From the NCBI GenBank assembly GCA_030765065.1, contig CM060988.1, positions 177,361,065 through 177,425,064 of the forward strand: a stretch of DNA of 64,000 bases, read 5' to 3'. The DNA comes from Deroplatys truncata. Taxonomy: Eukaryota > Arthropoda > Insecta > Mantodea > Mantidae. Shown here piece by piece: positions 1-64,000 of this stretch (position 1 is its first letter; every line of letters begins with the position of its first letter). The translations under genes were made by a program, and so were the position numbers. Below the pieces are notes generated by a model. The model saw only the letters and a program-made list of their open reading frames with translations. It had not been told where the DNA came from and made no database searches.

Positions 1-170
1 GCTGTTCACAGACACATACACACGGACATTTTTTTCTAAAAATGGTATATTTTGCATTAGGGGGCCTCAAAACATGTATTTCTGTGAATTCGAATTTTTG
101 CTACATTTTGCGTATTCACGTGATCTCGCTTCATACCTTATCTACCTACTAGGTACGTGGTAAAGAAAGT
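1..170 (-). mobile_element. Family A (A2) copy, cut by window edge
   Basis: Reads from the CA microsatellite to the reversed ACTTT end (AAAGAAAGT). Near its end, positions 101-132 replace about 10 expected bases with a stretch matching mariner transposase DNA at 2597-2628 (28 of 32 bases). The missing part lies outside the window. Confidence 0.85.
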
Positions 171-175
171 AAAAA

Positions 176-260
176 TCTAATGTGATACATTCACAGACTT
201 TCTCTATCCTCTATCGTTTACTAATGGATATACAAACTAGTCTTACTAAAGATTATTTTT
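176..260 (-). mobile_element. Family A (A2) copy, first half
   Basis: CAGA-end head of an older copy (TCTAATGTGATACATTCAC), broken at a T-run by the younger copy at 261-1093. The copy resumes at 1101. Confidence 0.85.
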
Positions 261-1093
261 ACTTTCTCTACTACGTATAGTAAGTAGGGGAAGTATTGTA
301 TTCCACCCAAAAATTCGATAACGAGATTTCAAGGGAAATATATGTTTTGTGACCACCTGAGTCCAAAAAAACCATTTTTGGAAACATGTCCGTGTGTGTG
401 TGTCTGTGAACAGCATAACTCAGATAAACACCAAACTTGGTATTTAGATTCAGTATCTTCCAGAGATGCGACAAGAAGGTTTTCAAGTAAATCCCCCCAC
501 CCCAGATTACCCTTTACATGGAAGATTTTTCGAAAATTTTAATTTTCTCAAAAATGGCTCTAACAATTTTGATTAAAATATCATATATTTAAGACATTTT
601 CATGACAAAATGAAATGTATATCTCGAATTTTCTGGGAATGTCTCCAAAAGCATTCTTCATTGTGAACGACGTTTACATAACTGGTAAACCATAAGAGAT
701 AGTCAAAATTTTACTACACAAAAAATGTAGATCGCATTAAAATACACAATTTATGTCATATACGTTTTATTGTTGAGTGAACTATTTTCGAGATATTGCT
801 TAGTTATTCCCTTAAATTTTCCAATATTTATACTTTTTTCAAATGGAAATTCGTTATTCATTCTTTTTACGTCCTGGACATACAAAGAGAATGGAATACT
901 CCACATAGCAACCAGCTCTTAAAATATTTGACTATCGCTTAAAGCCTACCAATTACCCTTGCATCTACAAGAAAATTAGCAATAAGATTAACATCTGGAT
1001 ATCTCGATTAACATGAAGCATATGGGGAATAAGCGTTTGTAAAAATAGTTTGTACAAGGGTCGAGAAAGTCATGTGAGTGTAACACTTAAGAA
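261..1093 (+). mobile_element. Family A1 copy nested in an A2 copy
   Basis: Full-length A1 element from ACTTTCTCTACTACG to the CAGA-type end. It is flanked by T on both sides and sits inside an A2 copy of opposite orientation whose halves abut it. Confidence 0.92.
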
Positions 1094-1100
1094 TTTTTTT

Positions 1101-1246
1101 ATTTTAATTCAAATAAACCTTTGTAGAAATGGCTACATTACACATTTCGTTATAGATACAAAGGGAATAGCGACAGTCAAATGTTTAAGAACTAGACGCT
1201 ATGTGCTGACCTTAAAATTCCTTACTGTTTCCATGGAATCTATTGT
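1101..1246 (-). mobile_element. Family A (A2) copy, second half
   Basis: Continues the A2 copy begun at 176: consensus segments ATTACACATTTCGTTATAG and CGATAGTCAAATG. Similarity fades at about 1246, so the rest of this copy is lost. Confidence 0.82.
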
Positions 1247-2394
1247 TTCAACAAATAGCCGCATCGTCATAAACTTGTTGGTACAAGAAATTCGTAGAAG
1301 ATGCTTGCATATGCAAAGGAAAAAATACTGGTCATTTTCGAATAACAAATAGTGCTCATGTTGAATGCCTAAAATAAAACTTAGAACTTTCCTGTATCCA
1401 GTGATGTATGGTATGCGTTTCTATAGTCATTCATTAGACACAAATATTTAAACTATGCTCCTTCTTTATGACTAGATTTTGAATAATTGATTAATTACAG
1501 CCAAGGTTTTAAAATCGTTAAATGGACTACAATGGGAATTGAACGATGAACCATATAAAATTCCTAATGCCTTTTCTTCTTGCCTTTACATGGAACACGT
1601 AAAGGGTAGATTGCGGTGAGGGATTTTCCTTAACATTTTTATATAAAATTTTTGGTGAACTTAAGGTAATGCATAAGTGAAAGTTAGACCAAAAATTGTA
1701 AATAATTAAACAAATATATGTTTTTATAATAAAATAACATGAATTCTAAACTTTAAGAATAAACAGTTTTTCGCACTTGGCGAATTTTAGCTACCGATTA
1801 ACTGAAGCTACAAATAAATCTATTTACCCTATTTCTTAGAAAAAGTTTTTTCGCATTTTTCCACACTCAAAATGCCCCACACGATGCAATTTCTTACTAA
1901 TTTGTTTCAAAAGCTTTGCACTGCCTCTCAAAAGTTCATTAAAGAATATTACCGCATACTCTTAATAAAATAGTTACCCCAATTTGAGAAATAGATTATT
2001 AGTCTTTAAAAATCAGAATTATAAGTACAAAAAGAAATAATTTTTTCTACAATAATTAGGGGTCAATACAAAAACGTATGAGTTCATATATGCTTTTGTA
2101 AACGTATTAACTGTAAAATCTGAATTTTTCACTTGAATATTTTTAAAAATACATGGTGTGGAGCATTCTTATTAGAACAATGAATTTACACAATAAAACT
2201 TGATATTTAAATAACCATACAAACTAGAATTTTGAAATAGGGCAAAAGCATTACTGTTATTATAGGTATTATGTGGCATAAATTCCAACAGGATATCTTA
2301 CATACTGTGAATTTTCCCAATTTCACAGGTGCATTATCTTAAATACCAAGTGTGATATTTATACGAAAGTGATGAACTGAGTTTTGAGATACTA
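1247..2394. other. AT-rich unannotated stretch
   Basis: No convincing gene, tRNA or recognised repeat. The sequence is AT-rich with stops in all frames. Confidence 0.5.
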
Positions 2395-2674
2395 GAAATT
2401 GCTTATATGGAATTTTTATCACACGAAGTAGCTTTTCCCGCTACAAGGAGATCTTGAACCGTGTGCGCAATTTATTCGTCAAAATTGTCCCGAGCTTTGA
2501 CGTATAAAGAATTGGCTGTTGCTACACGACAACGCCCATGCATATCGATTTTTGCTTGTCCAAAAGGAGCATTTAAGTCAATACGTCACCGGTCTGCTAT
2601 ATCTTGAGTATTCACGTGATCTCGCCTCGTGCAATTTCTTCTTTCACCGTTTGAAGCAAAAGCTACGTGGCTAA
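2395..2674 (+). pseudogene. Mariner transposase remnant, central to C-terminal part
   Basis: Three blocks match mariner (DDD) transposase. Block one reads IAYMEFLSHEV (about 2398-2433). Block two reads YKEILNRVRNLF (about 2442-2477). Block three (2513-2674) contains LLHDNAHAYR, the second catalytic Asp motif, and YSRDLASCNFF, the usual YSPDLAPCDFF third-Asp motif with Pro changed to Arg and to Ser. It ends LKQKLRG then stop. At least one frame change separates blocks two and three. The N-terminal DNA-binding region and the first catalytic Asp are absent and no TIR was found, so this is a dead fragment. It abuts a family A remnant on the right. Confidence 0.85.
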
Positions 2675-2689
2675 TCCCGCTGTTTAAAT

Positions 2690-2855
2690 TTGTTATAATC
2701 GCTTCAGTCTCATATACCCCTTATAGCTACAACAAAAGATGTACTTTCTGCAAACGTTTATCTCGATAACCATGAAGTAGATGGAATAATAAACGTTTAT
2801 AAGAATGGTTTGAGAAAAGTGGGTAGAGGAAGTCATGGGAATTTAACACATCAGA
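2690..2855 (+). mobile_element. Degraded family A 3' end
   Basis: Right-hand portion only: TGCAAACGTTTATCTCGAT through GTAGAGGAAGTCATG to ACACATCAGA. Diverged, older type. Confidence 0.7.
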
Positions 2856-2897
2856 TTAAGTTTTTTATTAAGTTTATACTGGAAACGACGCTTTTTT

Positions 2898-3731
2898 ACT
2901 TTCTCTACTACGTATAGTAAGTAGGGGAATTATTTTATTCCACCCAAAAATTCGATACCGAGATTTCATCGGAAATATATGTTTTGAGACCCCTGAATCC
3001 AAAAAATGCATTTTTGGAAACATGGCCGTGTGTGTGTCCGTGAACAGCATAACTCAGAAGCGAACAGTCGGATAAACACCAAACTTGGTATTTAGGTTCA
3101 GTATCTTCCAGAGATGCGACACGAAGGTTTTCAAGAAAATCCCCTCATCCCAGATTACCCTTTACATGGAACATTTTTCAAAAAGTTTAATTTTCTCAAA
3201 ATGGCTCTAAGGATTTTGATTAAAATATTATATGTTTAAGATATTTTCAAGACAAATGAAATGTATATCTTAAATTTTCTGGGAATGTCTCCAAAAGTAT
3301 TCTTCATTGTGAACGACTTTACATAACTGGTAAACCATAAGAGATGGACAAAATTTTAGTACACAAAAAATGTAGATCGCGTTAAAATACACAATTTATG
3401 TCATATACATTTTTTTTTGTTGAGTGAACCAATTTCGAGATATTGCTTGTTATTCCCATAAATTTTTCAATACTTATACTTTTTCTCAAATGGAAATTCG
3501 TTATTTTTTTGTCCTGGTAATGCAAAGAGGATGGAATACTGCACATAGCAACCAGCTCTTAAAATATTTGACTATAGCTTAAAGCCTACCATTCCCCTTG
3601 CATCTACAAGACAATTAGCAATAAGATTAACATCTCGATGTCTCTATTAACATGAAGCATATGGAGAATAAGCATTTGTAAAAGTAGTTTGTAAAACAGT
3701 AGAGAAAGTCATGTGAGTGTAACACATCGGA
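2898..3731 (+). mobile_element. Family A1 copy, full length
   Basis: Both ends are present (ACTTTCTCTACTACG; TAACACATCGGA), with a TTTTTT run on each side. The internal TG tract is short. Confidence 0.92.
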
Positions 3732-3739
3732 TTTTTTCT

Positions 3740-4745
3740 TTCGTACCTTTCATCTTTGAACTATTGACTGTCAGTGAGGAAAATTTCTCCGCAATAAAAT
3801 CGCATAGCTTGCAAACTAAATGAACCAGTCATTTTAGGATGGCATAGAGGAGGCAGTGCCAAATAGTGAGAAGGGATCAGTTTTAATAGGGCCATGTTTC
3901 AATAACCCTGCAGCAGTTTATTGGGAGGTGAAAGAGATGAAGTGTGCGCTAGGGACGAGCATTATCGGTCTTCCCGGTGACGTCACGGAGACAGATGGCG
4001 GGGGTGTATAACTCATACATTCATGTATAACGGTGTTCCCCAGGGTCCCGTTGAGCATGTTACGAGGCGCCGTAATTGGGCCTACACGCTCTGGCGGTGT
4101 AAAACCTGACTAGGGGTCTCTTGTTCGTATACCAAGCAATTACTTTCATAAAAGGGACAGCGTTTCAACCCCCTAATTTTAGCTGCCTCATTTCTTTCTT
4201 TTTGAGTAAACTCTAGTTTTACAATTGTAGTCTAGGAACGTTCTAGGTTGTGGCAGTGAACAAACAGTCAGCTAGTTATGTTTCAGTCTAATCTACGAAA
4301 CAATGAGCGATCTTCTTCTGTTTCTTTAGTTTAGTTCTTTACGGGGGTTACAATGGAAGTCACGTGTGACAACTTTTTATATACTAAAATTATAAACAGC
4401 CTTTATTGCCGATCAAAAACATTACTAATTTCCTAATTAATAAAAGCGCCAGAATAATTAAGTTATAAAATAGTTACGTTCACAAAAATAAGAAACAAAA
4501 TCTACTTATGAACATAAAATGTGTTACATATAGAAAATGCAGGAAATGTGGATTTCGACGCATGTAAAATTATATTCTCCAGTTTCCTGAAATTTCCGCT
4601 CCTAACACAAGTTTTCTGTAAAGGATGTCGTATTTAATCTGCTCTAAAATAAATAAAACACCGATGTTTACGAAATATCAACCGTTTTGCTCTCCACTCA
4701 ATTAAGAAATCGTTCGGTTGTTTCCATAACTAGTGAGAGGAAAAA
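3740..4745. other. Unassigned stretch with a GC-richer block
   Basis: Positions about 3840-4150 are GC-richer than the surroundings (contains CGGTGACGTCACGG). They show no open frame above 60 codons and match no family I recognise. The rest is AT-rich with nothing seen. Confidence 0.4.
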
Positions 4746-4756
4746 CATGAAGAAAA

Positions 4757-5505
4757 ATCTTGTGTTACATTCACACGACTTTCTCTATTCTGTATCATTT
4801 ATTACTAGGTATACAAATTAATTTTACTAAAGGTTATTTTCCTATCTACTTCATTTTAATCCAAATAAACCTTTTTAGAAATAGCTACATTACACATTTC
4901 GCTATAGATACAAAGGGTACAGCGATAGTCAGATGTTTAAGGACTGGACGCTATATGCTGGCCTTAAAATTCCATACTGTTTTCCATGACATCGCGCTAA
5001 ACAAGTGAACATCCACAGGAGTTGAAAAAAAAAGGAGTGAAGAATTCGAACCATTAATAACGGATATCTCGGAAATGGCTGATGCCACAGAAAAGTTGTT
5101 TGAAATAAATTGCGTGTTTTAAAGAGATCTATGTTTTCTGTGTAGTACGTTTCGTTTATCGTTTAACGTTTACCAGTTATTCAAGATAATATAAATTTCC
5201 TTCCTTTACAAGCTATTCGTAGAAAATTCAAGTAGTACGTTTTATTTGTCATACAAATATCTTTGATATTTGGTATTTAAATAAAAATTGTAAAAGCAAT
5301 TTCTGAGAAAATAAAAAAAATACGAAAAATATTCCATGTAAAAGGCAGCGGTAGGGGATTTGTTTTGAAGATCGTCGTGTCTCATACTTATAACGTACTG
5401 AACTTAAATACCAAGTTTAAAATTTATCCAAAGTCTTATTCTTGAGTTATGTTGATCACACACACGCACACACACAAGGGCATTTTTCTAAAAATGCTGT
5501 TTTTA
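4757..5505 (-). mobile_element. Family A (A2) copy, first part
   Basis: Older copy from its TCTTGTGTTACATTCAC head to the CA tract. It is broken by a younger copy in the T-run after AAAATGCT and resumes at 6344. Confidence 0.88.
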
Positions 5506-6338
5506 ACTTTCTCTAATACGTATAGTAACTAGGGGAAGATTGCATTCCACCCAAAAATTCGATACCACGATTTCCCCGGAAATATATGTTTTGAGACCCC
5601 TTGAATCCAAAAAAACTATTTTTGGAAACATCTTCGTGTGTGTGTGTGTGTGTGTGTGTGTGAACAGCATAACTCAGAAACGAACAGTCGGATAAACACT
5701 AAACTTGGTATTTAGGTTCAGTATCTTCCAGAGATGCGACACGAAGGTTTTCAAGAAAATCCCCCCCACCCCAGATTACCCTTTACATGAAACATTTTGA
5801 AAATTTTAATTTTCTCAAAAATGGCCAACGATTTTGATTAAAATATCATATGTTTAAGATATTTTCATGAACAAATTAAATGTATATCTCGAATTTTCTG
5901 GGAATGGCTCCAAAAGTATTCATTGTGAACGACTTTTGCATAACTGGTAAACCATAAGAGATAGACAAAATTTTACTATACAAAAATGTAGATCGCATAA
6001 AAATACACAATTTATGTCATATACATTTTTTTGTTGAGTGAACCATTTTCGAAATATTGATTGTTATTCCCTTAAATTTTCCAATAATTTTTCTCAAATG
6101 GGAATTCGTTATTCATTTTTTTATGTCCTGGACATGCAAAGAGAATGGAATGCGCCACATAGTAACGAGCTCTTAAAATATTTGACTATCACTTAAAGCC
6201 TACCAATTCCCCTTGCACTTACAAGAAAATTAGCAATAAGATTAACATCTCGATTAACATGAAGCATATGGAGAATAAGCGTTTGTAAAAATAGTTTGTA
6301 CAAGAGAAGAGAAAGTCATGTGAATGTATCACATCAGA
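5506..6338 (+). mobile_element. Family A1 copy nested in an A2 copy
   Basis: Complete A1 copy inserted in the T-run of the A2 copy of opposite orientation that surrounds it. Ends ACTTTCTCTAATACG and ATCACATCAGA. Confidence 0.92.
5636..5661. repeat. (TG)n microsatellite
   Basis: About 13 TG units at the position where every family A copy carries a TG/CA tract. Confidence 0.9.
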
Positions 6339-6343
6339 TTTTT

Positions 6344-6440
6344 AATGAGGGAGCCTCTAAACATGGTATTGAATTTTTCGGTTGAATGCAATACCTCCTC
6401 TGCTTACTGTAGGTAGGCAGTAGACGTATATATAGGTAAG
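6344..6440 (-). mobile_element. Family A (A2) copy, second part
   Basis: GGGAGCCTCTAAACATGG through GAATGCAATACCTCCTC, the tail of the copy begun at 4757. Its terminal ACTTT motif is eroded. Confidence 0.8.
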
Positions 6441-6445
6441 TAAAA

Positions 6446-7291
6446 ATCTGATGTGTTACACTCACATGACTTTCTCTTCTCTTGTACAAACTATTTTTAC
6501 AAACGTTTATTCTCCGTATGCTTCATGTTAATCGAGATGTTAATCTTATTGATAATTTTCTTGTAGATGCAAGGGGAATATGGTAGGTTTTAAGCGATAG
6601 TCAAATATTTTAACGCTGGTTGCTATGTGGCGCATTCCATTCTCTTTGCATGTCCAGGACATAAAAAAATGAATAACGAATTCCTATTTGACAAAAAGTA
6701 AAAGTATTGGAAAATTCAAACAATAACAAGGAATATCTCGGAAACAGTTCACTCCATAAAAACAGAATGTAACAAATTGTGTGTTTTAAGGAGATGTACA
6801 TTTTTTGTGTAGTAAACTTTTGTCTATCTTTTACGGTTTACCAGTTATTCAAATGTCATTCAGAATGAAGACAATTTTTGGGGACATTCCCATAAAATTA
6901 AACATATACATTTCATTTGCCACGAAAATATATTAAACATATGATATTTTAACCAAAGTCGTTAGCCATTTTTGAGAAAATTAAAATTTTCGAAAAATGT
7001 TTAGGTAAAGGGTAATCTGGGGTGGGGGGATTTTCTTGAAAACCTTCGTGTCGCATCTCTGGAAGATACTGAATCTAAATACCAAGTTTGGTGTTTATCC
7101 GACTGTTCGTTTCTGAGTTATGCTGTTCACAGACACACAGACATACACACACACACACACACACACGGACATGTTTCCAATTTTTTTTTATTCAGAGGGT
7201 CTCAAAACATGTATTTCCGGTGAAATCTCGGTATCGAATTTTTAGGTGGAATACAATACTTCCCCTACTTACTATACGTAGTAGAGAAAGT
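6446..7291 (-). mobile_element. Family A1 copy, full length
   Basis: Starts ATCTGATGTGTTACACTC and ends GTAGTAGAGAAAGT, with A on both sides (T|T in element orientation). Contains a CA tract near 7140-7168. Confidence 0.92.
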
Positions 7292-7773
7292 AATACGTTA
7301 CTGGTTGTTTTATGCTTGTTTAATACTAATTACAACCTGTGACTAAAATCACCGATTTGAGAAAATAAAAACTTCAGGAATAGAGGGAGTTTAATTTCAC
7401 ACGGTGACGTCATATAGAGGAAATGATACATTTTCTCAACTGAATCTCGCTTGCTGGAAAGGGTGGTATGGGTTTTTATAGACGCGTTTCCTCGAAATAG
7501 TGGCTTGGGTTTTCTGAATGTGTTTTACAGTAAACTGCTGGACTAGAATATCTGGAAAGCCCGGTTCTTCGCTGACGAAATTATTTTAAAAGCAAAACAT
7601 CGTAAATGTTACGAAATATGAAGAAATGTGAATGAAATATGAAGATTTTTGAGATGTACATTGAATTCTGCACACTGCAAAACGTAGAAACATTTATTCT
7701 CATAATGATAAGACGCATGGTTTAGAATGTCAAATTTATTATTTTGTCTGTATCTAGTCATAACTAATTGAGT
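7292..7773. other. Unannotated stretch
   Basis: AT-rich. No gene or recognised repeat. Confidence 0.4.
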
Positions 7774-8206
7774 GAGATGGCTCCGCGGAAACGTGTGGGC
7801 CTCACATTCTGGAGGTTCCGGGTTCGATCCCCGTCGACCGTCCAAACTGACCCATTTTTTTCGGGGGTTTTGCCAGGTCGCCAGGCGAATGTTGGAGTGA
7901 TTTCTATCAGCTTTCAAATTTCTTGTCCGTCCATTTCGTTACACTCATCATTTTGTTCATCCTTCACCCCGTTTGATCTGTTGGAAGTGTCGGGGATGGT
8001 GTTTCGGTGCGGCGTAGTAGGAAAAAATGATGTTCACTTTGGAGCTTTCTCCGTCCTTGGCTTGGGGTACACGGACCGCCCCTTCAGACCGCGGTGTTGG
8101 ATCCTCGGTATGGGATGTCCCAAACTGTAGGGAACTTGTCATTGCTGTGCCGTCACTCCTGGTTTCGACCGCCCTCTATGTCCTCAGGTTAAAAAAAATA
8201 GAACAG
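7774..8206 (+). mobile_element. tRNA-derived SINE with central domain (SINE-A)
   Basis: The head has Pol III promoter-like boxes: A box TGGCTCCGCGG and B box GGTTCGATCCC about 40 nt later. A central block GGTCGCCAGGCGAATG follows; the same kind of block recurs in the SINEs at 58870 and 21131-21645. The tail is A-rich (AAAAAAAATAGAACAG). No clear target duplication. Short ORFs inside it are not genes. Confidence 0.8.
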
Positions 8207-9090
8207 TAAAGGAGTGAACATGATAGCCAATGAGCTATTGTTCTAAAGGTAAAGCCACCGATATGAACCTAAGGGTGGTATATAAATGTAGGAATATACT
8301 AGGTGAGTCAGCTGCGCCTATTTATTTTTGAATTTATGCAACGTGCTAAGTGGCATATGTGACTTACGTCTTTTCTGAAAGCCTTCGAATGGCTGATTTG
8401 CGTAACGGTTTATAGAGGAGGGATACATAACTCGGTGCATAAGTGTTTAGGAACAGAATGCAATCGCTATGTATATCGATACAAAAAGCACCCCACCCTG
8501 ACACTGAGAGCGGAGTAGCTATTTTAGCCAATTTTACAAATTTTTATTCTTTAGCATACATCCATGCACCTCTTTGAAAACGCCTCTGAAGGAAAAGCCT
8601 ATCACATACATCGGTTGACAAAACCATTTGAAAACAAAATGGCATATCCACGCAGTGCGACCAATTGCATTTAAGCGTTAGTCAATGTACAACCTTGTCA
8701 AAAAATGCTAAGTATTAGGAAGATAATTTCTCACAAACTATGGCATATTTCAGTGCATTTAATGAATAATGCAGTTTATTTATTTGAGTTAAAACTACCA
8801 AACCGAGCTCAAAACACTGTATGAAGGTGCAAAAAGCGTGTAAAGATTCGAGGTGGGTCTAGTTCTGCGATGACTAATTCGTATAGGAACCTCAGCTTGC
8901 AAGGTAGTATATTGGCTGAATGGTATTATCATGGATGCTTTAACACTGTGCCACTTTAATTCGGGTTCATATCCTTCGGGTGAATTTCAAACTTTTGATT
9001 ATTTTTTGTTTTCTCTCTTTGGGCCTATAATGTGATATTATGATATAAATAAGATTTTGATAACATTATAATTGTGTAAAAAATATAATA
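8207..9090. other. Unannotated stretch
   Basis: Nothing recognisable except the transposase tail that begins at 9091. Confidence 0.4.
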
Positions 9091-9276
9091 ATGGTCATGT
9101 TTCCACCGCAAAGAAGAAGAACCGCAAAGCCCAAATCATATACGGGCACACTCATACGTGAAGAATGCAGGCAGATTACACCGCACATTCTACAGCATGC
9201 AAGAAGATCTCTCCGGCAACGTACACAAATGTGCATTGATGAAGGGGGTCGTCATTTTGAACATTTACTTCCTTGA
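9091..9276 (+). pseudogene. C-terminal tail of an IS630/Tc1-type transposase
   Basis: A 61-codon frame contains IREECRQITPHILQHAR and then LRQRTQMCIDEGGRHFEHLLP before the stop. An R.R...CI...GGHFEHLL ending is typical of the C-terminus of many insect DDE-type (DUF4817-associated) transposases, from memory of the family. The catalytic core and both element ends are missing, so this is a fragment. Identification rests on the tail motif only. Confidence 0.55.
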
Positions 9277-10011
9277 TGAAATCCACGTTCTTTAACAATT
9301 TATTATTCTGTTTACCCGTGAACTTAGCACATTTACAACTCCTTTGTCAATAGAAGTGAAACATAAGGTTTAAACTTGAAACAAAAACTGTTATATTTAA
9401 TATCGTCGATATGCGACTAAGAGAATAACAGCTAACTACGTAACACGGTTTACAACACGAGATACGGAATAGATTAGTAGGGTAAAAATGATACGCAATT
9501 ATCTGATTGTAATTCTTATGTCTTTGGTTCACAGGAGAGCAGTAACAAAAATAAATAAATTAGTAAACTAAAATACAGAAAATAAACACAAGGAGAGAAA
9601 TAAAAAAGAACCAAAACTATTTTATGTTTGTATCAGATTCGAACCTCCGAAGCTAATCTTTACTTCACCGCATTCCGGCAGCTAAACGACTCGGCCAGAA
9701 CCCACGTAATCTATCCCGCTCTTCGGGGAAACGTTCCTTTATCTCCTTGCAAACATATCAATGAAACGCCGTCTTTATTAAGACTTTCGCAGCTCTTTGG
9801 TTCTAATTCAGGCCTTTAATCATTAATGCTAGTTTCGTATAGTACCCAATAGAAGGGCAGAGCTACAATAACAGTTTGTTTGCTAAAAGGGTCGATGTTT
9901 TCACATTAGACTATTTACTGCGGGTTGCATGGATACGAATACCTAGGGCAGCTGACTCACCTGGTATATAAAATTGCTTCCCTCCCTCAAATGAAGGAAC
10001 ATCACCTTATT
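9277..10011. other. Unannotated stretch with a tRNA-like patch
   Basis: Around 9638-9720 the minus strand reads GGCCGAGTCGTTTAGC and about 40 nt later GAGGTTCGAATC, resembling A and B boxes of a tRNA-derived SINE head. No tail or duplication was found. The remainder is AT-rich. Confidence 0.35.
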
Positions 10012-10604
10012 ACTTTCTCTACTACGTATATGAAGTAGGGGAAGTATTGTATTCCACCCAAAAATTCGATACCGAGATTTCACTGGAAATATGTTTTGAG
10101 ACCCCCTGAATCCAAAAAAGCATAACTCAGAAACGAACTGTCGCATAAACACCAAGTTCAGTATCTTCCAGAGATGCAAGACGAAGGTTTTCAAGAAAAT
10201 CCCCCACCCCAGATTACCCTTTACATGGAACATTTTTCGAAAATTTTAATTTTATCAAAAATGGCTCTAACGACTTTGCTTAAAATATCATATGTTTAAG
10301 ATATTTTCATGATAAATGAAATGTATATCTCGAATTTTCTGGGAATGTCTCCAAAAGTATTCTTCATTGTGAACGACTTTTGCATAACTGGTAAACCATA
10401 AGAGATAGACAAAATTTTACTACACAAAAAAAGTAGATCGCGTTAAAATACACAATTTATGTCATATACATTTTTTTGTTGAGTGAACCATTTTCGAGAT
10501 ATTGCTTGTTATTCCCTTAAATTTTTCAATACTTATACTTTTTCTCAAATTCGTTATTCATTTTTTTTGTTCTGGTAATGCAAAGCGAATGGAATGCGCC
10601 ACAT
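10012..10604 (+). mobile_element. Family A1 copy, first part (split by E1)
   Basis: Starts ACTTTCTCTACTACG and runs to GCGCCACATA, where a foreign element is inserted at TA. It continues at 11745. Confidence 0.9.
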
Positions 10605-10605
10605 A

Positions 10606-11743
10606 TTCTATGTCCATCAAAAGGTCAAAGTAAGCATAAACAAAACCTCGTGCGTTTTGACCGCAGCGCTCCTTTTTCACGGTTTGCTGGATGCTTCCAC
10701 CCTCTAAATAGTTCCTTGAAAAGTGTTACAAAATACTAAGGTTTGAAGCTCACTTAATTTCATAAAGCACAAACTATTGAGTGCTAAGCATAGTTCAACT
10801 CGATATGTTAAATGATAAATAAATTAATTTGTAACTAGCGTTACTCCATTTGTAACGACGGTGATTGGTTGCTGGAACTGGTTGGGGAAGGAGGAAAAAG
10901 CAAAACACTTAGTATGTATCAACATGGCGGAAATAACTGGTGTTGTTAAACATAAGCGCGGAAAACCTTTACATAGTGGTGAGAAGACAATAGTTTTGAA
11001 CGCGTATAACAAGTTCTGCGAGAAATATCCAGAACTTGCTATCGATGATGTGGTGAAATTAACATCTGAGTTTACTGGTGTGTCAATTTCAAGTGTTTAC
11101 AGCTCACGCAAAGAAAAATCCACAGTTGGTGAGGTTAGAACTCCTGGCAAGAAGAGACCACATGCGAGACGAGTGCTGGATGTTGTTTGTGAGGTCAGCA
11201 ATCCGCAGAAAAGTTCACCAGTTCTTTATTAACAATGAACCCCCCACCTTAAACAAAGTGCTGTTTGCAGTTAACTCTGATCCGGACCTCCCAAACTTAA
11301 AACGAACCTCCCTCCACAAGTTGCTCCTGGAAATAGGTTTCGAGTTTGTCAGCAGGAAAAGAAAAAGTATTCTTGTGGACAGAGATGACATTATTTTATG
11401 GCGTAGAGATTTTCTCCGTAGAATAAAAGAACATAGAGACGTCCAACCTGGAGGGCATTCAACCAATGTCAAGCTCAGATTAGACGAATAGAGATGACGT
11501 AAGTAAATAGCAATTTCTGTTACTAGCGTGTTGTATGTTATTTAGAGTGAATAAATATTCCTAGTGGTGAAAAACTCATATAACAGTTACCGTATGGGTA
11601 AATGTGTTCAATAAACTGATCATAATTAACTACTGATACCTGATGGAGGGTGGGCGTAACCTCATTTGGAGCGCACATGGCCGCGGAGTGATACAAACCG
11701 GTGATTTGTTTACGCCTACTTTATTCTTCTGGTGTACATAGTT
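10606..11743 (+). mobile_element. Element E1: TA-flanked transposon with TIRs
   Basis: A 1138-bp insertion splits a family A1 copy precisely: CCACATA before and TAGCAACC after, so the target duplication is TA. The two ends are inverted repeats of about 35 bp with mismatches: left CTATGTCCATCAAAAGG, right (reversed) CTATGTACACCAGAAG, both continuing AAAGTA.GC.TAAACAAA. TA duplication, TIRs and a DDE-type transposase frame place it in the IS630-Tc1-mariner superfamily. It carries only the front half of a transposase, so it is non-autonomous. Polyadenylation-like AATAAA occurs near 11550 and 11610. Confidence 0.9.
10924..11491 (+). pseudogene. E1 transposase, N-terminal half, one frame change
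   Basis: ATG at 10924 begins MAEITGVVKHKRGKPLHSGEK, with a helix-turn-helix-like segment (LTSEFTGVSISSVYSSRKEK). The frame runs to a stop at 11232. From about 11200 the +1 frame continues the homology with CAIRRKVHQFF-type sequence (AIRRKVHQFFINNEPPTLNK), DPDLPNLKRTSLHKLLLEIG, and IILWRRDFLRRIKEHR, ending at 11491. This order is that of an insect DDE_3-type transposase family whose next motif should be YLDETW, holding the first catalytic Asp. That motif and everything after it are missing. A GTAAGT follows the stop region at about 11499, which may be chance. I infer a broken, internally shortened transposase rather than a host gene, because it lies between the TIRs. Confidence 0.8.
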
Positions 11744-11744
11744 T

Positions 11745-11923
11745 AGCAACCAGCTCTTAAAATATTTGACTATCACTTAAAGCCTACCATATTCCCCTTA
11801 CACCTACAAGAAAAGTAGCAATAAGATTAACATCTCGATTAACATGAAGCATATGGAAAATAAGCGTTTGTAAAAATAGTTTGTACAAGAGTAGAGAAAG
11901 TCATGTGAGTTTAACACATCAGA
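11745..11923 (+). mobile_element. Family A1 copy, second part
   Basis: GCAACCAGCTCTTAAAATA to ACACATCAGA. Completes the copy begun at 10012. Confidence 0.9.
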
Positions 11924-12712
11924 TTTATTTTTCTTGAAATCTTGTTGCTTTCGATATAATCAGCTGTGAAGTTAAAAGGAAACCTGTATAGTTTTTGTGT
12001 GGATTTTAGTTAACGTAATGAGCAACTTGCGGGCGTACTGTGGGATTTCGTCTAGTTGCTCGATATTACACTGGGAGCAAGTAAATAAATTTTAAAACAA
12101 TCAAACTTCGATGTCAAACAGTTGTTTGTATTTAAATTGCGTTCCCAATCAGGTTTTATGTGCAACATTAAGTAACGTTTGCTAATGTTGTGCACATGAA
12201 TGGCATGAGCACCACCAGGGGGCAACGTCCGCGGCTCAAGGGTTTACGATACACTAGAGACGCGGCATTCACTTGTTTTTCTGTGTAAACACAGCCTCAA
12301 AGTGTTCCCAGCAGACATTCTCCTAGGGTCAAACCTCCGAACGTCATAAAGGGACCAACTGTTTGTCGTGAATTATGAACAGGCATGGTAAAGCAACCAG
12401 AGGGCAGTGCTTTTCGGCCACCACTGCTGGAGGTGAACGAAAAAACGATCCCACCACATACTGCAGGGATGTACAGTCTCTGAATGAGGGATCCACATCC
12501 CGCTTCGAAGCCGCATGGTACGATACACTTGATGTATGACAGTCACACGACTTTCCTCACGCAGCAATTCTATAGGATGTTAATAAAAATCCATTACTTT
12601 ATCTACACAGAGTCTATGAAAGCAATATTTTCGGATACAGACGGAAAATGAAACAAATTACTACTTTACTCCCTTAGGTCCATTTCTTTATGTGCATGAA
12701 CTGACATTTTTT
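11924..12712. other. Unassigned stretch
   Basis: 12180-12560 is GC-richer. A minus-strand frame of 64 codons (12373-12567) contains MRLRSGMWIPHSETVHPC and is not recognised. It may be a decayed element. Confidence 0.4.
12212..12224 (+). promoter_or_regulatory. CTCF-like motif
   Basis: CCACCAGGGGGCA fits the known CTCF core consensus CCASYAGRKGGCR at every position. Insects possess CTCF, but occupancy cannot be judged from sequence. Confidence 0.35.
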
Positions 12713-13434
12713 ACTTCCTCTACTACGTATAGTAAGTAGGGCAAGTATTGTATTCCACCCAAAAATTCCATACCGAGATTTCACCGGAAATATATGTTTT
12801 GAGACCTCCTGAATCCAAAAAAAAGCATTTTTGGAAACATGTCCGTGTGTGTGTGTCTGTGAACAGCATAACTCAGAAACGAACAGTCGGATAAACACCA
12901 CTTGGTAATTAGGTTCAGTATCTTCCAGAGATGCCACACGAAGGTTTTCAAGAAAATTCCTCCACCCCGGATTACGCTTTACGTGGAACATTTTTCGAAA
13001 ATTTTAATTTTCTCAAAAATGGCTCTAACGATTTTAAATAAAATATCATATATTTAAGATATTTTCATGACAAATAAAATTTATATCTTGAATTTTCTGG
13101 GAATGTCTCCAAAAGTATTCTTCATTGTGAACCACTTTTGCATAACTGCACAAAAATGTATATCGCGTTAATATACACAATTTATGTCATATACATTTTT
13201 TTGTTGAGTGAACCATTTTCGAGATATTGCTTGTTATTCCCATACAAAGAGAATGGAATACTCCGCATAGCAAACAGCTCTTAAAACATTTGACTACCAT
13301 ATTCCCCTTGCATCTACAAGAAAATTAGCAATAAGATTAACATCTCGGTTAACATGAAGCATATGGAGAATAAACGTTTGTAAAAATAGTTTGTACAAGA
13401 GTAGAGAAAGTCATGTGCGTGTAACACATCAGAT
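12713..13434 (+). mobile_element. Family A1 copy with internal deletions
   Basis: Both termini present (ACTTCCTCTACTACG; ACACATCAGAT). Shortened to about 720 bp, mainly around 13150 and 13240-13300. Confidence 0.9.
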
Positions 13435-13565
13435 CGTTTTTAGTTTTCTGGGCGTATTCTGAAGGCACCATTGTTTTCTCCTTTAAAGATTTACCCCAAA
13501 AGTGCCATTATTAGAGCATTTTTCAAAATTACATTTTAATGCATTGTTCTTAAAAATTCTGAAGT

Positions 13566-14362
13566 GGTACACACACCATGACTTTCTCTACACCCTATAG
13601 TTTATTTGTGGGTACACAAATTACTCTTACGGAAGTTTATTCTTCTATCTACTTAATTTTAATACAAATAAACCTTTCCCGAAAGAGCTACGTTACACAT
13701 AGATACAAAGAGAACAGCGATAGTCAAATGTTTAACAACTGGACGCTATATGCTGGCTTTAAGATTCCATACTGTTTCCATGACATCGCGAGAAAGGCTA
13801 AGTATTGAACAATTTAAAGCATTAATAATGGATATCTCCGAAATGGCTAATACCACAAAAAGGTTATTGGAAATAAAATGTGTCTTTTAAAGAGATTTAC
13901 ATTTCTTGTGTACTGCGTTTTCGTCTATCGCTTATCGTTTATCAGTTGTAAAGATTATGTAATACTCTGAATGAAGAGGACTTCACGGGATATTGTCAGA
14001 AAATTTAAGTTATCTATTTTTAAAGCAATATCTTTAATATATGCTATTTTAAAAAACATGTTTTTTTAGAAAATAAAAAATTGCTAAAATCTTCCCCGTA
14101 AACGGTAGTTTGGGGTGGGGAATTTTCTTGAAAACCATCCTGTCCATTTCTGGAAGATACTGAACTTAAACACCAAGTTTGGTGTTCATCTGACTTACCG
14201 TTTTTGAGTTATAGTGTCCACAGATACACACAAACACATATGGTCAGTTTTATAAAATGCATATTTTATTCATGGGCTCTCAAAACATGTATTTCCGTTG
14301 AAGAGTTTTTGGATGGAGTGCAATACGTTTTTTACCTACTAGGATGTGGTAGAGAAAATAAA
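13566..14362 (-). mobile_element. Family A (A2) copy
   Basis: Near full length, from CATGACTTTCTCTACACCC to GGTAGAGAAAATAAA. Diverged, with the segment CAACTGGACGCTATATGCTG typical of A2. Confidence 0.88.
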
Positions 14363-14405
14363 AATATTAGTTTGCAAATAATGTAACCGTATGTAAAAAA
14401 CAAAA

Positions 14406-15104
14406 ATCTGATGTGTTGCACTCATATGCGTTTCCCTACTCTTGTACAAACTATTTTTACAAACGCTTATTCTCCATCTACTTCATGTTAATCGAGATGT
14501 TAATCTTATTGCTAATTTTCTTGTAGGTGCAAGGGGAATATGGTAGTATTTAAGCGATAGTCAAATATTTTAAGCGCTGGTTGCTACGTGGAGTAGTCCA
14601 TTCTCTTTGTATGTCCAGGACATTAAAAAACGAATAACGAATTCCAATTTGAGAAAATGTATAAGTATTGGGAAAATTCAAACAAATAAGAAGGAATATC
14701 TCGGAAATGATTCACTCGTTTTTGTGTAGAAAAATTTTGTCTTTTTGACTTTTGGGGACATTCCCAGAAAATTCAAGATATACATTTTATTTTTCATGAA
14801 AATATTTTAAACATATGATATTTTAATCAAAATCGTTAGAGCCATTTTTGAGAAAATTAAAATTTTCGAAAAATGTTCCATGTAAAGGGTAGTCTGGGGG
14901 TGGAGATTTTCTTGAAAATCTTCGTGTCGCATGTTTGAAAGATACTGAACTTGTATACAAAGTTTGGTATTTATCAGACTTTTCTAAAAGTTATTTTTAT
15001 GGATTTAAGGCGCCACAATACATGTGTTTCCGGTGAAATCTCGGTATCGAATTTTTGGGTGGAATACAATACCTCCCCTAATTACTATACGCAGTAGAGA
15101 AAGT
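14406..15104 (-). mobile_element. Family A1 copy with internal deletion
   Basis: TCTGATGTGTTGCACTC to GCAGTAGAGAAAGT. The internal part around 14720-14755 is collapsed and the CA tract region is missing. Confidence 0.9.
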
Positions 15105-16070
15105 AAAAATAGTGTATTCTGCTGTGAATACTTTCTTAGAAAATGCACACTGAAAGTGATCAATTTAACATGACAGAGATAGAAGATAAATTTTCTGCCC
15201 TTAAGCTACAAGTTTTACGCTAAGTTGTTCAAGCGATAAGCTGAACTTATACGTGGTTTGGTTTAAACCGTACTGAGCTGTGGTTTAAGCTAAGGAGTGC
15301 CCGTGTTATCTGAAGACGATATTATTGATGAGAAAATGCAAATTATTTTAAACCATATTGTGACGTACGAACATTGTTGCGTAAATGACCTGGCTGCCCG
15401 GATCGGGTATTGCGCAAGAGGGGAGGGGATAAGCGAGTTAGCATAGCGTTACCACGCCGAGTTGAGCGTGGGGGTTCAGTAGAGTCGAGACTAGTCACTG
15501 TTCGAGTCAAGACGTGCGTGTGTGTGCGCGCTGCCCATGCGTCCAAGCATGGCGTCCTCACCGACAGACATGGAAACAAGGAGGTATTGTATCCCTTTAC
15601 ATCAATAAACCCACTTACCATCCATCGTCCTTATGTTTAAATTATCATAGTAGATAGTCCCTTCCCTCATCCACGCCATGTATTAATAGTTTTCCTAGAA
15701 GTATTCTGATATATTTTTCATATTTCTCTTAGCTGCGTCCCCCGTCTGACCTCGTATAATGTAAACTAATAACTAAGATCTTTCGGTACGGAGTTGCTCT
15801 ACCCCCATTGAGCTAGTTTGTTTAGAGGTCACGACAATATACACAACAGAAGACGATTTGGAATATTCAGAATGCTCCAAACCATTTTCACGTATGGAAT
15901 GACCGAGAATTCTACGGGAGATTTCGATTAAATAAACTATGATGATGCCAGAATTTATTTATGATACAATTTAACATAAAATCGGCTAGTAAACAAAACT
16001 TAAATTTAACCTCGATGCCTTTATCGGATACACAGTCACACTCATTGCCGTCACATCTACATATAACATA
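15105..16070. other. Unassigned stretch with GC-rich block
   Basis: 15360-15640 is unusually GC-rich and has overlapping open frames on both strands without recognisable domains. It holds AATAAA at 15605. A tRNA-like A box (TAGCTCAATGGGGGTAGAGC) lies on the minus strand near 15797-15816. Nothing can be assigned firmly. Confidence 0.35.
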
Positions 16071-16871
16071 CGAGGTGTGAGCAAAAAGTTTCCGGAATGA
16101 CGTCATAAATACTACACAACAGTTTGCTTTGTCTAATCTGCACTGTCACCCTCAAAATAGTCTCCTTGGGAGTTGATACACTTGTCCCAGCGCTTCTGCC
16201 ACTGCTGGAAGCACCTCTAGAAGTCCTCTTCTTTCAACATGTTCAGAGCCTTCTGCGATTCACGATGGATGACATCGGTGTCTTCAAAACGGGAAAAGAA
16301 AAAAGTCCTCTGGTGCTAAATCTGGAGAATAGGCGGGATGGGGAACAGTATTCATCCTATTTTGATCCAAAAATTGGCGAACAGAAAGGGCTTTGTGCGC
16401 GGGCGCATTGTCATGGTGCAGGAACATGTCTAAATTGTCTTTCAAAATGCTTTGAACACTTCCAATAGAGAGAGTCTTAATGAGTCAGAAGGTTCTTTTT
16501 GTAATGCGCCTATCATTTAAGAGCATTTCCCTCACCTGATTGATATTTTCATCAGTTTTGCTGGAACAGGGTCGCCCCGAACGATCTGCATCTTTAACTG
16601 ATGTCACACCACTTTTAAATTTCGAAAACCACTCAAATGCTCGTTCTTTGTTCTTCGTAATCTGACAGTTTTGCTACGCGGAAAAATCGCAGCACGTGCA
16701 AAACACGTGTTCACTTCAGAGCGTCTACCTCTTCACTACATGGTCACAGGAAGTCACGTGACCTCTTATTTTAATTGGGAAGGAACGCTGCATGTACAGG
16801 GTAAGAATTAAGTAAATCTCAGCGTCAGCATTGTTGTGAAGCCATTACGGAAACTTTTTGATCACACCTCG
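16071..16871 (-). mobile_element. Internally deleted mariner with intact TIRs
   Basis: 801 bp between TA dinucleotides (16069-16070 and 16872-16873). TIRs of about 29 bp: CGAGGTGTGAGCAAAAAG at the left, CGAGGTGTGATCAAAAAG at the right (reversed), both continuing TTTCCG.AATG. The interior encodes two joined pieces of a mariner transposase on the minus strand. Its TIRs should still be recognisable by a related transposase, but it cannot make one. Confidence 0.92.
16230..16690 (-). pseudogene. Mariner transposase with central deletion
   Basis: Reading the minus strand, the N-terminal half gives ERAFEWFSKFKSGVTS, then ADRSGRPCSSKTDENI, then REMLLNDRRITKRTF and SIGSVQSILKDNLDM. This runs at once into HHDNAPAHKALSVRQFL (second catalytic Asp) and PHPAYSPDLAPEDFFLFPF (third Asp). 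The stretch that should separate LKDNLDM from HHDNAPAH, with the first catalytic Asp, is missing: a classic internal-deletion derivative. One further stop lies in the N-terminal half, and the C-terminus is frameshifted after FFLFPF. Confidence 0.88.
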
Positions 16872-17634
16872 TATTTTTTTGTTCAGTAACACAGCAAACA
16901 ATCCTTCTCTTAACGTTGACGTTATATGCAAGTGAAAGTGGCACCTCAAAGCATGCTGAGCTATCAAAGTTGTTTCACACCGTTCTAATCCACTTTTCGT
17001 ATTGCAATGTTTACCCATGTTTTGTTTTCCTTACTCCATAATAATTTGTCCGATCGCTTGCACCCTATTGCATGCTTACGTTACTTCACAAGTTTTAGGG
17101 GAATGCTGACTACTTGAGAAGCAAAGTCCTACATTTTGACTGATTTTTCGGTCATTTTAACTTTATATTACTGGATAATCTACAAAAGCTTATTGTAGGA
17201 ACAATATCGTCATAAACAAACGATGGGAATTCACTTGATGCGCATGCCCAAGTGTTACCAACTTTATTTTCCGTGGAAGTTTTCAGCTCAGTAAAGTCGA
17301 ATCTGGTTGCCTTACTGTTAAACTTGCAAAGCTTAAACCAGAGCTTAAGCCTTGATTAAGCGGCGTCCATTTCTTACTAAAGTTTCAGCTTAAGCCTAAA
17401 CTGTGAAACCGGCCCTTAAAGTGGTACTAGATATCCCTTGCGAATAACTCGCACACCCCTGATACATATATACCAGTACATAGACCATACATTTTTATTC
17501 ACTCCAATCCATTACAAATATAAAACTAAAGCACTTAAAACCTTCCCTCGTGCAGTAAAGCGTAACAATTGTGCGTTGACATGAAATTTAGAATATATAA
17601 AATGTTCGCAGCAGTAAATATACCCCCCCCAAAA
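16872..17634. other. Unannotated stretch
   Basis: No recognisable gene or repeat. AT-rich. Confidence 0.4.
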
Positions 17635-17723
17635 AAATTATGTGATATATTCAAACGATCATCTTTATTAGTGGGTATACAAAATATTCTTACTAAAGCT
17701 TATTTTTCTATCTACTACATGAG
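17635..17723 (-). mobile_element. Family A (A2) 3'-end fragment
   Basis: Only the CAGA-end head survives (TTATGTGATATATTCAAAC to TTTCTATCTACTACATG). Confidence 0.75.
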
Positions 17724-18674
17724 ACAGTATTTTTAACACTTAAATGATTTCAGTCTAATTATATAATATATAAATTCAATAACAGCCCGTCTTAAAGCAA
17801 TATGTGCATGTAACAATATATAAAAATGTATATTACAATCATTGTATATGTTTATATTATTGTATACATGTGTAATAACGTTATGTGAATGTATTACATA
17901 AGTTAATAATGTAGAAGCTGTGAGAATAATAGGTTAAAAGTTGCTAACAATGAGGTATCCTTGAGGCAATAATGAATTTGAAAGTTTAACAATACTACTT
18001 GTAATTCTTGGAAGCAATAATGTAATTTTTGTAACAGTTTATAAAATAGCCAATCAACAACCAGAAACAGCTTTAGTTAAGTGAAGGTATTCTATTGGAG
18101 TAGGATTAGCCAATCAGAAACTGAAATATAGCAAAATTTACAAATTCAGAAGTCAGTTGCTTGTACACAGTGTTCCTAACCGGACGCGAGATGCGTCCTC
18201 GAGAAATTTAATACGTATTCAGTGTGAGACGAAAAATAGTTTACGTGTTAAAAAGTGCAAGTAGTTAATAAAAAAAATCTTATAGCTCTCTCTCTCTCTA
18301 TATCAGCGAAGTGTTATTTAAATTGTGTAAAACATTAATGAATGGAGTGAAGTAAAATTATAATCTGTGTAAGCTTACATTCTTCAGTCGCACCACTTCC
18401 TGCTAAGACATTCATGTCTCTAAAAAAGAGTATAAATACTGACGCAGCCGAGGCAAACATAAATATATAATATTTAAATAAACAGTTAAAATTACAGAGT
18501 TAATATTTTTTAAACATTTTTTGGGACAAAGGCCACCGGAAAGTACATTTAGGGGAAGGCCAGAAACTTTTTACCATACGTGCGGTTGCAACTACTTGAA
18601 GTTCGGTTCCCCAACAGTTGAACTACAAAACAACTACTTCAAATCCGCTTTCCATACGTAGCAGCAATAAAACT
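17724..18674. other. Unassigned stretch with promoter-like motifs
   Basis: Contains GCCAATCA twice (about 18050 and 18109), an inverted CCAAT (TATTGG, about 18092), a TATA-like GTATAAATA (18429) and AATAAA (18478). A short (TC)n tract lies at 18286-18300. This could be a promoter or part of an old retroelement; no coding sequence was seen. Confidence 0.35.
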
Positions 18675-19419
18675 TCTTCATACATTTTGATCCAAGTAAA
18701 CCTTTGTAAAAATAGCTTCATTATACGTTTCGTTACAGATAGAAAGGGAACAGCGATAGTCAAATGTTTTAAGAAATGGACGCTATATGGTGGCCTTAAA
18801 ATTCCATACTGTTTCCACGACATCGCGAGAAACAACTGAAAAACGATGGGACTTAAAATGAATAAGTATTGAACAATTCGAACCCTTAATAACGGATATC
18901 TCAGACATGACTTATGCCACAAAAACTTATTTGAAGTCATTGTGTGTTTTAAAGAGGTATACATTCGTCTATCGCTTAACGTTTACAAGTTATACAAGAT
19001 TCCTTTCGAATGAAGATGATTTCCTAGGTTATTCCGACAAAATTCAAGATATGCATATTATTTGTCATGTAAATATATTTCATACAGATATGTTATTTTA
19101 ATAAAAATCGTTAGAGCCATATTTTAGAAAATTAATTATCGAGAAATTTCCGTTTAAAGAGTAGTTCAGGTGTTCGGATTTTCTTAAAAATCTTTGTGTC
19201 GCGTTTTTGGAAGATATTAAACTCAACTACCAAGTTTGGTATTTATCCGACTTTGCGTTTCTGAGTTAGGTTGTTTGCACACACACACACAGGTTTTCAA
19301 AAGTGCTGTATTTGGATTCAGGGCGCCTCTAAACATGTATTTCCAGTGAGATCTCGTATAGAATTTGGGGTGAAATAAAATACCTTCTTTACCTACTAGG
19401 TGCGTGGTCGAGAAAATTA
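18675..19419 (-). mobile_element. Family A (A2) copy lacking its CAGA end
   Basis: Starts inside the consensus (GATCCAAGTAAACCTTTG) and runs to GGTGCGTGGTCGAGAAA. Old and diverged. Confidence 0.85.
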
Positions 19420-19960
19420 AAATGGATAGTCAATGAAGGGCCGAAACGTTGTCTTGGAGTGGCTTGAGCGAAGGGTAGTTTGCCTATGCATGATGACATA
19501 AAGCGCCGAGGCAGTAAATGCAACGAATTGTTGACACAATTCTGGACGCCGCACCCCAAGAATAGGAGGGGAGGGGTAAGGAACCTCTCACACTTTACGA
19601 CAATTTCCATAATATGACCAGGTCTGGGGAATCGTAAATCGCGTGGCATATTGCTTTCTTATCCTCCAACACGGAGGCATTTAGGAAAACTTTCATGCTT
19701 AACGACCCTTGAAAAAGTTTGGAGTACTCGCAAGGAAAGACCTAAGGTAACACGTATATACAAGTAGCTTTTCTTTTTGTGGAGTTGTTTTAGCGTTTTC
19801 AAGTATTTGGCATTCATACAACAGAGAGAAGTGCGCAATTAGACATAAATAGAAATTGCTTATTCAGACCAATATAAGCAACACGCTTTCGTAAATTGGA
19901 ACGGTGCATTGCAGAAATAATGCAAGGAATATACATTATATTTTTTTTTACCGCAGATAC
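19420..19960. other. Unassigned stretch
   Basis: Moderately GC-rich at 19430-19650. A minus frame of 86 codons there shows no domain. Probably repeat-derived. Confidence 0.35.
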
Positions 19961-20799
19961 TGGCGTGCGTAAAAGGTGGCCCGTAATGGAACGCAGTTGT
20001 TTATGTTGGTACTGACAAATTGTCGCAGTTCTCAATGGCTTGTGTCATCTTATTTTATTGGGTGCTTATTGTTTAATTGCTTTTTAAATTTGGGTTCTCG
20101 TTCTCCGGCTAGCTATTATAACTCAGTCGAGCAAGTGTCTCTAAGCAGGGTGTGTAAACGGAAAGGAGTTGTTGCTAAAAGATAACACTGATAAAAAATT
20201 TGAATCTAGACTTTTGTTGCCGTCACACTTAATTAATAAATGACATATTTAATCTTTAAACACGCCTGACTGAAACTGTAATATTTCCGAATGTAGCTGC
20301 AGTCGTTTTAGTTGCTGCGCACCAATTACTTCGCGTACTTTACATTTTTGTAACTAACTCTGCAACATGCACCTCGTGAGAGATTCTTCAGAACTGTGCA
20401 ACACTTGCTTATGGCTCGAGAATATATACTTCTTCACCTCGAATTGCCTAAACATTATAATATAGCTCTTATTGGTTACCAAATTGCGCCAACTTTAGCG
20501 TCTGTTTTGGTCAGCCAATCATTACTAACATATATACTCTAGGGAAGATATTCCCCCCATTTCTAAAAAAAAAACACGCTACCATGACGTCATTTGTTTG
20601 TCTCTTCTTAGTGATAAACAACTCACCCCCTCGGTTTATTGTTACCCACTTCTATTGTCAGTTTCAGTGAGGCCGTGTAAACTTATTTCCTAACAATACT
20701 TATGCTAACAAACATCTAAAATCCTGTACATACAATAATATTAATTTACACTACAATCACTCTGGCATTCACAGTGTTGTGATATAAAATATTGCCTCA
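19961..20799 (+). mobile_element. Solo-type LTR (LTR-1)
   Basis: Fossil long terminal repeat of about 840 bp, TG at the start and CA at the end. It is homologous along most of its length to the LTR at 31760-32696 and contains CCAAT-type motifs and a TATA-like stretch. No internal region lies beside it. No clear target duplication. Divergence from LTR-2 suggests considerable age. LTR retrotransposon; lineage not determinable. Confidence 0.7.
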
Positions 20800-21130
20800 A
20801 AATATAACCCTACCCACTACCAGCGTGAGCTGCTCTGTTCCTCGAGCATAATTTCTAACCAGGGGATTGGCACGGTACTTTACCTACCTCAAAATATGGC
20901 GGAGCTCCTAAGGGTAAAAGGTAAATTTAAAGGTAAAGAGGTACGAACGAACGGAGGAGGCGTGAGTAAAAGGTGGCCCATAATGGATCGCAGTTGTTTA
21001 TGTTGGTACTGACAAATATAGCCCTACCCACTACCAGCGTGAGCTACTCTGTTCCTTGAGCATAATTTCTAGCCAGGGGATTGGCACGGTACTTTACCTA
21101 CATCAAAGTTATGGCCGAGCTACTTATGGG
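20800..21130 (+). repeat. Local direct duplication beside LTR-1
   Basis: A block of about 120 bp starting CCCTACCCACTACCAGCGTG occurs at about 20806 and again at about 21013. Both copies run through GGGGATTGGCACGGTACTTT to GGGTAAAAGG, with a few substitutions. Confidence 0.85.
20953..21010 (+). mobile_element. Partial LTR-1-type copy
   Basis: About 58 bp nearly identical to the start of LTR-1 (AAAAGGTGGCCC.TAATGG), lying between the two duplicated blocks. Fossil LTR fragment. Confidence 0.75.
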
Positions 21131-21645
21131 TAAAAGGTAAAGAGGGCAGATCACCTTGGTCATCCGGCCCCTTGTGCTTCTATCATGACTCCTGGGAGAG
21201 AGGCATGAGGGCAGAGATCCAAGGTAGACCAGATTCAGTTGACAACGGGCGCAAGTACAGAGGCGATCCCTAATGTTTATAGATTCAACGCCTCCAGTGC
21301 CGCCCGAGACATCGGGGGTCCACCAAAGGAGCGCCAGCCCGAAATCATCCAGAGGCGGATTCGAACCGAGCAATTCCTGGATGAGGCTTCCATAGTGTGC
21401 ATAGCCGCCGCACAGCCGCAACCCGCCAAACACCGTCGCCTGGTCCTAGGAAAGACAAGGAATATGATGGGTACAGGAAATGAGGGACATGAGTGTCATT
21501 GTAGAAGATGAACCACCCCAGCAATCGCTTGCCGACCCGGGGAAACCACGAAACACCTATGGGACAGAGTGAACGTTGCCTGGGATCGAACTCGGGCCCT
21601 CCCGAACATTTACGGGGCGCCAGCTCGCTCGGTTACCGAAGGGTA
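21131..21645 (-). mobile_element. tRNA-headed SINE cluster
   Basis: On the minus strand a head with ACCGAGCGAGCTGGC and GAGTTCGATCCC (A and B boxes) is followed by GGGTCGGCAAGCGATTG. This resembles the central block of the SINEs at 7774 and 58870. A second B box (GGTTCGAATCC) lies further along, near 21355-21365, so two SINEs may be fused. The tail is ATGCCTCTCTCCCAGGAG. Short frames on both strands are shadows. Confidence 0.65.
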
Positions 21646-22130
21646 ACAATACAAGCTGGTTGTCCACGTCCTCAATAGCGGACCACGTTAAGGCACTGCG
21701 TTGAATTTAGGTGCAAAAATAAAATATAACATGAAACATAGAAATAAACCAGAAAACCTACTGTCCCATGTCACTGATGAAAGCTCTCATATAAACGATG
21801 TAGCTGTCGTCCAGTTCAACTACAGACGCAAATAATTCTCCACTCCTTTTTCTAGAAGGTCCAATTATGTTGTAGTGGTCTAGCGTTTCCTTGTGTACCT
21901 ACGTATCGAAACTCTTTCATAGTGGCGGTATCCGAACCACCCCTTCATTTCACATCGATTATAACATCGTTCAATATTCTTATTTATATATATGGATTGT
22001 TTTTCAGGCCAGTCACCTAAAGAAGTGATACCGACTGGATGGAGTCAAAGGTTGATTACTCGAAAGTGGAAACATTACGGAGAAAAAATTACTATTGCGA
22101 TGGGAATGGGCCACATTTTATGCACGTCGG
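21646..22130. other. Unannotated stretch
   Basis: No gene or recognised repeat. Confidence 0.4.
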
Positions 22131-22710
22131 TGTACAGGGTAGGTAGAGAAGGTATTGCATTCCACTCAAAAATTCGATGTCAACATTTCACCAGAAAATA
22201 TGTTTTCAGGCTCCCTGAATAAAAAAAATTAGAAAAATGTCCGTCTGTGTGTGAGTGTGCATGTCTGAACGGGTAACTCAAAAACGAAAAGTCGGTTAAA
22301 TGCCAAACTTGGTATTTTAGTTCAGTATCTTCCAAAGTTGCAACACGAAGATTTTCAAGAAAATCCTCCAACACCATACTACCATTTACATGCAGTATTT
22401 TACAAAATTTTTCATTTTCTCAAAAATGGCTCAAACAACTTTGATTAAAATACCACATATTTAAGATATTTACATAGAAAATAAAATTTATATCCTGAGT
22501 TTTCTGGGAAAAGCTTCTGAGGTTCTATTCATTCGGGAGGAATTTTATAAAAATCTTGCATAACTGGTAAACGTTAACCGATGGACGAAAACGTACTTCA
22601 CAAAAAATTTCTCTCTCTTCAAAATACACAATTTATTGCAAATAATTTTTTTGCAGCTTTAGCCATTTCGAAGATATTCGTTATAATGGTTCGAATGATC
22701 GATACTTTTA
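22131..22710 (+). mobile_element. Family A (A2) copy, left two-thirds
   Basis: Diverged start (GGTAGAGAAGGTATTGC) to GATCGATACTTTT, where the next family A copy begins at a T-run. The remainder is not found beyond it. Confidence 0.82.
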
Positions 22711-22714
22711 TTTT

Positions 22715-23559
22715 TACATCTTCTACTGCGTATAATTAGGGGACGTATTGTATTCGACCCCAAATAAAATCGATACCAAGATTTCACCGGAAATTCATGT
22801 TTTGCGGTCCCTGAATAAAAAAAAAAGCATTTTTAGAAAAAGTCCATGTGTGTGTGTCTGTGAACAGCATAACTAAAAAACGAAATGTCATATAAACACC
22901 AAACTTGTTTAAATTTAGTATCTTCCAAAGATGCGACAGAGTGTTTTCAAGAAAATCCTCCCCACCACTTCAACTACCCTTTACAGGGAACATTTTTCAA
23001 AAATGTTGATTTCCTAAAAAATGGTCTAACGATTTTGATTAAGATATCAGATATTAAAGATATTTACATGACATATAAAATGTATATCTTGAATTTTCTG
23101 CGGATACCCTATGAAGTGCTCTTCATTCGGAAGGAATTTTGTATAATCTTGTATAACTGGTAAACAAGCTATACATGAAAACATACCATACAAAAATTAA
23201 TTCTCTTTAAAACACACGATTTACTTCAAATACGTTTTTCTGTGGCATAAGCCGTTTCTAAGATATCCGTTTGTTCAATACTAGTCATTCTTTTAGTCTC
23301 GTCAGTATTCAGTTGTTTCTCGCGATGTCATGGAAACAGTATGGAATTTTAAGGCCAGCATATAGCGCCCAGTTGTTAAACATTTGACTATCGCTGTTCC
23401 CTTTGTATCTATAACGAAATGTGTAATGTAGCTGTTTCTGTCAGGGTTTATTTGAATAAAAATGTAGTGGATAGAAAAATAAACTTTAGTAAGAATAGTT
23501 TGTATACGCACTAGTAAAGACAGATGATACAGAAAGTTATGGGAATGTATCACATTAGA
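22715..23559 (+). mobile_element. Family A (A2) copy, full length
   Basis: Begins in a T-run with ACATCTTCTACTGCG and ends TATCACATTAGA. Includes the A2 block with the reversed CAACTGGGCGCTATATGC. Confidence 0.88.
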
Positions 23560-23569
23560 TTTTTAGATA

Positions 23570-24327
23570 AAGGTGCGTTTATCTGTGAACAGCGTAACTA
23601 AAAAACGAAAAGTAGTATAAATACTAAATTTGGTATTTCAGTTCAGTATCTTTCAAAAATGCGACACGAAGATTTTCAAGAAAGTCCCTCTACCCCGGAC
23701 TAACCTCTACTTGGGCATTTTTTTGGAAATTTTTTATTTTCTAAAAAATGGCTCTTAAGGATTTTGATTAAAATACCATATATTAAATATATATATATGT
23801 GTGTGTAAAATGAAATGTGTATCTTGAATTTTCTGGAAATGGTATTTGAAGTCCGCTTCATTCGGAAGAAATTTTCTATAATCTTGTATAACTTGTAAAC
23901 GTTAAGCGATAGACGAATGCGTACTACACAAGAAATGTAGATCTCTTTAAACAAACAATTTTATTACAAATAAATTTTTTGTGGCATCAGCCATTTCCGA
24001 GATATTCGTTATTATTGGTTTGAATTGTTCAGTACTTAGCTATTCTTTTTTAAAGTCCTGTCAACATTCAATTGCTTCTCTCGATGGAGAAACATCATGG
24101 ATACAGTTTGGAATTTTAAAGCAGTGTATAGCGTTCAGTTCTTAAACATTCGGCTATTGCTGTTCTCTGTGTATCTTTAACGAAATCTGTAATGTAGCTG
24201 TTTTTGCAAAAGCTTTTTTGGATTAAAAAGTAGTAGATATAAAAATAAGTTTAGTAAGACTAGTTTATATATTCAGTAATAAACATGTAGTGGGCAGAGA
24301 AAGCCATGTGAATATATCACATCATAT
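23570..24327 (+). mobile_element. Family A (A2) copy lacking its ACTTT end
   Basis: Starts at the TG-tract region (CTGTGAACAGCGTAAC) and ends ATATCACATCATA. Lies head to tail with two other A2 copies. Confidence 0.85.
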
Positions 24328-25102
24328 TTTTAAAATGAATGTGTGTCGTCCTGCCCTTTTTCTGCCATATGTGTGTATCGCAGGAATTAGAGTTAAAGGT
24401 AATTTTAGTAAACTTGAAAAGACGTAAGTATGTAAATACGAGGCCATTGAAGTAAAACAAACACATAGAAATAGGGGGCTGTTATTTCAAAGCTTACTTC
24501 AGAAGTACAATGATAATAATTAATCTTGTAAACGGAGACTAAACGAATTTCATTTGACATGCTATATCCACCGCTGGAACGAAATTCACGCATACCGTAT
24601 CTACGGCTGGTATTCGTTTCACGAGGTTCGGTTTCCCTTGCTCGGCCAGGCAGCTCGTGTTTTAATTTTAATAACGACATCAGTATTACCAACACCGCCG
24701 CAGAACCGCCGATGTGAGCGTAAAGTTGCCTGATTAATTAGTTCTGGTTATTTCCGCCAGACCGCAGTCCCGCAGCTCGGCATTTGTTTCATCCGGGAAT
24801 TTGGGATTGTTCCTGGTCGGGCGTGCTTTTGACGAAATGAAAATGCTTCATTTTTTTAATAGCTCTTTGACAAAATGGATGACTGGTTAAAACTCTTTCT
24901 GGGAAAGTAAATTTTGCTTTACCTAAGCTCAAGAATTAATGTGAATCAACAAGACAGAGAATGCAGACCACATCGCATTTACATTTTTACGAAATTAAAA
25001 TTTTGAAAGTAAATATGTAACTAGTTGTTTAAACATCTAAAAAATTAAATGAACATGGAAGGCAAATCTGGTGTGAGAAAAAATAAGAAACAAAGCACTT
25101 TT
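24328..25102. other. Unannotated stretch
   Basis: A minus frame of 96 codons (24405-24695) has no recognised domain. 24580-24820 is GC-richer. Nothing assigned. Confidence 0.35.
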
Positions 25103-25165
25103 ACTTTTCTAATACCTATCTACAGTAAGTACAGGAAGTATGTATTGCACCCTCAAAAATCGTAT
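25103..25165 (+). mobile_element. Family A ACTTT-end fragment
   Basis: ACTTTTCTAATACC to CCCTCAAAAATCG only. Confidence 0.65.
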
Positions 25166-25280
25166 ACGTTCACATGATTTTCCCTACTCACTCTTCTTAC
25201 AAAAACTTATTCTTCTGAGACACTTATTAATCTAGACAAATTTTCATTAACCATTTATACATTACGTTGTAGGTATAAAG
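25166..25280 (-). mobile_element. Old family A copy, first part
   Basis: Diverged head (CGTTCACATGATTTTCC) up to GTAGGTATAAAG, where a young copy is inserted. Continues at 26099. Confidence 0.78.
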
Positions 25281-26092
25281 ATCTGATGTGTTACACTCAC
25301 ATGACTTTCTCTACTCTTGAACAAACTATTTTTACAAACGCTTATTCTCCATATGCTTCATGTTAATCGAGATGTTAATCTTATTGCTAATTTTCTTGTA
25401 GATGCAAGGGGAATATGGTAGGTTTTAAGCGATAGTCAAATATTTTAAGAGCTGGTTGCTATGTGGAGTGTTCCATTCTCTTTGCATTACCAGAACAAAA
25501 ACAAATGAATAACGAATTTGAGAAGAAGTATAACTACTGGAAAATTTAAGGGAATAACAAGCAATATCTCGAAAATGGTTCACCCCAACAACAAAAAATG
25601 TATATGAACTTAAATTGTATATTTTAACGCGATTTGTCTATCTCTTATGGTTTACCAGTTATGCAAAAGCCGTTCACAATGAAGAATATTTTTGGAGACA
25701 TTCCCAGAAAATTCGAGATATACATTTCATTTGTCATGAAAATATCTTAAACATATGACATTTTAATCAAAATCGTTAGAGCCATTTTTGAGAAAATTAA
25801 AATTTTCGAAAAATGTTACATGTAAAGGGTAATCTGGGGTGGGGGGATTTTCTTGAAAACCTTCGTGTCGCATCTCTGGAAGATACTGAACCTAAATACC
25901 AAGTTTGGTGTTTATCCGACTGTTCGTTTCTGAGTTATGTTGTTCACAGACAGACACACACGGACATGTATCCAAAAATGCTTTTTTTGGATTCAGGGGG
26001 TCTCAAAACATGTATTTCCGGTGAAATCTTGGTATCGAATTTTTGGCTGGAATACAATACTTCCCCTACTTACTATACGTAGTAGAGAAAGT
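25281..26092 (-). mobile_element. Family A1 copy nested in an old family A copy
   Basis: ATCTGATGTGTTACACTC to GTAGAGAAAGT. Same orientation as the older copy it splits. Contains an 89-codon frame that is a by-product of the repeat. Confidence 0.92.
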
Positions 26093-26098
26093 AAAAAG

Positions 26099-26727
26099 AA
26101 TACAGTAGGCTTAAGCGATAGTCAAATGTTTAAAACCTGATTGCTAAGTGATAGCTTTGGAATTTCATGTTCTTTACACGAACACAAGAAAAAACGAACA
26201 ACGACTTACCATTTGAACAAAATTTAAATACTTGAAAATTCAAACCAATATCAAATGGTTTACTCCAAAGAACGTTTTATTTGACATAAACTGTATGCTT
26301 TAACGAGATCTACTTTTTACTAGTACGCTTTACCGCACTATACAAAGCCATTCAGAATGATGCAGATATCATAAATTACTCTAAGAAAACTCAAAATATG
26401 CATTTTATTTGTCATGAAAACATCTTAAAAGTATAGTATTTAATTATCAAAATCGTTAGGGCAATTTTTTTAAAAAATAAAATAAGCGAAATTTCCATAT
26501 TAAGGCTAGCTGAGGAGGGGGAGTTTTCTTGAAAACATTGGTGCCGTATCCTTGGAAGATGTTCAATTTAAATACTTATTTTGGATTTAAGATAGATCTC
26601 GTTTTTTAGTTATGCTGTTCATAAACACACACTCGGGCGCCGGAGATCTCAAAACGTATTTCCATGAGATATCGAGATGGAATTCTTGGATATAATACAA
26701 TACCTCCTCTACTAACTATAAATAATG
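26099..26727 (-). mobile_element. Old family A copy, second part
   Basis: Resumes at ACAGTAGGCTTAAGCGATAG and runs to CTCCTCTACTAACTA. Strongly diverged from both A1 and A2, suggesting an older lineage. Confidence 0.8.
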
Positions 26728-27402
26728 TATCACTGGGTCAGTTAGACCGTGCGTGCTTATATAATACATTATAGTGTATATGTTTCAGTCTATATTCATC
26801 ACAGTGACTTTATAGTTAATTGTGTTTTATAAGAATTGAAAAGAAAAGAAAAAACAGAAACAACAACAAAATTCACACGAACAAAAAGAAAAAAAAAAGA
26901 AAAAACCACTAACCCTCCCCCTCCACCCTTGTCCCTCTGCCTTACACTCCGATCAATGCTGTAAAAATGTACCAATCGCTTTCCCCTCCCTAGCAAGGTC
27001 TAACAAGCTTGTAACCTTCTCCTTGAGTTAACAAAAGAATCTGGAAGATACATTCTCCTCAACTGTTCTGTCTTGGTACAAGGCGACAGAATATGAATCC
27101 AAGTTTCTTCCACTCTACACCAGGGACAGACCCTTATAGCTTCTTCGTTTATGAATTTGATCGCTTGTCATGATCCCAGTGTGAGCCAAGCAGTCGCTTG
27201 TTTGCCGACTCTGACCGGTCACAATAATATATTGTTCTACGCCCCATTCTGTTTTTATTTTGGACTGTAAGCTTAATTATACTTTCTCATTATATTGAGA
27301 CAGCGTATGTTGCCGGTCTATGTCTTTAGTCGCTTTTGTGCTTTTCTCCACGCATTCGTCTTATTTTCAGATCCTTCCAACCAAATATTACCTATGCTAC
27401 AC
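26728..27402. other. Unannotated stretch
   Basis: An A-rich and then C-rich tract lies at 26835-26940. No gene seen. Confidence 0.4.
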
Positions 27403-27404
27403 TA

Positions 27405-28620
27405 TGTGATCAAAAGTATCCGGACACCCCCACAAACATCCGTTTTTCATCTTAAGTGCATTGTGCTGCCACGTACTGCCTGGTACTCATTATCCGCGAC
27501 CTCAGTAGTTATTAGACATCGTGAAACAGCAGAATGGGACGCTCCGTGGAACTCACGAACTTCGAACGTGGTCAGGTGATTGGATGTGTCAGAAGTCTGT
27601 ACGCGAGATTTCCACACTCCTAAACATCCCTAGGCCCACTGTTTCTGATGCGATAGTGAACTGGAAACGTGAAGGGACATGTACAGGCCGACCTCGTCTG
27701 TTGACTGACAAGAGACCGCCGACATTTGAAGAGGATCGTAAAAAGTAATAGGCAGACATTTATACAGACCATCACACAGGAATTCCAAACTGCATCAGAG
27801 TCCACTCCAAGTACTATGACAGTTAGGCGTGAGGTGAAAAACCTTGGATTCCATGGTCGAGCGGCTGCTCATAAGCCACGCATCATGCAGGAAAATGCCA
27901 AACGACGCCTCGCTTGGTGTAAGGAGCGTCAACATTACACGATTGAACAGTGGAAAAACGTTGTGTGGAGTGATGAATCACGGTACACAATGTGGCGATC
28001 CGATGGCAGGGTGTGGGTATGGCGAATGACCGGTGAACGTCATCTGCCAGCGTGTGCAATGCCAACAGTGAAATTCGGAGGTAGTGGTGTTATGGTGTGG
28101 TCGTGTTTTTCCTGGAGGGGGCTTGCGCCTCTTGTTGTTTTGCGTGGCACGATCACAGCGCAGACCTACATTGATATTTTAAGCACCTTCTTGCTTCCCA
28201 CTGTTGTAGAGAAATTTGGGGATGGCGATTGCATCTTTCAACACGATCGAGCACCTGTTCATACCGCACGGGCTGTGGCGGAGTGGTTACACGACAATAA
28301 CATCCCTGTAATGGACTGGCCTGCACAGAGTACTGACTTGAATCCTATAGAACCCTTTGGGATGTTTTGGAATGCCGACTTCGTGCCAGGCCTCACCGAC
28401 CTACATCGATACCTCTCCTCAGTACCGCACTCCGTGAAGAATGGGCTACCATTCCCCAAGAAACCTTCCAGCACCTGATTGAGAGTATGCCTGCGAGAGA
28501 GAACACTGTTATCAAGGCAAAGGGTGGGCCAACACCATATTGACTTCCAGCATTACCGATGGAGGGCGCCAGGAACTTATACGTCATTTTCAGCCAGGTG
28601 CCCGGATACTTTTGATCACG
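27405..28620 (+). mobile_element. Tc1-like transposon (Tc1-a), nearly complete
   Basis: 1216 bp between TA dinucleotides. TIRs TGTGATCAAAAGTATCCGG at the left and CGTGATCAAAAGTATCCGG at the right (reversed). The transposase frame spans most of the element. Element length, TIR pattern and DD34E signature fit a standard Tc1 element. Confidence 0.95.
27534..28543 (+). pseudogene. Tc1-like transposase (DD34E), frameshifted
   Basis: ATG at 27534 starts MGRSVELTNFERGQVIGC, then a frame change leads into SVREISTLLNIPRPTVSDAI, the paired-type helix-turn-helix. GRPRLLTDK is followed by another change into the long 250-codon frame from 27726. That frame holds all three catalytic residues: VVWSDES (D83), FQHDRAPVHT (D174, with Arg where Asn is usual) and LNPIE (E209). 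The 34-residue gap between the last two gives DD34E. The usual EHLWD after NPIE is degraded, and the last 35 or so residues (WATIPQETFQHLIESMP, ending GGPTPY, stop at 28543) lie in another frame. The protein cut and pasted its own element when intact. It is now dead but well preserved, suggesting fairly recent activity. Confidence 0.92.
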
Positions 28621-28750
28621 TACGGGTATAGGTATAATATAGCATAATGTTCTCATAAGCGATTGATCCCCTATCACAATTCTAATCCAATATTTGATCG
28701 CCCGTTCCTTACATTCAATTGTTTCGCTGTATGCACCATATTCTCTAAAA

Positions 28751-29550
28751 ATTTGATGCGTTACACTTGCATGACTTTCTCTACTCTTGTACAAACTATT
28801 TTTACAAACGCTTATTCTCCATATGCTTCATGTTAATCGAGATGTTAATCTTATTGCTAATTTTCTTGTAGGAGCAAGGGGAATTGCTAGGCTTTAAGTG
28901 ACAGTCAAATATTTTAAGACCTGGTTGCTATGTGAAGCATAGTAACGAATTCCCATTTGAGTAAAGTATAAGTATTGGAAAATTCAAACAAATAACAAGG
29001 AACATCTCGGTAATGGTTCACTCTATAAAAAATGTATATGACATAAATTGTGTGCTTTAATGAAATTTACATTTTTTGTGTATAGATAAACCTTGTGTAT
29101 GTTTTACGGTTTACCAGTTATGCCAAAGCCATTCAGAATGAAGGTGGCTTTTGGGGACATTCACAGAATATTTAAGATGTAATTTCATTTATAATGAAAA
29201 TATCTTATACATGTGCTATTTTAATCAAAATTGTTAGAGCAATTTTTGAAAAAAAAACATCAACATTTTGGGAAAGTGTTTCATGTAAAAGGTAATCTGG
29301 TGTGGGGGATTTTCTTAAAAATCATTGTGTTGCATCCTTAGAAGCTACTAAACTGAAACACCAAGTTTGGTATTCATCCGTCTTTTTGTTATTGAGTTAT
29401 GCTGTTAACAGACACACACATGGACATGCTTCCAAAAGTGCTTATTTGGATTCAGGGGGTCTCAAAACATGTATTTCTGGTGAAATCTCGGTATCGAATT
29501 TTTGGGTGGAATGCAATACTTCCCTACTTACTATACGTAGTAGGGAAAGT
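28751..29550 (-). mobile_element. Family A1 copy
   Basis: TTTGATGCGTTACACTTGC to GTAGTAGGGAAAGT. Near full length and somewhat more diverged than other A1 copies. Confidence 0.9.
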
Positions 29551-29884
29551 GTTATATGTCTCTTTAAAACACACAGTTTATTTCAAATAATGTTTTATTT
29601 GGCATTAAGCATTTCCAAAATATCGGTTATGAATACTTCGAATTGTTTTACACTTAGTCATTTATTTAAAGTCCTGTTCGAGTTTCAGCTGTTTACCACG
29701 ATGTGACGGACCAGTTATTAAACATTTGACTATCGTTATTCCCATTGTATCTATATATAACAAAAGTATAATGTAGCTATTTCCGGAAAGGTTTATCTCG
29801 ATTAAAACGAAGTCGTAGGACACTTTCGTAAGAATAGTTTGTGTACTCACTAATAAACGATAAAGGGTAGAGAAAGTCGTCAGA
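29551..29884 (+). mobile_element. Family A (A2) 3' half
   Basis: Right-hand part of an older copy (CTCTTTAAAACACACAG to AAAGTCGTCAGA). Flanked on both sides by younger copies. Confidence 0.82.
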
Positions 29885-29889
29885 TTTTT

Positions 29890-30715
29890 ACTTTCTCTAC
29901 TACGTATAGTAAGTAGGGGAAGTACTGTATTCCACTCAAAAATTCGATACCGAGATTTCACCGGAAATACATGTTTTGAGACCCCCTGAATCCAAAAAAG
30001 CATTTTTGGGAACATGTCCATGTGTTTGTCTGTGAACAGCATAACTCAGAAACGAACAGTCGGATAAACACCAAACTTGGTATTTATGTTTAGTATCTTC
30101 CAGAGATGCGACACGAAGGTTTTCAAGAAAATCCTCCCACTCCAGATTACTCTTTACATGGAACATTTTTAGAAAATTTTAATTTTCTCAGATATGACTA
30201 ACGATTTTGATCAAAATATCATATGTTTAAGATATTTTTATGACAAATGAAATGTATATCTGGAATTTTCTGGGAATGTCTCCAAAATTATTCTTCATTA
30301 TGAACGACTTTTGCATAACTGGTAAACCATAAGAGATAGACAAAATTTTGCTGCACAAATAATGTAAACCGCGTTAAAATATAGAATTTATGTCATATAC
30401 ATTTGTTTTGTTGAGTGAACCAATGTCGAGATATTGCTTGTTATTCCCTTAAATTTTCCAATAGTAATACTTTTTCTAAATTCGTTATTCACTTTTTTTG
30501 TCCTGGTAATACAAAGAGAATGGAATGCTCCACATAGCAACCAGCTCTTAAAATATTTGACTATCACTTAAAGCCTAGCAATTCCCGTTGCATCTAGCAA
30601 GAAAATTAGCAAAAACATTAACAATCTTGATTAACATGAAGCATATGGAGAATAAGCGTTTGTAAAAATAGTTTGTACAAGAGTAGAGAAAGTCAAGTGA
30701 GTGTAACACATCAGA
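29890..30715 (+). mobile_element. Family A1 copy, full length
   Basis: ACTTTCTCTACTACG to AACACATCAGA. T-runs on both sides. Confidence 0.93.
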
Positions 30716-30884
30716 TTTTTTTTGTATCATTCATATGCCCCTTTAACATCTAAAGTCGCATCGGTGGCTATTATGTTTGTAATACTTGCCCATTTGGCAA
30801 AGATATTCAATTGTTTACTGTTGTGTTAATGTTTTCTTTATAATGTATTAAATTTAAACACATCCTCTTTCACTCATACTTACA

Positions 30885-31015
30885 GATTCTAGGTAGGATG
30901 AAGCATAATTCTGGTTAAAGAAAAGTTCCCATCCTCCAACCGGGAACCGAACTCGAGACCTCTGGATTTGGAACCTAGCATGGTAATTACCAGACCACAG
31001 AGGCAGTTTAAGTAT
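30885..31015 (-). mobile_element. tRNA-derived SINE head
   Basis: Minus strand: TGCCTCTGTGGTCTGGTAAT, then GAGTTCGGTTCCCGG about 45 nt later, resembling A and B boxes. No clear tail. Confidence 0.5.
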
Positions 31016-31584
31016 TTATATGTATGTGTTTATCGTATTTAAAATGAAAAAAAGAATCTTTGGGACAGAACTTGTTTGAAATTTTAATCAATGGAGAAGT
31101 CTGATATTGTTTCAAATTTCTCCGTAAGTATCTGGGTTATTTTTATGAAGTACATTCGTATCTGTATTTTAGTAGAATGCACGAGAAGTATTTCGTAATA
31201 AAGCATACTGCAGACCAGATGGAAAATTCCGGCGCAGCGGACTTTATACATTCCACATCCCTCGCACGAAAACCTCTGCTCAAAAATTGTTTCGGTCCGC
31301 GCCCATGTTGTGGTGCCTTGGAAAATTCAAATACTGCCGAGAGAAGGAACATATTTTCTACACAAATCCCCCAGCCGGCTTCTTCAGAAATACTGCCGTC
31401 TGCTTTAAGGGAGTTCACTATATGAAAATATACGGCTTCAAGAACATACATAAAAAAGTAAACCACTTTACGTACATAAAATATTTGACACTCAGAAGAT
31501 AAAACTTGGCACTGCATTCAAACATCTTGGTGATCGAGATATTTAAGATAAAACCTGATATTATGTCGGTTTTATAGGAAAAAT
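31016..31584. other. Unassigned stretch
   Basis: Overlapping frames on both strands (minus 31143-31517, 124 codons; plus 31177-31425, 82 codons) contain no domain I recognise. Whether either is coding is unknown. Confidence 0.3.
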
Positions 31585-31759
31585 ACATTAACACATCCCT
31601 TACAGTCACATGCCTTTCTCTACCCTCTGTCGTTTATTAGTGGGTATACAAACTATTCTTAATAAAGCTTATTTCTCCACTTACTTCACTGTAATTCAAA
31701 TAAACTTATGCTGAAACAGCTACATTACACATTTCGTTATAGATACAAATTGAACAGCG
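31585..31759 (-). mobile_element. Family A (A2) copy, first part
   Basis: CAGA-end head to TACAAATTGAACAGCG, where a solo LTR is inserted. Resumes at 32697 with AGCGATAGTCAAATG. Confidence 0.9.
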
Positions 31760-32696
31760 TGGAGTAGAATATTTGTTGGTAGTTGGAAGATGCTTCATGT
31801 TTATCTGCCCCATGTATGGGAGCCAATTTGTCGCGGTATCTCGTGTTATCTTATTGCTGAGCGCCTGTTATTGTATTACTAGTTTGAATTTTGGGTTCTT
31901 TGTCCTCCGGCTAGCTATTATTACTACTCAGTCGAGCATATCTCTTGAACAAGGTGTGTAAACGGAAAGGATTTGTTACTGAAAGATAACACTTATAAAA
32001 GAATTTGTTTTTACACTTTTATTGCCGTCACACTTTATTCATTTCACATAATTATTCTTGATACACGCCGAATGAAACTGTTATATTTTCTAATATCACT
32101 ATAATCACTTATTTGCTGCACATTATTAATTCGCGTATTTCACATTTATAACAAACTTTACGACGCGAGAGATTCTGTTAAACTGAGCGACGTATAACCG
32201 TTCTATGATTCTGTTGGACTGAACGACGTATTACCTGCGAATCCTTCTGTTGGACTGAGCGACGTTTACCTCGTGAATTATTCTGTAAAACTGCGCGTTA
32301 CCCGTCTCTAGCACGGAATTTATACTCCCTCACCCGATATGCCTAAAGATTATAAACGAGCTGCTATTGGTTACTAAAACGCGCCAACATTAGCGTCTAT
32401 ATTTATATTCAATCAAAATTACGAACACATATGCTCTAGGGAAGAAATTCGCTCCATTTCTAAAGAAAAGCGCGCTAATCTGACGTCATTTGTTTGTCTC
32501 TTCTAATTGATAAACAACTCACCCCCTCGCTACATTGTTGCCCGCTCTTATTGTCAGTTTCAGTGAGGCCGTATAAACTTATTTCCTAACAATGCTTATA
32601 ATTAACAAGCATCTCAAATCAATGTCATACAATAATGCTTATTTACACTACAATCACTCTGGCATTTATATTGTTGTGATATAAAATACTGCCACA
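31760..32696 (+). mobile_element. Solo LTR (LTR-2) with 4-bp target duplication
   Basis: 937 bp, starting TGG and ending CCACA, flanked by AGCG on both sides (31756-31759 and 32697-32700). It sits inside a family A2 copy whose halves align to its edges. Homologous to LTR-1, with TATA-like and CCAAT-like motifs. Fossil LTR retrotransposon reduced to one LTR; a 4-bp duplication fits several LTR lineages. It is younger than the A2 copy it splits. Confidence 0.88.
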
Positions 32697-33377
32697 AGCG
32701 ATAGTCAAATGTTTAACAACTGGACGCTATATGCTGGCCTTAAAATTCCATACTGTTTCCATGACATCGCGAGAAACAACTGAATGACCAAGAAATGAAC
32801 AATTCGAACATTTGATAACGGATATCTCAGAAAGGGTTTATGTTACAAAAAGCTTATTTCAAATAAATTGTGTTTTAAAGAGAGCTACATTTTTTGTGTA
32901 GTACGTTTTCATCTATAACTTAACGTTTATCACTTATATAAAATTATATAAAATTCCTTCCGAGTGAAGAGGACTTCATAGGCTATTCCCAGAAAATCCT
33001 ATATATAATTTATCATGCAAATATCTTTAATATATGTGTTTTAATCAAAATCGTTAGACCATTTTTTATAAAATCGAACATTTCGAAAAACGTTTCTGTA
33101 TGGGGTAGTTTAGGGTGGGTAGATTTTCTTTAAAATCCGCGTGTCGCATCTTTGAAAGATATTGAACGTAAATGCAAAGTTTGGTATTTATCCGACTTTA
33201 TGATTTAGAGTTATGCTGTTCACAGACACACAGGTACACACACGGATATTTTTCTAAAAAGGCTTTATTTGAATTTAAGGGGCTTCAAAGCATGTATTTC
33301 TGGTGAAATCTCGATATGGAATTTTTAGGTGAAATGAAATACGTTCTGTACCTACTAGGTACGTGGCAGAGAAAGTA
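32697..33377 (-). mobile_element. Family A (A2) copy, second part
   Basis: From AGCGATAGTCAAATG to ACGTGGCAGAGAAAGT. Completes the copy begun at 31585. Confidence 0.9.
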
Positions 33378-33427
33378 AAAAGGAAGGGTGGTGAAATAAA
33401 ACAGTATATCTTATCCTGATGTATATA

Positions 33428-34937
33428 GGGTGGACCATTTAAATTGAGACTGTACAATATCTCCAAAACTAAGCGTTGTGGAAAGAAATGTCTTGAATAA
33501 AGGTTGCTTGGTATTATGGGGGAAAGTGAATGCCATTAGTCGTGTTTTATTTGGAGGATGTTGTGATGGTCCCTTTAGATTCAATTTATTTTTTTTAAAT
33601 TGTAACTTACTTTTTTATATTGTTTTCTCACTACTTATAAAAAACTAAACAACATTTGCATAAAGCAGTTTGAAATTGTTCTTAAACCAACGTAAATAAT
33701 AACGAAAGTTCTGAATGACTGTGCACGGAGAGCGCAATGAATGGTTGGGTCATCCATGGATGGTCATTGGAGGATCAAGTTATGTTTCGTAATTGGGAAC
33801 CAGCGTTTTTACTTCCTCTACTACGTATAGTAAGTAGGGGAAGTATTGTATTCCACCAAAAATTGATACAGAGATTTCACCGGAAATACATGTTTTGAGG
33901 AGCCCTGAGTTCAAATAAAGCGTTTCTGGAAACATGTCCGTGTGTGTATGTATGTATGTATTTATTTATTCTGCAATTGTGTACTTCCCGGTGGCAGAAT
34001 TAAACTGTTAACAGCATAACTCAAAAACAAGTAGGTAGATTAATACCAAACTTGGTATTTGAGTTTAGTGTCCTTTAAGGATGTGATACAAAGATTTTGA
34101 AGAAAATCCCCTTACCCTAGACTACTTTTTACATTGAACGTTTTACACACTTTTTATTTCCTCAAAAAATGCTTTAAAGATTTTGACTAAAATATGTTTA
34201 AGATATTTTTATGGCAAATTTAATGTATATCTTCAAATTTCTGGGAGTGTCCCCAAAAGTCTTCATTCTGAATGACTTTCGCATAACTGTTAAACCGTAA
34301 GACACAGACAAAAAGTTTACTACACAAAAACGTATTTCAGGTTAAAACACACAATTTATGTCATTTACATTTTTTTGTGGAGTGAACTATTTCAGAGATA
34401 TTCGTTGTTGTTACTTTGAATTTTCTAATACTTATACTTTTTCTCAACTGGTAATTCCGTATTTGTATTTTTATGTCCTGGACATGCAAAGAGAATGGAA
34501 TGCTCCACACAGCAACCAGCTCTTAAAACATTTGACTATCACTTAAAGCCTACCATATTCCCCTTGCACCTACAAGAAAATTACCAATAAATTAGTTTCT
34601 GCAAAGGTTTAACTCGATTAACATGAACTAGATGGAGAATAAGCCTTTGTAAAAATAATTTTAAAAGAGTAGAGAAGGCTATTTGAGTGTAGCCACATCA
34701 GATTTTTTTATTTTGTTTTCTTATTCCTCATCAAAAAATAAACAGCTTAGAAAATGTAGATTTCCATTTAAAAAATTAAATTGACCCTAAAATGACCAAC
34801 ATAACGTCCTCCAAATAAAACACGACTAATTAAATTTATTTTCCCCTATAATATCAAGCAACTTTTATTAAAGGCATTTCTTTCTACGACGCTTAGTGTT
34901 GGAGATATTGTACAGTCTCAACTTAAATGGTTCACCC
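33428..34937. mobile_element. Element with long inverted repeats (foldback-type), hosting a family A copy
   Basis: Arms 33428-33600 and about 34750-34937 are inverted copies with roughly 85% identity by eye. The left starts GGGTGGACCATTTAAATTG and the right (reversed) GGGTGAACCATTTAAGTTG. Both continue GAGACTGTACAATATCTCC. TA or TATATA flanks both ends. Between the arms is a family A copy plus short spacer. No transposase seen, so non-autonomous. Confidence 0.8.
33811..34702 (+). mobile_element. Family A copy inside the foldback element
   Basis: ACTTCCTCTACTACG to AGCCACATCAGA. Intermediate between A1 and A2. Carries an extra (TATG)n-type segment of about 60 bp at 33947-34010 in the microsatellite position. 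Confidence 0.88.
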
Positions 34938-34944
34938 TATATAT

Positions 34945-35337
34945 ATACCGCTTCACTCACAATTAGGGCGTCACATTTCGACGGAAACTCGCATGGTTCG
35001 ACACATTGTTTAAGAAACAAAGGTATTCATATCACAAGCGATTTAGCGGAACTCAATTCTATAACTGTAGGGTTAATAACGTTTGTCTATCACTATATTC
35101 AGCTGCTATTTTAAATACTGATACATGTCAAATTACACACACAGCAACATTATCATATGACTGACGTTCTGTGCCGCCTAGTTTCGATATTGGACAGGCA
35201 GATGGGATACCAACATGCAACGCTGCCAAGCTGTGAAAACAGTTCCTCAGCTCTGTTGTAATGTTTGTTTATTTTATTATAAAATGCGAGCTTTACACTT
35301 TCCGTTCCTACATGAATATTTCTGGGAATTTAAATCA
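34945..35337. other. Unannotated stretch
   Basis: Nothing recognised. Confidence 0.35.
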
Positions 35338-35349
35338 CATCACTTTTGT

Positions 35350-35635
35350 GTCGCCCTCCGTGGTGTAGTGGTTACCATGCTAGTCTCTAGTTCCCGAGGC
35401 CTCGGGTTCAAACCCGGCGGAGGGCGATGGATTTTTTCGGGCGTAAAAATCCTTAGCATGGTTTCCTTCGGAAGGGAAGTAAAGCCGGTGGTCCGTATCT
35501 AGATTTACGGCACGTAAAAGTACCTCAAGCCTGATAAAGAGACCTCTGAGCAAAATATCCGGTATATCCACGCCCAATATAGGAGGCTAAGGAACAGCGC
35601 AGTTAAAGAGCGTCCACAAATAAAACTCAATTTAA
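35350..35635 (+). mobile_element. tRNA-derived SINE-B with target duplication
   Basis: The head is tRNA-like: GCCCTCCGTGGTGTAGTGG (A box), GGGTTCAAACCC (B box) and a closing GGAGGGC that pairs with the first seven bases. The body has TTTTTTCGGGCGTAAAAATC. Flanked by CAT[C/T]ACTTTTGT (35338-35349 and 35636-35647), a 12-bp duplication with one mismatch, as LINE-driven insertion gives. Confidence 0.92.
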
Positions 35636-35694
35636 CATTACTTTTGTTCATTGTTCCCATAACCTACAAATATCGGTGCTAGTTACTTTCTCTA

Positions 35695-35799
35695 CTACGT
35701 ATAGTAAGTAGGGGAAGTATTGTATTCCACCCAAAACTTCGATACCGAGATTTCACCAGAAATTGAGAGACCCCCTGAATCAAAAAAAAAAAAAAAAAA
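35695..35799 (+). mobile_element. Family A1 ACTTT-end fragment ending in an A18 run
   Basis: ACTTTCTCTACTACG to CCCCTGAATC, then 18 A. Truncated at the A-run that follows CCTGAATCC in the consensus. Confidence 0.9.
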
Positions 35800-36037
35800 C
35801 TTATGTAGAACATAGACAGGCACGATAGTAATAGAGAAAATGAGAATTGAATCTATTTATAACACTATGATACGCGTGCGATACCAATGCCAGAATATTT
35901 TGATAGCCCTCATTTAAGAAAGTTTTGCTTTATTCCATTTGTGTTTATCGTTTAATCAGCTTCGTTAGCAGGGAATACTCAATAACTGTATAAAGAGAGA
36001 AAATTGCTGACATTGGAAATCAGTGAGCGATATTTTT

Positions 36038-36147
36038 ACTTTCTCTACTACGTATAGTAAGTAGGGGAAGTATTGTATTCCACCCAAAAATTCGATACCG
36101 AAATTTCACCGGAAATATATATTTTGAGATCCCCTGAATCCAAAAAA
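36038..36147 (+). mobile_element. Family A1 ACTTT-end fragment
   Basis: ACTTTCTCTACTACG to CTGAATCCAAAAAAG, cut at the same A-run as the fragment at 35695. The copy at 36149 begins directly in it. The missing right part is not found. Confidence 0.88.
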
Positions 36148-36148
36148 G

Positions 36149-37033
36149 TCATGTGTTACACTCACATGACTTTCTCTACTCTTGTACAACCTATTTTTAC
36201 AAACTCTTATTCTCCATCTATTTTATATTAATCGAGATAAACATTTGCAGAAACGATCTTTTGACATGCAAAGAGAATTACATTTTACACATAGCGGCCA
36301 GTTCTAAAAATATTTGACTATCGCTTAAGGCTTACTATGTTGCCCTTGTTTTATATTTGCAAGGGCAATATAGAAATACAGTAGCCTTTAAGCACATACA
36401 TATCTCTTAATAGCTGGTTGCTAGGTGCAGCACCATTCCCTTTGCCACAAATTAATACTCTTTGCATATCCAAGACAAAAAAATGAATAACGAATTCCCA
36501 TTTGAGAAAATAAGTATTGAAGAATTTAATGAAATAACAAGCAAAATCTCGAAAATGGTTCACTCAACAAAAAAATGTATATGACATAAATTGTGTATTT
36601 TAACGCGATCTACATTTTTGTGTAGTAAAAGTTTGTCTATCCCTTATGGTTTACCAGTTATGCAAAAGTCGTTCACAATGAAGAATAATTTTGGAGACAT
36701 TCCCGGAAAATTCAAAATATACATTTTATTTGTCATGAAAATATCTTAAACATATAATATTTTAATCAAAATCGTTAGAGGCATTTCTTGAGAAAATTAA
36801 AATTTTCGAAAAATATTTCATGTAAGGGGTAATCTGGGGTGGGGGGATTTTCTAGAAAACCTTCATGTCGCATCTCTGGAAGACACTGAATCTAAGTACC
36901 AAGTTTGGTGTTTATCCGACTGTTCGTTTCTGAGTTATGCTGTTCACAGACACACAGACACACACACGGACATGTTTCCAAAAATTCTGTTTTTTGTATT
37001 CAGGGGTCTCAAAACATGTAGTAGAGAAAGTAA
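36149..37033 (-). mobile_element. Family A1 variant copy
   Basis: GTGTTACACTCACATGAC to TAGTAGAGAAAGT. Belongs to a variant with TACAGTAGCCTTTAAGC and GGTTGCTAGGTGCAGCACC, shared with 47257-48412. The last part before the terminus is deleted. Confidence 0.88.
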
Positions 37034-37107
37034 AAAGCTACCCGTGTTAACATCGAAGAAGCCAGCTAATCCGGGATAAGTTCTAGTGAGCAAGAGAGAT
37101 GCAGATG

Positions 37108-37196
37108 GACGAAGCGATCCTTAAAAGCGAGCCCTATATGTTGGCTTTGAAAGTCCATACTGCTTCCATGACTTCGCGTGAAACAACTGAAGAGTC
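37108..37196 (-). mobile_element. Family A (A2) fragment
   Basis: CCCTATATGTTGGCTTTG through CTTCGCGTGAAACAACTG only. Confidence 0.7.
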
Positions 37197-37209
37197 AAGT
37201 TCATTAAAA

Positions 37210-37846
37210 ACCTGATGTTACATTCATATGACTTTCTCTACGCTCCATCGCCTATTAGTGGGTGATTCATACGAAAGTTTATTTTCCTATCTACTTCATT
37301 TTAAACCCTTCCGGAAATAGCTGCATTAGGAATTTCGTTACAGATACAAAGAGACCAGCAATGGTCGAATGTTGAAGAGCTGGACGCTATATGCTGGCCT
37401 TAAAATTACATATTGTTTCCATGCAATCACTAGAAAAGCTGAATGCTGACAGGACCTTAAAGGAATGGCTAAGTATTGAAAAACTCGAACCATTAATAAG
37501 GGATATCTCGGAAATAGCTTATACCACAAAAAGGTTTTTTGAAATAAAGTGTGTGTTTTAGAGAGATCTATATTTTTTGTGTAGTACATTTTCCTCTATA
37601 GCTTCGCATTTACCCGTTATACAAGATTATACACAATTCCTCCCGAATAAAGTGGGCTTCACAGGTTATTCCCAGAAAATTTAAAATGTACATATCTTTA
37701 ATATATAGTATGTTAATAAAAATCGTTACAGTTGCCTTTATAAAATAAAAAAATTCGAAAAATATTCCATGTAAAGGGTAGTTGCAGTTGGGGATTTTCT
37801 TGAAAGATACTGAAATCGGATACCAAGTCTGGTTTCATACCCGACT
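37210..37846 (-). mobile_element. Family A (A2) copy, first part
   Basis: Head CCTGATGTTACATTC to ACCCGACTTTT, split by the A1 copy at 37851. Continues at 38680, with part of the consensus missing at the junction. Confidence 0.86.
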
Positions 37847-37850
37847 TTTT

Positions 37851-38674
37851 ACTTTCTCTACTACGTATAGTAAGTAGGGGAAGTATTGCATTCCACCCAA
37901 AAATTCGATAGCGAAATTTCACCGGAAATATATGTTTTGAGACCCCCTGAATCAAAAAATAGCATTTTTGGAAACATGTCCGTGTGTGTGTGAACAGCAT
38001 AACTCAGAAACGAACAGTCGGATAAACACCAAACTTGGTATTTAGGTTCAGTATCTTCCAGAGATGCGACACGAAGGTTTTCAAGAAAATCCCCCCATCC
38101 CAGATTACCCTTTACATGGAAAATTTTTCGAAAATTTTAATTTTCTCAAAAATGGCTCTTAACGATTTTGATTAAAATATCATATGTTTAAGATATTTTC
38201 ATGACAAATAAAATGTATATCTTGAATTTTCTGGGAATGTCTCCAAAAGTATTCTTCATTGTGAACGACTTTTGCATAACAGGTAAACTATAAGAGATAA
38301 GACAAAATTTTACTACACAAAAAATATAGATCGCGTTAAAATACACAGTTTATAACATATACATTTTTTGTACAGTGAACCATTTTCGACATATTGCTTG
38401 TTATTCCCTTAAATTTTCCAACACTTTTTCTCAAAAGGGAATTCGTTATTCATTTTTTATGTCCTGGACATACAAAGAGAATGGAATGCGCCACATAGCA
38501 ACCAGCTCTTAAAATATTTGACTATCGCTTAAAGCCTACCAATTTCCCTTGCATCTACAAGAAAATTAGCAATAAGATTAACATCTCGATTAACATGAAG
38601 CATATGGAGAATAAGCGTTTGTAAAAATAGTTTGCACAAGAGTAGAGAAAGTCATGTGAGTGTAACACATAAGA
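37851..38674 (+). mobile_element. Family A1 copy nested in an A2 copy
   Basis: ACTTTCTCTACTACG to AACACATAAGA, flanked by T-runs, inside an oppositely oriented A2 copy. Confidence 0.93.
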
Positions 38675-38679
38675 TTTTT

Positions 38680-38780
38680 TTATTCAGTGGGCTCTAAATA
38701 TGTATTTCCGGTGGAATCTTGATATCGAACCTTGGGGTGGAATGCAATACTTCGTCTAAAAGTCCCGTGGTAGGGGAAGT
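38680..38780 (-). mobile_element. Family A (A2) copy, second part
   Basis: TTCAGTGGGCTCTAAATATG to GGTAGGGGAAGT. Tail of the copy begun at 37210. Confidence 0.84.
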
Positions 38781-39496
38781 AAAAAGGAGGGTGTTTTCTG
38801 GAGCATGTTGTGAAACATAATGGCCTGCTCTACAGGACCGAAACAAACGGCTGTCGATAATCTGATCTGTCGGCGCTGTGGCTGTAAACCACACGTAAAC
38901 ACATGTAAAATTAAGCGCAGGGCTGCCAATTTTGACGCTACCCACCTAAAATGTGTGGCTCCCAAAATGATGGCGCCAGCAGAGAATTAGGGTTTTAATT
39001 GGGGGACTATTTCATTGGACCAATTTCCAGTTTGATGAGCTCAAGGCTAAATTGTGGTCTTTCAGGGGAAAACAGACTGTTTATCAGTGTCTGGCTTTTG
39101 CAGACGCGTTATTTGAGTTACATTTAGTGGTACACTAATGGTAAATTGCTACGAAGTCTAATTTTAGTAGTTTCTGTTTAAATTGCATACCCAATTTTGT
39201 CGTTTAGTAAAAGCTGTTGAATATTTCAGCTTCCTCTTTCACACATTTTTACTTTCTCCACTACGTACGGTATGAATGAACGAATGGTTTATTGTCTGCT
39301 TTAAACTTTACATACAATTTAAACAATGTATACAATAGAGTTGCCTATTATTTATCGTTCCTTTATATTTAAAATTCTGTTACATATATAATGGGGAAGC
39401 ACAATGTATCCACTATTTACTTTTATTCTTTGTTACAGTTTTTCCATATATTCTCCAATTTATTTCACTTTCTTTAACAGTTTTAACCTTATTTTT
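38781..39496. other. Unassigned stretch, with a possible LINE 3' end
   Basis: 38790-39250 holds nothing recognised. 39251-39272 is a family A ACTTT-end scrap. From 39496 back to 39274 the minus strand is AT-rich and ends with AATAAACC and ATTCGTTCATTC, as a non-LTR retrotransposon 3' end might. It appears continuous with 40323-40790 across the inserted A1 copy. Confidence 0.3.
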
Positions 39497-39643
39497 ACTT
39501 TCTCTACTACGTATAGTAGGTAGGGGAAGTATTGTATTCCATCCAAAAATTCGATACCGAGATTTCACCGGAAATACATGTTTTGAGACTCCCTGAATCC
39601 AAAAAAAGCATTTTCGAAAACATGTCCGTGTGTGTGTCTGTGT

Positions 39644-39677
<34 letters not shown>

Positions 39678-40322
39678 CTGTGAACAGCATAACTCAGAAA
39701 CGAACAGTCGGATAAACATCAAACTTGGTATTTAGGTTCAGTATCTTCCAGAGATGCGACACGAAGGTTTTCAAGAAAATCCCCCCACTCCAGAGTACCC
39801 TTTACGTGGAACATTTTTCGAAAATTTTAATTTTCTCAAAAATGGCTCTAACGATTTTGATTAAAACATCATATGTTTAAGATATTTTTATGACAAATAA
39901 AATGTATATTTGAATTTCCTGGGAATGTCTCCAAAAGTATTCTTCATTGTGAACGACTTTTGCATAACTGGCAAACCAGACAGACAAATTTTACTACACA
40001 ATAATGTAGATCGCGTTAAAATACACAATTTATGTCATATACATTTTTTTTTGTTGAGTGAACCATTTTCGAGATATTTCTTGTTATTCCCTTAAATTTT
40101 CCAATACTGATACTTTTTCTCAAACTCGTTATTCATTTGTTTATGTTCTGGACATGCAAAGAGAATGGAATGCGTCACATAGCAACCAGCGCTTAAAACC
40201 ATCTACAAGAAAATTAGCAATAAGATTAACATCTCGATTAACATGAAGCATATGGAGAATAAGCGTTTGTAAAAATAGTTTGTACAAGAGTAGAGAAAGT
40301 CATGTGAGTATAACACATCAGA
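39497..40322 (+). mobile_element. Family A1 copy, full length
   Basis: ACTTTCTCTACTACG to AACACATCAGA. Long TG/TC-interrupted microsatellite at 39627-39679. Inserted in an older AT-rich element, T on both sides. Confidence 0.93.
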
Positions 40323-40790
40323 TTTTTTATAAATGTATTCCTGCCTTCTCTATATATTCATTTGATCAGGAATTAAAATTTTTCCTAAATTTTAGCTCTA
40401 TTGGTAAATATTTCCATTTTTCTAGTACTAAATTCTCTCTTTCGTTATCCTTATCATCACATTCCAGAATATGTCAATTGTCCTGTATCCGTTACGTTTA
40501 GTACATCTCTCCCTGTTAGATCACCTAAGTTTATTACACCTGTCCTCGTCCTTGCACACCGCACTCTGGCCTCTTAGTTGCTAACTACTTCCTTGAAACT
40601 ACTTTTAATTCTTTGCTTTTCAATATCCTCCACTCTTATTCTATTTTTTTTCCAGAAACCCTTACATTTGTTGATTCTTTCTGCCCATGTTTCTCCATTC
40701 CTATTTCTTCCATTGTTGTCTATAGCTTGTGTGTCCAAGTTGCTTTTTCCTCCAATTTCTTCTATACAACCAAGCATTACTACGTATTCC
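40323..40790 (-). other. Possible LINE 3' region, low confidence
   Basis: A minus frame of 72 codons (40574-40792) reads GYVV-like sequence then LDTQAIDNNGRNRNGETW and IRVEDIEKQRIKSSFKEVV before its stop. A low-complexity 3' tail follows toward 39274. The layout suggests the end of a non-LTR element ORF, but no reverse-transcriptase motif is visible. Confidence 0.25.
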
Positions 40791-41919
40791 AACTAAAAAT
40801 TCTATGTCAATATTTTACCGCAAAACATGATTTGAGGCTCCTGAACCCCCGAAAAGCATTTTTAGAAAAATGTACATATGTGAGCGTGTATCTGAAAAAA
40901 GCGTAACTCAAAAATGAAAAGTCGGATGAATATCAAATTTTGTATTCAGTTTCAGCACCTTCAAAATATGCGACACGAAGACTTTCAAAAAATCCCCACA
41001 ACCTAACAATCCTTCACATGCATGATTTAAACACCTATGTTAATGATATTTACTTGAAAAATAAAATGTATGTGTTGAATGTTCTGGGAATAGCCTTTGA
41101 AGTCCTTTTCATACGGAATGAATTTTGTATAATCTTGTATAAGTGATAAACGTTAGGCGTTAGACAAAAATTGCTACAAAAATTGTAGATCTCTTTAAAA
41201 TATACAATTAATTTTAAATAATTTTTATTGTAGCATCAGCCATTTCCGAGATATCGTCATTAGTGGTTCGAATATTTCAATGTCTATCTATTTCTTTTTT
41301 CATTTATTTCTCGGGATGTCATGGAAACAGTATGGAATTTTAAGGCCAGCATATAGCGTCCAGTTGTTAAACATTTGACTATCGCTGTTCTCTTTGTATC
41401 TATAACGAAATATGTAATGAAGCTATTTCTTTCTTCAGTTGTTTCTCGCGGTGTCATGGAAACAGTATGGAATTTTAAGTCCAGCATATAGCGTCCAGTT
41501 GTTAAACATTTGACTATCGCTGTTCTCTTTGTATCTATAACGAAATATGTAATGTAGCTATTTCTTTCTTCAGTTGTTTCTCGCGGTGTCATGGAAACAG
41601 TATGGAATTTTAAGTCCAGCATATAGCGTCCAGTTGTTAAACATTTGACTGTCGCTGTTCTCTTTGTATCTATAACGAAATATGTAATGTAGCTATTTCT
41701 TTCTTCAGTTGTTTCTCGTGATGTCATGGAAACAGTATGGAATTTTAAGTCCAGCATATAGCGTCCAGTTGTTAAACATTTGACTGTCGCTGTTCTCTTT
41801 GTATATATAACGAAATGTGTAATGTAGTTGTTACTGCAAAGGCTTATCTCGCTTAAAATGGAGTAGATACGAGAATAAATCTTCGTAAGAATAATGTGTA
41901 TACCCACATGGAAAGTTTG
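40791..41919 (+). mobile_element. Family A (A2) copy enlarged by a tandem amplification
   Basis: Diverged start (CCAACTAAAAATTCTATG) to TGTATACCCAC. Contains four tandem 135-bp units (41300-41840), which lengthen the copy to about 1.13 kb. The right end is cut where the mariner region begins. Confidence 0.86.
41300..41840. repeat. 4 x 135-bp tandem repeat within family A
   Basis: GTCATGGAAACAGTATGG recurs at 41318, 41453, 41588 and 41723, exactly 135 bp apart, with few differences between units. 135 is 45 codons, so a minus-strand frame stays open through the array (41284-41949). Confidence 0.95.
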
Positions 41920-42012
41920 ACATTTTTGACCATAATCTACTTCAAACATTTTGTCAATAGAGGATCATTTGTTTCGTTTACACTAACTTGAAAATTGTGT
42001 GTCAACAAAAAC

Positions 42013-42725
42013 ATGGAATTAACTGGTGAAAATGTTCGTGCAATGATTTATTACGACCTTCGACGTGGATTATCAAGACAAGAGAGCATCGATCAACTAC
42101 ATTCCATATTTGGCTACGAAGATCCATCCTTTGTCACTGTGAAACGCTGGTATAACGAATTTAATCGTGGCCGTCGTTCGCTTAATGATGAAGTTCATGA
42201 ACGTCGTCCAAAATCAGTTGTGCCAGAAAATACTGATGCTGTGCAAAAACTAATAATGAAAGATCGTCATGCGACATTGTGAGATTGAGGCCACCCTAGG
42301 CACTAGTTCCACCAGCATATATAAAATATTGCATGGTTATTTAGGCGTGAAAAAGGTTTGCTCTCGTTGGATCCCACATAATTAACACAAAAAGGTTCTC
42401 GTGTCGATTGGTGTACAAAAATGCTCAAGAAATACAATGGCGGTGCCTCAAAAGACGTATATAAGATTGTAGCAGGTGACGAATCATGGATCTATGCGTA
42501 TGAGCCGGAACGTAAACAGCAGTCGACTGTATGGGTGTTTCAAGATGAAGCAAATCCAACAAAAGTTCTACGCACTCGAAGCACTTCGAAGCAAACGGTC
42601 GCCTGGTTTTTCAGCAAAACTGGCCATGTGGCAACAGTGCCTTTAGAAGAACGTAAAACGGTCAATGCCGAATGGTACACAACCATTTGTTTGCCGGAAG
42701 CCTTCCGTGAAGTAAGAATAGATAT
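42013..42725 (+). pseudogene. Mariner transposase, N-terminal two-thirds
   Basis: ATG at 42013 begins MELTGENVRAMIYYDLRRG, followed by the helix-turn-helix GYEDPSFVTVKRWYNEFNRG and RRPKSVVPENTDAVQ. A frame change near 42275 leads to EIEATLGTSSTSIYKILHG and CSRWIPHN, then a stop. A further change opens the frame at 42421: VYKIVAGDESWIYAYEPE (first catalytic Asp in GDES), KQQSTVWVFQDE, and TVNAEWYTTICLPEAF. Homology ends there, before the HHDNA and YSPDLAP motifs. So the element is broken by at least three changes and truncated at its 3' end. TIRs were not found. This lineage is different from those at 2395 and 16071. Confidence 0.92.
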
Positions 42726-43510
42726 ATCCTTCCTTCCTTCCTTCCCCATAATGATTTAGGAATATTTTAGTAATTTGCAGGTGTTTTAGGAACTTTGTTT
42801 AGCTCGCCACACCTACAAGTTCTCAATATCACTTGGCGTTGTCCTAGGGCGCGTGTTTTCCTGGGCTGTCGCAGACCTCGCCTCGCTAAAGGATCTATTT
42901 ACATTAATAAACTACATGATATGAATTTGGATGGTAAGGATTTACTACAAATTAAGAAAGATACATGTTACCTCCCTGCTTGACGAAGCGTTTTGTCTCA
43001 GACGTCTACACTGCTCGCTGGTTACATTTGAAAAAAGAAGCGTCCTACACGCTACCACAAGATACAACCGGTTTTACTCCCACTCCCATTACATCATTAT
43101 CAACCTAAAGAGTCACCATATAATGTTACCAACCACAAATTACAATATTAACACCTCACATGCCACAATATGCTTGCCGTTTTTAACAGTATTACCGAAT
43201 GTGGTATTCGCATCTTATGCGTCTGAACTCCGAACATGATCTTCATTAAATGTTTAAATGCTACCGTTATAATTAGAGGGAATTTTATTTTTTGATCATG
43301 ATTTACAAAAATCCTGTCTCTGCGATACTTACAACGCGAGCTATGTGCCTACCTTTTATCTTCGCATAATTATCGTCACTCAACATTCATTCAACATTGA
43401 AAGACAGAAAAAACAGCCACTCCTTCCTCACAGCGTTTATCTCAAATATAAACAGTATAATATTCATGGAATTAATTGTTCTTCCACAGAAGCCGTTTGT
43501 TGGACAGGGT
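42726..43510. other. Unannotated stretch
   Basis: A (CTTC)n-like tract at 42728-42745 marks the mariner break. Nothing else assigned. Confidence 0.4.
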
Positions 43511-43514
43511 TGAA

Positions 43515-43735
43515 AACGTGGAATCAGACGACTGAAAAATTCAATGCCATAGCCGGGGTTTGAGCCACGGATTTCCCGGTCTCCGTCCGTTTGCTCTAAC
43601 CACTGAGCTACCAGGGCAACATGTCGGCACAACATTAAATTCTCCAACAGATTCGCATTTTTCCCGGTAAACCACAAGGAGATCTCAAATTGTATTGAGA
43701 TGACATACCCCAATGGCGACTTGTAAGTACTTTAA
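43515..43735 (-). mobile_element. tRNA-bearing repeat (SINE-C), reversed copy
   Basis: Minus strand: TACAAGTCGCCATTGGGG, CCTTGTGGTTTACCGGG, GCCCTGGTAGCTCAGTGG (A box), GTGGCTCAAACCCCGG (B box), CATTGAATTTTTCAGTCG. The tRNA-like part lies inside rather than at the start of the repeated unit. Confidence 0.78.
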
Positions 43736-43839
43736 CACCCGGAAGTCATAGTTTCAATCACTATTAGGTCAATTAATTGAGATCTCAAATTGTATTAAGT
43801 TGAAACTATCCAGGCATTTAAAATATTTACAACATTGTA

Positions 43840-44400
43840 AGTCGTCATTGGGGTGTCATCTTAATACAATTTGAGATTTCCTTGTGGTTTTGTTGTCCTC
43901 CGTGGTGTAGTCGTTACCATGCTGGCCTCTAGTTCCCGAGATCGCGGGTTCAAACCTGGCGGAGGGCGATTGATTTTTTCGGGCGTAAAAATCCTTAGCA
44001 TGGCTTCCTTTGGAGGGGAAGTAAAGCCAGTGGTCCCGTGTCGTAGATTTATGGCACATAAAAGAACCTCAAGCCAGATAAAGAAGCTTCTGAGCAAAAT
44101 TACTGGTCTTTCATGCCCAATATAGAATGGGAGGCTAAGGACCACAGCAGTTAAAGAGTGTCCATAAATTTAAAAAAAAATAAAAACACAAACACCTTGT
44201 GGTTTACCAGTAAAAATGCGAATCAGTTGGAGAATTTAATGTCCTGCCGGCATGTTGCCATGGAAGCTCAGTGGTTAGAGTAACCAGACGGAGACTGGGA
44301 GATGCGTGGTTTAAATTGGCTTTGGTATTGAATTTTTCGGTCGTCTGATTCTACCTTTCCAGTATAATATTCAGTTCGTTTTCAGGATGATATTTTATTG
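43840..44400 (+). mobile_element. SINE-C, forward copy, split by SINE-B
   Basis: Same order as the reversed copy to its left: GTAAGTCGTCATTGGGG, CCTTGTGGTTT, [SINE-B], ACCAGTAAAAATGCGAATC, GGAAGCTCAGTGGTTAGAG, TATTGAATTTTTCGGTCG. With the left copy it makes a large inverted pair around 43790. Confidence 0.78.
43891..44194 (+). mobile_element. SINE-B inside SINE-C, perfect 11-bp duplication
   Basis: GTCCTCCGTGGTGTAGTCG head, GGGTTCAAACC B box, and an A-rich tail. Flanked by CCTTGTGGTTT at 43880-43890 and 44195-44205. The insertion splits the older repeat cleanly. Confidence 0.94.
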
Positions 44401-44894
44401 TTAAACTGAAGGGCATATGTTAGGTCGTGTCTCAAGCCCAAGCTGAAATATTGTTAATATATAAATGAAACTGTTATATATTTCTTTTCCTCTGTATTTG
44501 TGATACAAAAGTGCGAATATGCCCATGCAAGCTGAGACAAGTGATTTTTCGATTAATAAACGCGAAGTGATTCCTGCTCAGGGCATAAAAGCTGTATTTA
44601 AACTATACAACTTTTTAAAAATGTGTAACTCAAAACGACTGGATTTCACCAGTTAGGCATGCATAACAGCTTCAGCAGGAAGATTTCAACAATAAATTGT
44701 CAGGGATGCCACTATGAAGTTCATTAAAATTAACTTAAGGAATGCAAGTGACGATATCGAATTAACTGCATTCGAAGTAGACGAAGACGACACCCCTGAA
44801 CTGCATCCTGTTCCATTACTGTATTTATTTTACGTCGCCTTTAACTATAGCGTCATATGGAGACGGTTCTGTTAGTAAATAATCCTTAGATCGA
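44401..44894. other. Unannotated stretch
   Basis: Nothing recognised. Confidence 0.35.
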
Positions 44895-45205
44895 GGAGTG
44901 GCGGACAGTTTGTCTTCTAGGTCTCATCCCTGCAACCACCCGCTTCGTCGTGTCCATAGAGACCCTAGTGCACAGCAACTGATCTTCTGCTTCGTGCCGT
45001 ACAGATGGCATCAGGGTGCCGTCCAGTCCAACCGCCGCCCTCACACAGAAAGGCGGACAGTTAGCCTTCTAGGTCTCATCCCTGTAACCATGCCATCTTG
45101 CTTCGTCACGTGTCCACAGAGACCCTAGCGCATAGCAGCCGGATCTTCTGCTTCGTGTCGTGCAGATGGCATTAGGGTGCCGTCCAGTCTACCTGCTTCC
45201 ATTGT
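44895..45205 (+). repeat. Satellite array, long-unit form (about 152 bp)
   Basis: Two units: GGCGGACAGTTTGTCTTC near 44900 and GGCGGACAGTTAGCCTTC near 45052. Each contains AGGTCTCATCCCTG, AGAGACCCTAG, GCAGATGGCAT-type and TGCCGTCCAGTC segments. The same satellite in shorter units fills 63600-64000. Confidence 0.88.
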
Positions 45206-45269
45206 CTGTGGATAGATGGTGCAGCATTCGCTATTACCACCTGGTTTTCATTTTTACTATTGTTTTAAT

Positions 45270-45425
45270 TTAAGGTGCAGCTTTGGGTCGTGGTATTAAA
45301 TATCCAATTCGGTATTTACCTAAGTCAGATTGGTTGGCCCACGTGATTTTTGACCCGGGACCTCCCGAATGCGGGCTACAGACATTACTGCCTGAGCCAT
45401 CCCGCTCGGCATGTAACATATGTCA
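45270..45425 (-). mobile_element. tRNA-derived SINE head (SINE-D)
   Basis: Minus strand: GCCGAGCGGGATGGCTCAGG (A box) and GAGGTCCCGGGTC (B box) about 45 nt apart, then a body reaching CCACGACCCAAAGC. Confidence 0.55.
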
Positions 45426-45677
45426 TGGGTTAACACCATCAAGGCAAGATGTTAATGCTTTAAGGATATTTAATGTGTTCTGGTGTACAGAGTTCCCGCC
45501 GGTACACATTTACTACGCTCTGAGCGAGCGTTGTCCAGCGTTCACATGCCTTTAACTTTTGCATCTACTTTATTGTGAATATTACCGTTCGGAAGATTTG
45601 TAAATATTTTTTGTACGTAACTGTACACATGCTGGTCCCTTTTACCGGGAGATGTAACAAGCTGGTGTGCAACTTAC

Positions 45678-45857
45678 CTTAATGAACTGGAAGGTAGCGA
45701 TGGGCGGCAGACGTTTCATGTAAGGATAGTAGAATGAGCTGGCAGGGTGTGCAGGGTAGTGGCTCGTCACTCGGTAGATGAGACCCTGGGGCTCCGTGGG
45801 CCAATTCGGTGCCGTGAACGTGAAGCCGTTGTCAGTGCCAGCATCCACTGGATCCAC
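45678..45857 (-). CDS. Spondin-domain gene, downstream exon
   Basis: A 180-nt phase-0 exon: acceptor ...TGTGTGGCAG before GTGGATCC and donor AAG|GTAAGT after. It encodes 60 residues from VDPVDAGTDNGFTFTAPNWP to LPPIATFQFIK. DAGTDNGFTF, HPASSFYYP and LPPIA are hallmarks of the second half of the Spondin domain (Spond_N) found in F-spondin, mindin and insect M-spondin, which are secreted extracellular-matrix proteins. The preceding residues come from the exon at 56828-56932, about 11 kb upstream on the same strand. No thrombospondin type 1 exon was found in the window, so the paralog is not settled; M-spondin-like wording (TAPNWPT) is my leaning. Confidence 0.93.
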
Positions 45858-46044
45858 CTGCCACACAAACAGAATTACTTCACTGCAATGAAACGTCGGT
45901 TAAATCAACAAGGATTAGATTAAACAAAAAGGGGAAAATATGCGAGGTGTTTGTTACAATAAATTCTTGTAATTTGCACTCACAAATAACCAATGTGACG
46001 AAGTACACCAAACCCACTATACTTTATTCCTTTCTCTACGACTT

Positions 46045-46640
46045 ACCTATAAGTAGAAAAACGTGGAGATTTTCAAGAAAATTCCCCCACCTCCAACCAC
46101 CCTTTACATGGAATGTTTTTCGAAGATTTTGATTACAATACCATATATGAAATATATTTAGATTACAAATAAAATGTATATCTTGACTTTTCTTGGAATA
46201 GCATTTGAAGTTTTCATCCGAAAGAATTTTGTATAAACTGGTAAACGTTAAGCGAAAGACGAAAACGTAGCATACAAAAAAATGTAGATCTTTTTAAAAC
46301 ACAGCTTTTACTTGCAATAAGTTTTTTATGGCATAAGCTGTTTCTGAAATATCCGTTATTAACGGTTCGAAAGGTTCATTACTTGGCCATGCTCAACATT
46401 CAGTTGTTTCTCGCGATGTCATGGAAACAGTATGGAATTTTATGGCCAGCATATAGTGTCCAGTTCTTAAACATTTGATAATCGCTGTTCTCTTTGTATC
46501 TATAACGAAATGTGTAGTGTAGCTATTTATGCAAATGTTTATTTGGATTAAAATGAAGTAGATAGTAAAATATGCTTTACTAAGAATAGTTTGTATATTT
46601 ACTAATAAAGATAAATGGTAGGGAAAGTCATGTAAGTGTA
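46045..46640 (+). mobile_element. Family A (A2) copy, right two-thirds
   Basis: Begins at AGAAAAACGTGGAGATTTTC and ends GGGAAAGTCATGTAAG. Lies in the spondin intron. Confidence 0.84.
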
Positions 46641-46642
46641 CG

Positions 46643-46699
46643 CCATTGAATTTTTGGGTGGAATACCATAGTATTACTAATGTAGTAGAGAGAGTAAAA
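46643..46699 (-). mobile_element. Family A ACTTT-end scrap
   Basis: GAATTTTTGGGTGGAATACC to GTAGTAGAGAGAGT only. Confidence 0.8.
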
Positions 46700-47041
46700 A
46701 TTACTCGATCATTCCAACAGAAGATTGTTCCACCATCAAAGGGCTATGCAGCATTTCTGGGACTTGGAAGTCTGTCGGAGGAGGTTAAGGAAGTCAGTCG
46801 TTCCGACGATGTTTCACATTATTTTGCATGAATATCATAGGATTTTTCATCCGTTGTTTTTAATAGCAGTGTCTCTACGAAATTGCAGTTAAAGGGTAAA
46901 TGGGAAAATTACCCATAAAACCATCTAGCTCATTGGACAATAATTTCATTAAACAAGGGGGGGTGTAAATCACAGTAATTAAACAACTTTTCGAGATGAA
47001 AGGGCTAACCATGCAAAGTCGAATAATTAGTTAATAAAACA
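46700..47041. other. Intronic stretch, nothing recognised
   Basis: No repeat or gene identified. Confidence 0.4.
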
Positions 47042-47250
47042 TTCTGATATGATCACTCACATAACATTCTCTACTCTTGTAGAAACTATTTTTCTCCACC
47101 TACTTCCTGTTATTCCAGATATCCAGATGTTAATCTTATTGCCCATTTTCTTGTAGATGCAACGGAATATGGTAGTATTTAAGCGATAGTCAAATCTTTT
47201 ATGAACTGGTTGCTATGTGGACCTTCCATTCTCTTTGCATGGCAGGACAT
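47042..47250 (-). mobile_element. Family A 3'-end fragment, first of three in series
   Basis: TCTGATATGATCACTC to GGCAGGACAT, cut at the A-run where the consensus reads GGACATAAAAAA. Confidence 0.88.
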
Positions 47251-47256
47251 AAAAAA

Positions 47257-47529
47257 ATCTGATGTGTAACACTCACATAACTTTCTCTACTCTTGTGCAA
47301 ACTAGTTTTACAAACGCTTGTTCTCCATCTACTTCATGTTAATCGAGATAAACATTTGCAGACTCTATCTTATTGCTAATTTTCTTGTAGTTGTAAGGGG
47401 AATATATATTTACAAGGGCAATTTGGAAATACAGTAGCCTTTAAGCACATACATATCTCTTAATAGCTGGTTGCTAGGTGCAGCACCATTATCTTTCCCA
47501 AAGATTAATGCTCTTTGCATATCCAAGAC
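47257..47529 (-). mobile_element. Family A 3'-end fragment, second in series
   Basis: TCTGATGTGTAACACTC to ATCCAAGACA, cut at the same internal A-run. Variant with GGTGCAGCACC. Confidence 0.88.
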
Positions 47530-47535
47530 AAAAAA

Positions 47536-48248
47536 ATCTGATGTGTTACACTCACATGACTTTCTCTATTCTTGTACAAACTATTTATACAAACGCTTAT
47601 TCTCCATTTACTTCATGTTAATCGATATAAACATTTTTCTTGTAGATGTAAGGGGAATATATACTTACAAGGGCAATTTAGAAATACAGTAGCTTTAAGC
47701 ACATACATATCTCTTAATAGCTGGTTGCTAGGTGCAGCACCATTCCCTTTCCCACAGATTAATACTCTTTGCATATCCAAGACAAAAAAATGAATAACGA
47801 ATTTCCATTTGAGAAAATAAGTATTGAAAAATTTAAGGGAATAACAAGTAATATCTCGAAAATGGTTCACTCAACAAAAGAAATGTATATGACATAAATT
47901 GTGTATTTTAACGCAATCTACATTTTTTGTGTAGTAACATTTTGTCTATCTCTTATGGTTTACCAGTTATGCAAAAGTCCTTCACAATGAAGAATACTTT
48001 TGGAGACATTCCCAGAAAATTCGAGATATACATTTTATTTTTCATGAAAATATCTCAAACATATGATATTTTAATCAATATCGTTAAGAGCCATTTTTGA
48101 GAAAATTAAAATTTTCGAAAAATGTTCCATGTAAAGGGTAATCTGGGGTGGGGGGATTTTCTTGAAAACCTTCGTGTCGCATCTCTGGAAGATACTGAAC
48201 CTAAATACCAAGTTTGGTGTTTATCCGACTGTTCGTTTCTGAGTTATG

Positions 48249-48292
<44 letters not shown>

Positions 48293-48412
48293 CACACACA
48301 CATGCTTTGTTTGGATTCAGGCGGTCTAAAGGGATGTATTTCCGGTGAAATCTCGGTATTAATTTTTGGGTGGAATGCAATATTGCCACTTGCTGTACGT
48401 AGTAGAGAAAGC
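47536..48412 (-). mobile_element. Family A1 variant, complete, third in series
   Basis: TCTGATGTGTTACACTC to GTAGTAGAGAAAG. Same variant as 36149. Complete to its ACTTT end. Confidence 0.92.
48252..48300. repeat. (AC)n microsatellite in a family A copy
   Basis: About 18 AC units followed by an imperfect part, at the usual family A microsatellite site. Confidence 0.92.
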
Positions 48413-48711
48413 AAAAATTCATCCTGCCTGCCATTCAATTACAACTTGGAGAAAGGTATGCCTGGAGGTTCTGCATGACAACAAAGTAAGGAAGAACGCT
48501 GCTGCATACCGAACGATGTGGAAAGTGTTAGCTGACCTAACCGATTAGACAACGCGGTCAGGCATCAAGTGTGAACATGTTTCCGAAGGTCGCACAAGTG
48601 TGAAATGGACAACAAGCTTTGTATGGGCTTTACTATGTGCCAGCGCAACAAGGCTTCCTTCAGGCGACCTGTACTGCAGTTACCAATAGTAGAAAATTAC
48701 TGCGCTGAATT

Positions 48712-49500
48712 TTTTTCTCTATCACGTAGCTAGTAGGTAGAGAAATGATTACATTCCACCCAAAATTCGGTACCGAGGTTTCACTGGAAATACGTATTTT
48801 GAGGCTCCCTGAATCCAAAAAAAAAGAGCTTTGTATGTGTCTATGAACAGCATAACTCAAAAACAAAAAGTCGGACAAATATCAAATTTGGTATTTGGAT
48901 TCAGTATCTTTCAAAGATTCTCACCTAATCCCCCAACCCAGACTACCCTTTACATAGAACATTTTTCGAAAATTTTTATTTCCTCAAAATTAGCTCTAAC
49001 AATTTTTGTTAAAATATCATATATTTAAAATATTTTCATGACAAATAAGACAAATATCTTGAATTTTCTGGGAATGTTCCCAGAAGTCCTCTTGTTTCTG
49101 AACGGCTTTTGTGTAACTGATAAACTGTAAGAGATAGACATATTTTTCTACATAAAAATGTAGAGCTCGTTGAAACACTCAATTTATGTCACATACATTT
49201 TTTTCGTGGAATGAACCATTTCCGAGATATTCGTTGTTATTTGTTTAAATTTTCCAATACTTTACTTTTTCTCAAATGGGAATTTGTTATTCGTTTTTTT
49301 CTGTCCTGGACATGCAAAGAGAATAAAATACTCCACATAGCAACCAGCTTTTAAAGGATTTGACTATCGCTTAAAGTCTACCATATTCCCCTTGTACCTA
49401 AAGAAAATTAGCAATAAGACATGAAACAGATGGAGAATAAGCGTTTGTAAAAAATATTTGTACAAAAGTAGAGAAAGTAATGCGAGTGTAACACATCAGA
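48712..49500 (+). mobile_element. Family A copy, intermediate type
   Basis: TTTCTCTATCACGTAGC to AACACATCAGA. Shares A1-type right half but A2-like start (TAGTAGGTAGAG). Confidence 0.87.
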
Positions 49501-49506
49501 TTTTTA

Positions 49507-49865
49507 GAAGAAGCTCCGTGTATATGTGTGTCTGTCTGTAAGCAGCATTAAGTCAAAAATTAGGAGTCGGATAAACACCAAACTTGGTATTTAGGTTCAG
49601 TACCTTCCATAGATGTGACACGAAGACACCCCAAACTTATATATGCAAGACTTTTCGAAATCTTTTGTTTTCTAAAAAATTACTAATAACGATTTTTGTT
49701 AAAATATTACACATTAAAGATATTTACGTTACAAATAAAATGCTATCTTGAATTCTCTGGGAATAACCTATGAATTCCGCTTCATTCGGAGGACGTTTTG
49801 TATAATCTTGTATAACTCGTTAACATTAAGCGCTAGACCAAAACGTACTAAAAATGTAAGTCATT
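49507..49865 (+). mobile_element. Family A (A2) middle fragment
   Basis: From the TG-tract region (CTCCGTGTATATGTG) to AACGTACTAAAAATG. Both ends are missing. Lies between two other copies. Confidence 0.8.
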
Positions 49866-49893
49866 AACTATCCACACACACTTTTTAGTTTTT

Positions 49894-50741
49894 ACTTTCT
49901 CTACTACGTATAGTAAGTAGGGGAAGTATTGTATTCCACCCAAAAATTTGATACCAAGATTTCACCGGAAATATATGTTTTGAGACCCCCTGAATCCAAA
50001 AAAAAAGCATTTTTGGAAACATGTCTTGTGTGTTTCTGTGTGTCTGTTTGTGAGTCTGTGTGTCTGTGGACAGCATAACTCAGACGAACAGTCAAACAAA
50101 CACCAAACTTGGTATTTAGGTTCAGTATCTTCCAGAGATGCTACACGAAGGTTTTCAAGAAACTTCCCCCACCCCAGATTACCCTTTACATGGAACATTT
50201 TTCCAAAATTTTAATTTTCTCAAAAATGGCTAACGATTTTGATAAAATATTATATATTTAAGATGCTTTCATGACAAATAAAATGTATATCTAAAATTTT
50301 CTGGGAATGTCTCCAAAAGTATTCTTCATTGTGAACGACTTTTGCATAACTGGTAAACCATAAGAGATAGACAAAAGTTTACTGCACAAAAAATGTAGAT
50401 CGCGTTAAAATACACAATTTATGTCATTTACATTTGTTTTGTTGAGTGAACCATTTTAGAGATATTGCTTGTTAATCCCTTAAATTTTCCAATACTTATA
50501 CTTTTTCTCAAATTCGTTATTCATTTTTTGTCCTGGACATACAAAGAGAATGGAATACTCCACATAGCAACCAGCTCTTAAAATATTTGACTAGCACTTA
50601 AAGCCTAGCAAATCCCCTTGCATCTACAAGAAAATTAGCAATAAGATTAACATCTCGATTAACATGAAGCATATGGAGAATAAGCGTTTGTAAAACTAGT
50701 TTGTACAAGATTAGAGAAAGTCATGTGATTGTAACACATCA
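49894..50741 (+). mobile_element. Family A1 copy, full length
   Basis: ACTTTCTCTACTACG to AACACATCAA. T-runs on both sides. Confidence 0.93.
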
Positions 50742-51905
50742 ATTTTTTTAAATGTTTGTGCTCTCGTTCAAACCAGCTTTAACTAGTCCAAGTTGCTGCG
50801 AGTTTGTTGCACTCCAGAAGATTTGGACAGCGATTCTGGGCCATGCTGTGCATAAAGGCTTTAAGGGTATTGTTATCTCCAGCAGATGTTGAGTGATATT
50901 TAAACTGCCAGTCAGGATAACTCCACAACTAATATTTCAGGGGGGGGAATTTAATTTCTGTTAAGTCATGAGGGCTATTTTCATAAACCAGCCCTTGTAT
51001 TCCTTTGTTGCTATATTGCCTTAACAATGTCTACAGCTGTTTCTTTATTAAAGCAATGTGGAGATGTTGTAAGAGAGTATACACTTTAAAAAGGAGACAA
51101 GACGAGAGTATAATCCCGTAACTAGACCATATTCGTTGGAGCAGTGCGCGTGAATTTTCCAAATTAGTTAGTGAAATTACGCAGAACACAAGCCAGCTCT
51201 CGTGTCCCCTTGTTTTGTAGCCGTCCTCAATGGACTGCAATATACGATCTCTTAGCTGAGTCACCGCAAGATGCCTGCTTAATTTCGTAGCTTATGTTGG
51301 TAACTCCACATGCTGTGAATTCATTTCAAGGGTGGATGGAAGAATTGCATTGTTCCAGATAACGCGTGATCGACATTAGAGCCAAGATCACTGAACTTCA
51401 AAAACTCAATCATCGTTCACAGCGTGCATTATACACTGAATGTACAGTTTCGTACAAAAAATTTTGACGATACTGTTAGACCACAATAGCGATTTTTACT
51501 TCAAAATACTGCCAAAATTACTTAACATTTAAACCTACTTAGCGCTAATGCTTCTGTATCCGATTGACTTAGGTAATCCCAGGACACATTCACCAGACTT
51601 TCCCTACCCATTCCTATAGGAAACATTCTTACATCTTCTTGTTCTTTTTCTTCTTGTTAATAAAGATAAACATTTATTCCACGTTTACACATTTCGTTTA
51701 ATGATAACTAATTGTTCTTTCACACAAGGCTAGTATAGTACAAGGATTGAAAGGTATATTCAATGCCAGTGCCGGGATTTGAACCACGGATCTTCCACTC
51801 TACGCGCGGAATTCCTCTCTCTCTCATTATCACTAATTTTTTTACAAGTTGTACAAAACTATACAAAATTCATACAGAATGAAGAGAAGCTTCACAGGCT
51901 ATTAA
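50742..51905. other. Intronic stretch, mostly unassigned
   Basis: Contains a tRNA-like patch on the minus strand near 51765-51800 (ATCCGTGGTTCAAATCCCGG) that resembles the SINE-C head, and a scrap of A2 at about 51850-51895. Otherwise nothing. Confidence 0.4.
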
Positions 51906-51909
51906 AAGA

Positions 51910-51940
51910 ATCTGATGTACATTCACATTCTCTACCCTGT
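51910..51940 (-). mobile_element. Family A (A2) head scrap
   Basis: ATCTGATGTACATTCAC to TCTACCCTGT. Probably the start of the copy that continues at 52569. Confidence 0.65.
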
Positions 51941-52562
51941 ATCTACTTCGTATAGTAAGTAGGGGAAGTATTGTATTCCACCCAAAAATTCGATACCGAG
52001 TTATCACTGGATACAAGTTTTAAGGTGCCCTGAATCCAAATAAAGCATTTTTGGAAACATGTCCGTGTGTCGTCTGTCGGTGTGTGTGTCTATTTGCATG
52101 TGAATTCAAAAACTCAAAAACGAAAAGTCGGATAAATACCAAACTTGTTTGAATTTAGTATCTTCCAAGAATGCGACACGTAGATTTTCAAGAAAGTCCC
52201 CCACACCAGACTACCTTTACATGAAACATTTTTCGAAAACTTTGATTTTCTCAAAAAATGCATCTAGTGATTTTGATTACTTTATACTTTAATACTTTTT
52301 TCCCAAATGGGAATTCGTTATTCGCTGTTTTTATGTCCTGGACACGCAAAGAGAATGGAATACTCCACATAGCAACCAGCTCTTAAAATATTTGACTATA
52401 GCTTAAAGCCTACCATATTCCCCTTGCATCTACAAGAAAATTAGCAATAAGATAGTTTCTGCAAATGTTTATATCTATTAACATGAAGTATATGGAAAAT
52501 AAGTGTTTGTAAAGATAGTTTGTACATGAGTAGAGAAAGTTATGTGAGTGTAACACATCAGA
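51941..52562 (+). mobile_element. Family A copy with central deletion
   Basis: CTTCGTATAGTAAGTAGG to ACACATCAGA, about 620 bp. The middle (after GTGATTTTGATTA) is missing. Confidence 0.88.
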
Positions 52563-52568
52563 TTTTTT

Positions 52569-53287
52569 TATCTACCTCAATTTAATTCAGATAAACTTTT
52601 GCAGAAATAACTACATTACACATTTGTTGGGGTACAAAGGGAACAACGATAGTGAATATTTTTAGAACTGGACGCTATATGCTGGCCTTAAAATTCCATA
52701 ATCTTTTCATGATATTGCGAGAATCAACTGAAAATTGACGTGACCTCAAAATAATGAAAAAGTATTGAACACACCGAACTATTAAAAACCGATATCTCGG
52801 AAATGGCTTATGGCAGAAAAAAGTTATTAGAAATAAATTGTGTGCTTTAAAGAGATATACATTTTTGTGTAGTACATTTTCGTTTGTAGTTTAACGCTTA
52901 CCAGCTATACCAGCTTATTCAAAATTCCTTCCAAATGAAAGGGACTTCACAGGCTATTTCCAAAATATTCAAGGTATGCATTTTATATGTAATGTAAATA
53001 GCTTTAATATATGACACTTCAATAAAAAAAGTTAGAACTATTTTTAGAAGATAAAAGAATTAGATAAATGTTCCATGTAAAGGGTAGTTTGAGGTAGGGT
53101 GATTAGTATTTATCTGACTTTTTGTTTTAGAGATGTGCTGTTCACAGAACACATGGAGTTTTTTTCCAAAAATTCCTTTTTTGGGTTCAAGGGCCTCAAA
53201 ACATGCATTTCCGGTGAAATGTCGTATCGAATTTTTAGTTGGAATGCAACATCTTCTCTATCTGCTATGTACATTGTACAGCAAGTA
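52569..53287 (-). mobile_element. Family A (A2) copy
   Basis: From ATCTACCTCAATTTAATTC to TTGTACAGCAAGT. Its head may be the scrap at 51910, with the younger copy nested between. Confidence 0.85.
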
Positions 53288-54529
53288 AAAGGTTACGCAG
53301 GGGGCATACGTCAGCGCTAGCCGGAACATGATTGGCTGGAGAGGAAGAGAGAAGCGCTTTTTCTCGACGTAAATTTCAGAAGTGCTGTCAAGACCCAAGG
53401 AGATGTTTCTGGATGATTGCCTCCATCTCCCGCGAACACTCTTGAAGCCCCTGCGACCATATATATATCGACGAGCGCGCTCGCGACATACAGTGAGGTA
53501 GTGGCGTTGTTGTTGTGACGTACAGTCCGGTGCAAAAAACGTGCCGATACTTTTGGTTTCCTATAGCGTTTTTCTTTATTTAATGTAGGTAGAATTTCCT
53601 TTTCAGTTGTATTCCACACCTATCCGACTGTGCTAATGTCTTATTGCTTTGCTTATATTAAGCAGTGAAAGCGGGTTGGAAATGGAAACATTAAATGGCT
53701 GGAATGCATTCGCCAGACACTTGCCAGATCTGTCCGTCTCTTATTGGTTCGATTTCAAAGTCTAGCACTCAAATCCGAATCAATGAACAGAGGTCAGTTT
53801 CTGGCTCAGGAGTGAAGGAAAGGATGGGATAAGACAAATATTATGTGGAGTGATTAGTGAAATTGTCTTGTAAACAAGGTCCTGTTTATTATATGTATCA
53901 TTTGAAAGAAACAAAGAATATAGACAACAAACAGAAATTGATTGCTCTTTTGATCAATGTTAAAGAACTGCGAGGGCTGCGGAGCATATGAAGTATCTCC
54001 ATAAACAGCGTCAAAGTGGTGGAAGAAACACCATGAATGAGGTTACTGGACACGCAAATCAGGTAGCGTATTTAATTATAAATGCTTAATGATGTCCGCA
54101 TTGCACGAGAAGCATCAAAATGATATCACAACGTGATACAAAGCAAAATTAAAGATCACTGAAAAAAAGTTTAATAAATTATTATTATTTTACTTTGAAT
54201 AATTCAGTTATTAGATTTGGATACTATGGGGTTATTATTATTATTATTATTATTATTAACATCTTCTGCTAATAATTGTTTAAAAAGCAGCATATAAAAT
54301 ATCACCAACAGGTTTGGTATCGCAAACATAAGCAAAACTCATAGTAAAGAACTGACTTATACGCAAACGAACCGTGTAAAATGAAAAAAAGCATTATTAA
54401 AAGGTCGCAAAACATACATTTTCACATTACTTGAAAAAGAGTCGGCAACTTTCTTTATATTCCCTTTCTTACAAAACTCTGATAAAACAATTTAAAATAA
54501 TATTAATTCCGAATTAATTATGCAAAGCT
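53288..54529. other. Intronic stretch with GC-rich block
   Basis: 53300-53530 is GC-rich, with a TATATATAT stretch and a 12-bp palindrome CGAGCGCGCTCG (about 53473). A TIR-like TACAGTCCGGTGCAAAA follows at 53520, but no partner end was found. The rest is AT-rich without features. Confidence 0.35.
54232..54258. repeat. (TTA)n microsatellite
   Basis: About nine TTA units. Confidence 0.9.
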
Positions 54530-54745
54530 GAAATCAGAATATAAAATGAAATGCATTGATTGGGATTCGAACCACCAGTCTTCGGCTCTCCGTGTCGCTG
54601 TTCTTTCATAGGAGCTGGAATGTCCATATGACAACACATTATGGTATTCTCCACGTGACTGAAATTTTCCCGGTAAAACTCTAGGATTTGTAAATTTCTG
54701 TTAAGATAATGTATCCCAATGTCGACTTGTATACCTCTTCACTCT
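54530..54745 (-). mobile_element. SINE-C relative
   Basis: Minus strand: TACAAGTCGACATTGGGATA, GTTTTACCGGGAAAATTTC, then a B-box-like GTGGTTCGAATCCC. Same order as at 43515 and 43840, strongly diverged. Confidence 0.65.
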
Positions 54746-55487
54746 GATTATACATTTTCAGCCTACAGAAAGGCTTACTTACTGACTTAGTCGCTTTACC
54801 CCCCGCTTATGTAGGGTTTACACTCACTAGGGCTTAAGACCGCACCGGATCAGAGGCCTGTCGAGGTGCAGACGGGCATTGATTCAGAGAATGAAAAACT
54901 CAGGTCGGGGATCGGCCAGTAGCCAAGTGTGAGAGTGAGAAAGAAGATGATATGAAATGGAGGCGAAAGGGATGAAAGGAAAGGGGGAGCAGTTGGTAAA
55001 ATGAATGGCAGGGTAAACCAGAGAACCCGGAGAAAATCCGCCCAGACACCGCCTCTAAGAAAGAACAATTGATAAAGCTGAATTCATTATGTTTTCGCAA
55101 CGCCTTGGATCCTAGCCTCTGGTGCACATTTGCCATCGCGAGAAAAGACTAAAGGAAGGCAACCAATCAAATTAGCTTGCTAGTACCAGGTAAGGGGTGG
55201 GGACTGCTTGGTAAAGCCATGGTTGTGGAAGGAGCTGTGCTAATTCCTTACCAACTTAACACACAACTCATTATATCGGCACGTTAGTTTTGCACCCGAC
55301 TTTACATGGAGTGCTGCTTAACGAACGATCGAAGAGAAGTCCTGTGTTCGACAGCTAGCGAGCATCCGTAAAAGGGAAGATCGACACTCCTGTGATCGAC
55401 TCTCCAGAAAGTGAACAGGAAGAAAGAGGAGGCTACTTCGCGCATGATTATTACACCGCTACGTGCAAAGATAAGAAAAGTGAACGG
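54746..55487. other. Intronic stretch, unassigned
   Basis: 54790-55140 is GC-richer and contains AGAGAACCCGGAGAAAA, reminiscent of dispersed invertebrate repeats. Minus frames of 72-78 codons there show no domain. Confidence 0.35.
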
Positions 55488-55815
55488 TCATAATGTATAC
55501 ATTTTATTAGTCATACCAACATCTTAAACTCATGTCATTTTAATGAGAATAGACACCTTTGAAAAACACTTAAAATGTGAAATCTTTTCAACGTAAAGGA
55601 TAGTTTGGGCTGAGAGGATTTTCTTAAAAATCCTCGTGTTTTATGTAGGGAAGATTTTGAAGTTCCAGATTTTGTTTTTGAGTTATGCCGTCCAGCATGC
55701 ACAGCCCACGTGGACATCTTTGTAAAAGTGCTGTTTTCTGTTTTATTGCTTCTGGGGATCTTAAAACGTTTATTTCACGTTATGTTGATATCGATATGTT
55801 TGGGGTAAGTATTAG
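55488..55815 (-). mobile_element. Very old family A fragment
   Basis: Weak but ordered matches: GTATACATTTTATTAGTC, ACGTAAAGGATAGTTTGGG, TTTTTGAGTTATGC, GGGATCTTAAAACG. Confidence 0.7.
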
Positions 55816-56827
55816 AGAGTGGTGCAATTGCGGTGAGTACATTATTGAAGGAGGAACAGTTTGAAAATACGAGACGTAAACAAGTATTTTCTACTTTCGA
55901 GTTTCTCCAATACACTTAATGCATATGTATTGCATACGATACTGAATAATGGAAATAGTACTTAAGCGAAAATAAAATTAATTACTAACACCTGTTGAAC
56001 ATGCATCAAGATTACCTATATTAACCTTGGTGGTAAACGGCGATTGATTATTCACGACTTTAGAGCTTAAAAAGCCAATAACTTGCAACTCCTATTTAAC
56101 TACTGCATGAATTACATCGTAAGTATATATTAACACACAGAAAGGAAGTGAAGACCCAGGCAAGTTTTAAATAATAAAATTCAACTATAAAATATTATTA
56201 TATTCCATATCTGCAATAATAAATATATCAAACGTTAGAAGATTTAATATAGTTCATGTACATACGCGCAGTAATCTAGGCAAAACATGCAGGTAGGCTA
56301 GGTCACCAGCGCTGAATGCAGGAAATACAACGTTTCACCATGACAGCATGAACGGGAAGTGGATAAAAGTAACATTATCATCGAAAAAATACATAATAGA
56401 ATTTCAATCTTGTATTTCCAGAATTTTCCTAGATTGTAAGTCGTCTTACCACACTCGTATCGCAATGCACTGTTACCTCACTTGGGATTTCATAGCTTAC
56501 ACACAATTCAGTTTAAGTAGCACCGCCCAAGCAGTCGGTCCAAAAGAGCAAAAATGTTTCTTACATCTTTAAGCATAATTTTCCACTCTGTCTACCCGAA
56601 ACTCCGCCTCTGAAACTCTTCTGAGCAAAGAAATCTAAATATGCACAAGAAACAGAGTAAAAAGGGGGCATATCATTTCTGTGACGTCTTCATTCAAATC
56701 ACCAGTTGAAAAGAGCTTTTTGTTGCACTTGGCAGGCGTCTTCCTGTTTTATTTGCAAAAGGAAGATTAAAACAGGAATTTTGACGGCGCGGTGGTTCCC
56801 TTTGTAAGGTTTTGAGGTTTTACTTAC
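55816..56827. other. Intronic stretch, nothing recognised
   Basis: AT-rich, no repeat identified. Adjoins the spondin exon. Confidence 0.4.
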
Positions 56828-56932
56828 TTCAATAGTGATGCTGTCTAACCAGTTGCCGTTCACGCACAGGTCAAAGCTATCGATTCCTATAAACCAATCC
56901 GGAGAAGGGACGATCCTCGACATCAGCGACAC
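56828..56932 (-). CDS. Spondin-domain gene, upstream exon
   Basis: A 105-nt phase-0 exon: acceptor TTTCTGTTGACAG before GTGTCGCTG and donor GAA|GTAAGT after. It encodes 35 residues, VSLMSRIVPSPDWFIGIDSF then DLCVNGNWLDSITIE. SRIVPSPDWF.G.DS.DLC is the most conserved motif of the Spondin domain. It joins in frame to VDPVDAGTDNG of the exon at 45678-45857, as the family requires, so the two exons belong to one minus-strand gene. Neither exon is disrupted. Exons for the first part of the domain should lie further right, but none was recognised up to 64000. Confidence 0.95.
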
Positions 56933-57046
56933 CTGTCAACAGAAACAGAACACTTACACACACAAAATAATACTAGGTCTATTCTACACCCATCTGACAT
57001 ATACCAATTATGTGTAAACATATGCTAGATATCAAACGGTGGCAAA

Positions 57047-57648
57047 ATTCAAAACTCACATGACTTTCTCCACTCACTTTTCTACCAAACATTCTGACAT
57101 CTTATTTTGTACCTAGTTCTTGTTAACCGCGATAGCTACAAGAGGGATAGAGGTGATTGAACTGATAGCAAAATGTTTAAAAAGCGGGTCTCAATGTAAC
57201 GGTTTTGAAATTCCGCCCCTTGCGTGATGGCTAAAAGCAACTTAGCACTTTAAAAAGAAAAAGAGATGAAAATTATAACCAATCAGAACGAATGGTAAAT
57301 GACATAAAATGTTATTTAGTATAAAATAAATTGGTGTTTTCACTCAAGGTCCCGGGCTAGATTCTCGGCTGGGGATTGAAATGTTGTTTTAATTATGATT
57401 ATTTCCTACCCTCCAAAGAGTCTGTAAATGTAGATGTGACAGTGAAAATAAGTTAAAAACGACGAAAACCAATAATAACCTAACATAAAAATTCAAAGAG
57501 TAAAACCATAATCAAATATTTCAGTTAAAGCCCCCAATATGACATAGCAGTTAAAGAGGGCTATAGCAATGGTTCCCAAAAAACTATACTTTTTGTCTAT
57601 TTCTTATGGTCTTCGAGTAATACATATTTATACTGCATTAATTCCGAA
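57047..57648 (-). mobile_element. Old family A copy, first part
   Basis: Diverged head (AACTCACATGACTTTCTCC) with scattered matches to CTTTTTGTCTATTTCTTATG. Split by the A1 copy at 57655. Intervening 57250-57560 is poorly alignable. Confidence 0.65.
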
Positions 57649-57654
57649 AAAGTT

Positions 57655-58471
57655 TCTCATGTGTTTTACTCACACGACTTTCTCTACTCTTGTACAAACT
57701 ATTTTTACAAACGCTTATTCTCCATATGCTTCATGTTAATCGAGATGTTAATCTTATTGCTAATTTTCTTGTAGATGCAAGGGGAATTGGTAGGCTTTAA
57801 GCGATAGTCAAATATTTTAAGAGCTGGTTGCTATGTGGAGTAATCCATTCTCTTTGTAAGTCCAGGACATAAAAAAACGAATAACGAATTCCCATTTGAG
57901 AAAAAGTATAATAACTGGAAAATTCAAACAAATAACAAGGAATATCTCTGAAATGGGTCACTAAAAAAAGTATAAGACGACATAAATTGTGTGTTTTGAC
58001 GATATGTACATTTTTTGTGTTGTAAAATTTTGTCTATCTCTTGTCTATCTCTCAAAATGAAGAGGAATTTTGGGGACATTCTCAGAAAATTCAAGATATA
58101 CATTTCATTTGTTATAAAAATGTCTTAAGAACATGATACTTTAATCAAAATAGTTAGAGCCATTTTTGAAAAAATAAATATTTTCGAAAAATGTTCCATG
58201 TAAAGGTGTAGTCTGGTGTGGGGGATTTTTATTGAAAATCTTCATGTTGCATCCTTGTAAGACACTAAACTCAAATACCAAGTTTGGTATTTATCCGACT
58301 TTTCGTTTTTGAGTTATGCTGTTCACAGACACACACACACGGACATGTTTCCAATAATACTTTATTTGGATTCAGGACACCTAAAAACATGTATTTCCGG
58401 TGAAATCTCGGTATCGAATTTTTGGGTGGAATGCAATACTTCCCCTACTTACTATACGTAGAAGAGAAGGT
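57655..58471 (-). mobile_element. Family A1 copy nested in an old family A copy
   Basis: TCTCATGTGTTTTACTC to GTAGAAGAGAAGGT. Near full length, same orientation as the host copy. Confidence 0.91.
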
Positions 58472-58473
58472 AA

Positions 58474-58868
58474 AAATAACACTTTCAGCTTTTCAAGAAA
58501 ATAAAGGTATGCGCTTTATTTGTCATGAAAATATCTTAAACACATGATGTTTTAGTGCAAATCGTTACAGTCATTTTCACGAAAGAAAAAAAAATAAAGA
58601 AAGAAAAAAATGCCGAAGTAGTTTGGGGTGGAGGGATTTTCTTGAAAATTTTCGTCTATTTATATGGAAAACGCTGCACATAAATACCAAATTTGGTATT
58701 TATTAGGCATTTTGTTTTTGAGTTATGCTGATCGCGCGCAAACGCACACAGGCACAAAGAGACCTTTTTCTAAAAATCATCCACCCACAGGGAACTTAAG
58801 AGGTATATTTTCGGTGATATCTGGATAACGAACTTTGGGGTAGAATGCAACACTTCCTCTACTAACCA
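58474..58868 (-). mobile_element. Old family A copy, second part
   Basis: CAAGAAAATAAAGGTATGC to ACACTTCCTCTACTAACC, where a SINE is inserted. The last bases are at 59316-59340. Confidence 0.8.
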
Positions 58869-58869
58869 G

Positions 58870-59315
58870 GAGATATGGTTCCGCGGTAACATGAGAGACT
58901 CGCATTCGGAAGGTTCCAGATATTCCCGTCAACAACCCCTTGGGTTTTTCGAGGTTTTCCCTGGTCGGTAGGCGAATGCTTGGAGGGTTTCTTATCTACT
59001 TCAGGTTGTTTATAGATTTTATGGCGTATGGCGGTGCCGGGTAGATGGCGCGGATGCTTGCTAAAGGAAAGACACTAGAGGGCTGCTTGGTCGACGGGTC
59101 CCCTCTAAGCAGCTCCAGCAATGGGAAGGTTCTTCGAGCCTTGAACTGTTAAGGACTTTTGCATGTCTCTATGGTCTGTCAGCCTGCACCTGTAGCCTCC
59201 TGTGTTTCCTTCATTTCATCTCTTCCTCCTGGGTGTGATAGTCACAATAGATCTATGTAAGTCGCAGTGCGTGAATTTTCTCCCTAGGTTGTATAACCTA
59301 TACCTATCTATACAA
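58870..59315 (+). mobile_element. SINE-A relative inside a family A tail
   Basis: Head GAGATATGGTTCCGCGGTAA, degraded B box (GAAGGTTCCAGATATTCCC), central block CCCTGGTCGGTAGGCGAATG as in the SINE at 7774. Interrupts the old family A copy just before its terminal GTAGTAGAGAAGG. Confidence 0.78.
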
Positions 59316-59340
59316 TAGGCGAGTAGTAGAGAAGGTAGAA
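59316..59340 (-). mobile_element. Old family A copy, terminal scrap
   Basis: GAGTAGTAGAGAAGGTAG, the ACTTT end of the copy at 57047-58868, displaced by the SINE. Confidence 0.75.
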
Positions 59341-59369
59341 ATCAAAGTAGTTTCTGTAATATCTAAGAA

Positions 59370-59423
59370 ACCTCGTTTGATACACTCACACAATTTTCCT
59401 ACCCATTACAGATTTGCATAATA
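59370..59423 (-). mobile_element. Family A head scrap
   Basis: CCTCGTTTGATACACTCAC to CCTACCCATTACAG, cut by the Tc1-like insertion at TA. Confidence 0.6.
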
Positions 59424-60780
59424 CACAGCCGTTTGTGAAAATTGCAACACCAAGAAAGAATTTCCAAACTTGGTGGAAGTATAGAAGAGTATGCATGCAA
59501 TAAGTGATTAGGTTTGCAGAGAGATGGTGTGCACGTAGGCCGAGCAGAGTCCTCTCGTGTCGGTCCGACAAGGTCAGTGTTGCGCTTAGTGTAGTCAGTG
59601 CAGAGCTGTCAAACAAGGTGGAAACAATAAGGTGAGTGGCAGATGCCTCGTTGACGTCAAAAGGAGCCATATCGGCATGTGAGTGAGTTCGAACGGGGTA
59701 GAATGTTCGGTCTCCGGGAAGCGGGTTTGTCATACCGTGACATTTTGGCTCGTACAGGGCATGCAGGGATGGGACAGTGATGCGTGTGTAGAAGCAGTGG
59801 ATAGATGAAGGTCGTATGCAGCAAAGAGCGGGTACTGGACCACAGCACGGGATGACCCTCATCTTGTCCGCATGGCCATAACGGACCGTACAGCTTTATC
59901 CTGTGTTGGCTCGACACTGGAGCACTGCAACAGGTGTGAACTTGTCTGCATCAACGGTTCGTCGCTGTCTGCTGCAGGTTGGGCTGGTTGTATGCATGTC
60001 ATTACGTCGGCTTCCATTTTCCAGAAACCACAAGCTCCTCTGACTGCAATGGGCACGTGAACACCGTCGCTGGGTGCTGAGTGGCAACACGTAGTCTTTT
60101 CGAACGAGTCCCGCTTCAACGTGTCCTACAGTGATGGCCCCATACGTGTCCGGCGATACCGTGGTGAGCGCAACCTGAGGCTGCATTGTTGAGTGGCATA
60201 GCGGACAAACACTAGGTGTGGGTGGTTTGGGACGCCATTCCTTACAACAACCGATCTCGCCGCCTACGAATTGAGGGCACTTTGAACAGTAACCGGTACC
60301 TAACGGTGGTTGTAGAGCCTGAGGTACTCCACCTGCTTCAAGCATCTCCACAGGCTACATTTCAACAGAACAATGCCCGGCCACATATTTCGACGAATGT
60401 ATAAGCCTTCTTCGATGAGCGACGTGTACCATTGCTTCCCTGGCCTGCACGTCGCCCATCGAACATGTCTGGGATATGGTTGATCGGCACCTGGTGCGTC
60501 ACTGTCCTCCAGTAACCAGTGTCGCGGAGTTGTGGGCTCGAATACAAAGTGTGGAGGGAAATCCCCCAGGAACTTATTCAGAATCTTTTTGATTCAATGC
60601 CACGGCGTATAGCAGCTCTAATTGCAGTGAATGCAGGCCACACCAAATACTGAATATTAGGGCTCAAAGGTCATGTATAGATTTGAAAAGTTTATCATCT
60701 GTTACTTGTCATGTAGCTAACCTGCGCTATTAAATTCATACGTTTCCTTCTTGGTGTTGCAATTTAAACAAATGGCAGTG
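59424..60780 (+). mobile_element. Tc1-like transposon (Tc1-b), decayed, TIRs clear
   Basis: 1357 bp between TA dinucleotides. TIRs CACAGCCGTTTGTG at the left and CACTGCCATTTGTT at the right (reversed), both continuing into AAATTGCAACACCAAGAA. Different TIRs and protein from Tc1-a. Confidence 0.93.
59643..60653 (+). pseudogene. Tc1-like transposase of Tc1-b, many breaks
   Basis: ATG at 59643 (MPR, then stop) is followed by HVSEFERGRMFGLREAGLSY, the N-terminal helix-turn-helix. Later pieces are FQQNNARPHISTNV (second catalytic Asp replaced by Asn: QQNNARPH for QQDNARPH) and LLPWPARRPSNMS-type sequence where PWPARSPDLSPIEHVWD is expected. LWARIQSVW follows, then FDSMPRRIAALIAVNAGHTK before the stop at 60651-60653. 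Several stops and frame changes make it clearly dead and older than Tc1-a. Confidence 0.88.
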
Positions 60781-60782
60781 TA

Positions 60783-61432
60783 TATCCCTTATATAGCAAG
60801 TTAATCACCCGTTCCTATGGCAGGACTATGTAAGCATGCATCCTATCTGCTTTACAGCTCGCTTACATGTTTAATTAGACAAAGGCTCTACACTCAGTGG
60901 AAAAGTGGCTTAAACGACCAGAGTTGGGGGCCCATTCACAAATGAATCTTAAGACATTAGCATAACGCAGGCACAGAAGCTTGTTTCATGTAATCTTAAT
61001 GCCAATATTCACTAGTGGCGACTCGTAGTGTAGAAAACTGGCGAATATGGTGTATGCTGAAAAAAGTGCACGCTAAAAATGAAATAACTGCTAATATTTA
61101 ACAATGTATTTTTTGTAGGTTAAGTCAATCCTCCTATCCTTTAAGGGAGTACAGTTATCTATTATATGAACCAACATAACCAACAATATTCAGAAAACTA
61201 AGCTCCTTACATTTTATGGTATACACGACTTGCAAGAGCTTTAATTTATTTCTTTATGGAAATTTGCACGGAATTAATTGGCCGCCCAATAATTAAAAGC
61301 TATTTATTGCGTTCATCATTCCACCTTTTAAACGGGGTTTCTAACAAAACCCACTCGACATGCTTTGTTTGAAACACATAAACAAAAAAAAAAAAAAACA
61401 AAACCAAAAAAAAAAAAGGAAAAAAGAAAATA
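60783..61432. other. Unannotated stretch
   Basis: A-rich runs at 61383-61432 just before a family A copy. No gene. Confidence 0.4.
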
Positions 61433-61776
61433 AATCTGATGTGACAAATTCGCATAACTTCTCTACCCTCCATTATTATTGGGTATACAAATTTATCTTA
61501 CTAAAGCTTATTTTTATATCTGCTTCATTTTATTCCAAATAAACCTTTTTATAAATAGCTACATTACACATTTCGTTATAGATACAAAGAGAACAGCGAT
61601 AGTCAAATGTTTAACAACTGGACGCTATATACTGGCTCTAAAATTCCATACTGTTTCCATAACATTACGAGAAACAACTGAATGTTGACAGGACTTTAAA
61701 AGAATGGGCAAGCAAAGAAAAATTTGAACGATTAATAACGGGTATCTCAGAAGTTGCTTATGCCACAAGAAAAGTT
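61433..61776 (-). mobile_element. Family A (A2) copy, first part
   Basis: ATCTGATGTGACAAATTCG to CACAAGAAAAGTT. Split by a SINE-B with ATTTGACATA duplicated. Confidence 0.9.
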
Positions 61777-61786
61777 ATTTGACATA

Positions 61787-62028
61787 AATTAAATTGAATT
61801 GAGTTTTATTTATAGACGCTCTTTAACTACTATGGTCCTTAGCATTCCATTCTATATTGGGGGTGAAAGACCGTAATTTTGCTCAGAGGCCTCTTATCAG
61901 GCTTGAGGTTCTTTTACGTGCCGTAAATTTACGACACAAGACCACAGGTTTTACTTCTCTTCCGAAGTAAGAGAACCCGCGATCTCGGGAACTAGAAGCT
62001 ATCACGGTACCACTAGTCCACGGAGGAC
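61787..62028 (-). mobile_element. SINE-B, reversed, perfect 10-bp duplication
   Basis: On the minus strand GTCCTCCGTGGACTAGTGG head, GTTCCCGAGATCGCGGGTTC and body to an AATTTAATT-type tail. Flanked by ATTTGACATA at 61777-61786 and 62029-62038. Confidence 0.94.
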
Positions 62029-62560
62029 ATTTGACATACAGAACGTGTTTTAAAGAGATCCACAAATTATGTGTAGCATGTCTTCGTCCATCGTGTGACG
62101 TTTAGCAATTATACAAGACTATATATAAAATCCGTTCCTAACGAAGAGGAGTTCAAAAGCTAGTCCCAGAAAATTCAAGATATACGTGTTATTTCTCATG
62201 TAAATATATTTAAAATATGGTATTTTAATCAAAATCTTGCTTGACATTTTTTAAAAAATCAAAACTTTCGAAAAATATTTCATGTAAAGGTTAGTCTGGG
62301 GTGGGGAGATTTTCTTGAAAGCCTGTGTGCCGCATCTTTGCAAGGTACTGAACTCGTATACCAAGTTTGGTGTTGATCCGACTTTTCGTTTTTGAGTTAT
62401 GCTGTTCACAGACACACACACACACACATGGACCATTCTCTAAGAAGGCCTTTTTGGATTCAGGGAGCCTCAAAACGTGTATTTACGGTAAAATCTCCAT
62501 ATTTAATTTTTGGGTGGAATACAACACTTCCCCTACTTACTATACGTAATACAGAAAGTA
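62029..62560 (-). mobile_element. Family A (A2) copy, second part
   Basis: From ATTTGACATACAGAACG to ACGTAATACAGAAAGT. Completes the copy begun at 61433. Confidence 0.9.
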
Positions 62561-62959
62561 ATAAAAAGTGATTAAATCGCATTAAGATCTGCATTAGTGT
62601 ATGGAACAGAAACAAAAGCAGAAAACAGAAAAAATAAACAGTTACTCAGAACAAAGGAAAACAACACATTCAGGGAAATAAATAGACAGAATAAAAAACG
62701 AAGATATAATAAAATAATGTGATATAAAGGATACAATAACATTTGTAAAAGAAAGGAACGTTGGAATGAAAATATTTGCAGAGCAGAAGAAACAAAATTT
62801 ATTATAATAGCACGAAACGAACTACCAGCATGACGTAGAAATGTTGGAAGACCACTAAAACAGATAGAAGAATGTTTTTTGTCGCCATCGGACTCTACAT
62901 GAAGACAAAAAGGTCTGGCCTAATAGAAGAAGAAGACAGAAAAGTAATGTTATGTAAGA
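62561..62959. other. A-rich unannotated stretch
   Basis: Very A-rich plus strand, no recognised gene. Could be the degraded coding region of an old element. Confidence 0.3.
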
Positions 62960-63024
62960 TAGAATGTATGTAGAAGAGAGATAAAACTGTCGGATAGAGA
63001 ATGTATGTGAATGTAACAAATCTG
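62960..63024 (+). mobile_element. Family A 3'-end scrap
   Basis: GATAGAGAATGTATGTGAAT to AACAAATCTGA, abutting the next copy through a T-run. Confidence 0.7.
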
Positions 63025-63030
63025 ATTTTT

Positions 63031-63573
63031 ATTTTCTCTACAACGTACATAGAGAGGGTGCTGCATTCCAGCAAAGATTCGATACCGACACTTATCCCCA
63101 AATTTATGTTTTGAGACAACTTGAATCCAAAAAAAGCATTTTCAGTAAAATGTCCGTGCGCGCGAGTCCTGTATGTGTGTGTCTGTGAACACCATAACTT
63201 AAAACAAAAAGTCGGATCTTCCAAAGATCGACGGAAGATTTTGAAGAAAATCCCCCACCCTAACTATGCTTTACAGGGAACATTTTTCGTAATTTTTTGA
63301 TTTTATAAAACGAGCTCCAATGATTTTAATTTTCTGAAGTCCTCTTCCTTCGGAAACATTTTAACACTTAAACGTTAAGTGAAAAACGAAATCTTACTAC
63401 GCACACAAATATACATCTCTTTAGAACACCCAATTTATTTCACGAACTTTTTATGGCATCAACCATTTGTTAAATACTTAAACTTCTGTCGTTTTTCGGT
63501 CGTTTCTCGCGATCATGGATGGAATTTTAAGGCCAGCATATAGCGTCCAGTTCTCAAACATTTGACTACAGCA
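63031..63573 (+). mobile_element. Family A (A2) copy, truncated
   Basis: ATTTTCTCTACAACG to AACATTTGACTACAGC, then a T16-type run. The CAGA end is absent. Confidence 0.86.
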
Positions 63574-63599
63574 TTTTTTTTTTTTTTAATTTTATGTCG

Positions 63600-64000
63600 T
63601 TTTGTGTCACGGAGACCCTAGCGCATAGCTACCGAATCTTCTGTTTCGTGCCTGCAGATTGCATTAGGTTGCCAATCCAACTGCCAATCCATATAAAGGC
63701 CGACAGTTAGCTTTCTAGGTCTCATCGCTGTAACCACCTGCTTCATGCCGTGCAGATGGCATTAGGGTGCTGTCCAGTCTAACCGCCGCCCTCACACAGA
63801 AAGGCGGACAGTTAGCTTTCTAGGTCTCATCGCTGTAACCACCTGCATCATGCCGTGCAGATGACATTAGGGTGCTGTCCAGTCTAACCCCGCCCTCACA
63901 CAGAAAGGCGGACAGTTAGCCTCTAAGTCTCATCGCTGTAACCAACTGCTTCATGCCGTGCAGATGACATTAGGGTGCTGTCCAGTCTAACCCCGCCCTC
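63600..64000 (+). repeat. Satellite array, short-unit form (103-105 bp), runs off the window
   Basis: GGC.GACAGTTAGC recurs near 63699, 63804 and 63907. Units contain TAGGTCTCATCGCTG, CATGCCGTGCAGATG and GTGCTGTCCAGTC. The first unit keeps the AGACCCTAGCGCATAGC block of the long form seen at 44895. Confidence 0.92.

Follow-up and report, generated by a model that had tools for sequence, protein, structure and literature searches.

A high-copy Helentron/Helitron2-type family in Deroplatys truncata and its Rep/PIF1-encoding relatives

Helentrons move by a mechanism that is poorly known, and their non-coding copies are often found without a coding partner. Strict Helentrons are marked by an apurinic-type endonuclease at the C terminus of their Rep/helicase protein, while canonical (Helitron1) elements start with 5' TC, end with 3' CTRR and insert between A and T. 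The available portion of Thomas et al. 2014 (PMC4067079) describes HINE/DINE-1 elements as having subterminal inverted repeats of 12-15 bp, a 3' palindrome and a microsatellite, with an inverted repeat lying partly inside the left one in DINE-1, and as inserting into T-rich targets with extra Ts that come from the element and without target duplication. In Fusarium oxysporum, Helitron2-type elements form composites that combine several 5' ends with a single 3' end, and these have been reported to arise via self-insertion, starting at the outer left end and stopping at the first right end, and the part of that report at hand does not mention variation in T number (PMC5148889).

Here, we analysed a stretch of 64,000 nucleotides (the window) of the 4.3-billion-base genome of Deroplatys truncata, in which a non-coding ~830-bp element (family A) recurs. 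With a probability of about 94%, family A represents the non-autonomous, HINE-type component of a rolling-circle transposon family of the Helentron/Helitron2 kind. Reading of the copies placed ACTTTCTCTACT together with a short inverted repeat at the left end and, at the right end, the inverted 12-mer followed by 22 nt that contain an ATGTG/CACAT palindrome and finish with CAGA; apart from the short inverted repeat, these features are as described in an earlier sequence-only reading of the window. The (sub)terminal inverted repeats are asymmetric, with the right one inset, as in Helentron/Helitron2 (HINE) elements, and the short inverted repeat, CTACT-ACGTATAGTA-AGTAG, is partly nested in the left repeat in the manner of DINE-1; its single-strand fold gave a z of -2.44, with 7 of 200 shuffles equally good. 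The 3' palindrome (ATGTG-7 nt-CACAT) is found in both the small and the coding elements, and its stability was no better than that of shuffles (fold z 0.13 and -0.62). The microsatellite had been placed in the middle of the element; it is a GT run that actually begins near position 132 of ~830, and a run of three GTs is missing from one of three copies inspected. With termini ACTTTC...CAGA and T-run targets, family A departs from canonical Helitron1 elements, and the earlier statement that there is no CTRR end was borne out. Compared with HINE/DINE-1 elements as described in the portion of PMC4067079 available, family A shares the subterminal and nested left repeats, the 3' palindrome, the microsatellite, T-rich targets, extra Ts and the lack of target duplication. 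By contrast, its extra Ts are nearly fixed at five rather than variable, and its right 12-mer lies 22 nt from the end rather than 38-60 bp as in mite families.

That this is a genuine repeat family is indicated by 45 occurrences of ACTTTCTCTACT (one mismatch at most) in the window, compared with a mean of 0.28 and a maximum of 3 in 100 dinucleotide shuffles; literature containing this string apparently includes none on transposons. With one family A copy as the blastn query, 54 matching pieces covered 34.8% of the window, and three copies covered 36.5%. Coverage reached 45.05% after six pieces of older related subfamilies (B) joined the three-copy query set, so the earlier figure of roughly 45% for one family stands only with older subfamilies included and is too high for family A alone. 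The window has 14 near-full-length family A copies, and 33 more were found across 20 further 9.9-kb loci of the genome. Perfect left ends were counted 116,408 times genome-wide, and extrapolation gives a total of ~350,000-380,000 copies, an estimate that also sets family A apart from the HINE/DINE-1 elements covered in the available text of PMC4067079.

Full-length copies on the plus strand lie at 261..1092 (86.9% identical by blastn to 29890-30715, query 1-826), 2898..3731 (the query of the whole-genome search), 5506..6338, 29890..30715 (826 bp, the coordinate reference, with its own T7 run at element position 604-610), 33811..34702, 37851..38674, 39497..40322 (with a long GT microsatellite), 48714..49500 (76% identical) and 49894..50743. 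Those on the minus strand are at 6447..7291 (left flank GTATT), 25282..26092, 28754..29550, 47537..48411 and 57655..58471. Because both flanks of the 5506..6338 copy resemble family sequence (~75-86%), it was probably inserted in an older family copy. The right flank of 47537..48411 is a T7 followed by a family-internal piece (624-688) at 47435-47496, and stacked right parts (692-826 then 604-826) occupy 47043..47403 on the minus strand. A left part (1-647) at 10012..10605 is separated by ~1.1 kb from a right part (646-826) at 11744..11923, both on the plus strand, and a subfamily B copy, related at both ends, lies at 22715..23559 on the plus strand.

Family A is inserted at T-runs, in an orientation fixed relative to them. 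Among 51 pairs of left and right ends (49 of the right ends distinct), T was found on both flanks in 39, at the left flank in 46 and at the right flank in 43, indicating that T flanks are common but that their attribution to almost every copy was slightly too strong; a single T on the left had also been described, where five Ts are usual instead (TTTTT in 46 of 70 left ends and TTATT in 8). Paralogous filled sites carried ~5 Ts more than empty sites, as seen for 33811..34702, where 5+7 Ts in the filled site compare with 7 and 5 in two empty relatives. Among 15 copies with candidate empty sites, a T overlap of 2-5 was present in nine and a clean T gain was absent in six. Such a gain would also be left by a MITE, a DNA transposon moving by cut-and-paste, if it had inverted repeats of 12 bp and duplicated a TTTTT target of 5 bp, and the inverted 12-mers at both ends of family A fit this as well. 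However, the pentamer on the left has no counterpart on the right. Genome-wide, TTATT precedes 8,833 left ends compared with 92,437 preceded by TTTTT (9.6%), which is 14 times the left TATTT control (0.67%), while TTATT follows 551 right ends compared with 81,925 followed by TTTTT (0.67%). In four intact TTATT pairs the right side consisted of T-runs (one after G) and never of TTATT, and pentamers deviating from TTTTT agreed between left and right in 0 of 25 pairs. The extra Ts are therefore not a target duplication, and a duplication of at least 2 bp, which would have spoken against the sequence-only reading and which the filled/empty comparison seemed to yield, is refuted; it is excluded by counts for the TTATT class and by parsimony only for the TTTTT class. 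Insertion between Ts without duplication, as claimed earlier, thus holds for the lack of duplication but overlooks the ~five Ts that insertion brings. The genome-wide pentamer counts settle a point that T-rich targets usually mask, namely extra Ts without duplication. As for TTATT as a possible sub-lineage mark, the alignment had just 2 full TTATT copies and thus no power. Given also the asymmetric ends with the right repeat inset by 22 nt, and the Rep and PIF1 encoded by long elements with such ends, we regard the MITE explanation as very improbable.

The five extra Ts could be part of the left end, making the element TTWTT-ACTTTC...CAGA with the target before the T-run, or they could be placed at the right end, making it ACTTTC...CAGATTTTT with the target after TTWTT. 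Of 74 right ends, 47 are followed by 5-8 Ts. The left edge is sharp (position -6 is T in only 30%) while the right edge is soft (T at +6 in 70%, +7 in 53% and +8 in 46%), with an A or G preceding the T-run at 8 of 74 right ends, and these features speak for the left end. By contrast, the part of PMC5148889 available describes Fusarium Helitron2-type elements as ending in ATTTT, and places Helitron2 insertions between TTTT and a following T or C, which speaks for the right end. Assignment of the Ts to the left end is thus tentative, at slightly less than an even chance; the present filled/empty pairs are blind to which end owns the Ts because nearly every target is a T-run of ~five or more.

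Coding elements of ~10.4 kb in the same genome contain an open frame of 2,324 aa with Rep (PF14214) and PIF1 (PF05970). A profile search gave at least 152 PF14214 matches genome-wide (150 of 291 candidates scored), and 18 stop-free frames of 2,108-2,543 aa were found among the matches listed, all 18 with a PIF1 match ~2 kb downstream of Rep. In the two coding copies read, the left end is 74/76 and 93/94 identical to the small-element consensus (97-99%), while the right end reads ...GTAGAGAAAGTTATGTGAATGTAACACATCAGA followed by T7 or T5. A 54-base coding-type right end has 30 exact occurrences in the genome, all 30 on the same strand and 4.7-6.3 kb downstream of Rep, with 27 at 5,007-5,042 from the Rep domain; a frame of at least 2,108 aa is present in 17 of these 30 elements, and the exact 54-base end is missing at 12 of 42 Rep loci compared. 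The search for a long partner proposed in the sequence-only reading thus found elements with both end types, near-identical on the left and related on the right, and with Rep (HUH) and a PIF1-type helicase in one frame, supporting its Helentron-like interpretation. The coding element's own protein may mobilise family A, although the right ends of the two are only 83/111 identical (75%). No PF14529 (endonuclease) match fell inside coding elements among the best 150 of 25,627 candidates, and no significant match was obtained with 53 aa from close to the end of the coding frame; ~520 aa beyond the PIF1 match leave room enough for a C-terminal endonuclease. OTU domain matches numbered 6 genome-wide (E <=0.1), none of them near listed Rep matches by eye. 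On the domains found, the family is of Helentron/Helitron2 type in the broad sense.

Canonical (Helitron1) remains seem to be present in the genome as well, and family A might accordingly consist of their deletion derivatives, given that other Rep loci have the best PF14214 scores and that a family A copy adjoins one of them, L018, which looks canonical. However, this neighbouring copy runs antisense to Rep and is truncated at position 310, and L018 was rejected as an autonomous partner on these grounds. Family A also ends with CAGA rather than CTRR, is inserted at T-runs rather than between A and T, and has its type of ends on the other Rep class in 30 of 30 cases, leaving a canonical origin extremely improbable. 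We give equally little credence to a poly-T-targeting (SINE-like) retroposon, which would account for the T-run target and the nearly fixed number of extra Ts but not for two fixed termini, nor for a DNA-transposon partner whose left end is the same and whose right end is related.

In the preferred Helentron/Helitron2 reading, the Rep protein would nick the left end, one strand would be copied or peeled as far as the palindrome at the right end, and this strand, or a circle, would be joined into a T-run. The five Ts would form part of the moved unit at one of its ends. For a copy sitting within another's T-run, transfer would proceed from the outer left end and halt at the first right end, or may overrun it to the next, by which stacked composites would spread. 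A nested insertion in the family's own T-run was seen at L039 8197-9070, where the filled site has T5+T7 and five empty relatives, with flanks 85-97.5% identical, have T7 or T6. Left-end neighbours less than 2 kb apart lay on the same strand in 19 of 20 cases and right-end neighbours in 10 of 10 (first 100 ends listed for each; ~1.2 expected). These counts (19 versus 10) were rejected as a polarity test, as the two lists span different stretches and some left pairs resemble inverted segmental copies.

Stacking seems to extend to the coding elements. Three 16-base probes taken 5.0, 4.2 and 3.7 kb upstream of Rep matched the small-element consensus 16/16 at positions 363, 541 and 333, indicating that small-element units succeed one another in the coding 5' region, and probes at -3.3 and -3.0 kb gave no small-element match. 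Two coding copies contain small-element sequence repeatedly in their 5' region, and from the probes in these 2 copies only we infer that the coding element has internal left ends, with units of ~620-710 bp that seem to stack. Asymmetric inverted repeats and self-insertion composites are common to family A and the Fusarium Helitron2-type elements, as far as the available part of PMC5148889 describes them. The duplicated 5' piece is typically <200 bp in Fusarium (PMC5148889), however, compared with the longer units here, and the present family further differs in that the site used is a T-run within the element itself and that the stack is found in two coding copies. We see an even chance that the coding element's left end was donated by its own non-autonomous derivative, with the right end (75%) representing an older lineage. 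A small element would have entered a T-run in the coding element's 5' region, and later transfers would begin at the outermost left end. If so, parasite and master would initiate at a common site, and this could contribute to the small element's copy number in the hundreds of thousands. The stacked left ends illustrate how self-insertion can reshape such elements. With a family estimated at a third of a million copies and 30 exact coding-type 3' ends (17 with a frame >2,100 aa) in one genome, natural ends are at hand on which the choice of start, stop and target can be tested.

Like family A, Cg_HINE of the Pacific oyster is described in the accessible part of PMC7492417 as having a left inverted repeat, a microsatellite in the left part and T-rich insertion without duplication. 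Satellite-like central arrays are found in Cg_HINE (PMC7492417), whereas in family A the copies within the window have the GT microsatellite as the only array found; one older-subfamily stretch does have a 135-bp repeat. This tandem repeat (4 copies at 41288..41827, no strand given, in sequence whose tiles are high-copy) is perhaps a central repeat of the type described for DINE-1/HINEs. By eye, its unit resembles older-subfamily sequence near 1140-1240. The window also contains a Tc1-like transposase frame at 27726-28478.

The left end of family A, ACTTTCTCTACT, occurs 45 times in the window with at most one mismatch (0.28 expected). Its CTACT is able to pair with an AGTAG located ten bases further (fold z −2.44). 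A GT microsatellite begins near position 132 of the element, and the right end reads AGTAGAGAAAGT, then CATGTGAGTGTAACACATCAGA; the 3' palindrome, considered as a fold, was no better than chance. The sequence-only reading had assigned about 45% of the window to the family. This figure holds for the family in its wide sense, the coverage reaching 45.05% once six older-subfamily pieces joined the blastn queries, but not for family A queries, with which a single copy returned 54 pieces (34.8% of the window) and three copies covered 36.5%. The window contains 14 near-full-length copies, and another 33 came from 20 fetched loci that had been picked for holding close relatives of one window copy; these 47 copies diverge by 1.6-15.5% from their consensus (median 4.2%), and the 14 window copies by 2.6 to 15.5%.

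Flank statistics from 70 left-end and 74 right-end matches revealed five Ts with a sharp edge on the left (T share 91, 94, 80, 91 and 91% from −5 to −1, and 30% at −6) and five or more Ts with a soft edge on the right (80, 86, 92, 93 and 91% from +1 to +5, then 70, 53 and 46%), with T at both sides in 39 of 51 left/right pairs. If the five Ts were a duplicated target, left and right pentamers should agree. Exact genome-wide counts showed that the left 38-mer (116,408 occurrences) is preceded by TTTTT in 92,437 cases, TTATT in 8,833 and TATTT in 615, making TTATT a real left-hand class at 9.6% of TTTTT. By contrast, the right 41-mer adjoins TTTTT in 81,925 cases and TTATT in 551, so that the TTATT class is missing at right ends in these counts (0.67% of TTTTT, the level of the TATTT control). 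Agreement was likewise found in none of the 25 pairs, among 51 local ones, that carry a non-TTTTT pentamer on at least one side. Thus, the five Ts are ruled out as a duplicated target, by these counts for the TTATT class and by parsimony for the TTTTT class. About five Ts are extra in filled sites. Paralogous empty sites, sought for 47 family A copies, yielded candidates for 15: nine show a junction overlap of 2-5 Ts, in five the presumed empty site contains 2-64 extra bases, and one lies in a simple repeat. In the elements that Thomas et al. 2014 (PMC4067079) describe in their account of the boundaries, the boundary Ts belong to the element and vary in number, whereas their number is nearly fixed in family A.

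The genome (4.29 Gb in 818 contigs, with the window at C14:177361065-177425064) gave 152 matches to the Rep domain PF14214. Among the matches listed, 18 sit in stop-free frames of 2,108-2,543 aa, and PIF1 (PF05970) follows ~2 kb downstream in all 18. Element ends were located by 16-20-base probes that sat equally far from Rep in two copies, one on contig C9 and one on C1; probes alike between the two copies were scored as inside the element and unlike ones as outside, and the ends were then read directly. The coding element starts with ACTTTCTCTACTACGTATAGTAAGTAGGGGAAGTATTGCATTCC, preceded by T6 and T5 in the two copies read, and ends with GGTGTAGAGAAAGTTATGTGAATGTAACACATCAGA, then T7 or T5, the C9 copy spanning 66062627 to 66073038 (10,412 bases) and the C1 copy 10,430 bases. 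As an exact 54-base pattern, this right end recurs at 30 places in the genome, always with a Rep domain upstream on the same strand, at 5,007-5,042 bases in 27 cases and at 4,722, 4,960 and 6,275 in the rest; frames of 2,108 aa or longer occur in 17 of these 30 elements, and 12 of 42 Rep loci compared lack the pattern in exact form. The coding elements are near-identical and have open frames, which suggests that they moved recently. Five of their frame lengths (2261, 2324, 2345, 2387 and 2408) are spaced by multiples of 21 aa, hinting at an in-frame 63-bp tandem repeat whose copy number varies, although others fall outside this series. The 20 best PF14214 matches (loci L009-L028), 17 of them with internal stops, seem to be another class of Rep element than family A's partner; family A is nearly absent there (1.1% of 69 kb).

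Compared with the small-element consensus, the coding element is identical at 74/76 and 93/94 positions at its left end and at 83/111 at its 3' end, and ...ATGTGAATGTA... is common, by eye, to right ends of the older subfamily and the coding element. Probes of the C9 copy at −5000, −4200 and −3700 from Rep matched consensus positions 363, 541 and 333 (16/16 each), the C1 copy carrying the same probe sequence offset by a few bases, and those at −3300 and −3000 had no match to this consensus. Given the left end at −5376 from Rep, these match positions would require, by rough arithmetic, consecutive 5' units of ~620 and ~710 bp. The first unit is as long as the stretch that separates the left end and the element's own T-run, at 615-623 of the consensus. 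In the simplest reading, a small element would have inserted in a T-run within the coding element's 5' region, and subsequent transfers would have started from the new outermost left end.

Self-insertion is seen at locus L039, where a family A copy (8197-9070) lies within another copy's T-run: the filled site reads CA-T5-element-T7-G, and five empty relatives with 85-97.5% identical flanks have T7 (three) or T6 (two). Loci L043 and L039 also carry [1-826][604-826] arrays without a family A piece directly to the left. These fit composites that moved past a first right end; the rival explanation is a nest whose left part was lost. In the first 100 entries of the listing of perfect left ends on C1 (the whole genome has 116,408), 20 neighbours lie less than 2 kb apart where chance predicts 1.2, and 19 of these 20 share a strand. 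Their spacings group at 443-478, 608-625, 832-899 and 1059-1068, with 671, 1284 and 1610 outside. For the first 100 listed right ends, close neighbours were on the same strand in 10/10 cases, with 202-279 as one spacing cluster. If the direction of insertion is set by the T-run, stacking on one strand is to be expected. Self-insertion composites bearing several 5' ends are likewise described in the Fusarium material of PMC5148889. Left-end spacings also recur on opposite strands at C1 13.83-13.85 Mb and 8.18-8.19 Mb (443 and 1059 versus 443 and 1068; 477 versus 478), which looks like inverted segmental duplications.

Combined, the Rep/PIF1 partner, asymmetric ends, lack of target duplication and composites lead us to infer that family A moves by rolling circle, and its ends suggest that the coding element's Rep/PIF1 protein moves it. 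A search for the endonuclease typical of Helentrons placed none of the 150 best of 25,627 PF14529 candidates in the coding elements, and a 53-aa piece near the end of their frame gave no significant match.

Left ends were perfect over 38 bases in 21 of 69 cases in the window and targeted loci (for the window by itself, 7 of 21), so the 116,408 perfect ends would scale to ~350,000-380,000 genome-wide if these loci are representative. Since the seven in the window represent a four-fold excess over the 1.74 from the genome mean, family A's genome share is, roughly, nearer 9% than 36%.

The window further contains a plus-strand open frame with Tc1/mariner-type transposase domains at 27726-28478 (PF01498, E 1.3e-13; PF13358, E 2.5e-8) and tandem arrays of 161-bp units at 44900-45189 and 105-bp units at 63695-64000, whose consensus units have GGCGGACAGTTAGC in common and which are probably one satellite family. 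A minus-strand tRNA-like match at 43545-43617, just above the gathering score (32.9 bits versus 29), could be a pseudogene or a repeat of tRNA origin. Among the contigs listed, C16 measures 707 Mb versus 134-339 Mb for the others and could represent a sex chromosome of very large size.
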